Part shown: positions 1 to 64,000 of the stretch, piece after piece | Layout of the letters: each line of letters begins with the position of its first letter | How positions within the stretch are numbered: position 1 is the first letter of the stretch | Source of the DNA: Halichondria panicea | Lineage: Eukaryota; Porifera; Demospongiae; Suberitida; Halichondriidae | Direction: 5' to 3' | DNA: 64,000 bases | Assembly: GCF_963675165.1 (NCBI RefSeq) | Contig: NC_087384.1 | Coordinates: 6,559,182 to 6,623,181, forward strand | The notes under the pieces: model-generated | The model's database searches: none | Told to the model about the DNA's origin: nothing | The model's input: the letters and a program-made list of their open reading frames with translations, nothing else | Translations under genes and position numbers: made by a program

Positions 1-28
1 CACACACACACACACACACACACACACA
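1..28. repeat. CA dinucleotide microsatellite
   Basis: Uninterrupted CA repeat at the left edge, inside what appears to be the intron before the first visible CENPJ exon. Shorter CA runs lie at about 3103-3190, 4679-4696 and 5377-5399, the last two ending directly at splice acceptors of CENPJ exons. Confidence 0.95.
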
Positions 29-91
29 GTCCCCCAACCACCACCCTCCCCACAAGTCCACTGCATCACCTGCCCCTCAATCCTTCCTCAG

Positions 92-3000
92 GAGAGGCCA
101 GGGTATCGCCAGATTCAATATGAAATCTAAGACAAAGAAATCTTCCACAAACATGACCAAATCACTTCATAAAAAGCAAGAACCTCCAACAACACTTCAT
201 ATGCAGCATCAAGACCTCACTAAAATGGACTCTTTATCGTCAACTACACGCCCTGGACCGTGTGGGTCGGAGAATGGGCCACCATACTCTGAGAGGGTGT
301 GTGTGAGGAAGGTGGCTAGAGGAGGGGACCAGTACTGCAGTGTGGAGTCTCTCAGTCAACTACACGTGAGTTGCATGGTTTGTACACTGATACACAGTAT
401 CAAGAATAGAGTGAAATGTTTTATTTCTGAAATCCTACCTTTTAAACTCCGTCATTCAAAGCCCCCCCCCTAGGGGGTCATTCAAAGCTATTTACTAACC
501 TCCTGCCCCCCCCCCACAGGACCTGCCACGAGAGAGCACTCCTACAATGATCAGATGCTCCAGTGAAGACTCGTTCATCGTCAGAAAGACTGAGAGGTCA
601 AAGGTCAGTAGTAGCTTATAGCCGGTAAATATTCGGCCAATATTTTAGTTTAATACTCAGTCCCATGGGATCAATCATGCCATGAAGCATAATCGTCAAA
701 TTACAAATCACCATTACACTGGGTTCTTTTTTCTCGTGCAGTGGGAAGAGGATGAGTTGCGGGAATTTGAGCTACTGGAACAAGCAGCTGCTGAATTATC
801 TCTCCTGTCTCAGACGTCACAGAGTCACACCTCCACACATCACACACCGCCCACACCACAAGCACACAGTTCACAGCAATGGCTACCATCAATGTCACAC
901 CATCACGACCGCCATACATCCGTTTCACAAATCGAAAACGACGATACAGATGATGAAATCGACACTTCCCTTCCATTCACATACCATCCTAGAGATGAGG
1001 ATGACCTTGCAATCAAGAGTGATAATGAACTAGACAATACTCTGAGGGCCTCACCTCCGCCCACCACCTCATCACATTATCCGCCCACTACCTCCTCACA
1101 TTATCTGCCCACCACCTCTTTACATCCGCCCACCACCACCTCACTTGCAGCTGGCATCGATTTCAATGATGAGGAATCTTGGGATAGTTTTAACAAATCA
1201 TCGCCGGAGAAAACATCGTTGCGACCTTTAGACTTTCCCGAAGAGGGGGGACAATATTTGACCTCTGCTGGTGGAAGCACTGAAGATTTATTAGAGAGAG
1301 GTGATTCCAGCTCTACAGTTGCTGGTAATATTGAACACAGATTTGACGATTTTGCTCAGCCAAGAGGGCCTATAATTAGTGGTTCTATTGGGAAAACTAC
1401 TGGCCCAACTATAATACACGCGTCAGCACCTCCTGAAAATCGCTTCTACCCCCAGCCATCGCCACGGAGACACGATTATCCTTGTTCTATCGATCCCTCG
1501 GACAAACCAATACCGCCTCCGTCCGTTCTCATATCGAAACTATTCCCAGCTCTTCGTAAAACAACTGTCAAACCTCCTCCGATCATACAAACACCATCGC
1601 CAGTACAGAGTGTAGATGGGGATAGTGGTAAGGGGTCCTCAGTGACCTCTGTGACCTCTATAATGGGGGACGAGTTGCGACTGAAGCTGGCTCAGTTGGA
1701 GACAGAGATTGATAGGTACAGGTATGAGAATGGCCGCCTCGAGAGACTGAGGAGGGAGAAGGAAGAGGTGGGTACAATAACACTACATGTAACTAGGCTG
1801 TGATGTGTTAATATTACAAGTTTAAATTCTAGTTTTATATAGCATTGTAAGTGTAATATGTACATGTATAGTTATGCAGTAAACCTAATGCTACTGTGTG
1901 ATCAGCACTAGGCTTGTGAGTACAGTACATGTGCGGTAATAGTGTTTCGTCAGCATTGCAAGTGTGTGTGCAGTACTTCTAATGCTATTGTAGCAACAAT
2001 CTAAAACTTATCAACTTAAAGCATAGCGTGCATTATTGAAACAGAATGAATAATGTACATACTTGTATTTGTTGTGGTTAGGGACTGTCCCAGTTCAAGC
2101 AAGAGGTGGGGGAGTTCCAGCGACAGAAAGATGAGGATGTTCGACACTTCGAGGAATACAAGAGAGAGGAAATCAAGAAACTGAAGTGAGACAGTTTTTT
2201 TAGACACTTCTTGTGCTAACTGTCCTCTGTGTATAATCATGTATTCTGCGTTATGGTATGTACACTGACCCCTCCCCCTCCCTATGGCAGGAGAGAGCGT
2301 AAGGTGTTGGAAACCCACCAGCAGGAGGCCAAGACAGCACGAGACAAGAGGGACAAGGAGGAGATACAGCTACTCAAGAAACAAGTAAATGATGTGCATT
2401 CTCTGTAGTATCTACAAGCCAATGTTGATACATGTATGCCCCTAATAGAATCTCAGCAGCTTGCAATGTTCTTAGAAATCAAGTACATGCATGCTTGTAA
2501 CTATGTAGTAGCCGTTCGTTTATCATACCCCCCCCCCCCACCGCCCCAGCTCTCCAGTGCCAGGGAGGAGCTAGAGAAGAGGGAGTCACGGTGGAGCTCT
2601 ACCCTGGCCCGCCATCGCAAGAGAATGGAGGGACTAGAGGCTCGGAACAAAGAGCTACAAGACGATCTGAGAGTCATGGAGCAGGAGAGACTGTCATGGT
2701 GGCAGGAACAGGTGTGTGTGTGTGGGGAGGGGGTGGCAGGAACAGGTGTGTGTGTGTGGAGAGGGGGGGGGGGTTGAATACAAGGCTTGTGTAGTCTGAG
2801 CTACATTGTAGTGTGGTGTATTATGTGTAGGCTAATACATTGGGCGTGTACTTTGTAATTATGGGTACGGTGTGTGTTTCAGCTGCTGCATCCATTACTG
2901 TACATGTATGGGATTGTTGGTACACTATTGTTAATGTTTTGCAGATGGAAGAGAAAGAAAACAACAGAAGAACTAAAGTCAAGAATCAAAGTAAGTCTAT

Positions 3001-5538
3001 TAGATATCTGATTCTCTTACTCATCCTATATCGTAACAGTAGGTAATACATGTACAGGTGTGTGTTGTTTCTACCAGGTCTATTGCTATTGTCCATTCCT
3101 AAACACACACACACCCACACCCACACACACCCACACATAAACACATACATGTACACACATACACACCCACACATAAACACACACACACTAGGTCCTAGGG
3201 CTAAGACTACACTGAGAGAAACCAACACTACCACAAACACTCAACAAGCACCTCCTAAAACCAACTTCTCTAAATCTAAACTGAAAGTTCCTCCTCCTAA
3301 AATAAAAACAAATTCTCCTATGAAACAGATGACATTTGCCACAAGAAACACTCTCAAAGAAAGTCCAACAAAGCCTCAGATATCTGACAATAGTGAGTAT
3401 TCGCTCGGCTCTGGCAGTAAAGGACAAAAGAATGAAGTAGAGGAGTCATGTGATTCGTCAGAGCTGGAGATTGTGGATGTGATTAGCAGTGATTATGACA
3501 GGGGCAGGAGTGATAGTCCTCGTTACAGTGGCTACCAGTCAGACAGTGAGTTGTCAATGATGGCCGACGATATTGTGAGTGATGTGATGAGTGTGGAGGG
3601 GGTGGTCCACACACAGAGACAGAGACACTGGTCCTCACCAATCCTTGCTGCAACACCCACTCATAATATTATCAAGTGAGTCTAAAAAATTTCTCGTATG
3701 TTCAATTATTTTGGCTTTTTTGTAGAACTGCTAAAGCTGTCACCATCTCACCTCAACAATCTATGCCTGATGATGTCACTAGAATGAGCTCACCTGCTGC
3801 CAATGATGGAGTAATGGTGCGTGTGTGTGTGTTGTGTGTGTGCTTACGGTTCCTAAGCTATGTCTTAAGCTATGTAAGTACAGTAGTGTTCTTACTCAGC
3901 AATCATGACATGCCGAATGTGACAAATTCAAAGTCACTTTAGACTATTTTCATGAGGGCCAGTTTATTTCCCAGCCTAATTTGAGGCCAGAGAGGCCAGA
4001 GGCAAATTGTGTAAGTAACTTGTGTATTTACGTAGCTTGTATGGGATAATTAGATAAGATAAGATAATCTACTCACTCATCCATGCTGTACAAACAAGCA
4101 TTGCTAGAACTCCTTTTTTTTACTAACTTGATAGCCCCGTTTTCTATGTTTCTAGACCGAGACCACTCAGGCAGACGGGTCAAAGGTCATTCAGTTCAGC
4201 AACGGCACACGGAAGGTCCTGAGCTCTGATAGTAAATCTCTGTCCGTCTATTTCTTCAATGGAGACATCAAACACGTGAAGTCTGACCAAACAATAGTGA
4301 GTACTTTATATGTGTGGATTATGTTAGGACCTTGCTAATGATAATTGTGGCATAAATAATTCAATAGTGGTCCTTATTATAATTATATAGGCTGAGCAAT
4401 TGGTTGTGATATGTATTCATGGGTACAAGATATTGCCTCGGGGTGATTATCAAAGCTCTTCAATTACTCCAGGTATATTACTATGCCGACACTCGGACCA
4501 CTCACACCACTCACACTGATGGCCTGCAAGTACTGGACTTCCCAAAGTGAGTGGAAGAGTCACTTTGGGCCTGAACTGTTAGATTTGTACTTTTTCTTTT
4601 CTGCACTGCCGGCCTGATCACTGTAGTTGTAATGCAAGTAAAGTTTTGACAAATCTTTAAGTATTTTTTACCCCCCCCACACACACACACACACAGCCAT
4701 CAGACTGAGAAACACTACCCTGATGGCATCAAAGAGATCACTTTCCCAGACAAGACGGTCAAGATCATCCACCCCTCAGGAGAGGAGGAAAGCCTCTTCA
4801 CCGACGGCAACACTCAGCGGCTCTATCCAAACGGGGACCTTGTGATACAGTTCGCTAATGGACAGAGAGAGCTACACACTAAGGAATATAAGGTGGATCA
4901 TTGGCAGTGCAATTACTTCTGTATGACAACTACTTCTGTGTGATATTTTAAAATTTCTCATTTCAGGGGATCAAGTTTACACAACTTGTTATGAAGCTGT
5001 GCATTGGGGAATTCCCCTTTGCATTCTACAAATAGGGGAAATCCCATTGCCTGCAGCTCTCCTGTACAATATTGCACATGCACACAACATTATTAGTTTT
5101 GTGTGAACTCTCTATAAGACAGTCACAATTACTTCTGTAATGTAAGTAGTCTAATTATGTGCATTAGGGGTGCAAGATCGTCTTAAGGCCACCCCATTAA
5201 ATTGGACGTGCTGCCAATGGACCTAGTAGCCCAAGAATCAAATCTGCTCATTCTCACCTAACACTTCGAATTTTTAACTCTGAAAATTTGTGCTTAACAT
5301 GTTTACTACACTTCTACCTTTTGCTCATAAAGAGACGGTCCTGCAAAAAAAAAGACAGTCACATGACCCCCCCCCCCCACACACACACACACACGCACAG
5401 AGGAGAGAGTACCCTGATGGTACCATAAAGACAGTGTACCCCAACGGGAAACAGGAGACAAGATACTCATCGGGCAGAGTGAGGATTAAGGACAAGACTG
5501 GGAGAGTGGTCGTGGAGAAGTTGGAACTCAACACTTGA
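92..5538 (+). CDS. CENPJ: Centromere protein J / CPAP (SAS-4), 5' partial, 13 exons seen
   Basis: CPAP/SAS-4 proteins are centriole components that control centriole length; the C-terminal G-box (TCP10_C) binds STIL/Ana2-type partners (family knowledge). Exons read from splice sites: 92-365, 520-603, 742-1767, 2082-2185, 2291-2384, 2550-2711, 2945-2990, 3192-3675, 3726-3816, 4156-4296, 4473-4546, 4697-4892, 5401-5538, about 970 codons. The third exon is Ser/Thr/Pro-rich and ends in a coiled coil. Exons four to six are charged coiled coil ([20 protein letters not shown]). The last four exons are the repeated beta-hairpin G-box, with YPDG, YPNG and FxNG turns, ending [10 protein letters not shown]. 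The first visible exon is preceded by an acceptor, so its internal Met is not taken as the start; the N-terminus lies outside the window. Exon limits are by eye. The gene runs tail-to-tail with R1, 296 bases apart. Confidence 0.88.
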
Positions 5539-5834
5539 ACATTTGATTAATAATTATAGGCAGCTGTTGTAGCACTTTTACTTAAGAAGATTTATTTGTG
5601 TTTTACATTTCCATGGAGAAATATTTCATCATTATCTTGCTCAGCTTCAAAGTAACGTAGTTTATAATTATACGTGCATTATACACTGCAATCAGCAATA
5701 TGTATAATTTTATGGCATACATGTTTACGTTGAGTAAAAAAACATTTTAAAAGTATAGCTATGACAGCTAGGAAGCATTGCACGTTACAGTAAATTCTTG
5801 TAATACAGAGTCATATAATTATATAGTTCAGTTC
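5539..5834. other. Convergent 3' intergenic region, CENPJ / R1
   Basis: Both flanking genes end here. The right part, from about 5605, recurs at 31965-32200 before R6, so it belongs to a segmental duplication. On the minus strand an AATAAA hexamer near 5590 could serve R1 polyadenylation, about 240 bases past its stop. No coding sequence seen. Confidence 0.6.
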
Positions 5835-8712
5835 TCATGTACGGGTGGTGATGGTTTGAATAGTTTCGTAAGTGTTGTCATCCTCCCTCTGGAAGCTCAG
5901 CGGCTGGTACGCCCCCTCCTCCTGAGATGCCCCATCCCCTCCAAACGGCAGGAACTCGTACTGATCTTCCTCATCATTCTTCCTGATTGGCTCGTACTGT
6001 CCCTCTGAATTATTAGCCACGTCTGTCCCAGCGTCTCTTGTCTCAAAGGCCAGGTCTTGGTAGGCTGAGACTTCTTGTTCTTTGTAAGTCTTGGGGGGGA
6101 TCAATGGATGGTAGATCTTCTCATTGCTTTGCTGGCCAGGTTGAGTGATGGGTGGAGTAGCTATCAGCATCATTGGCTTCTTCTCTCGCTGTTTTTTGTT
6201 CATTGCAATCCCTCTCGAAGCAAGCATTGGTTTCTCATATCGTATATCCACCTCTTCTTTGTACACGTGTCTGTGTGATGTGTCGTTGTTTTGTGGAGCA
6301 CTTTTCAATGTACTGCTTTTCTCTTTGAGCTCTATACCTTCAGGAACATCGTACACTGGATCTGCAGTGCTGCAGTGAGTAAATCAAGACAGGCAATCGT
6401 ATTAACGTTATGAATACCACCCACATACACAGTGAAAAAGGTTACCTTTCAGGACTGTATGCACTCAATCAATACTAAAAATAATGGTGTTAAAGTTTGC
6501 AGTGGGTATTACCTTTGTTGACCTTGAGGAGTCACTTGTTTACTTCTCCTCTTGTAACAACAGCAACAGGAAATGCATGTTATTACAATTCCCAAAAGTA
6601 GCAACACTGCTAGCAGTGCTCCAGCAGATACAACTGTCACCAGGTTACTCCCAGTTTGTGTTAACGTTGATAAAGGTAGTTCTATAGTAGAAAAAAGTTA
6701 TAATAAAAATACCCGTTACATTGTCAATGCACGTTTATCTACTCCTGACAGTACCTATGGCTGTCACAACAATGATACATTGATGTAGTCCAACGCCCAC
6801 TGAGTTCCCTGCTGAAACACAGCAACTGTAGTTGGTATTGGCAATAAGACCAAACACTTCCACAGAGGTATTGTATGCTCGTTGTATCTCCACGTCGTGG
6901 TGTGCTGATGTGCAGTGGATACTGTAGAACAGGATAGCTTGTCCATAGCTCTCAGCTGGCTCTGTCCAAGTCAGCCTGATGCCGTTAGTGTAGGCCGAAA
7001 CTGTAGCAACTTCTTGTGGTTCAGTAGGAGAACCTGTATGAAAGATCAATAGCTTGTTCATGCTGTATCAACATACCTCGCTCTGTCCTTGCATCCACAC
7101 AAGTTTTATTTCCTTCACCAGCTTCATTAGTAGCAGAGATGCAGCAAGTGTAGTTGGTCAATTCTCGGAGGTTGCTCACAGTTTCTAGTCCGTCAGCAGT
7201 GGTATTCAAGCTCACAATAGTTCCATCAGCTGGCAGGCATGTAATCGTGTAGTGGGAGATGATACCACCATTGATAGGTTGTGGTCTAGACCACTCTAGT
7301 TGAATGGACTTGTATGTGATGTCAGTGATGTTGACCAAAAGAGGTGTAGTAGGGAGACCTGAATGGGTGCTAGCATACATTACGACAATTGAAATCATAC
7401 CTGGAGGAGTAGTCGCATTCACGCAACTTGGGACACTACGATACCAGGCAACATTCACTGTGACACAGCATTCGTATCTTGTGAACACACTCAGTCCAGT
7501 CAAGTTAACAGCAGTTTCTGTGATGCTGTATATACGTCTAGAGCTGACCCAAGGTCTAGTCTGTGTCCCACACACCACATAATATTCACCGTATCGTTCA
7601 TAGATTTGTTTTGGCTCCAGCCACTCAATTAGCAGTGACGTTTGTCCTGAAGGCTTGACTGTCACGTTTCTTGGAGGGCTGGGGGTAGCTGTAATTTAAT
7701 AATAATAAAAAGGAATCTCACAAGAAATAAAGAGCACTCACGTCCATACACATAGCTAGCAGGACCTACTCCAGCACTGTTGTTACCAGAAACACGGCAA
7801 TAGAAGATGCAAGAATTGAAATTATCATCATCATAAGGATCATGGAATGTCACATTTGATGAATGACTTGGAGTCTCTTCCATGAAATAATAAGACCTAT
7901 AACATGATATATAGTCAGAACAGATAATCCTGTATCCATCCACATCGGTACAGTTGCCCATGTCTGGAGGTAACCAGGACACTTGAATGGAGGAAGAGTT
8001 AATGAAAGTGATCTCCACATTTGTTGGCCTTTTAGGGGCTAATACATGGAAATTATTATGATGAGATTTGGGTTCATGGATGTATATTGACTTACTTGAA
8101 TAACAAGACACTCCGGCCCCAACGTCGCTGCCACAGTTACTTGAATACCTAGTCACAGAACACCCGCTCAGTGTAGCTTCATCTCCAGTGCAGTCGACTT
8201 CATTGATACGTCTTGGAATATAGTCCTGATAACTCTGACCTGTTACAAAGCGTCCTAGAATGGAAAAACGGCAAGAGATTTTACGATCTATTGCAGTTGT
8301 AAATTTATACAACATACAAATCTATAGCGTATCAATGCAACCTACCATCATGCCAACATACCTCCTTGCTGACAAAATCCCAGTTCTCGACACACCACTC
8401 GAGTCTCTTCAATCCCCCAGTTGTCTTGACACGGAGTGTACCAATATCTACCGTCACAAATATCCACTCTCCCCTCTCTAGAGCTTGGTCCGTCTGCTAA
8501 CCTGATCTCTCCTTCTACGGAACATCTAGTATGACCTCCTCTGTGATAGCAATGCAATCGTATCTGTACAAGATATCTAGAGAGTTATTTATTCTTGCAT
8601 ATCTAGATATAGATACAAATTACAAAGCATAAAAGAGTCAGGCTTACTTCACTTGACAGATACCAGCTACGAGCAAGATTGAAATTGTGTAAAGTTGCTG
8701 TCTCTTAGCCAT
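5835..8712 (-). CDS. R1: type I receptor, SRCR + 4 FN3 + TM + tyrosine-rich tail
   Basis: Nine exons read on the minus strand: 8712-8648, 8525-8362, 8254-8096, 8038-7742, 7688-7401, 7358-7077, 7033-6755, 6681-6513, 6369-5835. They join in frame to 2238 bases (745 residues plus stop), so this copy looks intact. Order: signal peptide (MAKRQQLYTISILLVAGICQ), one SRCR domain split over two exons, four FN3 domains each on one exon of length divisible by three, a hydrophobic TM segment followed by a Cys cluster and Lys/Arg, and a tail of about 178 residues. The tail carries YDVP, YEKP, YQPL, YQDL, YEPI, YEFL, YQPL and YETI. SRCR and FN3 are established ligand-binding and adhesion modules; a signalling receptor role is inferred. 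R1 is the first receptor after CENPJ. Ligand unknown. Confidence 0.85.
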
Positions 8713-8792
8713 AGTTGATGATTCCTTGTGTTGCAAGGTTTGTAACTTCGTTTTTATGAGGATATGGATTGTTTACTATACTTAGCTCAGAG

Positions 8793-8806
8793 CATGAATA
8801 TCATTA
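8793..8806 (-). promoter_or_regulatory. Conserved upstream box, R1
   Basis: Minus-strand TAATGATATTCATG, about 80-95 bases upstream of the R1 ATG. The same or nearly the same box lies upstream of R2, R4, R5, R6, R8, R10 and R12. Conservation is visible; binding factor and function are unknown. Confidence 0.45.
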
Positions 8807-8934
8807 AGTTCCACCGTATACGGGTACATGGGTGGGGCTGACTTCTGTCTGCTAGTTCATGTAAGCCAATAACTATGCAACCAATAAACTGTGCACAAAA
8901 CACACAAAGTTAAGAGTTTAGTACAAGTCATAGT

Positions 8935-9072
8935 TCATTTCTCATGTACGGGTGGTGGTGGTTTGAATAGTTTCGTAAGTGTTGTCATCCTGCGTCTGGA
9001 AGCTCAGTGGTTGGTACGCCCCCTCCTCCTGAGATACCCCACCCCCTCCAAACGACAGAAACTCGTACTACT
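8935..9072 (-). pseudogene. Orphan 3' fragment of a receptor tail exon
   Basis: Reads in frame as the last 40 or so residues of the common tail (YEFLSFGGGG, YQPLSF, YETIQ, then TTTTRT and a stop) but has no TM exon or ectodomain attached. On its right it breaks into intergenic sequence shared with the flanks of R3, R9 and R11. It is a leftover of a deleted or partly duplicated receptor copy between R1 and R2. Confidence 0.75.
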
Positions 9073-9577
9073 TATAGACCGATCATTGTATTGTATGTGT
9101 ACATAATATCGTAAAAACATCAAACATAATTATATAGTTTCACAAGCTCGTCTTGAAGCCCCTCCTTAAGATACACCACCTCCAAATTACAGTGGCTCAT
9201 ACTGCCCTTTTCTGGCAGTTTCTGTATACTGATCCTCGAAGCCTTTATTTTGATAACGTACTTCTCTAGTGTGGTATGATCTAGTTACTTGCAGGGGATA
9301 GAGAATATTGTGGACATATTATAGTCCCAGGTTTTATAGTGTAAGTCAGATACACCCACTAATCAATAAAGCACATACATTGTCAAAGACTTCACTGACA
9401 TCATGGCAGTTTGTGATCTTATTGGTTTACAGTTGTGGCATCAAAATACAGCAAACCAACACATGTGGAAAATAAAAGAGTGTACAAAAAAACACCACTC
9501 AAGCATCAATGCAACACACAACATACACAGAACAAATATTCATATTAATACAGTCAACAAAAGTCATAGTTCATTTC
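9073..9577. other. R1-R2 intergenic with an older decayed tail
   Basis: Minus-strand text around 9130-9260 still resembles the YEPLSFGGG part of the tail but is broken by stops. The rest, about 9290-9570, matches the intergenic sequence before R4, R10 and R12. No gene seen. Confidence 0.6.
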
Positions 9578-10892
9578 TCATGTACGGGTGGTGGTAGTTT
9601 CGTAAGTGTTGTCGTCCTCCCTCTGGAAGCTCAGTGGTTGGTATGCCCCCTCCTCCTGAGATGCCCCACCCCCTCCAAACGACAGGGGCTCGTACTGATC
9701 GTCCTCATCATTCTTCTTGATTGGCTCGTACTGTCCCTCTGAATTATTAGCCACGTCTGTCCCAGCGTCTCTTATCTCAAAGGCCAGGTCTTGATAGGCC
9801 GAGACTTCTTGTTGTTCTTTGTAAGTCTTGGGAGGGATCAATGGCTGGTAGATCTTCTCACTGCTTTGCTGGCCAGATTGAATGATGGGTGGAGTAGCTA
9901 TCGGCATCATTGGCTTCTTCTCTCTCTGTTTTTTGTTCGTTGCAATCCCTCTCGAAGCAAGCACAGGTTTCTCATATCGTATATCCACCTCTTCTTTGTA
10001 CACGTGTCTGTGTGATGTTGTGTCGTTGTTTTGTGGATCACTTCTCAACGTACTGCCTTTCTCTTTGAGCTCTATATCTTCAGGAACATCGTACACTGGA
10101 TCTGCAGTGCTGCAGCAAGTACAAGCAATTACATTGTTATGGATACCGTTGGAGTACATCAATGGGAATGAAAAAGGTTACCTTTCAGTACTATATAGGA
10201 CTGTATACACAATCAAAAATAATGGTGGAACACTGTGTTTGTAAGCGGGTATTACCTTTGTTGACCTTGAAGAGTCACTTGTTTGCTCGTTCTTCTCTTG
10301 TAACAACAACAACAGGTTATGCATGTTATCACAATACACAGAAGTAGCAACACTGCTAGCAGTACTCCAGCAGACACAGCTGTCACTAGGTTACTGCCAG
10401 ATTGTGGTTGTTCTGTATAGTGAATAATAACTATAATATCCTTTCAATGCATATACATATCGTACCAGTACTTATAGCAGTCATGACAACGATACATTGA
10501 TGTAGTCCAACGGCCACCACTGAGTTCCCTGCTGCTGAAACACAGCAAGTGTAGTTGGTGTTGGCATTAAGACCAGACACTTCCACAGAGGTATTGTATG
10601 CTCGTTGTATCTCTGCATCGTGGTGTGCTGATGTGCAGTTGATACTGTAGAACAGGATAGCTTGTCCATAGCTCTCAGCTGGCTCAGTCCAAGTCAGCGT
10701 GATGCTGGTGGTATTGGAAATCACGTTAAGGTCTTCTGGTTCAGTTGGAGGAGCTGTGTTATTGTGCATGCATGCATGGCAATTGCAATTGACATAATCC
10801 TAATAATACACTAAAAAGGTATCTGTTCATGCAGCACATACCTGCATTTGTTTATGCATCAGAGCATGCGCTTCTTCCTTCACCAGCTTGAT

Positions 10893-11514
10893 TAGTAGCT
10901 GAGTATAGCCTCGATTCAAGGCCGATTAAAATACAGCCTGGTACCTATTGCAGGGGTGATAGTGCGCATGCGCTTCAAATTACCCAGAATATGGGTAATC
11001 GTACTACGAACGTAAAACCTTAGTAAATTACACAGGAAATTAGTCCGTTTACTAAAAATATGTTCCGTAATACTTTATCTCTACGACTGAGTTCTGTAAA
11101 GCTGTGGCTTATACCGTCTATTGCGTTGGTCTAGAAGGCTTGAACACTAGTTTTAAGACAGAAGAGGCTCTCATCTACGTCTAGGATGGTCCTATAGCCG
11201 GGTTGTCTTCGCAAGTAGCAGTTTGAGGCACCATACACTTCCCATAGCCTGTACAGATCCAAGGTAAGACATCCTGACCATACAACCGTCATAGAGGTAG
11301 ATGAGAGCCTCTTCTGGCTTCAGACTAGTATAAAAGCCTTCTGGAACAACGCAATAGAGAGCTAAGCTGATGCACAAAGATAGAAAATAGATGAGAGAAA
11401 GAAAAAGGGGATTCCCCAGATTCTGGAGAATAAACTAACGCATGCGCACTATCACCCCTGCAATAGGTACCAGGCCGTATTTTAATCGGCCTGGAATCGA
11501 GGCTAGTAGCTGAG
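10893..11514. mobile_element. Inverted-repeat (foldback) element inside R2 FN3 exon
   Basis: Element about 10904-11503 with roughly 65-base terminal inverted repeats (tagcctcgattc at the left, gaatcgaggcta at the right). It is flanked by an 11-base direct repeat, tagtagctgag, at 10893-10903 and 11504-11514 (9 bases if the outer TA belongs to the element). Sister genes have the uninterrupted site, for example near 14850. A second inverted pair lies inside (about 11129-11180 with 11290-11345). No transposase, so non-autonomous; family uncertain. Confidence 0.8.
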
Positions 11515-11763
11515 ATACAACACGTGTAGTCAGTGAATGGTCGGAGGTTGCTCACATCCACACTACTGTTAACAGTTGTGCTGATCCAGACATTGTTGAG
11601 GTTCTGTATGCATGTTATCTGGTAGTACAGTAGTGTTCCATAAATGTGTAACGGTTTTGACCATTCCAGTTTAAAGGATGTGCTGGTTATTTTAGTTATA
11701 CCAACATCAACTGGCTTCATTGATGGTGCTGTATGGAGCATTACCAATTAAGTATTATTTAAA

Positions 11764-11783
11764 AGCACACACACACACACACA
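11764..11783. repeat. CA microsatellite at R2 FN3-1/FN3-2 intron
   Basis: Short CA run in the intron beside the FN3-1 donor; a longer version is at the same place in R6 (about 34900-34928). Confidence 0.8.
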
Positions 11784-13473
11784 GTCGTCACCTGATAAAG
11801 TAGAGATATTCAGTTCTTTTGAGCATTCACTTTCCTGATTTAAGCCAACTGCTGTCACACAGCATCCATACTCTGTGTATGGTGGCAGTCCGGTGACTGT
11901 AGCTGTGGTACTTGATGTAGTTACAGTATGCACAGCTGGTAGATGAGAGCAATAGGGACAGCTGGTGTGATAGCAGTACACATTGAAATGGTTCACTTCA
12001 TCACTGTGTGTATTTGTCCAACTTAGCTGAAGTGACATCTGAAATACTTGGGTGACTATCAGCTGTGTGGGACTGCTAGCAAGTGCCCCTATTTCATCAC
12101 CTGTGTAACGAATGTGGGATTATAAATGGTTATGAGATGTCAGTATACACGTACACAATATACTCAACATCTACTTGATAGACAAACAGCCCAGGTCTTC
12201 CCACATTGGACAAACTCTCCATGTACTGTGTAGCACCAGTCAGTCCACCAGGTACAGTGAATGATCTGTTCCCATCTCCTGCATTAAACCCAATCTGCGC
12301 ATGTGGACCCCACTGAATCCTTGAATACAACAAGCAAACATATGACTTCTGGCCATCAGTCATTAGAACCACCTGATACGTGTTGCTAGGTCCATTCAAT
12401 CCATTTCGCGGAACTTGATTCCATGTTGCAATAAAAATCGATATAGGATTGATATTTGGAGATAAAAGAAAGCGTGCCAATGTCATTGTTTGACTTTCCC
12501 TGCTGCTTACTTCACGGTAGAAGATTTGGCCTCTACTTGTAATATCGGTATCACTCCAAAAGAGCAAAATAAGTGGCACAGTGTTGTTAATTGGTAGAGG
12601 TTGTTGAGAATATTCTATATATGCAGACCGAAACGATAAAAGTCCATGGGTGACCACCTATTGTAAAAAATTAAGCTTGAAGAACCTAAAGCTACTTCAA
12701 ACTCCACATGCAGTAGAAGTTAGTTGTACATTGTTTAATTAAATATTCACTTACGAAAATAGTAGATTCTTCAGATCCAAAAAATGGGAAGTTTTGAGTT
12801 AGATTTATTGGACCAGAAGAAGTATCAAGCATAGAGGGTACTCGGAGATCACCAACACTCTCTCCATAAGGTAGCAAGCTGACTGGGGCTGGACAGAACA
12901 TGCATTGGACGTTTATGCACATGGTGGAATTCCCATTTAAAGAACAATTTGAACTGTTTTCAATATCACAGCTAGTTAGGTTAGCCTCGTGCCCTGAGCA
13001 TTGAAACTTGAATCGATGTTCAGGGCAAAGACTTCCCGCCTCTGCATGTCCTACTCCACAACCATTCTGCCGACAAGCCACTGCAGCTGTTTGGTTAATG
13101 GAATCTCCATCCTCATCATCGCAGACTCCATTCCATCTCCCGGCAACACACACCTCCATAGTACCCTGGTAGGCACCTACCACATTTACTAGTCTGATCT
13201 CACCATGGCTACAAGATCTGTTAGGGATAATTAAATATATTGTAATACCCAAAAAGAGTATAGACAATTAATGTGTAACTACATTTCAGTATCTAAATGT
13301 TACTTACTTAATTTGACGAATAATAAAGAGCAAGGTTAAAGCTAATGTAATGCAGTAAAATAGCACACTTTTAGCCATTGCTGTGTTACTCTCTGTAAGT
13401 ATAGTATAGTACTTAGCTAGCTAGAACTACCAGGAAACAGAGATTACTACTCTTGGCTACACACAGCCTCAGG

Positions 13474-13525
13474 TTTATACTCAAGCCAGCTAGCTACAAC
13501 TGTGTTCAGAGCATGAATCTCATTA
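13474..13525 (-). promoter_or_regulatory. R2 promoter: TATA box and upstream box
   Basis: Minus-strand TATAAA at 13474-13479, about 96 bases upstream of the R2 ATG, and TAATGAGATTCATG at 13512-13525. R6 (36571-36576, 36618-36631) and R8 (43685-43690, 43736-43749) have the same pair at nearly the same distances. Role inferred from position and conservation. Confidence 0.5.
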
Positions 13526-13648
13526 GTGGACATTCCCTGCTGTAACATAAGGTGGGTGGGGCTGACTACTGCATAGCAGTAGACCAATAATTAAAAACGT
13601 ATACACAAAACACTCAGGCATATATACAGCCAGTAAGTAAGTCATAGT

Positions 13649-16600
13649 TCAGTTTTCATTTACGGGCGGTTGAATAGTTTCGTAAGTGTTGTCGTCCTCC
13701 CTCTGGAAGCTCAGTTGGTATGCCCCTTCCTGAGATGTCCCACCCCCTCCAAATGACAGCAACTCGTACTGATTGTCCTCATCGTTATTCCTGATGGGCT
13801 CGTACTGTCCCTCTGAATTATTAGCCACGTCTGTCCCAGCGTCTCTTGTTGCAAAGGCCAGGTCTTGGTAGGCTGAGACTTCTTGTTTTTTGTAAGTCTT
13901 GGGGGGGATCAATGGTTGGTAGATCTTCTCACTATTTTGCTGCCCAGGTTGAGTGATGGGTGGAGTAGCTATCGGCATCATTGGCTTCTTCTCTCTCTGT
14001 TTTTTGTTTGCTGAATTCTCATATCGTATATCCACCTCTTCTTTGTACTGCACATGTCTGTGTGATGTGTTGTTGCTTTGTGGACTGCCTTTCTCTTTGA
14101 GCTCTATATCTTCAGGAACATCGTACACAGGATCTACAGTGCTGCAGCAAGTACATTAAGACAGGCAATCATTCATGATGTTATGGATACCACTATAGCT
14201 ATGGAAATACCTACATGCAAACAGTTTGAAAGAGTTGCCTTTCAGTACTAGGACTATAATTATCAGTAGAGTACCTTTGTTGACCTTGAAGAGTCACTTG
14301 TTTGCTTGTTCTCCTCTTGTAACAACAACAACAGGTTATGCATGTTATCACAAGAGCCAGGACTACCAGAAATGCTGATAGTGCTCCAGCCGACAAAGCA
14401 ATTACAAAGTTGATTTGACTGCTGGAAACTTGGAGATCAGCTAGATCTATATAGCATTATAGATATTATCAGGAGCCCATAAATAAGAGAAGGAGCGGCT
14501 GACTACGGGGATCACGTTACGTAAGTGGTTATGACCGCATTTCCATATATGCAGAGTCACTTAAGTGGTTGAATCCCTACACGTGTTATACACAATACAG
14601 GGCTGCGGTTTGCAAGAACTTAGTCGCTTCCAAACAAGGAAGTGCAGTTTCACCGGCAATTACGAGACGTGATCCCCGAGTATACGTTGAAGTTAGCCGC
14701 TCCTTCTCTTATTTATGGGCTCCTGATATTATTTTGGCTACCATTACACCAATACAATCTTTCCATCCAGATCCTACAAATTCTACACACCCTATTAAGC
14801 ACCTGTTCTTGCATCAGAGCATGCGCTTCTTCCTTCACCAGCTTGATTAGTAGCTGAGATACAACACGTGTAGTTAGTGAATGGTTGGAGGTTGCTCACA
14901 TCCACACTACTGTTCAAGGTTGTGCTGAGCCAGACATTGTTGAGGTTCTGTAAGCATCTTATCTGGTAGTACAGTAGTGTTCCATCTATATGCAATGGTC
15001 TTGACCATTCCAGTTTAAAGGATATGCTTGTTATTTCATTGATACCAACATCAACTGGCCTTGTTGGTGGTACTGTAAGGATCGAGACACATCAAGAGTA
15101 AGTACATTTTAACACACACTGAGTCAGTCACCTGGTAATAATAAAGTAGAGATATTCAGTTCTTCTGAGCAGTTACTTTCCTGGTTTAAGTTAACTGCTG
15201 TCACACAACATCCATACTCTGTGTATGGTGTCATCCCGGTGACTGTAGCTGTGGTACTTGATGTAGTTACAGTGTGCACAGCTGGTAGATGAGAGCAATA
15301 GGGACAGCTGGTGTGATAGCAGTACACATTGAAATGATTCACTTCATCATCGTGTGTATTTGTCCAACGTAGCTGAAGTGACATCTGAAATACTTGGGTG
15401 ACTATCAGCTGTGTGGGACTGCTAGCAGGTGCCCCTATTTCATCACCTGTGTAATATACGGTTATGCATGAGATGCATATATACACATAATATATTTACC
15501 ATCTACTTGATACACAAACAGCCCAGGTCTTCCCACATTTGACAAACTCTCCATGTGCAGTGTAGCACCAGTCAGTCCACCAGGTACAGTGAATGATCTG
15601 TTCCCATCTCCTGCATTGAACCCGATCTGTGCGCCTGGCCCCCATTGGATATCTTCGTATAAAAAGCAAGCAAAAGAATCCTGTCCATTCGTCATCAGAA
15701 CTACTTGAAATGTATTCTGTTGATGCATACCACTAGAGCAAGGGTACAGATAAACTTGATGCCATGTAGCGATAAATATGGATGTTGGGAAGAACCTAGT
15801 TTCTCTGTATACGTAGTCGTTCACCAGTAGGCTCGCTTGGTAGGATCCGGACCCATTTACTGCTCTATAGTAAATTTCACCACTACCGTTGCAACTTATA
15901 TGGATATCTCTCAAGAAAGGTATAATCAGTGGTGTCACATCAGTAAATGGTAGGGGTCTTGGACTATAGTATATGTATCCTTCATGAAAAGACAAAACTC
16001 CGTTCGTGTTTACCTATATATTATAAAAGTTCAATTAACAATGAGTTAACATTTTGGGAACTTACAAATAGCTTGCTCTGATTTTCTCCAAAGAATGGAA
16101 ACGGTTGTATCACAACTGCCTCAGACGAACCATCATCTAGCATAGGCACTTGCTGATCATAATCCGGACTTCCATAAGCCAATAAATCTGTTAAACAGAT
16201 ACACAATTATTAAGATATTAGGGATCAACTGAAATAGTTTTAATTTGTATACCTAATTGTGCCTGACATGAAGTGCACAGAGTGACAATGCACATATCTT
16301 CTCCTGTTGAGCAGTCAGCACCATCCAAAATAGAACAACCAGTTAAATTTGACTCTCCTCCTCTGCATTGAAACTTGAGTGTACTGTTGTGACATTGTCT
16401 TTGATTGTCTACGTATCCTAATATAAGTATACACTATAGTTATCATTTGCAACCAGCTTCTTAGCAAGAAATAGTTTTAGTTGTTTGCTTTACTCACCAT
16501 GTCCACAGCCCAGCTGTTTGCACACTATTGCAGCTGCTTGGTTCATAGCGGATATGTCAGCACAGACTCCACTCCATCTCCCAGCAACACACACCTCGGG

Positions 16601-16840
16601 AGTTCCATTGAAAGCACCTGTAACTTCCACCAATCGGATCTCTCCGTGGCTGCAGGACCTACATAACGTTTTAGTAAGCTTAAGATACTATGATGTAGAC
16701 TCTAAACATAGTCTATGTAGCTATATGGTAATTTGGTACACATTGTAGCATGTATGATCAACTTACTTCACTGGACCACAAACAAATAAGAGGAATGTTG
16801 TAATTGTGAGGATGAAGCAGAGCAGCAGACTTTTAGCCAT
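13649..16840 (-). CDS. R3: type IIc receptor, SRCR + NIDO + 2 FN3 + TM + tail
   Basis: Signal peptide MAKSLLLCFILTITTFLLFV; an in-frame ATG two codons upstream (16846) is an alternative start. SRCR is split over two exons (about 16659-16499 and 16418-16255); NIDO over two (about 16188-16067, with DDGSSEAVVIQPFPFFG, and 16013-15505, with IATWHQV and IQWGPGAQIGFNAGDGNRS). FN3-1 about 15447-15132; FN3-2 about 15074-14812; TM exon about 14440-14276; tail about 14147-13649. The TM is followed by TCITCCCCYKRR. The tail is shorter than in type I and ends IQPPVNEN, a different reading frame from the TTTRT ending. Pair YEPI-x8-YELL is kept. The intron before the TM exon holds a small inverted-repeat element. 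The donor after FN3-2 is a weak GTGCTT. No frame lesion noticed. Confidence 0.78.
14464..14731. mobile_element. MITE-like element in R3 intron before the TM exon
   Basis: Perfect 34-base terminal inverted repeats at 14467-14500 and 14695-14728 (tatcaggagcccataaataa inward). The same element sits at the same place in R8, R9 and R11; R7 lacks it (37571-37600). No coding capacity. Target duplication unclear. Confidence 0.8.
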
Positions 16841-16846
16841 AGGCAT

Positions 16847-17725
16847 ACTGATAGTGGTGGCCTTCTTTGTGTAGAGTTCAGATCTAAATTTGTAATTTGA
16901 ACGGGAAGTGACCTTTTTAAAAGGCTTTTATTACTATCTATGGTTTTATGTGGCTATGCATGTGACTGTAGTGGTAGACATGTAATTCCAGTACCTCCCT
17001 ATTTAGCATAGTGATAATTATTCATAGCTTAATTGTACTGTGGTTTTGCTAGGGACAACTGTTGTGCAAACACAGCACTGCACTGTCCTCAGGCTATATA
17101 GACCTCAGTACTAGTATACCTTTCAGTTTGCTAAGATTACAACGACTTAGTAGATTTACAGCTGCGATAGGCCCTAGCTTGCCTAGACTGAGACTGATCA
17201 TTGTATTGTGCATGTGTACATAATATCGTAAAAACATCAAACATAATTAATATAGTTTCGTCTCATCTTGAAGCCCCTCTTTAAGATACACCATGCACCA
17301 CCTCCAAATGACAGTGGCTCGTATACTGCCCTTTCTGACAGTTTCTGCACTGATCCTTGAAGTTTCTTTTGGTAACGTACTTCTAGCTCTATAGGGTGGT
17401 GATCTAGTTACTTGCAGGGGATAGAGAATATTTTGGACATAGCCCCAGGATTTATAGCATAAGTCAGATACACCCACTAATCAATAAAGCACATAATTAT
17501 AATACAGACAGTCACATTATAAAAGTTCACTGACATCATGGCAGTTTGTGATCTTATTGGTTTACAGTTGTGGCAATCAAAATACAGCAAACCAACGCAT
17601 GTGGAACAATAAAAGAGTGTACAAAAAAAACACCACTCAAGCATATGCAACACACACACACAGAAAAAATATTCATATAGTAATAATAATTATTATTATA
17701 GCCAACAAAAGTCATAGTTCATTTC
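16847..17725. other. R3-R4 intergenic, block repeated at R9 and R11
   Basis: The 5' flank of R3 recurs upstream of R9 (about 47540-48457) and R11 (about 55280-56161), showing duplication of whole gene-plus-flank units. Minus-strand 17250-17370 is a decayed tail fragment (LSERAVYEPLSFGGG then out of register). Near the R3 start a TTTTTAAAAAGG stretch may act as a TATA-like site. No gene seen. Confidence 0.65.
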
Positions 17726-20642
17726 TCATGTACGAGTGGTGGTGGTTTGAATAGTTTCGTAAGTGTTGTCGTCCTCCCTCTGGAAGCTCAGTGGTTGGTA
17801 CGCCCCCTCCTGAGATGCCCCACCCCCTCCAAACGACAGGGGCTCGTACTGATCGTCCTCATCATTCTTCTTGATTGGCTCGTACTGTCCCTCTGAATTA
17901 TTAGCCATGTCTGTTCCAGCGTCTCTTGTCTCAAAGGCCAGGTCTTGGTAGGCTGAGACTTCTTGTTCTTTGTAAGTCTTGGGAGGGATCAATGGCTGGT
18001 AGATCTTCTCACTGCTTTGCTGGCCAGGTTGAGTGATGGATGGACTAGCTATCAGCATCATTGGCTTCTTCTCTCTCTGTTTTTTGTTCGTTGCAGTCCC
18101 TCCACTCGAAGCAAGCACTGGTTTCTCATATCTTAGCTCCACCTCTTCTTTGTACACGTGTCTGCGTGATGTATCGTTGTTTTGTCGACCACTTCTCAAT
18201 GTACTACTGCCTTTCTCTTTGAGCTCTATATCTTCAGGAACATCGTACACAGGATCTGCAGTGCTGCAGTGAGTACAAGCAATTACAATGTTATGCATGG
18301 ATACCATGCACTAGCTATGGAAATGAAAACGGTTACCTTTCAGTAATATATAGGACTGCATGTATACAAAATCAACAAATCACAAACGAAAATAATGGTG
18401 GAACACTGTGTTTGTAAGCGGGTATTACCTTTGTTGACCTTGAAGAGTCACTTGTTTGCTCGTTCTCCTCTTGTAACAACAACAACAGGAAATGCATGTT
18501 ATCACAATACACAGAAGTAACAACACTGCTAGCAGTGCTCCAGCAGACACAGCTGTCACGAGGTTACTGCCAGTTTGTGCTGGTGGTTGTCCTGTAGTGA
18601 ACAATATAATGCATTGACATAATTATATCATACCAGTATATACCTATGGCTGTCATGACAATGATGCATCGATGTAGTCCAACGCCCACTGAATTCCTTG
18701 CTGAAACACAGCAAGTGTAGTTGGTGTTGGCAATAAGACCATACACAGTCACAGAGGTAGTGTATGCTTGTTGTATCTCTGCATCGTGGTGTGCTGATGT
18801 ACAGTTGATACTGTAGAACAAGATAGCTTGTCCATATCTCTCAGCTGGCTCTGTCCAAGTCAGTGTGATACCGTTAGCATAATAGACCAAAACTATGGCA
18901 ACTAATTCTTGCGGTTCAGTAGGAGAACCTGTATAGAAAGATAAATTAGCTTGTTCACACTGTGTCAACATACCTCGCTCTGTCCTTGCATCCACACAAG
19001 TGTCATTTCCTTTGCCAACTTGATTAGTGGCAGAGATGCAGCAAGTGTAGTTGGTCAATTCTCGGAGGTTGCTCACAGTATCTAGTCCATCAGCAGTGGT
19101 ATTCAAGCTCATAATAGTTCCATCAGCTAATTGCAGGCATGTTGTGGTGTAGTAGGAGATGATGCCATTGATAGGTTGTGGTCGAGACCACTCCAGTTGG
19201 ATGGACTTATATGTGATGCCAGTGATGTTGACAGCTAGAGGGGTAGTAGGGAGATCTGAGATTAATGTATTGGAACGGATTATGTGGTTATACACAAGGC
19301 AACAAGGCATATACCTGGAGCAGTAGTGACATTCAGACAATTTGGGATACTATTAAGAAAGTAGACATTCATTGTGACACAGCATTCGTATCTCGTGAAC
19401 ACACTCAGTCCAGTAATGTTAACAGCTGTTTCTGTGATGCTGTGCGTATATGCACCCTGTGTCCCACACACCACATAATAAGTATCGAACTCCCCATAGA
19501 CTTGCTCTGGCTCCATCCACTCAATCAGCAGTGTCGTTTGTGACGGCTGGACTGTCAAATTTCGTGGAGGGGTGGGGATAGCTGTATAAAAATGAAAATT
19601 TGATTGCATATACATGACGTTATAATACACTCACGTCCCTCCACACAGTTTTGAGGACCTTGTCCAGCATTGTTGTTGCCCGAAACACAGCAAGAAAAGG
19701 TGCACGAATCGAAAATACCATACTTAGAAGTGTATTGTATTGTTGCATTTAAAGAGTGAACTATTATTTCCGTGAGGTAGAAAAAGCAATGATCATAACA
19801 GACAATTCTGTATCTATCCACATCAGTGCAGTTGCTCATGTCTGGAGGTGACCAGGTCACTTGAATGGAGTACGGATTAAGATTAACGCCAGTGATCTCC
19901 ACATTTGTTGGGATGTTTGGAACTAATGGAAAAGGAACATGATAAGATTTGGGTTCATGATGTATTTTAACACACGACTTACTTGAATAACAAGACACTC
20001 CGGCCCCCACGAAAGTATCACAGTTACTTGACGGGTAGATCACAGAACAGTTGCTCAGTGTAGCTTCATCTCCAGTGCAGTTGACTTCATTGACATCCCA
20101 TGGAATATAGCGCTGATAGCTCTGACCTGTTACTAAGCTTCCTGTGTAATGCAAGTGCAAGATATAAAATCTATATGTAATAATCGTGTACACCAGAATT
20201 CAATGCTCATAAATCTATAGCAATGGACGTATCAATTCAACCATAATTATGATTGTCATACCAACACACCTCCTTGCTGACAAAACCCCAGCTCTCGACA
20301 CACCACTCGAGTCTCTTCAATCTCCCAGTTGTCTTGACATGGAGTGTACCAGCGTCTATTCACACAAATGTCCACTCTCCCCTCTCTGGAGCTGGGTCCA
20401 TCTGCTAACCTAACTTCTCCTTCTCTTCCAAAGCAATAGTATCCCCTGTGATGATGCAGATATGCAAAGCTGACGTAAACTACATAAGGAGGAGGATCGA
20501 TCATATATTATTTGCTCACTATAGATCTAGCTATTGATAGCCTATGATTCTAGCGTACCTCACTACTGGACAGCAAGCAAATTGTATGACTATGAGGAAG
20601 GTAGTAACTGTAATACAGCAAGGCAGTATCCTCCCAGCCATG
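17726..20642 (-). CDS. R4: type I receptor, SRCR + 4 FN3 + TM + tail
   Basis: Signal peptide MAGRILPCCITVTTFLIVIQ, the MAG variant shared with R5, R10 and R13. SRCR exons about 20440-20270 (VRLADGPSSREGRVDICVNR) and 20140-19982; FN3 exons about 19923-19636, 19580-19318, 19256-18972 and 18929-18646; TM about 18594-18430; tail about 18270-17726. The tail reads YDVPEDIEL, YEKPVL, YQPLIPP, SAYQDLAF, then YEPI-x8-YEPL, YQPL and YETI, ending TTTTRT. FN3-1 is divergent from the R1 version. No frame lesion noticed. Role as a surface receptor is inferred from domains. Confidence 0.82.
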
Positions 20643-20726
20643 GTTGTTGGCTTTGTGCAAGATGTATAACTAGACTATATAATGGGATTATGACTAGCTA
20701 ATGATATAACTCTTTGAATGCAACCA

Positions 20727-20816
20727 CTTTATATAGGCCAAAGTACCACAACAAAATGAATATCGTTAACATCATACCGCTTGTAACTTACATAACCACA
20801 ATAATGAATATCATTA
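20727..20816 (-). promoter_or_regulatory. R4 promoter: TATA box and upstream box
   Basis: Minus-strand TATATAAAG at 20727-20735, about 85-93 bases before the R4 ATG, within TATATAAAGTGGTTGC. That stretch recurs before R10 (TATA at 51555-51563) and, shortened, before R12 (59213-59219). The TAATGATATTCAT box lies at 20804-20816. Confidence 0.5.
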
Positions 20817-20869
20817 ACAGTACATACAATACACCCACTATCATATATATCACACTACATTGTACACTA

Positions 20870-21065
20870 CTGAGTCTCCATGCAATGTCAATGACTCATT
20901 GACATTGCATGGAGACACAGATTGACTGGTAAGTGTTCTCCTTTTGCTTCCTCACCAATGCTTGATAGTGGCATTACTGCACTGCTCGTTAAAGTCTGTC
21001 CAAGACTAATACATATAGATTTAGATATCGGCTGATAATCGCTGGGCTCTTCACGCTTCATCACT
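20870..21065 (-). pseudogene. Remnant of the end of an R13-type tail exon
   Basis: Matches the 3' end of the R13 tail (59330-59510): the region around YQALVRKQEENTYQSL and the KREEPSDYQ stretch can be recognised, with an internal deletion and no complete reading frame. It lies 3' of R5, whose own upstream part is R13-like, and so marks the original end of R5. Confidence 0.72.
20874..20916. repeat. Perfect 21-base palindrome with 1-base centre
   Basis: Arms 20874-20894 and 20896-20916. The paralogous site near 51674 has only one arm, so the second arm is a new inverted copy of local sequence. Confidence 0.85.
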
Positions 21066-21256
21066 ACACTAAAATAATGTCCTGAAACTTGAATCAGTGT
21101 TCAGAATAGAGAGGCTTCATATCCTACTCATATTAATACAGCAATCAGAAATATGGCATGTTTACATGTACATTGACTAAAAAAACATTGTACATTGAGT
21201 AAAAAATAGACATAACAAAGCATGACAGGAAGCAATACATATAACAATCATTCAGT

Positions 21257-24200
21257 TTATGTACGAATGGTGGTTTGAATAGTTTCGTAAGTGTTGTCGT
21301 CCTCCGTCTGGAAGCTCAGTGGTTGGTACGCCCCCTCTTGAGATGTTCCACCCCCTCCAAACGACAGGGGCTCGTACTGATTGTCCTCATCATTCTTCCT
21401 GATGGGCTCGTACTGTCCCTCTGAATTATTAGCCACGTCTGTCCCAGCGTCTCTTGTCTCAAAGGCCAGATCTTGATAGGCTGAGACTTCTTGTTCTTTG
21501 TAGGTCTTGGGGGGGATCAATGGCTGGTAGATCTTCTCACTGCTTTGCTGGCCAGGTTGAGTGATGGGTGGACTAGCTATTGGCTTTTGTTTTTTGTTTG
21601 TTGCTGACCCTCCACTCGAAGCAAGCACTGGTTTCTTATATCTTATCTCCACCTCTTCTTTGTACTGCACGTGTCTGTGTGATGTTGTGTCGTTGTTTTG
21701 TGGACCACTTTTCAATGTACTATCTTTCTCTTGGAGCTCTATATCTTCAGGAACTTCGTACACTGGATCTGCAGTGCTGCAGTGAGTACATTCAGACAGG
21801 CCATCAATGGATACCACTTATGGAAATATCCACAGTCACTGAAACAGTTTGAAAAGGTTAATTTTCAGTACTAGGACTGTATACCCCTTTACTGGTCAAA
21901 TTGTTGTAAATTTTACAACAACAATCTGGGAGGGAGCGTGCTATCAACTTGTGAATGTTGCATGATATTGGATTCTGTGGCAGATTGGATAGTATCATGA
22001 ATGCGATTATCCTTTGAAGTTCTGCTGAGCTGTTCAATTAGGACACTTAAAAAAAAAAGTTTAAAACAAGCTATACAGCATGTAGGACTGAGTAGTATCC
22101 ATTGGTAGACCCTCTGGACTATCTTGGTAGCCATAGAATATTTTCGAAGAGGAAGCAGCAAGCCATTTGTGTACACAGGCACTTCACAAGTGGACACAAG
22201 CTCTACAATAGTCTACATGCTTGCTAAGCAGCTTAGTTGACCAGAGTGCAGCTTTTAAAGGCCACACATACTTCCATCGAGGCAGCAGCAAGGCATAAAA
22301 TCGATGGTTAGTTTGTACACAGCCATTGACCCACGCCCATCTCTACAAGCCATTGTGAGGAGATTTGCTCCTGGCAGTGTGTTGATGCTCGTTTTTAGTA
22401 TGAGAGTGATTCCTGCCGCTATGAAAATAGCAAAATGATAATGGATAGTTATTGGAAAGCACTATAGGGCTGTATACACAAGACAATGTTTCACACTGAT
22501 AGCCAATTAATATACTGCAGTGGGTATTACCTTTGAGAACTTTTAAGAGTCACTTGTTTGTTCATTTTCCTCGTGTAACAACAGCAACAGGTTATGCATG
22601 TTATCACAATTCCCAGAAGTAGCAACACTGCTACTAGTGTTCCAGCAGATACAATTGTCACCAGGTTGCCTTGGCTGTTGTCAGATGGTGGTTGTTGTTC
22701 TGTAGTAAATAATCATATAAATAGCTACTACAATGCATTTTATATCGTACCAGTGTTTATAGTTGTCATGACAACGATACATCGATGTAGTCCAACGCCC
22801 ACGGAATTCTCTGCTGAAACACAGCAAGTGTAGTTGGTGTTGGCAATAAGACCAGACACATTCACAGAGGTATTGTATGCTCGTTGTATCTCTGCATTGT
22901 GGTGTGCTGATGTACAGTTAATACTGTAGAACAGGATAGCTTGTCCATAGCTTTTAGCTGGCTCTGTCCAAGTCAGCGTGATGCCGTTAGTGTAGGCCGA
23001 AACTGTAGCAACTTCTTGTGGTTCAGTAGGAGGACCTGCATGTATAGAAAGATCACAATAGCTTGTTCATACTGTGTCAACATGCCTCGCTTTGTCCTTG
23101 CATCCACACAAGTGTCATTTCCTTCGCCAACTTGATTAGTAGCAGAGATGCAGCAAGTGTAGTTGGTCAGAGGTTGGAGGTTGCTCACAGTCTCTAGTCC
23201 ATCAGCAGTGGTATTCAAGCTCACAATAGTTCCATTAGCTTGCAGGCATGTTATGGTGTAGTGTGAGATGATGCCATTGATGGGTTGTGGTCTGGACCAC
23301 TCCAGTTGGATGGACTTAAACGTGAGCTCAGTGATGTTGACAGCCAATGGGACAGTTGGGATATCTGAATGTATATAATTATGTACCAGCAAGTATATAA
23401 TAGTAATAGCACACAACATAGTTATACCTGGAGCGGTGGTGGCGTTAGCACAATTTGGGGTACTGCGAACGATAGAATAGTAAACATTCATTGTGACACA
23501 GCATTCGTATCTCGTGAACACACTCAGTCCAGTAATGTTAATAGCTGTTTCTGTGATGCTGTGCGTATATGCACCCTGTGTCCCACACACCACATAATAA
23601 GCATCGAACTCCCCATAGACTTGCTCTGGCTCCATCCACTCAATTAGCAGTGACGTTTGTGATGGCTGGACTGTCACGTTTCTTGGAGGGGCGGGGATAG
23701 CTGTACATTAAATAATAACAGGAATGTCACAATAATTACAAGCACTCACGTCCATACACACAGTTTTGAAGACCTTCTCCAGCATTGTTATTGCCTGATA
23801 CACAGCAATAGAAAGGGCACGATTCAAAGGAGTTATAACCATTGCGATCGTGGAACATCACATTCAATGAATAACGTGGAATCTCTTCCATTAAATAATA
23901 ATAACCGCAAAAAAAATAGTCATGGCACGTAATTCTGTACTCATTAACATCAGTGCAGTTGCTCATGTCTGGGGGTAACCAAGAAACTTGAATGGAGGAC
24001 GAGTTAATGCCAGTGATCTCCACATTTGTTGGCCTGTTAGGAGCTAGAAAACCTGGATTCATGGATGTATTCTAACACATGACTTACTTGAATAACAAGA
24101 CACTCCGGCCCCAACGCCGCTGCCACAGTTACTTGTCACAGAACACCCCCTCAGTGTAGCTTCATCTCCAGTGCAGTTGACTTTATTGATACCTCCTGGA

Positions 24201-24756
24201 ATATAGTCCTGATAGCTCTGACCTGTTACTAAGCTTCCTGTGTAACGCAAGTACAAAATATAAAATCTATGTAATAATCGTGTACACCAGAATTCAATGC
24301 TCATAAATTTATAGCAATGGACGTATTAATTCGACCATAATTATGATTGTCATAATTATGATTGTCATGCCAACACACCTCCTTGCTGACAAAACCCCAG
24401 TTCTCGACACACCACTCGAGTCTCTTCAATCCCCCAGGAATCTTGACATGGAGTAAACCAGATTCCATCCACACAAATATCCACTCTACCCTCTCTGGAG
24501 CTGGGTCCATCTGCTAACCTAACCTCGCCTTCTCTTCCAAAGCAATAGAATGCCCTGTAATGATGCAGATATGCAAAGCTGACGTAAACTACATAAGGAT
24601 TGTGATAGAGGATCGATCATCTATTATTTACTTACTATAGATATACTAGACTAGGTAGCCTATGATTCCAGCTTACCTCACTACTGGACAGCAAGCAAAT
24701 AGTATGACTATGAGGAAGGTTGTAATTATAATACAGCAAGGCACCATCCCAGCCAT
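21257..24756 (-). CDS. R5: type I receptor, chimeric tail
   Basis: Signal peptide MAGMVPCCIIITTFLIVILF; SRCR exons about 24525-24372 (VRLADGPSSREGRVDICVDG, TRVVCRELGFC) and 24237-24090; FN3 exons about 24045-23752, 23700-23430, 23365-23083 and 23038-22752; TM exon about 22690-22520; tail about 21790-21257. Ectodomain and TM exon are closest to R13, but the tail is the common form (YEVPEDIEL, YQPL, SAYQDL, YEPI-x8-YEPL, YQPL, YETI, ending TTIRT) and lacks the KKPMM segment, reading NKKQKPIASPP. Pieces of an R13-type tail remain on both sides, at 22372-22427 and 20870-21065. The intron between TM and tail is unusually long, over 700 bases. No frame lesion noticed. Confidence 0.78.
21850..22371. 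other. Unassigned insert inside R5 TM-tail intron
   Basis: About 500 bases without match to the other receptor introns in this window. It contains a small palindrome around 21899-21929. No convincing coding sequence; a minus-strand reading frame at 21913-22197 resembles nothing I recognise. Confidence 0.4.
22372..22427 (-). pseudogene. Remnant of the start of an R13-type tail exon
   Basis: Minus strand reads an acceptor followed by GRNHSHTKNEHQHTARSKSP, matching the first residues of the R13 tail exon (60244 leftward), then loses similarity. It is the upstream half of the tail that R5 lost. Confidence 0.78.
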
Positions 24757-24868
24757 GGTTGTTGCTTTGTGCAAGACGTGTAACTCTTGTTTATAGGAAT
24801 GCATGGTTTATGACACAAAACCCAGCTATTATTACACTCTTTGATTATGCAACCACTTGCAATAACAA

Positions 24869-24881
24869 ATGAATATCATTA
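24869..24881 (-). promoter_or_regulatory. Conserved upstream box, R5
   Basis: Minus-strand TAATGATATTCAT, about 115 bases before the R5 ATG. R5 lacks the TATATAAAG seen in R4; the same place reads GCAACCACTTGCAATAA on the plus strand. Confidence 0.4.
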
Positions 24882-24919
24882 ACAGCACTAATACAATACA
24901 CCCACACACTAATCACATG

Positions 24920-27023
24920 CTACACTACTGTGTCTCTATGGGCTGCCACAGTCCAGCTGTACCTATAGTGTGGGTGTAGGGATAACTCCAAGGTTATTGC
25001 AGTTGCATTGTGCTCCTCGCACTGTCCCTCCGGTTCAATCTGACACACCCTCACTTCATAGTAACGAATGATTCCATTCCTCTGCTGGTATGGAAGTTCA
25101 GTCCAGGAAAGCATTATGGCAGTGGGGTTAAGTACTCGATGATGGAGATTTACAGGAAACCCATATATATGTAAAAATTATGTTTGGTTGATAACATTTT
25201 ATTACAATTAGAAAAAATTTGCATATTCAAGCTTTGAAGTGGCCACTGCTAATGAGGTGTCTATCCAACTAAGAAACCTGCTAGCAGGGCTCTAACTAGT
25301 ACCCACAAAAATGCATTTTCTAAGCGAGATAGACCATGTGTAGTAGTACGGCTTCTTAGCTGGATAGTATCCAGCTAAGAAACCTACTACACATGGTCTA
25401 ACTAATACTAAAAATGTACTCACCTATTTCCATGGTATCCGTAACAATGCAAGTAGTGCTTTCCCCAGCATTGTTCGCAGCTGACACACAACATTGATAC
25501 GTAGCATCTGGCTGCAAAGAACTAACAGTGTATGACACACTATTTAAGTTCAGTGTTGCTATTAGTTGTGCTCCAGTGTTGCTGTAGGAGGTCTCGTCGC
25601 AGCTGATAGTGAAACTGTATGGTTGATTGTACGTGCTGCGAGGTCTGTTCCAGTTCAAAGTAAAAGAGGTAGGGCTCGGATTTGTTGCAAGCAGCCATGG
25701 TGGAGCACTAGGGGGAGCTGTATATAATTATAGAAACATTAAGGGTTGTGAAGAGAATGTATACTCACTGAGAGGTTTGAAGGCTTACCTACGGTTATAG
25801 TGATGGAACTGCTTGGATTCGAATCAACTACACTTTTAGCTATCACGCTGAAAGTGTACCTTGTGCTGGGTACCAGATTATTTATATTTAAATTTCTAGA
25901 TGTAGCACCATTTACGTCCATATATAATAATGTACAAAATGGGCAATTTCTGTAGGAAACCCTATATCCAGTGATGTATTGGTAGTTTGACAATGGGGGT
26001 AACCACGATATTTGGACTGACTGTGAGCTCTGGATAATTCCCCGCACAGAATTGGGTCTACCTGGAACAGCTGCAGTGTAGAGAATAAGAGTGCTGATTA
26101 AAATGCACTGACATGATACAACCACAGTATTTCTTACGCAGAGAGATGCATGTTGAAGAGTTACTTCCAGCATTGTTGTAGCTTTGGATGCAGCATCGAT
26201 AGTTGCAGCTAGTAACACCATCAGCAGAATTAAAGGTGAGAGTGGTTTGTGTTGTTGACCCACTCAAACTAGAACACCCAAAAGCTGTACAATTAACTCT
26301 ATAGCCATCGATCACATTTCTGCATTCGTATGAGCTCTGATTCTGACCCCACACGAGTGTGAATGAGGTTGCACTATCAATAGTTATTGAAGGGAGTGAT
26401 GGAGAAGGTGGAACTGTAATACAATTCCATATACAATTTAACACAATACTATTAATAAATTATAATATCACTGAACAAACCTTTAGGTCCACCACAATCA
26501 ACATAAACAATACATGAACAGGGATAGTCATAAAAATAGCAATCACTCAACAGTTCTTTATGTCCAAGGCAATCAACTTCCAAAGATGACGATGATGACG
26601 ATTGAAAAACAATCCAGGCATCTGAGCAATAGATATAGTGGAGTATTAATTAAGAGTTATGATCAAGACTGACCTCCTCCATCGCAGAAGCTCAATTGTC
26701 TGCATACGGTATCACCTATATTATAGAAGTCATGAACAGGGCAAATGGTGGACCATGTCCCTCGATACACACCTCTATCCTCCCAGACCTAGCTGAAAGT
26801 GAATCTTGTAGTCTGACATCATATTCGGTAGTGCAGGCCCTGGAGCTTCTGCAGTAGATCGTGGGCATCATTATTATTGACTGTATGCATGACTGTATAT
26901 CTACACTAGTAAAGTTACATATATTACCATGTATTCCCAGTTTATCATGCATTCTTAGTCAACTGACCTTAGTAGCCACAAAAGCAATGGTAGGAGAACA
27001 GTCACAATCTTTTTAACCTGCAT
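24920..27023 (-). pseudogene. M: divergent SRCR + FN3 gene, 3'-truncated and frameshifted
   Basis: Starts with a signal peptide (MQVKKIVTVLLPLLLWLL, ATG at 27023). The first SRCR half (about 26860-26670) reads VRLQDSLSARSGRIEVCIEG, then needs one extra base near 26757-26764 to continue as TWSTICPVHDFYNIGDTVCR. The second half (about 26625-26480) reads SLEVDCLGHKELLSDC. FN3 exons follow at about 26415-26135, 26075-25790, 25720-25425 and 25135-24950. The last FN3 stops mid-domain, where sequence from the R5 5' flank begins; no TM or tail exon follows. Its domains differ clearly from R1-R13. N, at the right edge, is its paralogue. Confidence 0.72.
25330..25400. repeat. Imperfect hairpin in M intron
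   Basis: Arms of about 33 bases (tagaccatgtgtagtagtac outward) around a 3-base centre. A degenerate direct copy of one arm lies just left (about 25262-25300). No coding content. Confidence 0.7.
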
Positions 27024-27835
27024 TAGTAACTCCAACATGCATCAATTCTATATGGACTAGTATATACAAATTCTTAGCAGAATTATAGACACAACTGAAA
27101 AATTCTATAGTTACTCTATATATATAGCTAGTATATCCATGCATGACATAAAATAATTATGATGCATGCATGCAGCTATCAAGCACAGGAAAAAATAATA
27201 TGTTAAAGTTCGCACAGTATCTAGATACAGCAATGTTGCTTTAATGTTGGGGTTCAGCAAAATAACAACAACTGAACTGCAATAACACAAAATAATTTTT
27301 TTTTTGTGGTGCAGCTATCAAACACAATGTCATGTAAAACAAAACATAAATGTTTATGCTATATGGTTCGCATTGATACTGTGCAAACCATATAGCATAA
27401 ACATTAACGTCAATTTCTATTATATACGGCTCTTAGGCCTTGGCAGATTACTCCTGAGCATTGAGAATAATACTGATGGGAAAAATAGGTACATTTTCTG
27501 ACTTTGATGAGAAAAATAGGCACGAGTGAGAAGATATATATAAGTTTCAAACTGTCAGCAGTTTGTTTTCTCAACAGCTGGCTATACACAATCGTCGAAA
27601 AGAAGATACTATAATGATGTAAAAACTATACATAACTTGGTTCTGTGTGTATATCTTCCTGAAATCCTAAATGTATTTTTGACATTCAATTAGACTCCTA
27701 TGTGTAATTTATTTCAGAATCAATACAGCAGCAACATAATTGAGAAAAACAGGTGGATGAAAAGGAGAATAACTAGAATAGGTAAACCAATTAAGCATAA
27801 TCCGCCAAGGCCTATATAACGGCTCTATAGCAGCT
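27024..27835. other. Gene-free stretch right of M
   Basis: AT-rich, with one strong hairpin (27349-27405). No reading frame with recognisable similarity and no splice-site series seen. Confidence 0.5.
27349..27405. repeat. Hairpin, 20-base perfect arms
   Basis: Arms 27349-27368 and 27386-27405 around a 17-base loop. Another example of the foldback structures found in this window. Confidence 0.85.
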
Positions 27836-28560
27836 TCAAAGTTGTAGGCTTGCCCCCCTCAGGCTTGGCTGTGGTACATCGCTCCTTGTCATCATGTAAA
27901 CATCGCTTCTCTCTTGTGGGACAGCATATCCAACTGATGGACCAAGTTGTTGGTAGTCCATATTATTCTTAATTACCAACATAGACCTACCTCCTTGCTG
28001 ATAAAACTCCAGCTCTCGACACACCACCCTCTCCTCTCTAGAGCTGCACCAGTAGAACTGTTCCCTTTGGTTCATTGCAGTGTGATGCCCTGATTGAAGT
28101 AATGCACACGCTTATTATAATTATACACAACATTCGCACAAGGTTATCCCATGGTTATTCACTGTTGCAATATATTTAGCGAAATAATTTGTTTCACTTT
28201 CAACTTACCTCACTGAACACCAAGAAACTAAATTGCAATTGTAATACACTGGATTGTTCAGCCATCCTACCTTGTCGTACACATTGGATTGTTCAGCCAT
28301 CATTGGACGATATCTCAGGAACCACTTTGGTTTACACAACTTGCATGCTACTTATGTTACATAATCATTCATAATCATAATTACGATGCAGTATCTTTTG
28401 TTCATCATATTTAAGTGTATTGTTCATCATGAGATTAATATGATTGTAAACATGTATGTAATATGGCTGTAATACAGCCCTTATTAATTTTATCGATAAT
28501 GGTTGCTCAGTGGACATACAGTAAAGCAGTAGCCTCTCAGCCATACTTGCAAATTGTAGA
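27836..28560 (-). pseudogene. Decayed SRCR receptor remnant
   Basis: 27985-28075 matches the first SRCR exon of R12 (SREERVVCRELEFYQQGG) with a large internal deletion. 28205-28265 resembles the signal-peptide exon (MAEQSSVLQLQFSFLVFSE) and a second signal-peptide-like piece is near 28500-28545. No FN3, TM or tail remains. Confidence 0.62.
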
Positions 28561-28613
28561 TCTAAATGTAGCATGTAATAACTAATTTGTTGCCTTGAAA
28601 AGCATATAGAAAC

Positions 28614-28949
28614 CTAGTCTGGGGGCCAGACCTAATAGCTCGGGGCAAAATCAAGAGAGAGGATTAGTGGCCAGAGCCAATGAAATGCATATCCTATGTC
28701 ATGTGATTTTTAACCCAATGAAATGCAAGTATTGCCTCTGAGGAATTTGGATTACAGCCAATGGAATTTGGATACATGCAGCCAATGAAATGAGAGTATT
28801 GCTACATCTACTCCTTCTTTATAACCTCCAATATCACAGTCTCCGCCATATTGACATTCCAAGAGCACACGAAGTGCTGCAAGAGTCTCTAGACCTCTTT
28901 CTCTCTTCCCCCTCCCCCCTCTTGAGAAAAGGTCTGGCCCCCAGACTAG
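28614..28949. mobile_element. MITE-like element
   Basis: 20-base perfect terminal inverted repeats (ctagtctgggggccagacct) at 28614-28633 and 28930-28949, 336 bases overall, no coding capacity. The interior repeats short CCAATGAAAT phrases. No clear target duplication. Confidence 0.75.
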
Positions 28950-30900
28950 TGTGGGATCAGCAACAGCTTTTATTGAAAATGACTGGAAATTTGTGTAAAG
29001 AGTGTTACCTATAATCCAGATAAAAGTTACAATCATAACTTTAGGCGTTAAAGTTAGCTAATTACCTTAGTTCCGTACACAATATATTATATATAGGTAT
29101 ATTTATTGCATGGACTGTCTAGTGTATGTACAGAAATAATGTGCATGTTTACTAACTCCTAAAACGATCTGAATGGAAATATTTAGTCCTTGGGATTTGG
29201 ACGATAGATGTATTTTGTCTACTGAGCTCCGACCCATATATGCACAACCAGCGTTAGTTACCATACTTGCAAATAAAGCAAAACTTATAATTCCGAGCGA
29301 AGTGAAGTTATGTTTGAGTCCTATCGAGATTTTCCGTGGCGGTGGTGGTGGCGGTGGTGGTTGACGTCGAGGCAAAAGGACTTCTGGTTGAACATGTAGG
29401 CTTTGATACTTGGCGTGGAGTCTTGGCAGATGCTGAGGGACATCGGCTCACAGTCTTAGACCTCAGCAACATCCAGGAGTGGCTAAACCGAAGCCTGGAC
29501 GGTCGAACTTAAATCTAGCTTTCTTGTGGGTTCGACCATTAGACGTCTTTACCAGATTGAATGCACATAGACCTAGCTTTCTTATGTGGAAATTAATTAG
29601 GTCCAGATTTACTTTGACTCTTACTCTGAGCGAGGATTTATTGCATTTAATGTACCCCTAGTAATTATACGAAAAAGGCCAACTTACTGTAAGATGCATT
29701 TTGTCTCTACTGAGCGTTAGTTTTCGTACTTTATGTACAAAACAGGCCTCAATGCATACAATCAGCAATGCTATACCATGAATAGCTAACAACAATTGTA
29801 CAAGCAAATGATGTAGACCTGTGCATGCATCAATAGATGAACTGGAACTTACTGCAAGTTATTTTGACAGTTGCAGACTGCTAACAACATGAACAGAAGA
29901 GCTGCAGTGCCTCTCATTGCGGTACAGTCTGCGTGGCTTTTATCTTACTGAATTATTGGGGCGAGCGAAGCTACCTTGTCATGGAGGAGGACCGGTAATT
30001 TTCTTTTGGACGTCATGATCCTTACCAACACAATGATTTTCTTTTGGACGTCATGATCCTTACCAACTTGTATCAAGACATAAAGAAGCTTACAAGATGA
30101 ATCGAGACAACAGTGAAATACATACGACCAAATCAGTGACTCCGAAGTTGCAGGAGTACTATCATTTGACAATTTCCTGATCTGCTTTGTCTGTAACAGC
30201 AAAGTCCAACCAACAAATGACACATCTGGAACCTGCACAACTTGCTGTTTAGTTAAAAAAATCACCCTCTGCAAGAGACAAGTACGAGCTAAACTTCTAC
30301 TTACCCGCCCCGGAGGACACTATATCACACTAAGTGTTTTCGGTGATCATCTAAAGGAAATTTGTCTACAACAACCAATAACTACAGATGCACTTCTGCA
30401 AGCCTCTCCTTTTAATTTTACATACAACCACCAGATTAGCTCGACTCCAGCCCCTTGAATAGCGGCTTGGAATCGAGGCTACCACCAGATTATCAACACT
30501 GTATATCTCGGAATTAACTATTTCCCAGAATTAACTGTGCTAATTCCATACTTTACTAATTCACTGTTTCAATTTACAATTCATTGAAATGTTAACAATT
30601 TATTGTAATTCACTCACTCGCCCCAAACATGCCCTGCATGCTCCTAGTAATATAGCATTTTTATACAGAATAGTGTGCATGCTGCTTGTGGTAGAATTTA
30701 GCTCGTTTACTGAGCATGCGCACACAGATCAATTAATATAGACTACGCAAAGACAACAACATCACGTGTAGATAATGGGAGGGGGGGATACAATGATAAC
30801 ATACTAGGACACAAAAGAGAGAAATAATTATTTTTTATATCACTTGGGGATTATACAGGGGGTACTTCTTCAACCTACTAGTGTCCTGATAATAAAGTTT
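28950..30900. other. Gene-poor region, unclassified
   Basis: Holds a GGT/GGC triplet run (29337-29361), a tandem duplication near 30000-30063, an isolated end resembling the R2 element (about 30437-30481) and open frames (29173-29364 plus, 29945-30274 minus) whose proteins I do not recognise. The similar phrases at 29207-29230 and 29691-29715 hint at an old repeat. No confident gene. Confidence 0.45.
29997..30065. repeat. Tandem duplication, about 38-base period
   Basis: The phrase attttcttttggacgtcatg, running on through atccttaccaac, occurs twice in a row with only a few bases between copies. Confidence 0.85.
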
Positions 30901-30958
30901 GCAAGTAAAGTTCTTTAAGTATTTTGACCCCTCCCCCCGCCGTCCCCCACACACACTT

Positions 30959-31584
30959 GTACAGCCGATGTGTGCACACGAGATCAACTTTCATGAGATC
31001 AACTCCCACAAGATCAATTCTTACCAGAGCAACTTTGCATGAGGTCAATTGTTAGTAGATCAACTCCCATAGAATCAACTTTTCATAGAATAAATTTTTC
31101 ATAGGATCAACTTCATGTGATCAACTCAGTTTTACAAAAAAACGTCACACTTCCAAATTTTTCAATGAAGATGCTTGATAGCTGGTAAAATAAATATACT
31201 CTTCAGAGTCATGCCTCAGTCATGTGTTGAAGCAGTCAAACAGTGTTTGTATGGATTCTTCTCTTTTATTTTGTGTCGAGATGTAGCTACAAACATGCAT
31301 GTATAGCTCTGAATCTTTGTTTTGGTTGGATGTACTCAATCCATATTAATTAATCGGATGCCTGTTGGTTGAATTTTTGCAGCTGCCATTATACTGTTCG
31401 GTACTACAGGCTGTACGGCTGGATGGGTAAGAATTTGAAACAGCACCTTTAAAGTGTGGGCCATTGACTTGAGTGGGTGTTGGTTATTAGAGGGCCTATA
31501 GGATTACATACTATAGTGGTAAGAATTGATCTTGTGGGAGTTGATCTCATGAAAGTTGATCTCATGTGAGGCAATCGTACAGCC
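30959..31584. mobile_element. hAT-like non-autonomous element in a duplicated CENPJ exon
   Basis: Element 30967-31576 with long terminal inverted repeats (agatcaactttcatgagatc inward) and further GATCAACT-type subterminal copies. It is flanked by an 8-base direct repeat, gtacagcc, at 30959-30966 and 31577-31584. Eight-base target duplications are typical of hAT transposons. No transposase. The flanks are the intron end and exon start of a CENPJ copy. Confidence 0.75.
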
Positions 31585-31752
31585 ACCAGACTGTGGCATT
31601 AAAGAGCAAACAAGACGGTCAAGATCATCCACCCTTCAGGAGAGGAGGAAAGCCTCTTCACTGATGGCAACACTCAGCGGCTCTATCCAAACGGGGACCT
31701 TGTGATACAGTTCGCTAATGGACAGAGAGAGCTACACACTAAGGAATATAAG
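31585..31752 (+). pseudogene. CENPJ exon fragment (duplicate of 4697-4892)
   Basis: From about 31610 nearly identical to the CENPJ exon encoding the middle of the G-box ([34 protein letters not shown]). The start of the exon is shortened and scrambled relative to 4697-4755 and separated from its acceptor by the hAT-like element. Flanking intron sequence (about 30900-30966, after 31753) also matches CENPJ. It is a stranded piece of a segmental duplication that also carried the R1 3' flank (31965-32203 matches 5605-5835). Confidence 0.85.
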
Positions 31753-32202
31753 GTGAATCATTGGCAGTGTACAAGTACTTTTGTATGTTGTTGAACATCT
31801 CATTTCCTGCAGCTCCTGTGTTAGCCTCCTTCAATGGCCTCCCCTTCGAGGAAGTGCGGCCTGGGATCAGAGGCTATACTCCTGGGTAATACCTCTACTG
31901 TGAATACACAACTACAATGTATTAGTTTTGCTGTTGTAACACTTTTAGAGAATTATATCTTTGGAGGAATATTTCATCATTATCTTGCTCAGCTTCAAAG
32001 TAACTATTTTTAAATGTAGTTTAAATTATACGTGCATTATACAGCAATCAGAAATATGGCATATGCACCCCATGTTTACATTGAGTAAAAGAACATTAAT
32101 TTTGAATATATATACATGTAATAGAGTAGCTATGACAGGAAGCATTGCACGTAACAGTAAATTCTTGTATATACAGAGTCATATAATTATATAGTTCATT
32201 TC

Positions 32203-35200
32203 TCATGTACGGGTAGTGGTGGTGGTTTGAATATTTTCGTAAGTGTTGTCGTCCTCCCTCTGGAAGCTCAGTGGTTGGTACACCCCCTCCTCCTGAGATC
32301 CCCCACCCCCTCCAAATGACAGTGGCTCGTACTGATTGTCCTCATTGTTCTTCCTGATAGGCTCATACTGACCCTCTGAATGATTAGCCATGTCTGTCCC
32401 AGCGTCTCTTGTCTCAAAGGCCAGGTTTTGATAGGCTGAGACTTCTTGTTCTTTGTAGGTCTTGGGAGGGATTAATGGCTGGTAGATCTTCTCACTGCTT
32501 TGCTGCCCAGGTTGAGTGATGGGTGGAGTAGCTATCGGCATCATTGGCTTCTTCTCTCTCTGTTTTTTGTTCGCTGCAGTCCCTCCACTCGAAGCAAGCA
32601 CTGGTCTCTCATATCGTATATCCACCTCTTCTTTGTACACGTGTCTGTGTGATGTGTTGTTACTTTGTGGATCACTTCTCAATGTGCTGCCTTTCTCTTT
32701 GAGCTCTATAATGTCAGCAGGAACCTCGTACACAGGATCTGCAATTCTATATAATTATAGGAAAAAATAATGTCAGAATTATAATCCGTCAAGAGAATTG
32801 GGCTGTTTTAGACACTTACATGCAAAACAGAAAATGGATATTGATATTTTAGTGTCTATGGCATTTACTGTTGATGGATTTGAAGAGTTGCTTGTTTGCT
32901 CATTCTTCTCTTGCAGCAACAGCAACAGGAAATGCATGTTATCACAATACACAGAAGTAACAACACTGCTACTAGTGCTCCAGCAGATACAGCTGTAACT
33001 AGGATGCCTTGGCTGTTGTCAGATGGTGATGGTTGTTCTATATAGTGAAAAAAATAAGTACCATATTTATTTAATTAAGCGCCCGGGCGTTTATTTCATA
33101 TCAAAGTCTTGAAAGGGGGCGTTTAAACGAGATGGGTGCTTATTCGAACAAGCGTTTATTGGTCATGTTTACTCCAAACTCTTGCTCATCAGCAGTTATT
33201 ATGCTCTTTTTGGCTGCTGCCACAGCTCTCAGCTTAAATCTTAAGTCATAGGAGTGGTGTTTCTCCCTCTGTGTTAGTGTCTCTCTCTAGCTCTGCCACC
33301 ATAAAAAGTATCTATATTCTATGCTGCCATGCTTACAACTGTGCTAGTTTAGCTTCACCCACAGTGCCATGCCCACACATGGGCGATTATTTAAGATGGT
33401 CGTTTATTGACAAAGACAAAGCTTTTACTATGGGTGTTAAACAAGATGGGCGTTTAATCAAGGAGGGTGTTTAATCAAGTAAATACGGTAACTAAAGTGA
33501 ATATACCTTTGGCTGTCATAGCAACGATACATTGATGTAGCCCAACGCCCACAGAAATCCCTGCTGAAACACAGCAAGTGTAGTTGGTGTTGGCAATAAG
33601 ACCAGACACTTCCACAGAGGTAGTGTATGATCGTTGTATCTCCACATCGTGGTGTGCTGATGTACAGTTGATACTGTAGAACAGGATAGCTTGTCCATAG
33701 CTCTCAGCTGGCTCTGTCCAAGTCAGCAAAAGGCTAGTGGTGTTGGAAATCACGTTAAGGTCTTCTGGTTCAGTTGGAGGAGCTGTGTGCAATGTGCATG
33801 GCAATTTTATATAAGATATATTATATACCTGCGAGCAAAAGGATAAAATGGATAACCTGTATACCTTTGGCTGTTATAGCAACGATACATTCCTGTAGTC
33901 CAACGCCCACAGAGTTCCCTGCTGAAACACAGCAAGTGTAGTTGGTATTGGCAATAAGACCAAACACATCCACAGAGGTAGTGTATGATCGTTGTATCTC
34001 CACATCGTGGTGTGTTGATGTGCAGTTGATACTGTAGAACAGGATAGCTTGTCCATAGCTTTCAGCTGGCTCTGTCCAGGTCAGCGTGATGCTGGTGATA
34101 TTGGAAATCACCTTAAGGTCTTCTGGTTCAGTCGGAGGAGCTATGTACAATGTGCATGGTAATTGGAGGACATATTATATATACATTTGAGTAAAAGGAT
34201 AAAAGAGGATAACCTGCGGATAGTTTTATATACCATTGTCTGTCACAGCAACGATACATTGATGTAGTCCAACGCCCACAGAATTCCTTGCTGAAACACA
34301 GCAAGTGTAGTTGGTGTTGGCAATAAGACCAGACACTTCCACAGAGGTATTGTATGTTCGTTGTATCTCTGCATTGTGGTGTGCTGATGTACAGTTAATA
34401 CTATAGAACAGGATAGCTTGTCCATAGCTCTCAGCTGGCTCTGTCCAAATCAGCACAAGGCTAGCGGTGTTTGAAATCACGTTAAGGTCTTCTGGCTCAG
34501 TTGGAGGAGCTGTGTACAATGAGCAATGCATGGCAATTGCAAGGGATATAATCTAATGAATAACGAAGGGTTTATGCACATACCTGCATTTGTTCTTGCA
34601 TCAGAGCATGCACTGCTTCCTTCACCAGCTTGATTAATAGCTGAGATACAACACGTGTAGTTAGTGAATGGTTGGAGGTTGCTCACATCCACACTACTGT
34701 TCACGGTTGTGCTGAACCAGACATTGTTGAGGTTCTGTGAACATGCTATCTGGTAGTTCAGTAGTGTTCCATAAATGTGTAACGGTCTTGACCATTCCAG
34801 TTTAAAGGATGTGCTGGTTATTTTAGTTATACCAACATCAACTGGCTTCATTGATGGTGCTGTATGGAGCATTACCAATTAAGTATCAGTATTATAAAAG
34901 CACACAAACACACACACACACACACACAGTCGTCACCTGGTAAAGTAGATATATTTAGTTCTTCTGAGCAGTAACTTTCCTGGTTTAAGTCAACTGCTGT
35001 CACACAACATTCATACTCTGTGTATGGTGTCAGCCCGGTGACCGTAGCTATGGTACTTGATGTAGTTACAGTGTGCACAGCTGGTAGATGAGAGCAATAG
35101 GGACAGCTGGTGTGATAGCAGTACACATTGAAATGGTTCACTTCATCACTGTGTGTATTTGTCCAACGTAGCTGAAGTGAAGTCTGAAATGCTTGGATGA

Positions 35201-36475
35201 CTATCAGTTGTGTGGGACTGCTAACAGATGCCCCTATTTCATCACCTGTGTAACGAATGTGGGATTATAAATGGTTATGAGATGTATACACACAATATAT
35301 TCACCATCTACTTGATACACAAACAGCCCGGGTCTTCCCACATTGGACAAACTCTCCATGTGCAGTGTAGCACCAGTCAGTCCACCAGGTACTGTGAATG
35401 ATCTGTTCCCATCTCCTGCATTGAACCCAATCTGTGCACTTGGACCCCACTGGATCCTCGAATACAACAAGCAAATATACGACCTCTGGCCATCAGTCAT
35501 TAGAACCACCTGATATGTGTTGTTACGTCCATCCAACCCACTTGTTTGTGGAACTTGATTCCACGTTGCAATAAAAATAGATATAGGATTGAAGTTATTA
35601 ACATTTGGAGGTAGAAGATAACGTGCCAATGTCATTGTTTGACTTTCAATGCTGCTTACTTCACGGTAGAAGATTTGGCCCTCATCTCTAATATCAGTAT
35701 CACGCCAAAACAGCAAAATAAGTGGCACAGTGTTGTCAATTGGTAGAGATCGTGGAGAAAAGCGTATATACGCAGACTGAAACGATAAAAGTCCATGGGT
35801 GACCACCTATAATAATATTGTCAATATTCAAGTTTGAAGAACAAAAATTCACTTACAAAAATAGTAGATTCTTCAGATCCAAAGAATGAGAAGTTTTGAG
35901 CCAGATTTATTGGACCAGAAGAGGTATCCAGACGAGAGGGTACTCGGAGATCACCAACACTCTCTCCATAAGGTAGCAAGCTGACTGGGGCTAGACAGAA
36001 CAAGCATTGGACGTTCATGCACATGGTGGAATTGTCATTTAAAGAACAATTTAAACTGCTTTCAACATCACAGCTAGTTAGGTTAGCCTCGTGTCCTGAG
36101 CATTGAAACTTGAATCGATGTTCAGAGCAAAGACTTCCGGCCTCTGCAAATCCTATTCCACAACCATTCTGCCGACAAGCCACTGCAGCTGTTTGGTTCA
36201 TGGAATCTCCATCCTCATCAGTACAGACTCCATTCCATCTCCCAGCAACACACACCTCCAGAGTACCCTGGTAGGCACCTACCACATTTACTAGTCTGAT
36301 CTCACCATGGCTACAAGATCTGTTAGGGATAATTAAATATATTGTAATACCCAAAAGAGTATAGACAATGTGTAACTACATTTCAGTATCTAAATGTTAC
36401 TTACTTAACTTGACGAAAAATAAAGAGCAAGTTTAAAGCTAATGTAATGCAGTAAAATAGCACACTTTTAGCCAT
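32203..36475 (-). CDS. R6: type IIb receptor, SRCR + NIDO + 5 FN3 + TM + tail
   Basis: Longest ectodomain of the array. Signal peptide exon at 36475; SRCR plus first NIDO half in one exon (about 36320-35859); second NIDO half about 35806-35309 (IQWGPSAQIGFNAGDGNRS); FN3-1 about 35248-34937; FN3-2 about 34862-34585; then three near-identical FN3 exons about 34513-34235, 34142-33865 and 33783-33507 (TLTWTEPAESYGQAILFYS type). TM exon about 33037-32865; tail about 32740-32203 (YEVPADIIEL, YQPLIPP, SAYQNLAF, YEPI-x8-YEPL, YQPL, YENI, ending TTTTTRT). R2 has one copy of the last FN3 type and the IIc genes and R8 none. The 3' end and flank match R1 while the ectodomain is IIb, so the gene looks recombinant. 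No frame lesion noticed. Confidence 0.8.
33059..33490. mobile_element. MITE-like element in R6 intron
   Basis: Ends are diverged inverted repeats of about 26 bases (taccatatttatttaattaa at the left; complement of the right end taccgtatttacttgattaa). The interior carries repeated GCGTTTAAT/TGGGCGTTTA phrases. It sits between the TM exon and the last FN3 exon. No coding capacity. Confidence 0.65.
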
Positions 36476-36570
36476 TGCTGTGTTACTCTCTGTAAGTATA
36501 GTATAGTACTTAGCTAGCTAGAACTACCAGGAAACAGAGATTACTACTCTTGGCTACACACAGCCTCAGG

Positions 36571-36631
36571 TTTATAGTCAAGTTGTCAAGCCAGCTAGCT
36601 ACACACTGTGCTCAGAGCATGAATCTCATTA
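36571..36631 (-). promoter_or_regulatory. R6 promoter: TATA box and upstream box
   Basis: Minus-strand TATAAA at 36571-36576, 96 bases before the ATG, and TAATGAGATTCATG at 36618-36631; same layout as R2. Confidence 0.5.
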
Positions 36632-36770
36632 GTGGGCATTCCCTGCTTGTAATAATTATACCATAAGGTGGGTGGGGCTGACTACTGCATAACAGTAGAC
36701 CACTAATTAAAAATGTATACACAAAACACTCAGGCATACAAAATAATACAGCCAGTAAGTAAGTCATAGT

Positions 36771-39677
36771 TCAGTTTTCATGTACGGGTGGTTGAATAGT
36801 TTCGTAAGTGTTGGCATCCTTCGTCTGGAAGCTCAGTGGTTGGTACGCCCCCTCCTGCGATGCCCCACCCCCTCCAAACGACAGCGGCTCGTACTGGTTG
36901 TCCTCATCATTCTTCCTGATGGGCTCGTACTGTCCCCCTGAATTATTAGCCACGTCTGTCCCAGCGTCTCTTGTCTCAAAGGCCAGGTCTTGGTAGGCTG
37001 AGACTTCTTGTTCTTTGTAAGTCTTGGGAGGGATCAACGGTTGGTAGATCTTCTCACTGCTTTGCTGGCCAGGTTGAGTGATGGGTGGAGTAGCTATCGG
37101 CATCATTGGCTTCTTCTCTCTCTGTTTTTTGTTCTCATATCGTATATCCACCTCTTCTTTGTACTGCACGTGTCTGTGTGATGTGTTGTTGCTTTGTGGA
37201 CCACTTTTCAACGTGCTGCCTTTCTCTTTGAGCTCTATATCTTCAGGAACATCGTACACGGGATCTGCAGTGCTGCATGCAGCAAGTACATTAAGACAGG
37301 CAATCATTCATGATGTTATGAATACCACTATAGATATAGAAATACCTACACGCAAACAGTTTGAAAGAGTTGCCTTTCAGTACTATAGGACTATAATTAT
37401 CAGTAGTACCTTTGTTGACCTTGAAGAGTCACTTGTTTGCTTGTTTTTCTCTTGTAACAACAACAACAGGTTATGCATGTTGTCACAAGAGCCAGGACTA
37501 CCAGAAATGCTGATAGTGCTCCAGCCGACAAAGCAATTACAAAGTTGATTTGACTCCTAGCAACTTGGAGATCAGCTATAGCATTAGATTGGTTACCATT
37601 ACACCAATACAATCTTTCCGCCCAGATCCTACAAATGTCTACACACCCTATTAAGTATACCTGTTCTTGCATCAGAGCATGCGCTGCTTCCTTCACCAGC
37701 TTGATTAGTAGCTGAGATACAACACGTGTAGTTAGTGAATGGTTGGAGGTTGCTCACATCCACACTACTATTCACGGTTGTGCCGAGCCAGATATTGTTG
37801 AGGTTCTGTAAACATGTTATCTGATAGTACAGTAGTGTTCCATCTATATGCAATGGTCTTGACCATTCCAGTTTAAACGATGTGCTGGTTAATTCAGTGA
37901 TACGAACATCAACTGGCCTCGTTGGGAGTACTGTAAGGAGCATTACAACCTTTAAATGGCACGTATAAATGCATGCAGTCACCTGGTAAAGTAGATATAT
38001 TTAGTTCTTCTGAGCAGTCACTTTCCTGGTTTAAGTTAATTGCTGTCACACAACATCCATACTCTGTGAATGGTGTCAGTCTGGTGACTGTAGCTGTGGT
38101 ACTTGATGTAGTTACAGTGTCCACAGCTGGTAGATGAGAGCAATAGGGACAGCTGGTGTGATAGCAGTACACATTGAAATGGTTCACTCCTTCACTGTGT
38201 GTATTTGTCCAACGTAGCTGAAGTGACATCTGAAATACTTGGGTGACTATCAGTTGTGTGGGACTGCTAACAGGTGCCCCTATTTCATCACCTGTGTAAC
38301 GAATGTGGGATTATAAATGGTTATGAGATGCATACACTCAATATATTCACCATCTACTTGATACACAAACAGCCCGGGTCTTCCCACATTGGACAAACTC
38401 TCCATGTGCAGTGTAGCACCAGTCAGTCCACCAGGTACTGTGAATGATCTGTTCCCATCTCCTGCATTGAATCCAATCTGTGCGCGTGGCCCCCACTGGA
38501 TATCTTCGTATAAAAAGCAAGCAAAAGAATCCTGTCCATTCGTCATCAGAACTACTTGAAATGTATTCCGTTGATGATTATTAGATCTAAAGCAAGGGTA
38601 CGGATAAACTTGATGCCATGTAGCGATAAATACGGATGTTGGGAAGAACCTAGTTTCTCTGTATACGTAGTCGTTCACCAGTAGGCTCGCTTGGTAGGAT
38701 CCCGACCCATTTACTGCTCTATAGTAAATTTCACCGCTACCGTTACAACGTATATCGATATCTCTCGCGAAAGGTATAATCATTGGTGTCATATCATAAC
38801 TAAATGGTAAGGATCTTGAAAGAATGAATGGGTACCGTTGATAAAAAGACAAAACTCCATTCGTGTTTACCTGTATAATATTGATACAACTTCATAATAG
38901 TTTACCGATTTTGGAAACTTACAAATAACTTGCTCTGATTTTCTCTCCAAAAAATGAAAGGGTTGTATCGCAACTGCTTTAGATGAGCCATCATCTATCA
39001 TAGGCACTTGCTGATCATCACCACTTCCATAAGCCAATAAATCTGTTAAACAGACACACGATTATTAGGGATCAACTGAAATAGTTCTTCTTAGTACCTA
39101 ATTGTGCCTGATATGCAGTGCACTGAGTGACAATGCACATATCTTCTCCTGTTGAGCAGTCAGCACCATCCAAAATAGAACAACCAGTTAAATTTAACTC
39201 TCCTCCTCTGCATTGAAACTTGAGTACACTGTTGGAACATTGTCTTTGATCGTCTACGTATCCTATACAAGTATATATAGACACACACTATAGTTATCAT
39301 TTGCAACCAGCTTCTTAGCTAGAAATAATTTTAGTTGCTTGCATTAGGCTGACCATGTCCACAGCCCAGCTGTTTGCACAGTACTGCAGCTGCTTGGTTC
39401 ATAGCGGATAGGTCAGCACAGACTCCATTCCATCTCCCAGCAACACACACCTCGGGAGTCCCTTTGAAATCACCCGTAACTTCCACCAATCTGATATCTC
39501 CGTGGCTGCAGAACCTACAGCATAACATTTAGCATTATTGTAAACTGTAACGTAATAATAATTTGGTAAACATTTTAGCTATAGATCTAATGAATCAGCT
39601 TACTTCACTGGACCACAAACAAATAAGAGGAATGTTGTAATTGTGAGGATGAAGTAGAGTAGCAAACTTTTAGCCAT
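36771..39677 (-). CDS. R7: type IIc receptor, SRCR + NIDO + 2 FN3 + TM + tail, possible frame lesion
   Basis: Signal peptide MAKSLLLYFILTITTFLLFV; SRCR exons about 39513-39353 and 39262-39100; NIDO about 39043-38927 and 38870-38355; FN3-1 about 38300-37985; FN3-2 about 37931-37660; TM exon about 37560-37410 (LSAGALSAFLVVLALVTTCI); tail about 37280-36771 (YDVPEDIEL, YQPL, SAYQDL, YEPI-x8-YEPL, YQPL, YETI, ending PPVHEN). Near 38941-38965 the first NIDO exon has a net gain of one base against R3, turning PFPFFGENQS into an out-of-frame PFHFLERKS. This may be a true null or a sequence error. Unlike other IIc genes it lacks the intronic MITE, and its FN3-2 donor (GTATAC) is stronger. Confidence 0.68.
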
Positions 39678-40389
39678 AATCATTATAATGGCCTTCTTTG
39701 TGTAGAGTGCAGATCTATGGGAAAGACCTTTATATACTGACTATGCATGTGACTGAATGATACTATAGCTACACCCACAAGTCCTAACCTCAGATTGTTT
39801 TTGTATGTTGCTAAGACCACAACAACTCCCACTGCAACATTTTACACACACCATGCAGACTGAGACTGAAAGTGTGTGTATTTTGCATGTATCACATGCA
39901 TGTGTACATACACATATCGTAAAACTCACACAATATAGTTTTAAATATCCACCATCACTTCCAGTAGTTCGTACTGATTGTTTTCTCTTCTGGCAGTTTC
40001 TGCCCTTAGGTTTGAATTGATCCTCGAAGTTATCTTGATAACCTCTCTAGTGTGATGATCTATAGTCAATTGCAGGATAGAGATTATTGTGGAGGTAATT
40101 ATATAGCCTCAAAATTAAATTCAGATACACCCACTAATCAATAAAAGCACACTTGTCATAGATAAGTCACATTACCAAGAGTTTCATTGACATTACAAAC
40201 ACTGTCATTTGTGATTCTACATGCAATTGTGATTAAAATACATATACACAGCAAACCAACACGTGCATAATTATTATTACTGTAGAACAATAGGAGTGCA
40301 TGAACAGAAGAGACTAGTGTACAAAACCACTGGAAACCATGCATGCAACACACAGAACACACAAAACAAGTGTTTGAAGTCAGTATAGT
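39678..40389. other. R7-R8 intergenic with a heavily decayed tail
   Basis: Shares the intergenic pattern of the R3/R9/R11 flanks in more diverged form; about 39940-40030 keeps only traces of the tail (minus strand YELLEV-like). No gene seen. Confidence 0.5.
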
Positions 40390-43300
40390 TCAGTTCTCAT
40401 GTACAGGTGCAGTGGTTGTTTGAATAGTTTCGTAAGTGTTGTCGTCCTTCGTCTGGAAGCTCAGTGGTTGGTACGCCCCCTCCTGAGATGCCCCACCCCC
40501 TCCAAACGGCAACGGCTCGTACTGATTGTCCTCATCATTTTTCCTGATGGGCTCGTACTGTCCCTCTGAATTATTAGCCATGTCTGTCCCAGCGTCTCTT
40601 GTCTCAAAGGCCAGGTCTTGGTAGGCTGAGACTTTTTGTTCTTTGTAAGTCTTGGGGGGGATCAATGGCTGGTAGATCTTCTCACCGCTTTGCTGGCTGG
40701 GTTGAGTGATGGGTGGAGTAGCTATCAGCATCATTGGCTTCTTCTCTCTCTGTTTTTTGTTCGTTGCAGTCCCTCCACTCGAAGCAAGCACTGGTTTCTC
40801 ATATCGTATCTCCACCTCTTCTTTGTTCTCATGTCTGTGTGATGGTGTGTCGTTGCTTTGTGCCCTACTTCTCAACGTGTTGCATTTTTCTTTGAGCTCT
40901 ATATCTTCAGGAACATCGTACACAGGATCTGCAGTGCTGAAGTAAGTACATTAAGACAGGCAATCATTCATGATGTTATGGATACCACTATAGCTATGGA
41001 AATATCCACAACATGCAAACAGTTTGAAAGAGTTGCCTTTCAGTACTAGGACTATAATTATCAGTAGTACCTTTGTTGACCTTGAAGAGTCACTTGTTTG
41101 CTTGTTCTTCTCTTGTAACAACAACAACAGGTTATGCATGTTATCACAAGAGCCAGGACTACCAGAAATGCTGATAGTGCTCCAGCCGACAAAGCAATTA
41201 CAAAGTTGATTTGACTGCTGGAAACTTGGAGATCAGCTAGATCTATATAGCATTATAGATATTATCAGGAGCCCATAAATAAGAGAAGGAGCGGCTGACT
41301 ACGGGGATCACGTTACGTAAGTGGTTATGACCGCATTTCCATATATGCAGAGTCACTTAAGTGGTTGAATCCCTACACGTGTTATAATACATTATATATT
41401 ATATTATATATTATATATTATATTATATATTATATTATATATTATATTATTATATATATTATATTATATATGTTATATTACAATACAGGGCTGCGGTTTG
41501 CAAGCACTTAGTTGCTTCCAAACAAGGAAGTGCGGTTTCACCGGCAATTACGAGACGTGATCCCCGAGTGTACGTTGAAGTTAGCCGCTCCTTCTCTTAT
41601 TTATGGGCTCCTGATATTATTTTGGCTACCATTACACCAATACAATCTTTCCACCCAGATCCTATAAATTCTACACACCCTATTAAGCACCTGTTCTTGC
41701 ATCAGAGCACGCGCTTCTTCCTTCACCAGCTTGATTAGTAGCTGAGATACAACACGTGTAGTTAGTGAATGGTTGGAGGTTGCTCACATCCACACTACTG
41801 TTCATGGTTGTGCTGAGCCAGACATTGTTGAGGTTCTGTAAGCATGTTATCTGGTAGTACAGTAGCGTTCCATCTATATGCAATGGTTTTGACCATTCCA
41901 GTTTAAATGATGTGCTTGTTAATTCAGTGATACCAACATCAACTGGCCTTGTTGGTGGTACTGTAAGGACACACATCAAGCTAGAGTAAGTATACATTTT
42001 AACACACAGTCAATTACCTGGTAATAATAAAGTAGATATATTCAGTTCTTTCGAGCAGTCACTTTCCTGGTTTAAGTCAACTGCTGTCACACAACATCCA
42101 TACTCTGTGTATGGTGTCAGTCTGGTGACTGTAGCTGTGGTACTTGATGCGGTTACAGTGTGCACAGCTGGTAGATGAGAGCAATAGGGACAGCTGGTGT
42201 GATAGCAGTACACATTGAAATGGTCCACTCCTTCACTGTGTGTATTTGTCCAACGTAGCTGAAGTGAATTCTGAAATACTCGTATGACTATCAGCTGTGT
42301 GGGACTGCTAGCAGGTGCCCCTATTTCATCACCTGTGTAACAAATGTGGGATTATAAATGGTTATGAGATGCATATATATACACACAATATATTTACCAT
42401 CTACTTGATAGACAAACAGCCCAGGTCTTCCCACATTGGACAAACTCTCCATGTATCGTGTAGCACGAGTCAGTCCACCAGGTACTGTGAATGATCTGTT
42501 CCCATCTCCTGCATTGAACCCAATCTGTGCACCTGGACCCCACTGGATACTCGAATACAACAAGCAAACATACGACCTCCGACCATCAGTCATTAGAACC
42601 ACCTGATATGTGTTGTTAGTTTCCCGATCAGCTTCAAATGAGAAAACTGTCTGTGGAACTTGATTCCATGTTGTAATAAAAGTTGACGTAGGATTGAAGT
42701 TATTATTTTGGGGTAGCAGAAAACGTGCAAATGTTATTATTTTACTTTCACTGTCATTTATCTCACGGTAGAAGATTTGGCCGCCGCCCATTCTTCTTGA
42801 AATATCGGTATCACTCCAAAAGAGCAAAATAAGTGGCACAGTGTTGTCAATTGGTAGAGGTTGTTGAGAATGATCTATATATGCAGACTGAAACGATAAA
42901 AGTCCATGGGTGACCACCTATAATAATATTGTCAATATTAAGTTTGAAGAACAAAAATTCACTTACAAAAATGGTAGATTTTTCAGATCCAAAAAATGAG
43001 AAGTTTTGAGCCAGATTTATTGGACCAGAAGAGGTATCCAGAATAGAGGGTACTCGAAGATCACCAACACTCTCTCCATAAGGTAGCAAGCTGACTGGGG
43101 CTGGACAGAACATGCAGTGAACGTTCATGCACATGGTGGAATTGCCATTTAAAGAACAATTTGAACTGTTTTCAATATCACAGCTAGTTAGGTTAGCCTC
43201 GTGTCCTGAGCATTGAAACTTGAATCGATGTTCAGAGCAAAGACTTCCCGCCTCTGCAAATCCTACTCCACAACCATTCTGCCGACAAGCCACTGCAGCT

Positions 43301-43585
43301 GTTTGGTTCATGGAATCTCCATCATCATCATCGCAGACTCCATTCCATCTCCCGGCAACACACACCTCCAGAGAACCCTGGTAGGCACCTACCACATTCA
43401 CTATTCTGATCTCACCATGGCTACAAGATCTGTTAGGGATAATTAAATATATTGTAATACCCAAAAGAGTATAGACAATGTGTAACTACATTTCAGTAAC
43501 TAAATGTTACTTACTTAACTTGACGAAAAATAAAGAGCAAGGTTGAAGCTAATGTAATGCAGTAAAATAGCACACTTTTAGCCAT
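40390..43585 (-). CDS. R8: type IIb receptor, SRCR + NIDO + 2 FN3 + TM + tail
   Basis: Signal peptide MAKSVLFYCITLASTLLFIF; SRCR with first NIDO half about 43430-42968 (CSHGEIRIVNVVGAYQG, PFFG-type FSFFGSEKSTIFV); second NIDO half about 42917-42400; FN3-1 about 42335-42020; FN3-2 about 41960-41690; TM about 41225-41070; tail about 40945-40390 (YDVPEDIEL, YEKPVL, YQPLIPP, SAYQDL, YEPI-x8-YEPL, YQPL, YETI, ending TTTAPVHEN, intermediate between the two C-terminal types). Its 5' part resembles R2/R6 while its FN3-2 to TM intron, MITE included, resembles R3/R9/R11, so it is probably a IIb/IIc recombinant. No frame lesion noticed. Confidence 0.78.
41263..41616. mobile_element. MITE-like element in R8 intron, with AT insertion
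   Basis: Same element as in R3, with matching terminal inverted repeats, enlarged by a TATTATA-type AT run at about 41385-41484. Confidence 0.78.
41385..41484. repeat. AT-rich microsatellite
   Basis: About 100 bases of TATAT/ATTATAT repeats, absent from the same element in R3, R9 and R11. Confidence 0.9.
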
Positions 43586-43684
43586 TGCTGTGTTACTCTC
43601 TGTGTAAGTATAGTATAGTACTTAGCTAGCTAGAACTACCAGGAAACAGAGAGATTACTACTCTTGGCTACACAGAGCCTCAGG

Positions 43685-43749
43685 TTTATAGCAAGTTGTC
43701 AAGCCAGCTAGCTAGCTATACAACTGTTCTCAGAGCATGAATCTCATTA
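43685..43749 (-). promoter_or_regulatory. R8 promoter: TATA box and upstream box
   Basis: Minus-strand TATAAA at 43685-43690, 100 bases before the ATG, and TAATGAGATTCATG at 43736-43749, as in R2 and R6. Confidence 0.5.
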
Positions 43750-43888
43750 TATTAGTGGGCATTCTCTGCTTGTAATAATTATACCATAAGGTGGGTGGGG
43801 CTGACTACTGCATAACAGTAAGACCAATAATTAAAAACATATACACAAAACACTCAGGCATATATACAGCCAGTAAGTAAGTCATAGT

Positions 43889-46800
43889 TCAGTTTTCATG
43901 TACGGGCGGTTGAATAGTTTCGTAAGTGTTGGCATCCTCCCTCTGGAAGCTCAGTTGGTATGCCCCTTCCTGAGATGTCCCACCCCCTCCAAATGACAGC
44001 GACTCGTACTGATTGTCCTCATCGTTCTTCCTGATTGGCTCGTACTGTCCCTCTGAATTATTAGCCATGTCTGTCCCAGCGTCTCTTGTCTCAAAGGCCA
44101 GGTCTTGGTAGGCTGAGACTTCTTGTTCTTTGTAGGTCTTGGGAGGGATCAATGGCTGGTAGATCTTCTCACTGCTTTGCTGCCCAGGTTGAGTGATGGG
44201 TGGAGTAGCTATCGGTATCATTGGCTTCTTCTCTCTCTGTTTTTTGTTCGCTGAATTCTCATATCGTATATCCACCTCTTCTTTGTACTGCACATGTCTG
44301 TGTGATGTGTTGTTGCTTTGTGGACTGCCTTTCTCTTTGAGCTCTATATCTTCAGGAACATCGTACACAGGATCTGCAGTGCTGCAGCAAGTACATTAAG
44401 ACAGGAAATCATTCATGATGTTATGGTATATAGCTATGGAAATACCTAGTACATGCAAACAGTTTGAAAGAGTTGCCTTTCAGTACTAGGACTATAATTA
44501 TCAGTAGTACCTTTGTTGATCTTGAAGAGTCACTTGTTTGCTTGTTCTTCTCTTGTAACAACAACAACAGGTTATGCATGTTATCACAAGAGCCAGGACT
44601 ACCAGAAATGCTGATAGTGCTCCAGCCGACAAAGCAATTACAAAGTTGATTTGACTGCTGGAAACTTGGAGATCAGCTAGATCTATATAGCATTATAGAT
44701 ATTATCAGGAGCCCATAAATAAGAGAAGGAGCATTTCCATATATGCAGAGTCACTTAAGTGGTTGAATCCCTACACGTGTTATACACAATACAGGGCTGC
44801 GGTTTGCAAGCACTTAGTCGCTTCCAAACAAGGAAGTGCGGTTTCACCGGCAATTACGAGACGTGATCCCCGAGTGTACGTTGAAGTTAGCCGCTCCTTC
44901 TCTTATTTATGGGCTCCTGATATTATTTTGGCTACCATTACACCAATACAATCTTTCCACCCAGATCCTCCAAATTCTACACACCCTATTAAGCACCTGT
45001 TCTTGCATCAGAGCACGCGCTTCTTCCTTCACCAGCTTGATTAGTAGCTGAGATACAACACGTGTAGTTAGTGAATGGTTGGAGGTTGCTCACATCCACA
45101 CTACTGTTCATGGTTGTGCTGAGCCAGACATTGTTGAGGTTCTGTAAGCATGTTATCTGGTAGTACAGTAGTGTTCCATCAATGTTTAATGGTCTAGACC
45201 ATTCCAGTTTAAAGGATGTGCTGGTTGTTTCAGTGATACCAACATCAACTGGCCTTGTGGTGGTACTGTAAGGAGACACATCAAGCTAGAGTAAGTACAT
45301 TTTAACACACAGTCAGTTACCTGGTATTAATAAAGTAGATATATTCAGTTCTTCTGAGCAGTCGCTTTCCTGGTTTAAGTAAACTGCTGTCACACAACAT
45401 CCATACTCTGTGTATGGTGTCAGTCCGGTGACTGTAGCTATGGTAATTGATGTAGTTACAGTGTGCACAGCTGGTAGATCAGAGCAATAGGGACAGCTGG
45501 TGTGATAGCAGTACACATTGAAATGGTCCACTCCATCACTGTGTGTATTTGTCCAACGTAGCTGAAGTGACATCTGAAATACTTGGGTGACTATCAGCTG
45601 TGTGGGACTGCTAACAGGTGCCCCTATTTCATCACCTGTGTAATATATACGGTTATGAGATGCATACACTCAATATATTTACCATCTACTTGATACACAA
45701 ACAGCCCAGGTCTTCCCACATTGGACAAACTCTCCATGTGCAGTGTAGCACCAGTCAGTCCAACAGGTACTGTGAATGATCTATTCCCATCTCCTGCATT
45801 GAACCCGATCTGTGCGCCTGGTCCCCATTGGATATCTTCGTATAAAAAGCAAACAAAAGAATCCTGTCCATTTGTCATCAGAACTACTTGAAATGTATTC
45901 TGACGCATTGCATTATTGCAAAGGAAAGGATACACTTGATGCCATGTGGCGATAAGTATGGATGTTGGAAAGAACCTAGTTTCTCTGTATACATAGTCGT
46001 TCACCAGCAGGCTCACTTGCCATAAAGTGTAGGATCCCGACCCATTTACTGCTCTATAGTAAATTTCACCGCTACCGTTACAACGTATATCGATATCTTT
46101 CCAGAAAGGTATAATCAGTGGTGTCACATCAGTAAATGGTAGGGGTCTTGGACTGAAGGATGTGTATCCTTCATGAAAAGACAAAACTCCGTTCGTGTTT
46201 ACCTATATATTATAAAAGTTCAATTAACAATGAGTTAACATTTTGGGAACTTACAAATAGCTCGCTCTGATTTTCTCCAAAGAATGGAAACGGTTGTATC
46301 ACAACTGCCTTAGACGAACCATCATCTAGCATAGGCACTTGCTGATCATCACCACTTCCATAAGCCAATAAATCTGTTAAACCATAGATTAAAGAGTTAG
46401 AGGGATAGGAAACGGAGTGGTGCACGAGATGATTTTACATTGAATCTGCAGTGGAGCCTCGAAAAATATCCGCGTTACGAGGCTATTAAGCACATTTTTG
46501 TCGGGTAACTCCCAAAGCTGTGTTTCCTCGAGACATCATCTCTTTCAGCAATTTATAACACGCCTAGTCCATGAGCCACGTGTAGTACTTGCTAATGTCT
46601 GACCACACCCAGTAAAAAGAGACTTTCCAATAAAGTTATATGTTCCCAAGGCTGTTTCAAAGCTATTGGAACATATAACGTGTAAGCGTGCTGGTTATGA
46701 CTACTACAATAGGTATAGACCTTGAAATATAAGTGAGTTGCACGGACTAAGCACAGTTACTTGTAGTTTATTATGCACTGAGTGTAGAAATAGATATTGT

Positions 46801-47528
46801 TATGATGGCCTCGATTAAACCGCAGCGTAGCGCGGATGTTACTCAAGATACAAACCGTTTCCTATCCCTCTAACTCTTCAATCTATGGTTAAACAGATAT
46901 ACAAGATATTAGGGATCAACTGAAATAGTTCTTTGTATACCTAATTGTGCCTGACATGCAGTGCACTGAGTGACAATGCACATATCTTCTCCTGTTGAGC
47001 AGTCAGCACCATCCAAAATAGAACAACCAGTTAAATTTGACTCTCCTCCTCTGCATTGAAACTTGAGTGTACTGTTGTGACATTGTCTTTGATTGTCTAC
47101 GTATCCTAATATAAGTATACACTATAGTTATTATTTGCAACCAGCTTCTTAGCAAGAAATAGTTTTAGTAGTTTGCTTTACTCACCATGTCCACAGCCCA
47201 GCTGTTTGCACACTATTGCAGCTGCTTGGTTCATAGCGGATATGTCAACACAGACTCCACTCCATCTCCCAGCAACACACACCTCGGGAGTCCCATTGAA
47301 AGCACCTGTAACTTCCACCAATCGGATCTCTCCGTGGCTGCAGGACCTACATAACGTTTTAGTAAGCTTAAGATACTATGATGTAGACTCTAAACATAGT
47401 CTATGTAGCTATATGGTAATTTGGTACACATTGTAGCATGTATGATCAACTTAATTCACTGGACAACAAACAAATAAGAGGAATGTTGTAATTGTGAGGA
47501 TGAAGCAGAGCAACAGACTTTTAGCCAT
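43889..47528 (-). CDS. R9: type IIc receptor, SRCR + NIDO + 2 FN3 + TM + tail, possible frame lesion
   Basis: Same plan as R3: signal peptide at 47528 (an in-frame ATG lies at 47534); SRCR exons about 47340-47190 and 47105-46943; NIDO about 46372-46252 and 46202-45685; FN3-1 about 45640-45322; FN3-2 about 45268-44997; TM about 44665-44510; tail about 44387-43889 (YDVPEDIEL, YQPL, SAYQDL, YEPI-x8-YESL, YQLSF where others have YQPLSF, YETI, ending PPVHEN). At 45253-45266 it lacks one T present in R11, shifting frame at the start of FN3-2. A 509-base transposon lies in the SRCR-NIDO intron, and the usual MITE before the TM exon has an internal deletion. The donor before the signal-peptide intron reads TTAATTC on the plus strand where R3 has TTACTTC, losing GT. 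Confidence 0.65.
44703..44922. mobile_element. MITE-like element in R9 intron, internally deleted
   Basis: Same terminal repeats as the R3 element, but about 40-50 bases of the left interior are missing (aagagaaggagc joins directly to atttccatat). Confidence 0.76.
46378..46892. mobile_element. PIF/Harbinger-like MITE in R9 intron
   Basis: Element 46381-46889 with about 36-base terminal inverted repeats (accatagattaaagagttag) differing at one position, flanked by TAA at 46378-46380 and 46890-46892. The empty site is visible in R11 near 54630 (aatctgttaaacagat). A three-base TAA duplication fits PIF/Harbinger; a TTAA reading (piggyBac-like) is possible. No transposase. Confidence 0.8.
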
Positions 47529-47534
47529 AGGCAT

Positions 47535-48457
47535 ACTGATAGTGGTGGCCTTCTTTGTGTAGAGTTCAGATCTAAATTTGTAATTTGAACGGGAAGTGAC
47601 CTTTTTAAAAGGCTTTTATTTACTATCTATGGTTTTATGTGGCTATGCATGTGACTGTAGTGGTAGACATGCCCCCATTTAGCATAGTGATAATTATTCA
47701 TAGCTTAATTGTACTGTGGTTTTGCTAGGGACAACTGTTGCATGTGCAAGCACAGCACTGTACCATAGATAGTAAACCTTTACTATCTATGACTGTACAC
47801 AAAACAATACTAGTAAATCAAACTAATCACAGTTTTCACTGCAACTGTCCCCAGGCTATATAGACCTCAGTACTAGTATACCTTTCAGTTTGCTAAGAAT
47901 CACAACAACTAGTACAGCTGCGATACGCCATTACCTAGACTGAGGCCGATCATTGTAGCTATTGTGCATGTGTACATAATATCGTAAAAACATCAAACAT
48001 AATTATATACTTTCACAAGCTCGTCTTAAAGCCCCTCCTCAAAATACACCACCACCTCCAAATGACAGTGGCTCGTACTGCCCTTTTCTGACAGTTTCTG
48101 CACTGATCCTTGAAGTTTATTTTGGTAACGTACTTCTAGCTCTATAGGGTGGTGATCTAGTTACTTGCAGGGGATAGAGAATATTGTGGACACAGCCCCA
48201 GGATTTATAGTATAAGTCAGTTACACCCACTAATCAATAAAGCACATACATTGTCAAAGAGTTCACTGACATCATGGCAGTTTGTGATCTTATTGGTTTA
48301 CAGTTGTGGCATCAAAATACAGCAAACCAACGCATGTGGAACAATAAAAGAGTGTACAAAAAAAACACCACTCAAGCATATGCAACACACACACACAGAA
48401 CAAATATTCATATAGTAATAATAATTAATATAGTCAACAAAAGTCATAGTTCATTTC
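47535..48457. other. R9-R10 intergenic, copy of the R3 flank
   Basis: Matches 16850-17725 and 55280-56161 over most of its length, with an extra piece around 47760-47830. A decayed tail fragment lies at about 48010-48125 (YEPLSFGGGG-like on the minus strand). No gene seen. Confidence 0.65.
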
Positions 48458-51400
48458 TCATGTACGGGTGGTGGTGGTTTGAATGGTTTCGTAAGTGTTG
48501 TCGTCCTCCCTCTGGAAGCTCAGTGGTTGGTACGCCCCCTCCTCCTGAGATGCCACACCCCCTCCAAACGACAGTGGCTCGTACTGATTGTTCTCATCAT
48601 TCTTCCTGATTGGCTCGTACTGTCCCTCTGAATTATTAGCCACGTCTGTCCCAGCGTCTCTTGTCTCAAAGGCCAGGTCTTGATAGGCTGAGACTTCTTG
48701 TTCTTTGTAGGTCTTGGGAGGGATCAATGGCTGGTAGATCTTCTCACTGCTTTGCTGCCCAGGTTGAGTGATGGATGGACTAGCTATCAACATCATTGGC
48801 TTTTCCTCTTTTTGTTTTTTGTTCGTTGCAGTCCCTCCACTCGAAGCAAGCACTGGTTTCTCATATCTTAGCTCCACCTCTTCTTTGTACACGTGTCTGT
48901 GTGATGTGTCGTTGTTTTGTGGAGCAGTTTTCAATGTACTGCCTTTCTCTTTGAGCTCTATATCTTCAGGAACCTCGTACACTGGATCTGCAGTGCTGCA
49001 GCGCAATTTACAATGTTAAGCTACATATCTTAGGTAAAACGATGAGTACATGTAACTCTAGTACTCGTAATTGCTCCCCTCATGGAAATGAAAAAGGTTA
49101 TACCTTTCGTACTATAGGGCTGTATACACAATCACTCAACTAAAATAATGGTGGATCAAAGTTTGCAATGGGTATTACCTTTGTTGACCTTGAAGAGTCA
49201 CTTGTTTGCTCGTTCTTCTCTTGTAACAACAACAACAGGTTATGCATGTTATCACAATACACAGAAGTAGCAACACTGCTAGCAGTGCTCCAGCAGACAC
49301 TGCTGTCACCAGGTTGCTTCCAGATTGTGGTTGTTCTGTATAGTGAATAATAACTATAATCAATGTATCGTTGTCATGACTGCTATAAATACTGGTACGA
49401 TATGTACCCTTTTAATCATTATACATATCGTACCAGTATTTATAGCAGTCATGACAACGATACATTGATGTAGTCCAACGCCCACAGAGTTCCCTGCTGA
49501 AACACAGCAAGTGTAGTTGGTGTTGGCATTAAGACCAGACACTTCCACAGAGGTATTGTATGCTCGTTGTATCTCTGCATTGTGGTGTGCTGATGTGCAG
49601 TTGATACTGTAGAACAGGATAGCTTGCCCATAGCTCTCAGCTGGCTCTGTCCAAGTCAGCGTGATACCGTTAGTGTAGGCCGAAACTATGGCAACTTCTT
49701 GTGGTTCAGTAGGAGAACCTGTATAGAAAGATAAATTAGCTTGTTCACACTGTATCAACATACCTCGCTCTGTCCTTGCATCCACACAAGTTTGATTTCC
49801 TTCACCAGCTTCATTAGTAGCAGAGATGCAGCAAGTGTAGTTGGTCAATTCTTGGAGGTTGCTCACAGTCTCTAGTCCATCAGCAGTGGTATTCAAGCTC
49901 ACAATAGTTCCATTAGCTTGCAGGCATGATATGGTGTAGTGGGAGATAGTGCCATTGGCTGGTTGTGGCGGGGACCACTCCAGTTGGATGGACTTATATG
50001 TGACTTCAATGACGTTGACAGCCAGAGGGGCAGTAGGGAGATCTGGGATTATTATAGTGTACCAACAATTATTGCATAATGTTAGAACACATGGAATACC
50101 TGGAGCAGTTGTAGCATTCACGCAACTTGGGAAACTACTATACCAGCTGGCGACGTTCACTGTGACACAGCATTCGTATCTTGTGAACACACTCAGTCCA
50201 GTAATGTTAACAGCTGTTTCTGTGATGCTGTATATATATCTAGAGCTGACTCTAGGTCTAGTCTGTGTCCCACACACCACATAATATTCACCGTATCGTT
50301 CATAGATTTGTTTTGGCTCCAGCCACTCAATTAGCAGTGACGTTTGTCCTGAAGGCTTGACTGTCACGTTTCTTGGAGGGCTGGGGGTAGCTGTAATTTA
50401 ATAATAATAAAAAGGAATCTCACAAGAAATAAAGAGCACTCACGTCCATAAACATAGCTAGCAGGACCTACTCCAGCACTGTTGTTACCAGAAACAAGGC
50501 AATAGAAGAAGCAAGAATTGAAATTATCATTATCATAAGGATCGTGGAATGTCACATTCAATGAATGACTTGGAGTCTCTTCCACAAAAGAATAAGGCCT
50601 ATTACACGATATATCATCAGAACAGATAATTCGGTATCCATCCACATTGGTGCAGTTGCCCATGTCTGGAGGTAACCAGGACACTTGAATGGAGGACGAG
50701 TCAATGAAAGTGATCTCGACATTTGTTGGCCTTTTAGGGGCTAATGGAAAAGAAACATAATTTTTGGGTCCATGGGATGTATTCAACACATGACTTACTT
50801 GAATAACAAGACACTCCGGCCCCAACGTAGTTGCCACAGTTACTTGAATAGTATAATGTCACAGAACAGTTGCTCAGTGTAGCTTCATCTCCAGTGCAGT
50901 TGACTTCATTGATATCAAATAGAATATACTCCTGATAACTATGGCCTGTTACTAAGCGTCCTGTGTAATGCAAGGGAAAGATATTTTAGCCGAGATCTAA
51001 TGCTAGAAAACTGAGTTCAATGCTTAATCACTGACATCAACTAGATTTATAGCAATGGACGTATCAGTTGATAATCCTACCAACATACCTCCTTGCTGAC
51101 AAAACCCCAGCTCTCGACACACCACTCGAGTCTCTTCAATTCCCCAGGTGTCTTGACATGGAGTGCGCCAGTATCTACCATCACAAATATCCACTCTCCC
51201 CTCTCTGGAGCTGGGTCCATCTGCTAACCTAACCTCTCCTTCTCTTCCAAAGCAATAGATTGCCCTGTAATGATGCAGATAGACCTATGTAAAGCTGACG
51301 TAAACTACATAAGAATTGATGGAGGATCGATCATCTATTATTTGCTCACTAGTCTAGATCTACTAGACTAGGTACGTAGCCTATGATTCTAGCTTACCTC

Positions 51401-51480
51401 ACTACTGGACAGCAAGCAAATAGTATGACTATGAGGAAGGTTGTAACTGTAATACAGCAAGGCAGCACCCTCCCAGCCAT
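48458..51480 (-). CDS. R10: type I receptor, SRCR + 4 FN3 + TM + tail
   Basis: Signal peptide MAGRVLPCCITVTTFLIVIL; SRCR exons about 51245-51090 and 50961-50800; FN3 exons about 50740-50445, 50392-50102, 50043-49765 and 49721-49440; TM about 49337-49178 (VSAGALLAVLLLLCIVITCI then TCCCCYKRR); tail about 48998-48458 (YEVPEDIEL, YEKPVL, YQPLIPP, SAYQDL, YEPI-x8-YEPL, YQPL, YETI, ending TTTTRT). FN3-1 and FN3-2 are close to R1. The donor side of the FN3-4 exon lies in one arm of a 46-base palindrome (49361-49467). No frame lesion noticed. Confidence 0.82.
49361..49467. repeat. Perfect 46-base inverted repeat at an exon edge of R10
   Basis: Arms 49361-49406 and 49422-49467, 15-base loop. The right arm is the normal end of the FN3-4 exon with its donor; the left arm is an inverted copy in the next intron, absent at the matching place in R2 (10425-10500). 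Confidence 0.9.
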
Positions 51481-51554
51481 GGTTGTTGCTTTGTGCTAGA
51501 TGTGTAACTAGACTATTGATGGGATTATGACCAGCTAATGATAGAATGCAACCA

Positions 51555-51631
51555 CTTTATATAGGCCAAAGTACCATAACAAAATGAATATCGTTATTAA
51601 ATATTCATAACCACAATAATGAATATCATTA
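51555..51631 (-). promoter_or_regulatory. R10 promoter: TATA box and upstream box
   Basis: Minus-strand TATATAAAG at 51555-51563, about 75-83 bases before the ATG, and TAATGATATTCAT at 51619-51631; same order as R4. Confidence 0.5.
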
Positions 51632-51664
51632 ACAGTACATACAATACACCCACCACTATCACTA

Positions 51665-51860
51665 CATTATTACTGTGTCTCCATACAATGTCAATGACTG
51701 GTAAGGGTTCTCCTCCTGCTTCCTCACCAATGCTTGATAGTGGCCCTCCTCTGAGGTACTCTCTGACTGCACTACTGCACTGCTCGTTAAAGTTTGTCCA
51801 GGACCACTAATGCACGTAGATATCGGCTGATAATCGCTGGGCTCTTCACGCTTCATCACT
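51665..51860 (-). pseudogene. Remnant of the end of an R13-type tail exon
   Basis: Minus strand reads KREEPSDYQPISTCISGPGQ, then SEEGHYQALVRKQEENPYQS, closely matching the last part of the R13 tail (59343-59520), including the YQAL-x8-YQSL pair. No upstream exon remains; R11, the next gene, has the common tail instead. Confidence 0.8.
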
Positions 51861-52076
51861 ACACTATAATTATGTCCTGAAACTTGAATCAGTGTTCAGA
51901 ACAGAGCGGCTTCATATCCTACTCATATTATTATGTATTACTACAGTAATCAGAAATATGGCATGTTTACATGTACACTGAGTAAAAAAAACATTCCGAG
52001 TAGATCATAACAAAGCATGACAGGAAGCAATACATATAACATAACAGTCATGCAATTCTTATGTACAAAGAGTCAT

Positions 52077-55000
52077 TCAATTCTCATGTACGGGCGGTTG
52101 AATAGTTTCATAAGGGTTGTCGTCCTCCCTCTGGAAGCTCAGTGGTTGGTACGCCCCTTCCTGAGATGTCCCACCCCCTCCAAATGACAGCAACTCGTAC
52201 TGATTGTCCTCATCGTTATTCCTGATGGGCTCGTACTGTCCCTCTGAATTATTAGCCATGTCTGTCCCAGCGTCTCTTGTTGCAAAGGCCAGGTCTTGGT
52301 AGGCTGAGACTTCTTGTTTTTTGTAAGTCTTGGGGGGGATCAATGGTTGGTAGATCTTCTCACTATTTTGCTGCCCAGGTTGAGTGATGGGTGGAGTAGC
52401 TATCGGCATCATTGGCTTCTTCTCTCTCTGTTTTTTGTTTGCTGAATTCTCATATCGTATATCCACCTCTTCTTTGTACTGCACATGTCTGTGTGATGTG
52501 TTGTTGCTTTGTGGACTGCCTTTCTCTTTGAGCTCTATATCTTCAGGAACATCGTACACAGGATCTACAGTGCTGCAGCAAGTACATTAAGACAGGCAAT
52601 CATTCATGATGTTATGGATACCACTATAGCTATGGAAATACCTACATGCAAACAGTTTGAAAGAGTTGCCTTTCAGTACTAGGATTATAATTATCAGTAG
52701 TACCTTTGTTGACCTTGAAGAGTCACTTGTTTGCTTGTTCTTCTCTTGTAACAACAACAACAGGTTATGCATGTTATCACAAGAGCCAGGACTACCAGAA
52801 ATGCTGATAGTGCTCCAGCCGACAAAGCAATTACAAAGTTGATTTGACTGCTGGAAACTTGGAGATCAGCTAGATCTATATAGCATTAGATATTATCAGG
52901 AGCCCATAAATAAGAGAAGGAGCGGCTGACTACGGGGATCACGTTACGTAAGTGGTTACGACCGCATTTCCATATATGCAGATCACTTAAGTGGTTGAAT
53001 CCCTACACGTGTTATACACAATACAGGGCTGCGGTTTGCAAGCACTTAGTCGCTTCCAAACAAGGAAGTGCGGTTTCACCGGCAATTACGAGACATGATC
53101 CCCGAGTATACGTTGAAATTAGCCGCTCCTTCTCTTATTTATGGGCTCCTGATATTATTTTGGCTACTATTACACCAATACAATCTTTCCACCCAGATCC
53201 TACAAATTCTACACACCCTATTAAGCACCTGTTCTTGCATCAGAGCACGCGCTTCTTCCTTCACCAGCTTGATTAGTAGCTGAGATACAACACGTGTAGT
53301 TAGTGAATGGTTGGAGGTTGCTCACATCCACACTACTGTTCATGGTTGTGCTGAGCCAGACATTGTTGAGGTTCTGTAAGCATGTTATCTGGTAGTACAG
53401 TAGTGTTCCATCAATGTGTAATGGTCTAGACCATTCCAGTTTAAATGATGTGCTGGTTGTTTCAGTGATACCAACATCAACTGGCCTTGTTGGTGGTACT
53501 GTAAGGAGACACATCAAGCTAGAGTAAGTACATTTTAACACACAGTCAGTTACCTGGTATTAATAAAGTAGATATATTCAGTTCTTCTGAGCAGTCGCTT
53601 TCCTGGTTTAAGTAAACTGCTGTCACACAACATTCATACTCTGTGTATGGTGTCAGTCCGGTGACCGTAGCTATGGTACTTGATGTAGTTACAGTGTGCA
53701 CAGCTGGTAGATGAGAGCAATAGGGACAGCTGGTGTGATAGCAGTACACATTGAAATGGTCCACTCCATCACTGTGTGTATTTGTCCAACGTAGCTGAAG
53801 TGACATCTGAAATACTTGTGTGACTATCAGCTGTGTGGGACTGCTAGCAAGTGCCCCTATTTCATCACCTGTGTAACGAATGTGGGATTATAAATGGTTA
53901 TGAGATGTCAGTATACACGTACACAATATACTTACCGTCTACTTGATACACAAACAGCCCGGGTCTTCCCACATTGGACAAACTCTCCATGTACAGTGTA
54001 GCACCAGTCAGTCCACCAGGTACAGTGAATGATCTGTTCCCATCTCCTGCATTGAATCCAATCTGTGCGCCTGGCCCCCATTGAATATCTTCATATAAAA
54101 AGCAAGCAAAAGAATCTTGTCCATTCGTCATCAAAACTACTTGAAATGTATTCTGTTGATGCATTGCATTATAGCAATTGAAAGGATAAACTTGATGCCA
54201 TGTAGCGATAAATATGGATGTTGGAAAGAACCTAGTTTCTCTGTATACGTAGTCGTTCACCAGTAGGCTTGCTTGGTAGGATCCGGACACATTTACTGCT
54301 CTATAGTAAATTTCACCGCTACCGTTACAACTTATATGGATATCTCTCCAGAAAGGTATAATCAGTGGTGTCACACCAGTAAATGGTAGGGGTCTTGGAC
54401 TGAAGGATCTGTATCCTTCATGAAAAGACAAAACTCCATTCGTGTTTACCTATAATATTTTTAAAAGTTCAATTAACAATGAGTTAACATTTTGGGAACT
54501 TACAAATAGCTCGCTCTGATTTTCTCCAAAGAATGGAAACGGTTGTATCACAACTGCCTCAGACGAACCATCATCTAGCATAGGCACTTGCTGATCACGA
54601 TCATCACCACTTCCATAAGCCAATAAATCTGTTAAACAGATATATACATGCAAGATATTAGGGATCAACTGAAATAGTTCTTCTTAGTACCTAATTGTGC
54701 CTGACATGAAGTGCACTGAGTGACAATACACATATCTTCTCCTGTTGAGCAGTCAGCACCATTCAAAATAGAACAACCAGTTAAATTTGACTCTCCTCCT
54801 CTGCATTGAAACTTGAGTGTACTGTTGTGACATTGTCTTTGATCGTCTACGTATCCTATACACTATAGTTATTATTTGCAACCAGCTTCTTAGCAAGAAA
54901 TAGTTTTAGTTGTTTGCTTTACTCACCATGTCCACAGCCCAGCTGTTTGCACACTATTGCAGCTGCTTGGTTCATAGCAGACATGTCAGCACAGACTCCA

Positions 55001-55268
55001 CTCCATCTCCCAGCAACACACACCTCGGGAGTCCCATTGAAAGCACCTGTAACTTCCACCAATTGGATCTCTCCGTGGCTGCAGGACCTACATAACGTTT
55101 TAGTAAGCTTAAGATACTATGATGTAGACTCTAAACAAGTCTATGTAGCTATATGGTAATTTGGTACACATTGTAGCATGCATGATCAACTTACTTCACT
55201 GGACAACAAACAAATAAGAGGAATGTTGTAATTGTGAGGATGAAGCAGAGCAGCAGACTTTTAGCCAT
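52077..55268 (-). CDS. R11: type IIc receptor, SRCR + NIDO + 2 FN3 + TM + tail
   Basis: Signal peptide MAKSLLLCFILTITTFLLFV; SRCR exons about 55085-54930 and 54857-54695; NIDO about 54628-54504 (DDGSSEAVVIQPFPFFGENQ) and 54450-53938 (IQWGPGAQIGFNAGDGNRS, VGRPGLFVYQVDG); FN3-1 about 53870-53553; FN3-2 about 53502-53229; TM about 52870-52704; tail about 52578-52077. The tail is almost identical to R3, sharing its unusual SEKIYQPLIPPKTYKKQE and YEPI-x8-YELL, but ends VHEN rather than VNEN. The R3 tail-TM region and this one are therefore recent copies. The intron before the TM exon holds the shared MITE. No frame lesion noticed. Confidence 0.8.
52894..53154. mobile_element. MITE-like element in R11 intron
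   Basis: Same element and position as in R3, R8 and R9, with intact 34-base terminal inverted repeats. Confidence 0.78.
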
Positions 55269-55274
55269 AGGCAT

Positions 55275-56161
55275 ACTGATAGTGGTGGCCTTCTTTGTGT
55301 GTAGAGTTCAGATCTAAATTTGTAATTTGAACGGGAAGTGACCTTTTTAAAAGGCTTTTATTTACTATCTATGGCTTTATGTGGCTATGCATGTGACTGT
55401 AGTGGTAGACATGTAATTCCAGTACCTCCCTATTTAGCATAGTGATAATTATTCATAGCTTAATTGTACTGTGGTTTTGCTAGGGACAACTGTTGTGCAA
55501 ACACAGCACTGTACTGTCCTCAGGCTATATAGACCTCAGTACTAGTATACCTTTCACTTTGCTAAGATTACAACGACTTAGTAGATTTACAGCTGCGATA
55601 GGCCCTAGCTTGCCTAGACTGAGACTGATCATTGTATTGTGCATGTGTACATGTACATAATATCTTAAAAACATCAAACATAATAAATTTATTATATAGT
55701 TTTGTCTCATCTTGAAGCCCCTCTTTAAGATACACCATGCACCACCTCCAAATGACAGTGGCTCGTATACTGCCCTTTCTGACAGTTTCTGCACTGATCC
55801 TTGAAGTTTATTTTGGTAACGTACTTCTAGCTCTATAGGGTGGTGATCTAGTTACTTGCAGGGGATAGAGAATATTGTAGACATAGCCCAAGTTTTATAG
55901 CATAAGTCAGATACACCCACTAATCAATAAAGCACATAATTATAATATAGACAGTCACATTATAAGAGTTCACTGACATCATGGCAGTTTGTGATCCTAT
56001 TGGTTTACAGTTGTGGCATCAAAATCCAGCAAACCAACACATGTGGAACAATAAAAGAGTGTACACACAAAAAAACACCACTCAAACATCAATGCAACAC
56101 ACACACACAGAACAAATTTTCATATAGTATTATTATTATAGTCAAAGTCATAGTTCATTTC
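55275..56161. other. R11-R12 intergenic, copy of the R3 flank
   Basis: Nearly colinear with 16850-17725, including the decayed tail at about 55690-55800 (minus strand KLSERAVYEPLSFGGGA before leaving register). No gene seen. Confidence 0.68.
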
Positions 56162-59101
56162 TCATGTACGGGTGGTGGTGGTTTGAATAGTTTCGTAAGT
56201 GTTGTCGTCCTCCCTCTGGAAGCTCAGTGGTTGATACGCCCCCTCCTCCTGAGATGTCCCACCCCCTCCAAACGACAGGGGCTCGTACTGATCGTCCTCA
56301 TCATTCTTCCTGATTGGCTCGTACTGTCCCTCTGAATTATTAGCCACGTCTGTCCCAGCGTCTCTTGTCTCAAAGGCCAGGTCTTGGTAGGCTGAGACTT
56401 CTTGTTCTTTGTAAGTCTTGGGAGGGATCAATGGCTGGTAGATCTTCTCACTACTTTGCTGCCCAGGTTGAGTGATGGATGGACTAGCTATCAGCATCAT
56501 TGGCTTTTCCTCTTTTTGTTTTTTGTTCGTTGCAGTCCCTCCACTCGAAGCAAGCACTGGTTTCTCATATCTTATCTCCACCTCTTCTTTGTACACGTGT
56601 CTGCGTGATGTGTCGTTGTTTTGTGGACCACTTCTCAATGTACTACTGCCTTTCTCTTTGAGCTCTATATCTTCAGGAACATCGTACACTGGATCTGCAC
56701 TGCTGCAACAAGTATAAGCAATTGGATACCATCAGGAGTACATTAATGGAAATAAAAAACGTTACCTTTCAGTCTATAGGACTGTATACACAATCAAAAA
56801 TAATGGTGGATCAGTGTTTGCAATGGGTATTACCTTTGTTGACCTTGTTTGCTCGTTTTTCTCTTGTAACAACAACAACAGGTTATGCATGTTATCACAA
56901 TACACAGAAGTAGCAACACTGCTAGCAGTACTCCAGCAGACACAGCTGTCACCAGCTGGTTGCTGTCAGTTTGTGGTTGTTGTGGTTGTTCTGTATAGTG
57001 AATAATAACTATAATATCCTTTCAATGCATTACATATCGTACCAGTATATACTAGCAGTTTGGCTGTCATGACAATAATACATTGATGGAGTCCAACGCC
57101 CACAGAGTTCCCTGCTGAAACACAGCAAGTGTAGTTGGTGTTGGCATCAAGAACAGACACATTCACAGAGGTAATGTATGCTCGTTGTATCTCCACATTG
57201 TGGTGTGTTGATGTGCAGTTGATACTGTAGAACAGGATAGCTTGTCCATAGCTCTCAGCTGGCTCTGTCCAAGTCAGCGTGATGCCGTTAGTGTAGGCCG
57301 AAACTATGGCAACTAATTCTTGTGGTTCAGTAGGAGAACCTGTATAGAAAAATAAATTAGCTTGTTCACACTGTGTCAACATGCCTCGCTCTGTCCTTGC
57401 ATCCACACAAGTGTTATTTCCTTTGCCAACTTGATTAGTGGCAGAGATGCAGCAAGTGTAGTTGGTCAATGGTCGGAGGTTGCTCACAGTCTCTAGTCCA
57501 TCAGCAGTGGTATTCAACCTCACAATAGTTCCATTAGCTTGCAGGCATGTAATGGTGTAGTGGGAGATGATGCCATTGATGGGTTGAGGTCTGGACCACT
57601 TCAGTTGAATGGACTTATATGTGATGCCAGGGATGTTGAGAGCCAGGGGGGCAGTAGGGAGATCTGTATCATACATTCTTTATTGTCTATTACCCATTTA
57701 CACATTTGGTACCTTATAAGACTATATATACTAGGTACATGTACCTGCAGCAGTAGTAGCATTAACACAGCTTGGCGAACTGCTGAAGGTAGTATAATCA
57801 TAATAGTTAAATGCTTGTGCTGTGACACAGCATTCGTATCTTGTGAACACACTCAGTCCAGTCATGTTAACAGCTGTTTCTGTGATGCTGTATATATTTC
57901 TGGTATTGTTTCCACATACCACTGAGTATAGATCAAAGTCGCCATTGATTTGTTCTGGTTCTATCCATTCTATTTGTAGCAAAGTTGGTTGGATCGATGA
58001 AACTGTCACATTTCTTGGAGGGGTAGGACGGGCTATAATTATAGTGAGACAAAAATTAAGTATAATTATATCGATCATGAAAACTCACGTTTTAAAGCAC
58101 ACTCTTGAGGACTTTCTCCAGCACTGTTGCTGCCTGAAACACAGCAGGTGTAGTTGCAACGATAAAAATAATAATCATGTAGGAATGTAGTTATTGAAGT
58201 TGTCTGTCGAGTATTTGTGTAAGAACACGGGTAAGAAAAATTACAGCTTATCCTGTACTCATCAATATCAGTGCAGTTGCTCATGTCTGGAGGTGACCAG
58301 GTCAATTGAATGGAGAACAGGTCAATTACTTCGATTTCCATGTTTGTTGGTTTGTGTGGGACTGAAAAGAAGAATTAGTCAGTGGTCCATACTTCAATCA
58401 ATAGCAAGAGTAGATAAAAGTACTCTTATCTCTACTCTTGTCAATAGCTATAATTATAGGTGTTAATAATTATTGGTGCTTGCAGGATCATTATAGCTAT
58501 GATTGTGACTAACTTTGAGCATGACAAGCCACTCCAGCCGACCGATAATTGTCACAGTAATCTAATGTGTTCAGGGAACAGTTGCTCAGTGTAGCTTCAT
58601 TTCCAGTGCAGTTTACATGGAACTCGTTTATGGGATAATAGTACTCATCTGATACTGATCCTGTGCAACGGATTAGGGTAAGAGCTTTAAAATCGTTAGC
58701 GTAGGTTACAGCTTCAAGTTAAATTGACTTATTATTTAAGCAAACCTCCTTGCTGGCAAAACCCCAGTTGTCGACACACCACTCGTGTCTCTTCAAGCCC
58801 CCATGTTTCTTGACAAGGGGTGTGCCGGCGTCCTTCCACACAAACCTCCACTCTCCCCTCTCTAGAGCTGGGTCCATTAACCAGTCGAACTGTTCCCTCT
58901 GGTTCATCGCAATGTGATGCCCTGATTGAAATATTGCAAAGAGGCTTATATAGAGATCTATAGTACATTGTACAAAGTTACTGGTTCAATTTATAGATCT
59001 AGCAAATAATTTGTGTCACTTTCAACTTACCTCACTGGACAGCAAGCAAATATAAACAAGATTGCAATTGTAATACAGTAAAGCAGTAGCCTCTCAGCCA
59101 T
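56162..59101 (-). CDS. R12: type I receptor, SRCR + 4 FN3 + TM + tail
   Basis: Signal peptide MAERLLLYCITIAILFIFAC, a distinct variant. SRCR exons about 58922-58745 (VRLVNGPSSREGRVEVCVEG, TRVVCRQLGFCQQGG) and 58665-58515 (diverged); FN3 exons about 58365-58090, 58035-57747, 57664-57385 and 57342-57065; TM about 56990-56835, missing several residues after the Cys cluster (KNEQTRSTK) compared with R10; tail about 56705-56162 (YDVPEDIEL, YEKPVL, YQPLIPP, SAYQDL, YEPI-x8-YEPL, YQPL, YETI, ending TTTTRT). Its SRCR and first two FN3 domains are the most diverged among type I, while the tail is nearly identical to R4: different ages of ectodomain and tail. No frame lesion noticed. Confidence 0.8.
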
Positions 59102-59212
59102 GGTTCATCAACTTAATTGTGTTGCAAGATGTTTGCAACTTTGTTTTATTATAGTAGAATGAGGAAACTGGTTTATGACGCAGACCCAGCTATGATTATG
59201 ATTGTGCAACCA

Positions 59213-59279
59213 CTTTATACCATAACAAATGACGTCGTACAGCTCTTGAACGTAATAACCACAATAATGAATATCATTA
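59213..59279 (-). promoter_or_regulatory. R12 promoter: TATA-like box and upstream box
   Basis: Minus-strand TATAAAG at 59213-59219, about 112 bases before the ATG, and TAATGATATTCAT at 59267-59279. Confidence 0.45.
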
Positions 59280-59315
59280 ACACCACTATTATACAACCCA
59301 CACGCTAATCACATG

Positions 59316-62300
59316 CTACACTACTGTAACTCTATGCAATGTTAATGACTGGTAAGTGTTCTCCTCCTGCTTCCTCACCAATGCTTGATAATGGCCCTCC
59401 TCCGAGTTACTCTCTGACTGCATTATTGCACTGCTCGTTAAAGTTTGTCCAGGATCACTAATGCATGTAGATATCGTCTGATAATCGCTAGGCTCTTCAC
59501 GCTTCTTCAATGGCTGGTAGTGGCCTTCAGAATTGTTAGGAACAGGATCAATATTCTTATTCTCACCATCTTTGCTAGCACTGACTGTCACCATCTCGTA
59601 CACACTTTGTTCTGCTCTCTTCACCAACGGTTGGTAATGGTTCTCAGAATCTGTGGCAAATCGTATCTCTCTAGTTTTAAATGCCATTTTCCTAGAGTCT
59701 CTATATTTGAAATGAGAGCTTGATGAACATCGGAGACGTCTTTATCGTAACGTCTTGGTGTGATTAACGGCTGATAAATCTTCTTATCTTCGTCCCCTAA
59801 GTCCGGTGCGTCTTTCCCACTCACCTCGGCTACAAACGCCTCGAGGCCTTGTACAAATGCGTTGTCCAGCAGTTGCGCGTGAGGTGGGACTACAGGCTCA
59901 TCATCGCTCCTTTGTGGGCCTGCACTGACCTGACCCATGATGGCGGTGGCTCTTGAGGGAATGGTTGGTTGATAATTGAAATTCTCAACCATGAAGTCAT
60001 CATCTTCAATATGGTGACTGGTAGGAATAGGAGGAGTTTCTGTGTTCTTTGTAAATTTGAACACATTCTTCTCCTCCTTTGGTAGGGTAGAAATCTTTTT
60101 TGGCTTGTCTGCGTACAATACTGCTGATGTGTTCACTTTCTGTTTTTGTTCGAATGTGTTCACTTTTTGTTCGCTTGTAGTGTCAGGAGATTTGCTCCTG
60201 GTAGTGTGTTGATGCTTGTTTTTAGTACGAGAGTGATTTCTGCCACTATGAAAAATAGCAAGTGATAATGGATGGAAAAAACAGGGCTGTATACACAAAA
60301 CAATTTTTTCACACTGATAGCAATTACTAATAATTATATACTAGTGTTTTTGCAGTGGGTATTACCTTTGAGGACTTTTAAGAGTCACTTGTTTGTTCAT
60401 TTTCCTTGTGTAACAACAGCAACATGTTATGCATGCTATCACAATTCCCAGAAGTAGCAACACTGCAGTTACTACTGCTAGAGCAGATACAACTGTCACC
60501 AGGTTGCCTTGGCTGTTGTCAGATGGTGGTTGTTGTTCTGTAGTGAATAATTATATAACTACAATGCATTTTATATCGTACCAGTGTTTATAGTTGTCAT
60601 GACAATGATACATTGATGGAGTCCAACGCCCACTGAATTCCCTGCTGAAACACAGCAAGTGTAGTTGGTGTTGGCATTAAGACCAGACACTTCCACAGAG
60701 GTAGTGTATGCTCGTGGTATCTCCACACTGCGGTGTGCTGATGTGCAGTTGATACTATAGAACAAGATAGCTTGTCCATAGCTCTCAGCTGGCTCTGTCC
60801 AAGTCAGTGTGATACTGTTAGTGTAGGTCAAAACTGTAGCAACTTCTTGTGGTTCAGTAGGAGGACCTGCATGTATAGAAAGATAAAGATATCACAATAA
60901 CTTATTCATACTGTATCAACATACCTCGCTCTGTCCTTGCATCCATGCACACAAGTGTCATTTCCTTCGCCAGCTTCATTAGTGGCAGAGATACAGCAAG
61001 TGTAGTTGGTCAATGGTTGGAGGTTGCTCACAGTCTCTAGTCCATCAGCAGTGGTATTCAACCTCACAATAGTTCCATCAGCTGGCAGGCATGTAATGGT
61101 GTAGTGGGAGATGGCGCCATTGATGGGTTGTGGTCGGGACCACTCCAGTTGGATGGACTTATATGTGATCTCAGTAACGTTGACAGCCAGAGTGGCAACA
61201 GGGAGATCTGAATTAGTTCATATAAAAATATATTACATAATGTTAGCACACAAAGAATACCTGGAGCAGTTGTAGCATTCACGCAGCTTGGGACACTACG
61301 ATACCAGAGAAATATCACTGTGACACAGCATTCGTATCTTGTGAACAAACTCAGTCCAGTAATGTTAACAGCTGTTTCTGTGATGCTGAGTATATATCTA
61401 GAGCTGACTCTAGGTCTAGTCTGTGTCCCACACACCACATAATATTGACTGTATCGTTCATAGATTTGTTCTGGCTCCAGCCACTCAATCAGCATTGATG
61501 TTTGTGAAGGCTGGACTGTCACGTTTCTTGGAGGGCCGGGCCGAGCTGTACATTTGATAATAATTAGGAACGTAAGAATAATTACGAGTTACTCACGTCC
61601 CTCCACATAGACAGCAGGACCTACTCCAGCACTGTTGTTACCAGAAACACGGCAATAGAAGAAGCAAGAATTGAAATACTCATTATCATAAGGATCATGG
61701 AGTGTCACACTCAATGAATGACTTGAAGTCTCTTCCATGAAATAATAAGACCTATAACACAATAAATCATCGTAACAGGTAATTCTGTAGCCATCCACAT
61801 CGGTACAGTTGCCCATGTCTGGAGGTGACCAGGTTACTTGAATGGAGGAAGAGTTAATCCGAGTGATCTCCACATTTGTTGGCCTTTTAGGGGCTAATAG
61901 AAAAAGGAACATGGTGAGATTTGGGTTAATGCATGTATTCAACACATGACTTACTTGAATAACAAGACACTCCGGCCCCTACGCCGCTGCCACAGTTACT
62001 TGAATAGTATGTCACAGAACACCCGCTCAGTGTAGCTTTATCTCCAGTGCAGTTGACTTCACTGATATCGTATGGAATATAGTCCTGATAACTCTGGTAT
62101 AGTTCTGATAACTCCTGTTACAAAGCGTCCTGTGTAAAGGGAAAGATATTTTAGTTGAGATCTATAGCAAATTATATAGAACTGAGTTCAATGCTTAATC
62201 ACTCACATCAACTAGATTTATAGCAATGGACGTATCAGTTGATAATCCTATACCAACATACCTCCTTGCTGACAAAATCCCAGCTCTCGACACACCACTC

Positions 62301-62638
62301 GAGTCTCTTCAATCCCCCAGGTATCTTGACACGAAGTGTACCACACTGATTCAAAGCAAATGTTCACTCTCCCCTCTCTGGAGTTGGGTCCATCTGCTAA
62401 CCTAACCTCTCCTTCTCTTCCAAAGCAAAAGATTGCCCTGTAATGATGCAGATATGCAAAGCTGACGTAGACTACAGAAGGATTGATGGAGGATCGATCG
62501 TCTACTATTTACTTACTAGATCTACTAGACTAGGTAGCCTATGATTCCAGCTTACCTCACTACTGGACAGCAAGCAAATAGTATGACTATGAAGAAGGTT
62601 GTAATTGTAATACAGCAAGGCAGCACCCTCCCAGCCAT
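59316..62638 (-). pseudogene. R13: type I receptor with a distinct triple-ITAM-like tail, frame broken
   Basis: Signal peptide MAGRVLPCCITITTFFIVIL; SRCR exons about 62428-62262 and 62129-61955; four FN3 exons about 61893-61598, 61547-61262, 61210-60926 and 60870-60590; TM about 60541-60366; tail about 60244-59316. The tail is much longer than in R1-R12, about 300 codons if continuous, with a basic Lys/Ser/Thr-rich first part, KIYQPLITPRR, then three pairs: YQPL-x8-YEMV, YQPL-x8-YQTI and YQAL-x8-YQSL. Lesions: a 16-base tandem duplication in the second SRCR exon (about 62080-62116) giving a stop; a 4-base insertion in FN3-3 (about 60944-60948); and a shift near an A-run (59687-59690) that puts the three pairs out of frame with the upstream tail. 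Its promoter is also lost at a palindromic junction. Remnants at 20870-21065, 22372-22427 and 51665-51860 show this tail type was once commoner. Confidence 0.78.
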
Positions 62639-62709
62639 GGTTGTTGCTTTGTGGTAGATGTGTAACTTACACATCTACCACAAAGCAACAACCATGGCTG
62701 GGAGGGTGC
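62623..62709. repeat. Perfect 43-base palindrome at the R13 start codon
   Basis: Arms 62623-62665 and 62667-62709 with a one-base centre. The left arm holds the R13 ATG and first codons; the right arm is its exact mirror. Beyond it N sequence begins, so the palindrome marks a rearrangement junction or an assembly join. Confidence 0.92.
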
Positions 62710-64000
62710 CAGTTGCTAGGGCTACCCCACCTCAAAATAAATGAGGTAGGGCTCAGGTTTGTTGCAGACAGCCATGGTGGAGCACTAGGGGGAGCTGTGT
62801 AGACAAGAATTAAGGAAATATACTAGCCCTTTACACTCGGGGTTTGAAGGCTTACCTATGGTCACAGTGGTAGAACTGTTTAATTTGAGCTCCGACCAGC
62901 CACACTGTTAGCGCTCACATAGAAAGTGTATGTTGTGAGTGTCAAGCCATTGATTGTTAAACTTGTCGATGTAGTTTGCATTTCCTGGTTATTGTAGGAT
63001 ACCCGATATCCAGTTATATAGTAGTAGTTCGTTGATGGGTGTGACCACGATATTTGAACTGATTGTGGACTCTGAATAGTTCCCCGCACAGAATTAGGTC
63101 TACCTGGAACAGCTGCAGTGTGGAGAATAAGAGTTGGATTACTGACCTGATACAATGTAATCTCCTTACACAAAGAAGTGCATCTTGAAGAGCTACTTCC
63201 AGCACTGTTGTAGCTTCAGATGCAGCATCGATAGTTGCAGCTAGTAACATCAGCAGCAGAATAAATAGTGAAATTGGTTTGTATTAAACCAGGACACCCA
63301 GGAGCTGTACAGGTGACTCTATATAGCCATCGATATTTCTGCAGCTGCTTGTACTTGGATAAGACCACGTGAGACTAAATAAGATAGAACTGAGAATACT
63401 TATTGAAGGGTTTGATAGAGAATTTGGAGCTGTGCATAGAGTATGAAATGAATTTATGATTACAGCTCTGTATAGCATGGGAACATCTAGCTAGTGAAGA
63501 CTCACTATTAACATATCGACATCCAACACAACAGCTTGTGAGCATGAACCAATAAGGGACATAACACTGCAAGAACTCAGATCACTCTCATGTCCAGTAT
63601 ACAGTCAACTTCCTTGAAATAGCTAGAATTGTACGGAGTAGATGTGATATCTGCAAACATGTAATATTATAATAAAACCGCATTAATTAACCTATATAGT
63701 CTAACTGACAACTGGGTCCACAGTAATCCAATTGTCTGCATACAACATAAGCCAGGCCTATCGAGCGGGTACAAATGCTGTACCACGTCTCAGCTCCGTT
63801 GCATACCTCTACCCTCCCAGTTGTAGGCCAGGTGTTGTCTTTTAATCTGACGTCATTTATCGTACACCCTTTGCAACTTCTAAAAAAGAAACTATGCAAA
63901 CTCAACACGAAGACAGTACAATATGCTATAGATACACTGTAACTAAGTGCATTTTACCATTAACTTAATCACCGTTTCTCTACCACGCTGAAACTAGAAC
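62710..64000 (-). pseudogene. N: paralogue of M, SRCR + FN3, truncated and frameshifted
   Basis: First SRCR half about 63895-63700 (INDVRLKDNTWPTTGRVEVC, YSICTRSIGLAYVVCRQLDY); the second half (about 63650-63490) reads FKEVDC and continues as TGHESDLSSCSVMS only after removing two bases near 63595-63604. FN3 pieces follow at about 63440-63180 and 63115-62860 (PGRPNSVRGTIQSPQSVQIS). The latter hits a stop after AGRSSN where a shift restores LNSSTTVTIG. The gene ends at the palindrome 62623-62709 within the next FN3. No signal-peptide exon is seen before the window edge. Same order and same truncation style as M, which lies right of R5. Confidence 0.7.

Follow-up and report, generated by a model that had tools for sequence, protein, structure and literature searches.

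Organization of the tandem receptor array

SRCR expansions and graft rejection are known from sponges, and a cluster of receptor genes in the demosponge Halichondria panicea raises the question of what such a locus recognizes and how it signals. We analysed a stretch of 64,000 nucleotides (the window) in which 13 receptor genes lie in tandem on the minus strand at 5835-62638, and used a spliced protein-to-DNA aligner to build exon-level models of all 13 copies. These models confirmed the thirteen same-strand copies of the preliminary description with exact coordinates, 5835 being the final base of the gene 1 stop codon and 62638 the A of the gene 13 ATG, both read on the minus strand. Six of the 13 copies follow plan A (SRCR-FN3x4-TM-tail) and seven follow plan B (SRCR-NIDO-FN3-TM-tail), the latter in two subtypes, B1 with an SRCR intron (genes 3, 7, 9 and 11) and B2 without it (genes 2, 6 and 8). 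Gene 2 has one additional FN3 exon of A type and gene 6 has three, and the TM exon of both is likewise of A type. The genes are as follows.

5835..8712, minus strand: gene 1, plan A (SP-SRCR-FN3x4-TM-tail), open, 750 aa, 9 exons
9578..13378, minus strand: gene 2, plan B2 with one A-type FN3 and A-type TM, broken (second NIDO exon donor lost; ~0.6-kb transposable insert in FN3 exon)
13649..16846, minus strand: gene 3, plan B1 (SP-SRCR-NIDO-FN3x2-TM-tail), open, 763 aa
17726..20641, minus strand: gene 4, plan A, open, 746 aa
21257..24756, minus strand: gene 5, plan A, open, one GC donor, 741 aa
32203..36475, minus strand: gene 6, plan B2 with three A-type FN3 exons and A-type TM, open, 1053 aa
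36771..39683, minus strand: gene 7, plan B1, broken (frameshift near 38952, in the first NIDO exon)
40390..43585, minus strand: gene 8, plan B2, open, 785 aa
43889..47534, minus strand: gene 9, plan B1, broken (signal-peptide exon donor lost; FN3 exon frameshift near 45255)
48458..51480, minus strand: gene 10, plan A, open, 755 aa
52077..55274, minus strand: gene 11, plan B1, open, 765 aa
56162..59101, minus strand: gene 12, plan A, open, one GC donor, 742 aa (RefSeq P0017: 741 aa)
59317..62638, minus strand: gene 13, plan A ectodomain with a third-type tyrosine-rich tail, at least two ectodomain exons broken (the second SRCR exon by a repeat, an FN3 exon by a 4-base insert)

Downward from 62638 the copies run A A B1 A B1 B2 B1 B2 A A B1 B2 A, an order that does not support the strict alternation of two ectodomain plans described earlier. 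Nine models read open over 741-1053 codons and four (genes 2, 7, 9 and 13) are broken, which bears out the several nulls that had been proposed. Genes 5 and 12 were dropped as further nulls because their GC donors are likewise used in the RefSeq models P0014 and P0017. An artefact of two haplotypes placed in tandem is unlikely, because the 40 longest of the 157 self-matches of the locus show 73-93% identity and nest within different blocks.

Thirteen copies as the whole family were ruled out, since the array runs on past the window with more A-type copies and a third receptor type (SRCR, several FN3, TM and a long tail) up to about C8:6651000. The right-hand neighbour of the array is, by eye, a long FN3-repeat gene. 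Remnants and one insertion were also found in the window.

8945..9070, minus strand: tail-exon remnant separating gene 1 from gene 2 (C8:6568126-6568251), matching residues 138-179 of the tail query at 88%, with one stop
10906..11505, no strand assigned: transposable insert with 67-base inverted ends in the gene 2 FN3 exon; 39 other scored genome copies are 94-99% alike (40 of 772 candidates scored)
24923..26958, minus strand: third-type gene remnant in which RefSeq model P0014 begins, FN3 exons and partial SRCR by eye, one FN3 scored
62760..64000, minus strand: third-type gene remnant, with FN3 exons by eye and a partial SRCR that falls short of the Pfam cut-off

Domains, shared tail and probable exchange between copies

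Three of the nine open models (genes 10, 3 and 6) were scanned with Pfam, and each passed the curated cut-offs for both SRCR and fn3, with SRCR scores of 60.0, 33.6 and 27.9 bits against a cut-off of 26.1, and SRCR also exceeded it in P0055 and P0016. NIDO was matched in both scanned B-plan models and was absent from the scanned A-plan model (gene 10). SRCR, NIDO and fn3 were the strong matches, and no Ig-superfamily ectodomain was found in the three scanned models; a match to Ig_RIMBP2 in gene 10 (32.6 bits versus 27) lies on an fn3 exon and holds no individually significant stretch. The sponge aggregation factor is a secreted core protein of Calx-beta/VWD/Wreath type, and domains of this type gave no Pfam match in the three array proteins scanned. 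Hydropathy peaks, taken in place of a dedicated predictor, indicate a signal peptide, a TM segment and a cytoplasmic tail in all nine open models. Two structure predictions had mean pLDDT values of 40.1 and 38.7 and were not used because of this low confidence.

Five RefSeq proteins match the locus DNA letter for letter. The gene 3 model is identical to P0001 (LOC135340507 isoform X2) over 763/763 residues, gene 12 corresponds to P0017, whose tail acceptor lies three bases further on than in the present model, and P0016 is the next copy, outside the window. P0014 and P0015 each comprise exons from two genes, joined as follows.

22531..22699, minus strand: TM exon of gene 5, joined in P0014 to the gene 4 SRCR exon (20270-20445) over 2085 bases
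49179..49335, minus strand: TM exon of gene 10, joined in P0015 to the gene 9 tail exon (43889-44381) over 4797 bases

Both joints, known from RefSeq models and not from reads, are in frame, and that of P0014 skips both the tail of gene 5 and the signal peptide of gene 4. These chimeric models could be read-mapping artefacts; the tail swap between genes 10 and 9 joins near-identical exons; the joint between genes 5 and 4 could less easily arise so.

The preliminary description knew of no named receptor family with this domain combination, and SRCR together with NIDO was indeed not found outside H. panicea in further protein searches based on shared 5-letter words, one of which scored the 7997 best-sharing candidates; none of 12 further matches had SRCR beside NIDO. 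"NIDO domain" and "SRCR" did not occur together in any paper searched. The NIDO domain itself has relatives outside the locus, with 30 of 37 genome matches on other contigs (29-55% identity) and mucin-4-like, sushi-domain and tectorin-like proteins among the protein matches. The array tail was not found in proteins of other species (6 matches).

The claim of a nearly shared signalling tail holds for 12 of the 13 copies and fails for gene 13, whose tail is longer, different and tyrosine-rich. A genome search (131 Mb; 20 candidates scored) recovered 13 full copies of the common tail exon and one fragment, all on the contig of the array, the thirteenth full copy lying 11 kb past the window. The common tail, some 164-181 residues long, contains nine or ten tyrosines and follows a juxtamembrane CCCC patch in the array receptors. 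Across the 13 tails, 92 of 188 alignment columns are invariant, and nine of the ten tyrosine columns are Y in every copy, the tenth in 12. All 13 contain the ITAM pattern YxxL/I-x6-12-YxxL/I in the cytoplasmic tail, with the spacing YxxI-x8-YxxL (YEPI-x8-YEPL), and further motifs include an ITIM-like SAYQDL and a YDVP/YEVP site. In a shuffle control covering four of the 13 tails (4, 10, 3 and 14), the observed ITAM count was reached in 0, 3, 142 and 1 of 5000 shuffles, respectively. Motif matches to ITAM are not in themselves proof of ITAM function. By eye, IYQPLIPP...VYQTL reappears in the third-type tail.

The copies are mosaic, with divergent distal ectodomain exons and nearly uniform proximal exons and tail, and their exon cassettes are phase-matched (phase 2 ahead of the SRCR exon and the tail, mostly phase 1 within). 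Between A-like and B copies, dS is 0.21 for the tail (40 pairs) and 2.16 for the corresponding FN3 exons, and the identity of gene 11 to gene 8 steps from 26-59% to 89-100% within the NIDO exon. The NIDO tree separates B1 from B2 at 100/100; in the tail tree, B2 as a clade is rejected (AU p 0.004). Three other tree tests were not significant (AU p 0.14 for a single clade of the B tails; p 0.14 for a B2 clade in FN1+FN2; p 0.28 for grouping gene 1 with gene 10 in the proximal exons of plan A), and the topological case for exchange therefore rests on the B2 tail test, complemented by the contrast in dS and the steps in identity. These sequence patterns show that the 3' exons and tail have been shared recently and that the outer exons are old and divergent.

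Selection was assessed by pairwise NG86 estimates for each module and by a sliding scan, without a site model. Pooled dN/dS was 0.33-0.75 in all nine modules of at least 89 codons and below 1 in 16 of 18 modules overall; the two above 1 are short B1 exons with a median dS of 0.015 and 0.040. In the A-plan scan, constraint was strongest at IYQPLIPPKTYKEQEVSAYQDL (pN/pS 0.07 and 0.10). Neither approach gave a robust ratio above 1, which argues against strong ongoing positive selection. Of the diversifying cluster of recognition receptors proposed earlier, a clustered, duplicating and mosaic family is supported, along with its pseudogenes, its ITAM-like tail and the divergence of its outer domains; diversification driven by positive selection is not supported.

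Candidate signalling partners and rival explanations

Syk-like, Shark-like and SHP-like tandem-SH2 genes are present in the H. panicea genome, which contains SH2-Ank-SH2-kinase and SH2-SH2-PTP loci. The best 12 of the 60 PDB matches listed for the Syk-like SH2 exon are SYK/ZAP-70 (E 2e-39), and the Syk-like and Shark-like layouts were assembled by eye from open frames. Together with the array itself, these genes lead us to favour, by a modest degree, the view that the array encodes activating ITAM-type recognition receptors, single-pass proteins with divergent outer domains above one shared tail. Once the outer domains had bound a candidate ligand, displayed by microbes, foreign cells or debris, the tail would be phosphorylated by a Src-type kinase, and the tandem-SH2 kinases Syk and Shark would dock to elicit phagocytosis or another effector response, with the tandem-SH2 phosphatase acting as a brake. 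Duplication and unequal exchange may keep setting new outer domains onto the same tail. Sponge SRCR genes have been linked to microbes (PMC6208332, PMC8242945, PMC11229196), and for the array microbe recognition is at least as good a guess as self/non-self recognition. A microbial or particulate non-self ligand is a little likelier than allogeneic self. H. panicea is already used for immune work, in which 62% of pattern-recognition receptors were reported to be expressed in only some samples (PMC8242945).

It is also conceivable, although unlikely, that these proteins are cell-matrix or cell-cell adhesion receptors of tissue building. Their NIDO and FN3 domains would then bind matrix, and YDVP and YxxL in the tail would engage endocytic machinery or Crk-like adaptors, not immune kinases. 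Matrix proteins commonly contain FN3 and NIDO, the off-locus NIDO relatives are mucin-4-like, sushi-domain and tectorin-like, a long FN3-repeat gene adjoins the array on the right, and all 13 common tails contain VYDVP or VYEVP, which we take to resemble Crk sites. However, a mosaic array with four of 13 copies broken would be unusual among structural adhesion genes, the ITAM spacing occurs in all 13 common tails, and the divergence sits in the outer domains. The YDVP sites, NIDO and FN3 are compatible with adhesion signalling too.

A further and rather improbable reading is a combinatorial locus, in which phase-matched cassettes of outer domains plus TM and of the ITAM-like tail would be reassorted both in DNA, through unequal exchange, and in RNA, through splicing from one gene to its neighbour. 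A single homogenised immune-type tail would thereby serve a pool of outer domains varying among individuals, with recognition via Syk; the in-frame joints of P0014 and P0015 already combine exons of different genes.

By analogy with Hydractinia Alr, the array might instead be an allorecognition locus, whose polymorphic alleles bind in trans and whose tail decides between fusion and rejection. Clustered single-pass receptors, divergent outer domains and broken copies are features of Alr as well (PMC11067881), and a polymorphic genetic system is said to govern sponge graft responses (PMC5450542). Against this, the ectodomains are SRCR/NIDO/FN3 and not Ig, published work ties sponge SRCR to microbes, the main text of the graft study on A. 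queenslandica contains none of the words "SRCR", "scavenger" and "tyrosine", and robust positive selection was not found; we consider this role very unlikely. Least probable of all is a relict tandem expansion with little present function, a lineage-specific SRCR burst decaying under relaxed constraint by transposon insertion and frameshift, for which the four broken copies, the three remnants and the young transposable insert speak, but against which stand the nine open copies, the pooled dN/dS of the nine larger modules and the invariant tail columns. Differing outer parts above a nearly constant tyrosine-rich signalling tail make the array a good candidate for a sponge immune or self/non-self recognition locus.

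Comparison with known receptor systems

The tails of Hydractinia Alr proteins carry tyrosine motifs. Alr genes further resemble the array as clustered single-pass receptors with variable outer domains and many presumed pseudogenes (PMC11067881). Unlike the array, Alr has Ig-superfamily ectodomains and a shown allorecognition role. The engulfment receptor Draper is a single protein whose ectodomain, with EGF-type repeats, is unrelated to that of the array receptors. Like the array, Draper and other ITAM receptors read by Shark and Syk combine an ITAM-type tail with Shark-like and Syk-like kinases in the host (PMC5138034).

The clustered NK and Fc receptors of mammals, with ITAM or ITIM signalling, likewise form tandem families that combine variable ectodomains with conserved tyrosine motifs; they are built on Ig or C-type lectin folds, whereas the array has ITAM-like and ITIM-like motifs within one tail, and we know of no homology between them. 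Nidogen, mucin-4, SUSD2 and tectorin share the NIDO domain, mucin-4-like and SUSD2-like proteins being 36-41% identical to the array NIDO over the best local match, but SRCR is present in none of the 12 further matches.

To our knowledge, no sponge receptor family with ITAM-like tails has been described, and none is named in the titles and abstract openings surveyed. Tandem SRCR arrays are already known in a sponge and in a sea urchin, the latter an array of 16 (PMC10855680), and array size by itself is not new. The SRCR receptors of Amphimedon, Stylissa, Dysidea, Aplysina and H. panicea are alike in SRCR, FN3 partners, tandem arrays and large lineage-specific expansion (PMC10855680, PMC4772301, PMC6208332, PMC8242945). 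In contrast, a NIDO partner and one ITAM-like tail under differing ectodomains are not described in the excerpted accounts of these receptors, and neither "nido" nor "itam" occurs in the main text of PMC10855680. The locus provides concrete candidates for a connection between recognition at the cell surface and Syk in an animal lineage that is among the earliest.

Gene models, domain plans and extent of the array

The genome of Halichondria panicea, a demosponge of the order Suberitida, comprises 131 Mb in 39 contigs (window, G000:C8:6559182-6623181). Two reference genes spliced by eye served as guides for spliced alignment at each of the 13 loci, and nine of the 13 copies have an uninterrupted frame between ATG and stop codon (741 to 1053 codons). 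In a protein search, the gene 3 model matched H. panicea LOC135340507 isoform X2 with 100% identity and 100% coverage, and five RefSeq proteins, P0001 (gene 3), P0017 (gene 12), P0016, P0014 and P0015, mapped letter for letter to the DNA. A GC donor occurs in genes 5 and 12, and the RefSeq models likewise have it for these exons and for a copy outside the window. The tandem receptor array of the preliminary description stands, with corrections. Its two ectodomain plans were recovered at the 13 loci, but plan B splits into two subtypes and genes 2 and 6 carry A-type exons.

Domain plans of the 13 genes (SP, signal peptide; TM, transmembrane exon)
Plan A, genes 1, 4, 5, 10, 12 and 13: SP, two-exon SRCR, four FN3 exons, TM exon, tail
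Plan B1, genes 3, 7, 9 and 11: SP, two-exon SRCR, two-exon NIDO, two FN3, TM, tail
Plan B2, genes 2, 6 and 8: one exon holding SRCR and the first part of NIDO; rest as B1

The additional A-type FN3 exons number one in gene 2 and three in gene 6, and both genes have an A-type TM exon. A Pfam scan of three of the nine open models (genes 10, 3 and 6) matched SRCR (60.0, 33.6 and 27.9 bits, respectively) and fn3 (135.6, 85.7 and 202.4 bits) in each, and NIDO in genes 3 and 6 (131.8 and 118.5 bits) and not in gene 10, which is of plan A.

Open frames read by eye indicate that the array continues beyond the window to about C8:6651000 with further A-type copies, one bearing a third-type tail, and with third-type genes laid out as SRCR, several FN3, TM and a long tail; a long FN3-repeat gene follows. 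At C8:6624949-6651000 (loci L055-L057), this third receptor type has SRCR, up to seven FN3 and the long tail. A-type SRCR domains are 68-96% identical inside the array, and among the matches listed none outside C8 exceeded 55% identity (150 of 797 candidates scored). Positions 29100-32000, flanked by gene 6 and by the remnants upstream of gene 5, contain open frames and no recognised array exons. The left neighbour is as follows.

1-5535, plus strand: gene with Tcp10_C repeats, convergent with the array, presumably of the CENPJ/SAS-4 type

The spliced models bear out the claim of several nulls, since genes 2, 7, 9 and 13 carry lost donors, frameshifts or inserts. In gene 2, the second NIDO exon no longer has its donor, and one of the FN3 exons is interrupted by an insert of ~0.6 kb with 67-base inverted ends, of which 39 other copies in the genome are 94-99% alike (40 of 772 candidates scored). 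In gene 7 the reading frame shifts near 38952. The signal-peptide exon of gene 9 has lost its donor, and the gene is also frameshifted near 45255. The second SRCR exon of gene 13 begins with a repeat, and four bases are inserted near 60946. The gene 13 start codon is spanned by a perfect inverted repeat (62623-62709; 43-base arms separated by 1 base), which adjoins a truncated third-type gene.

In four plan-B genes, a short transposable element whose inverted ends measure 42 bases lies in the intron that precedes the TM exon.

14463-14732: the element in gene 3
41258-41678: TM intron of gene 8 with the element
44698-44984: TM intron of gene 9 with the element
52889-53216: TM intron of gene 11 with the element

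This element was copied along with genes 3, 8, 9 and 11; other genome copies are 93-98% alike (40 of 222 candidates scored).

Mosaic history and selection

Synonymous divergence differs by module, as median dS between A-like genes (1, 2, 4, 5, 6, 10, 12 and 14) and B genes (3, 7, 8, 9 and 11) was 0.207 in the tails (40 pairs) and 2.16 in comparable FN3 exons (A third vs B second). Within plan A, mean amino-acid identity was 66.8% for SRCR and the first two FN3 domains versus 86.2% for the last two (15 pairs each), and the tails of all plans averaged 87.3% over 78 pairs. Windowed identity between genes 11 and 8 rises from 26-59% to 89-100% in a sharp step inside the NIDO exon; genes 10 and 12 step up at the third FN3, and genes 10 and 11 in the tail only. 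The NIDO tree separates B1 from B2 (support 100/100), and in the tail alignment monophyly was rejected for the B2 genes (AU p 0.004) but not for all B genes together (AU p 0.14); two further tree tests of exchange were not significant (p 0.14 and 0.28). Duplication, also claimed at the outset, was confirmed by self-comparison of the window, which revealed multi-gene block duplications, the longest being 6.4 kb at 89.8% (13648-19924 vs 52076-58363).

Phase 2 applies to the intron that precedes the SRCR exon in 12 of the 13 genes (gene 9 has lost the donor) and to the one preceding the common tail in all 12 cases, so that the block from SRCR to TM can be joined in frame to the tail or SRCR exon of another gene. 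RefSeq predictions contain such joins. P0014 begins in a remnant exon, takes in gene 5 up to its TM exon and continues from the SRCR exon of gene 4 to the gene 4 tail, and P0015 joins the TM exon of gene 10 to the tail of gene 9; both are exact matches to the window, their splice sites being GT-AG or GC-AG, and their 90% clusters have 10 and 7 members, respectively. In predicted protein P0055, from beyond the window, an A-type TM exon is followed by a third-type SRCR exon, but this protein did not map letter for letter and its alignment has three frameshifts. Among the results of protein searches covering one member per 90% cluster at limited length, genes 1, 6 and 8 had no RefSeq protein of their own; that of gene 11 may lie within the P0001 cluster.

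The cluster was first described as diversifying; in the sense of positive selection this was not upheld: pooled dN/dS was 0.33-0.75, and thus below 1, in all nine modules of at least 89 codons. Two of 18 modules exceed 1 (2.76 and 1.36), yet these are short B1 exons (median dS 0.015 and 0.040) with too few changes to be trustworthy. A sliding scan of plan A gave ratios above 1 in three of 48 windows (1.01, 1.43 and 1.17), the latter two at the tail start with pS near 0.05, and the lowest ratios (0.07 and 0.10) in the IYQPL...AYQDL stretch. In the first FN3 of plan A, the ends are conserved and the middle varies in letters and length, but this central segment is divergent at silent sites too. 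The outer domains are therefore old and varied, not under demonstrable positive selection.

Tyrosine-rich tails and candidate signalling partners

A composite query of the common tail gave 14 genome matches, none of them on a contig other than C8. The window contains 12 of these and also a fragment at 8945-9070; the remaining match, at C8:6633846, is a full copy and belongs to an open 14th gene of plan A equal to RefSeq P0016. One nearly shared tail, as previously described, holds for 12 full copies in the window, but gene 13 carries the third-type tail, found at six places, all on C8. In an alignment of 13 common tails, nine of ten tyrosines are present in all and the remaining one in 12. Four tyrosine sites have L or I at +3 in 13/13 tails and two more in 11/13 and 12/13; VY[DE]VP, with P at +3, and the ITIM-like SAYQ[DN]L occur in every tail, and each has one to three matches to the ITAM pattern Y-x-x-L/I-x6-12-Y-x-x-L/I. 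For the four of 13 tails covered (genes 4, 10, 3 and 14), composition-preserving shuffles attained the ITAM count 0, 3, 142 and 1 times in 5000, respectively. The P0055 form of the third-type tail has five YxxL/I sites, and by eye the IYQPLIPP...VYQTL element recurs in it. Third-type tail remnants were also seen by eye directly downstream of the common tail in gene 5 and in gene 11 (20891-21100 and 51665-51895) and might be alternative last exons or relics.

SH2 exons matched at 71 places in the genome. Syk-like, Shark-like and SHP-like tandem-SH2 genes occur together in this one sponge genome (exons by eye).

C4:4842001-4848500 (locus L065): Syk-like; two SH2 exons and kinase pieces
C9:5253501-5259500 (L064): Shark-like; SH2-ankyrin-SH2-kinase, which we take to be the Shark layout
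C3:8402001-8407500 (L063): SHP-like; SH2-SH2-tyrosine phosphatase, presumably the SHP layout

SYK and ZAP-70 were the 12 best of 60 rows shown for the second SH2 exon and linker of L065, and the L064 kinase piece by itself does not identify the family. The fly ITAM receptor Draper is phosphorylated by Src42A and is described as a platform for Shark (PMC5138034). The array is best read as a recognition-receptor cluster whose members would act as activating ITAM-type receptors, a reading that the sequences favour by a modest degree. Allorecognition would be one of several possible uses; the analysis covered one haplotype.

Comparison with known SRCR genes

The combination had been described as not recognised among named receptor families. 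Protein searches relying on shared 5-letter words, in which other sponge proteomes may be thinly represented, returned SRCR with NIDO only from H. panicea (13 hits; a further search scored part of its candidates), and likewise the common tail (6 hits). No paper in the literature searched had 'NIDO domain' together with 'SRCR', and one sponge study mentions a gene with a nidogen domain and, separately, an SRCR gene (PMC11229196). SRCR-FN3 combinations are reported from other sponges (PMC4772301, PMC6208332). For H. panicea itself, a transcriptome report counts more than 600 SRCR genes, of which some include FN3, and finds expression of most receptors limited to a subset of individuals (PMC8242945). 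Tandem arrangement is reported for 158 of 296 SRCR genes in Amphimedon, whose richest scaffold has nine in two subclusters, and for an array of 16 in sea urchin (PMC10855680).
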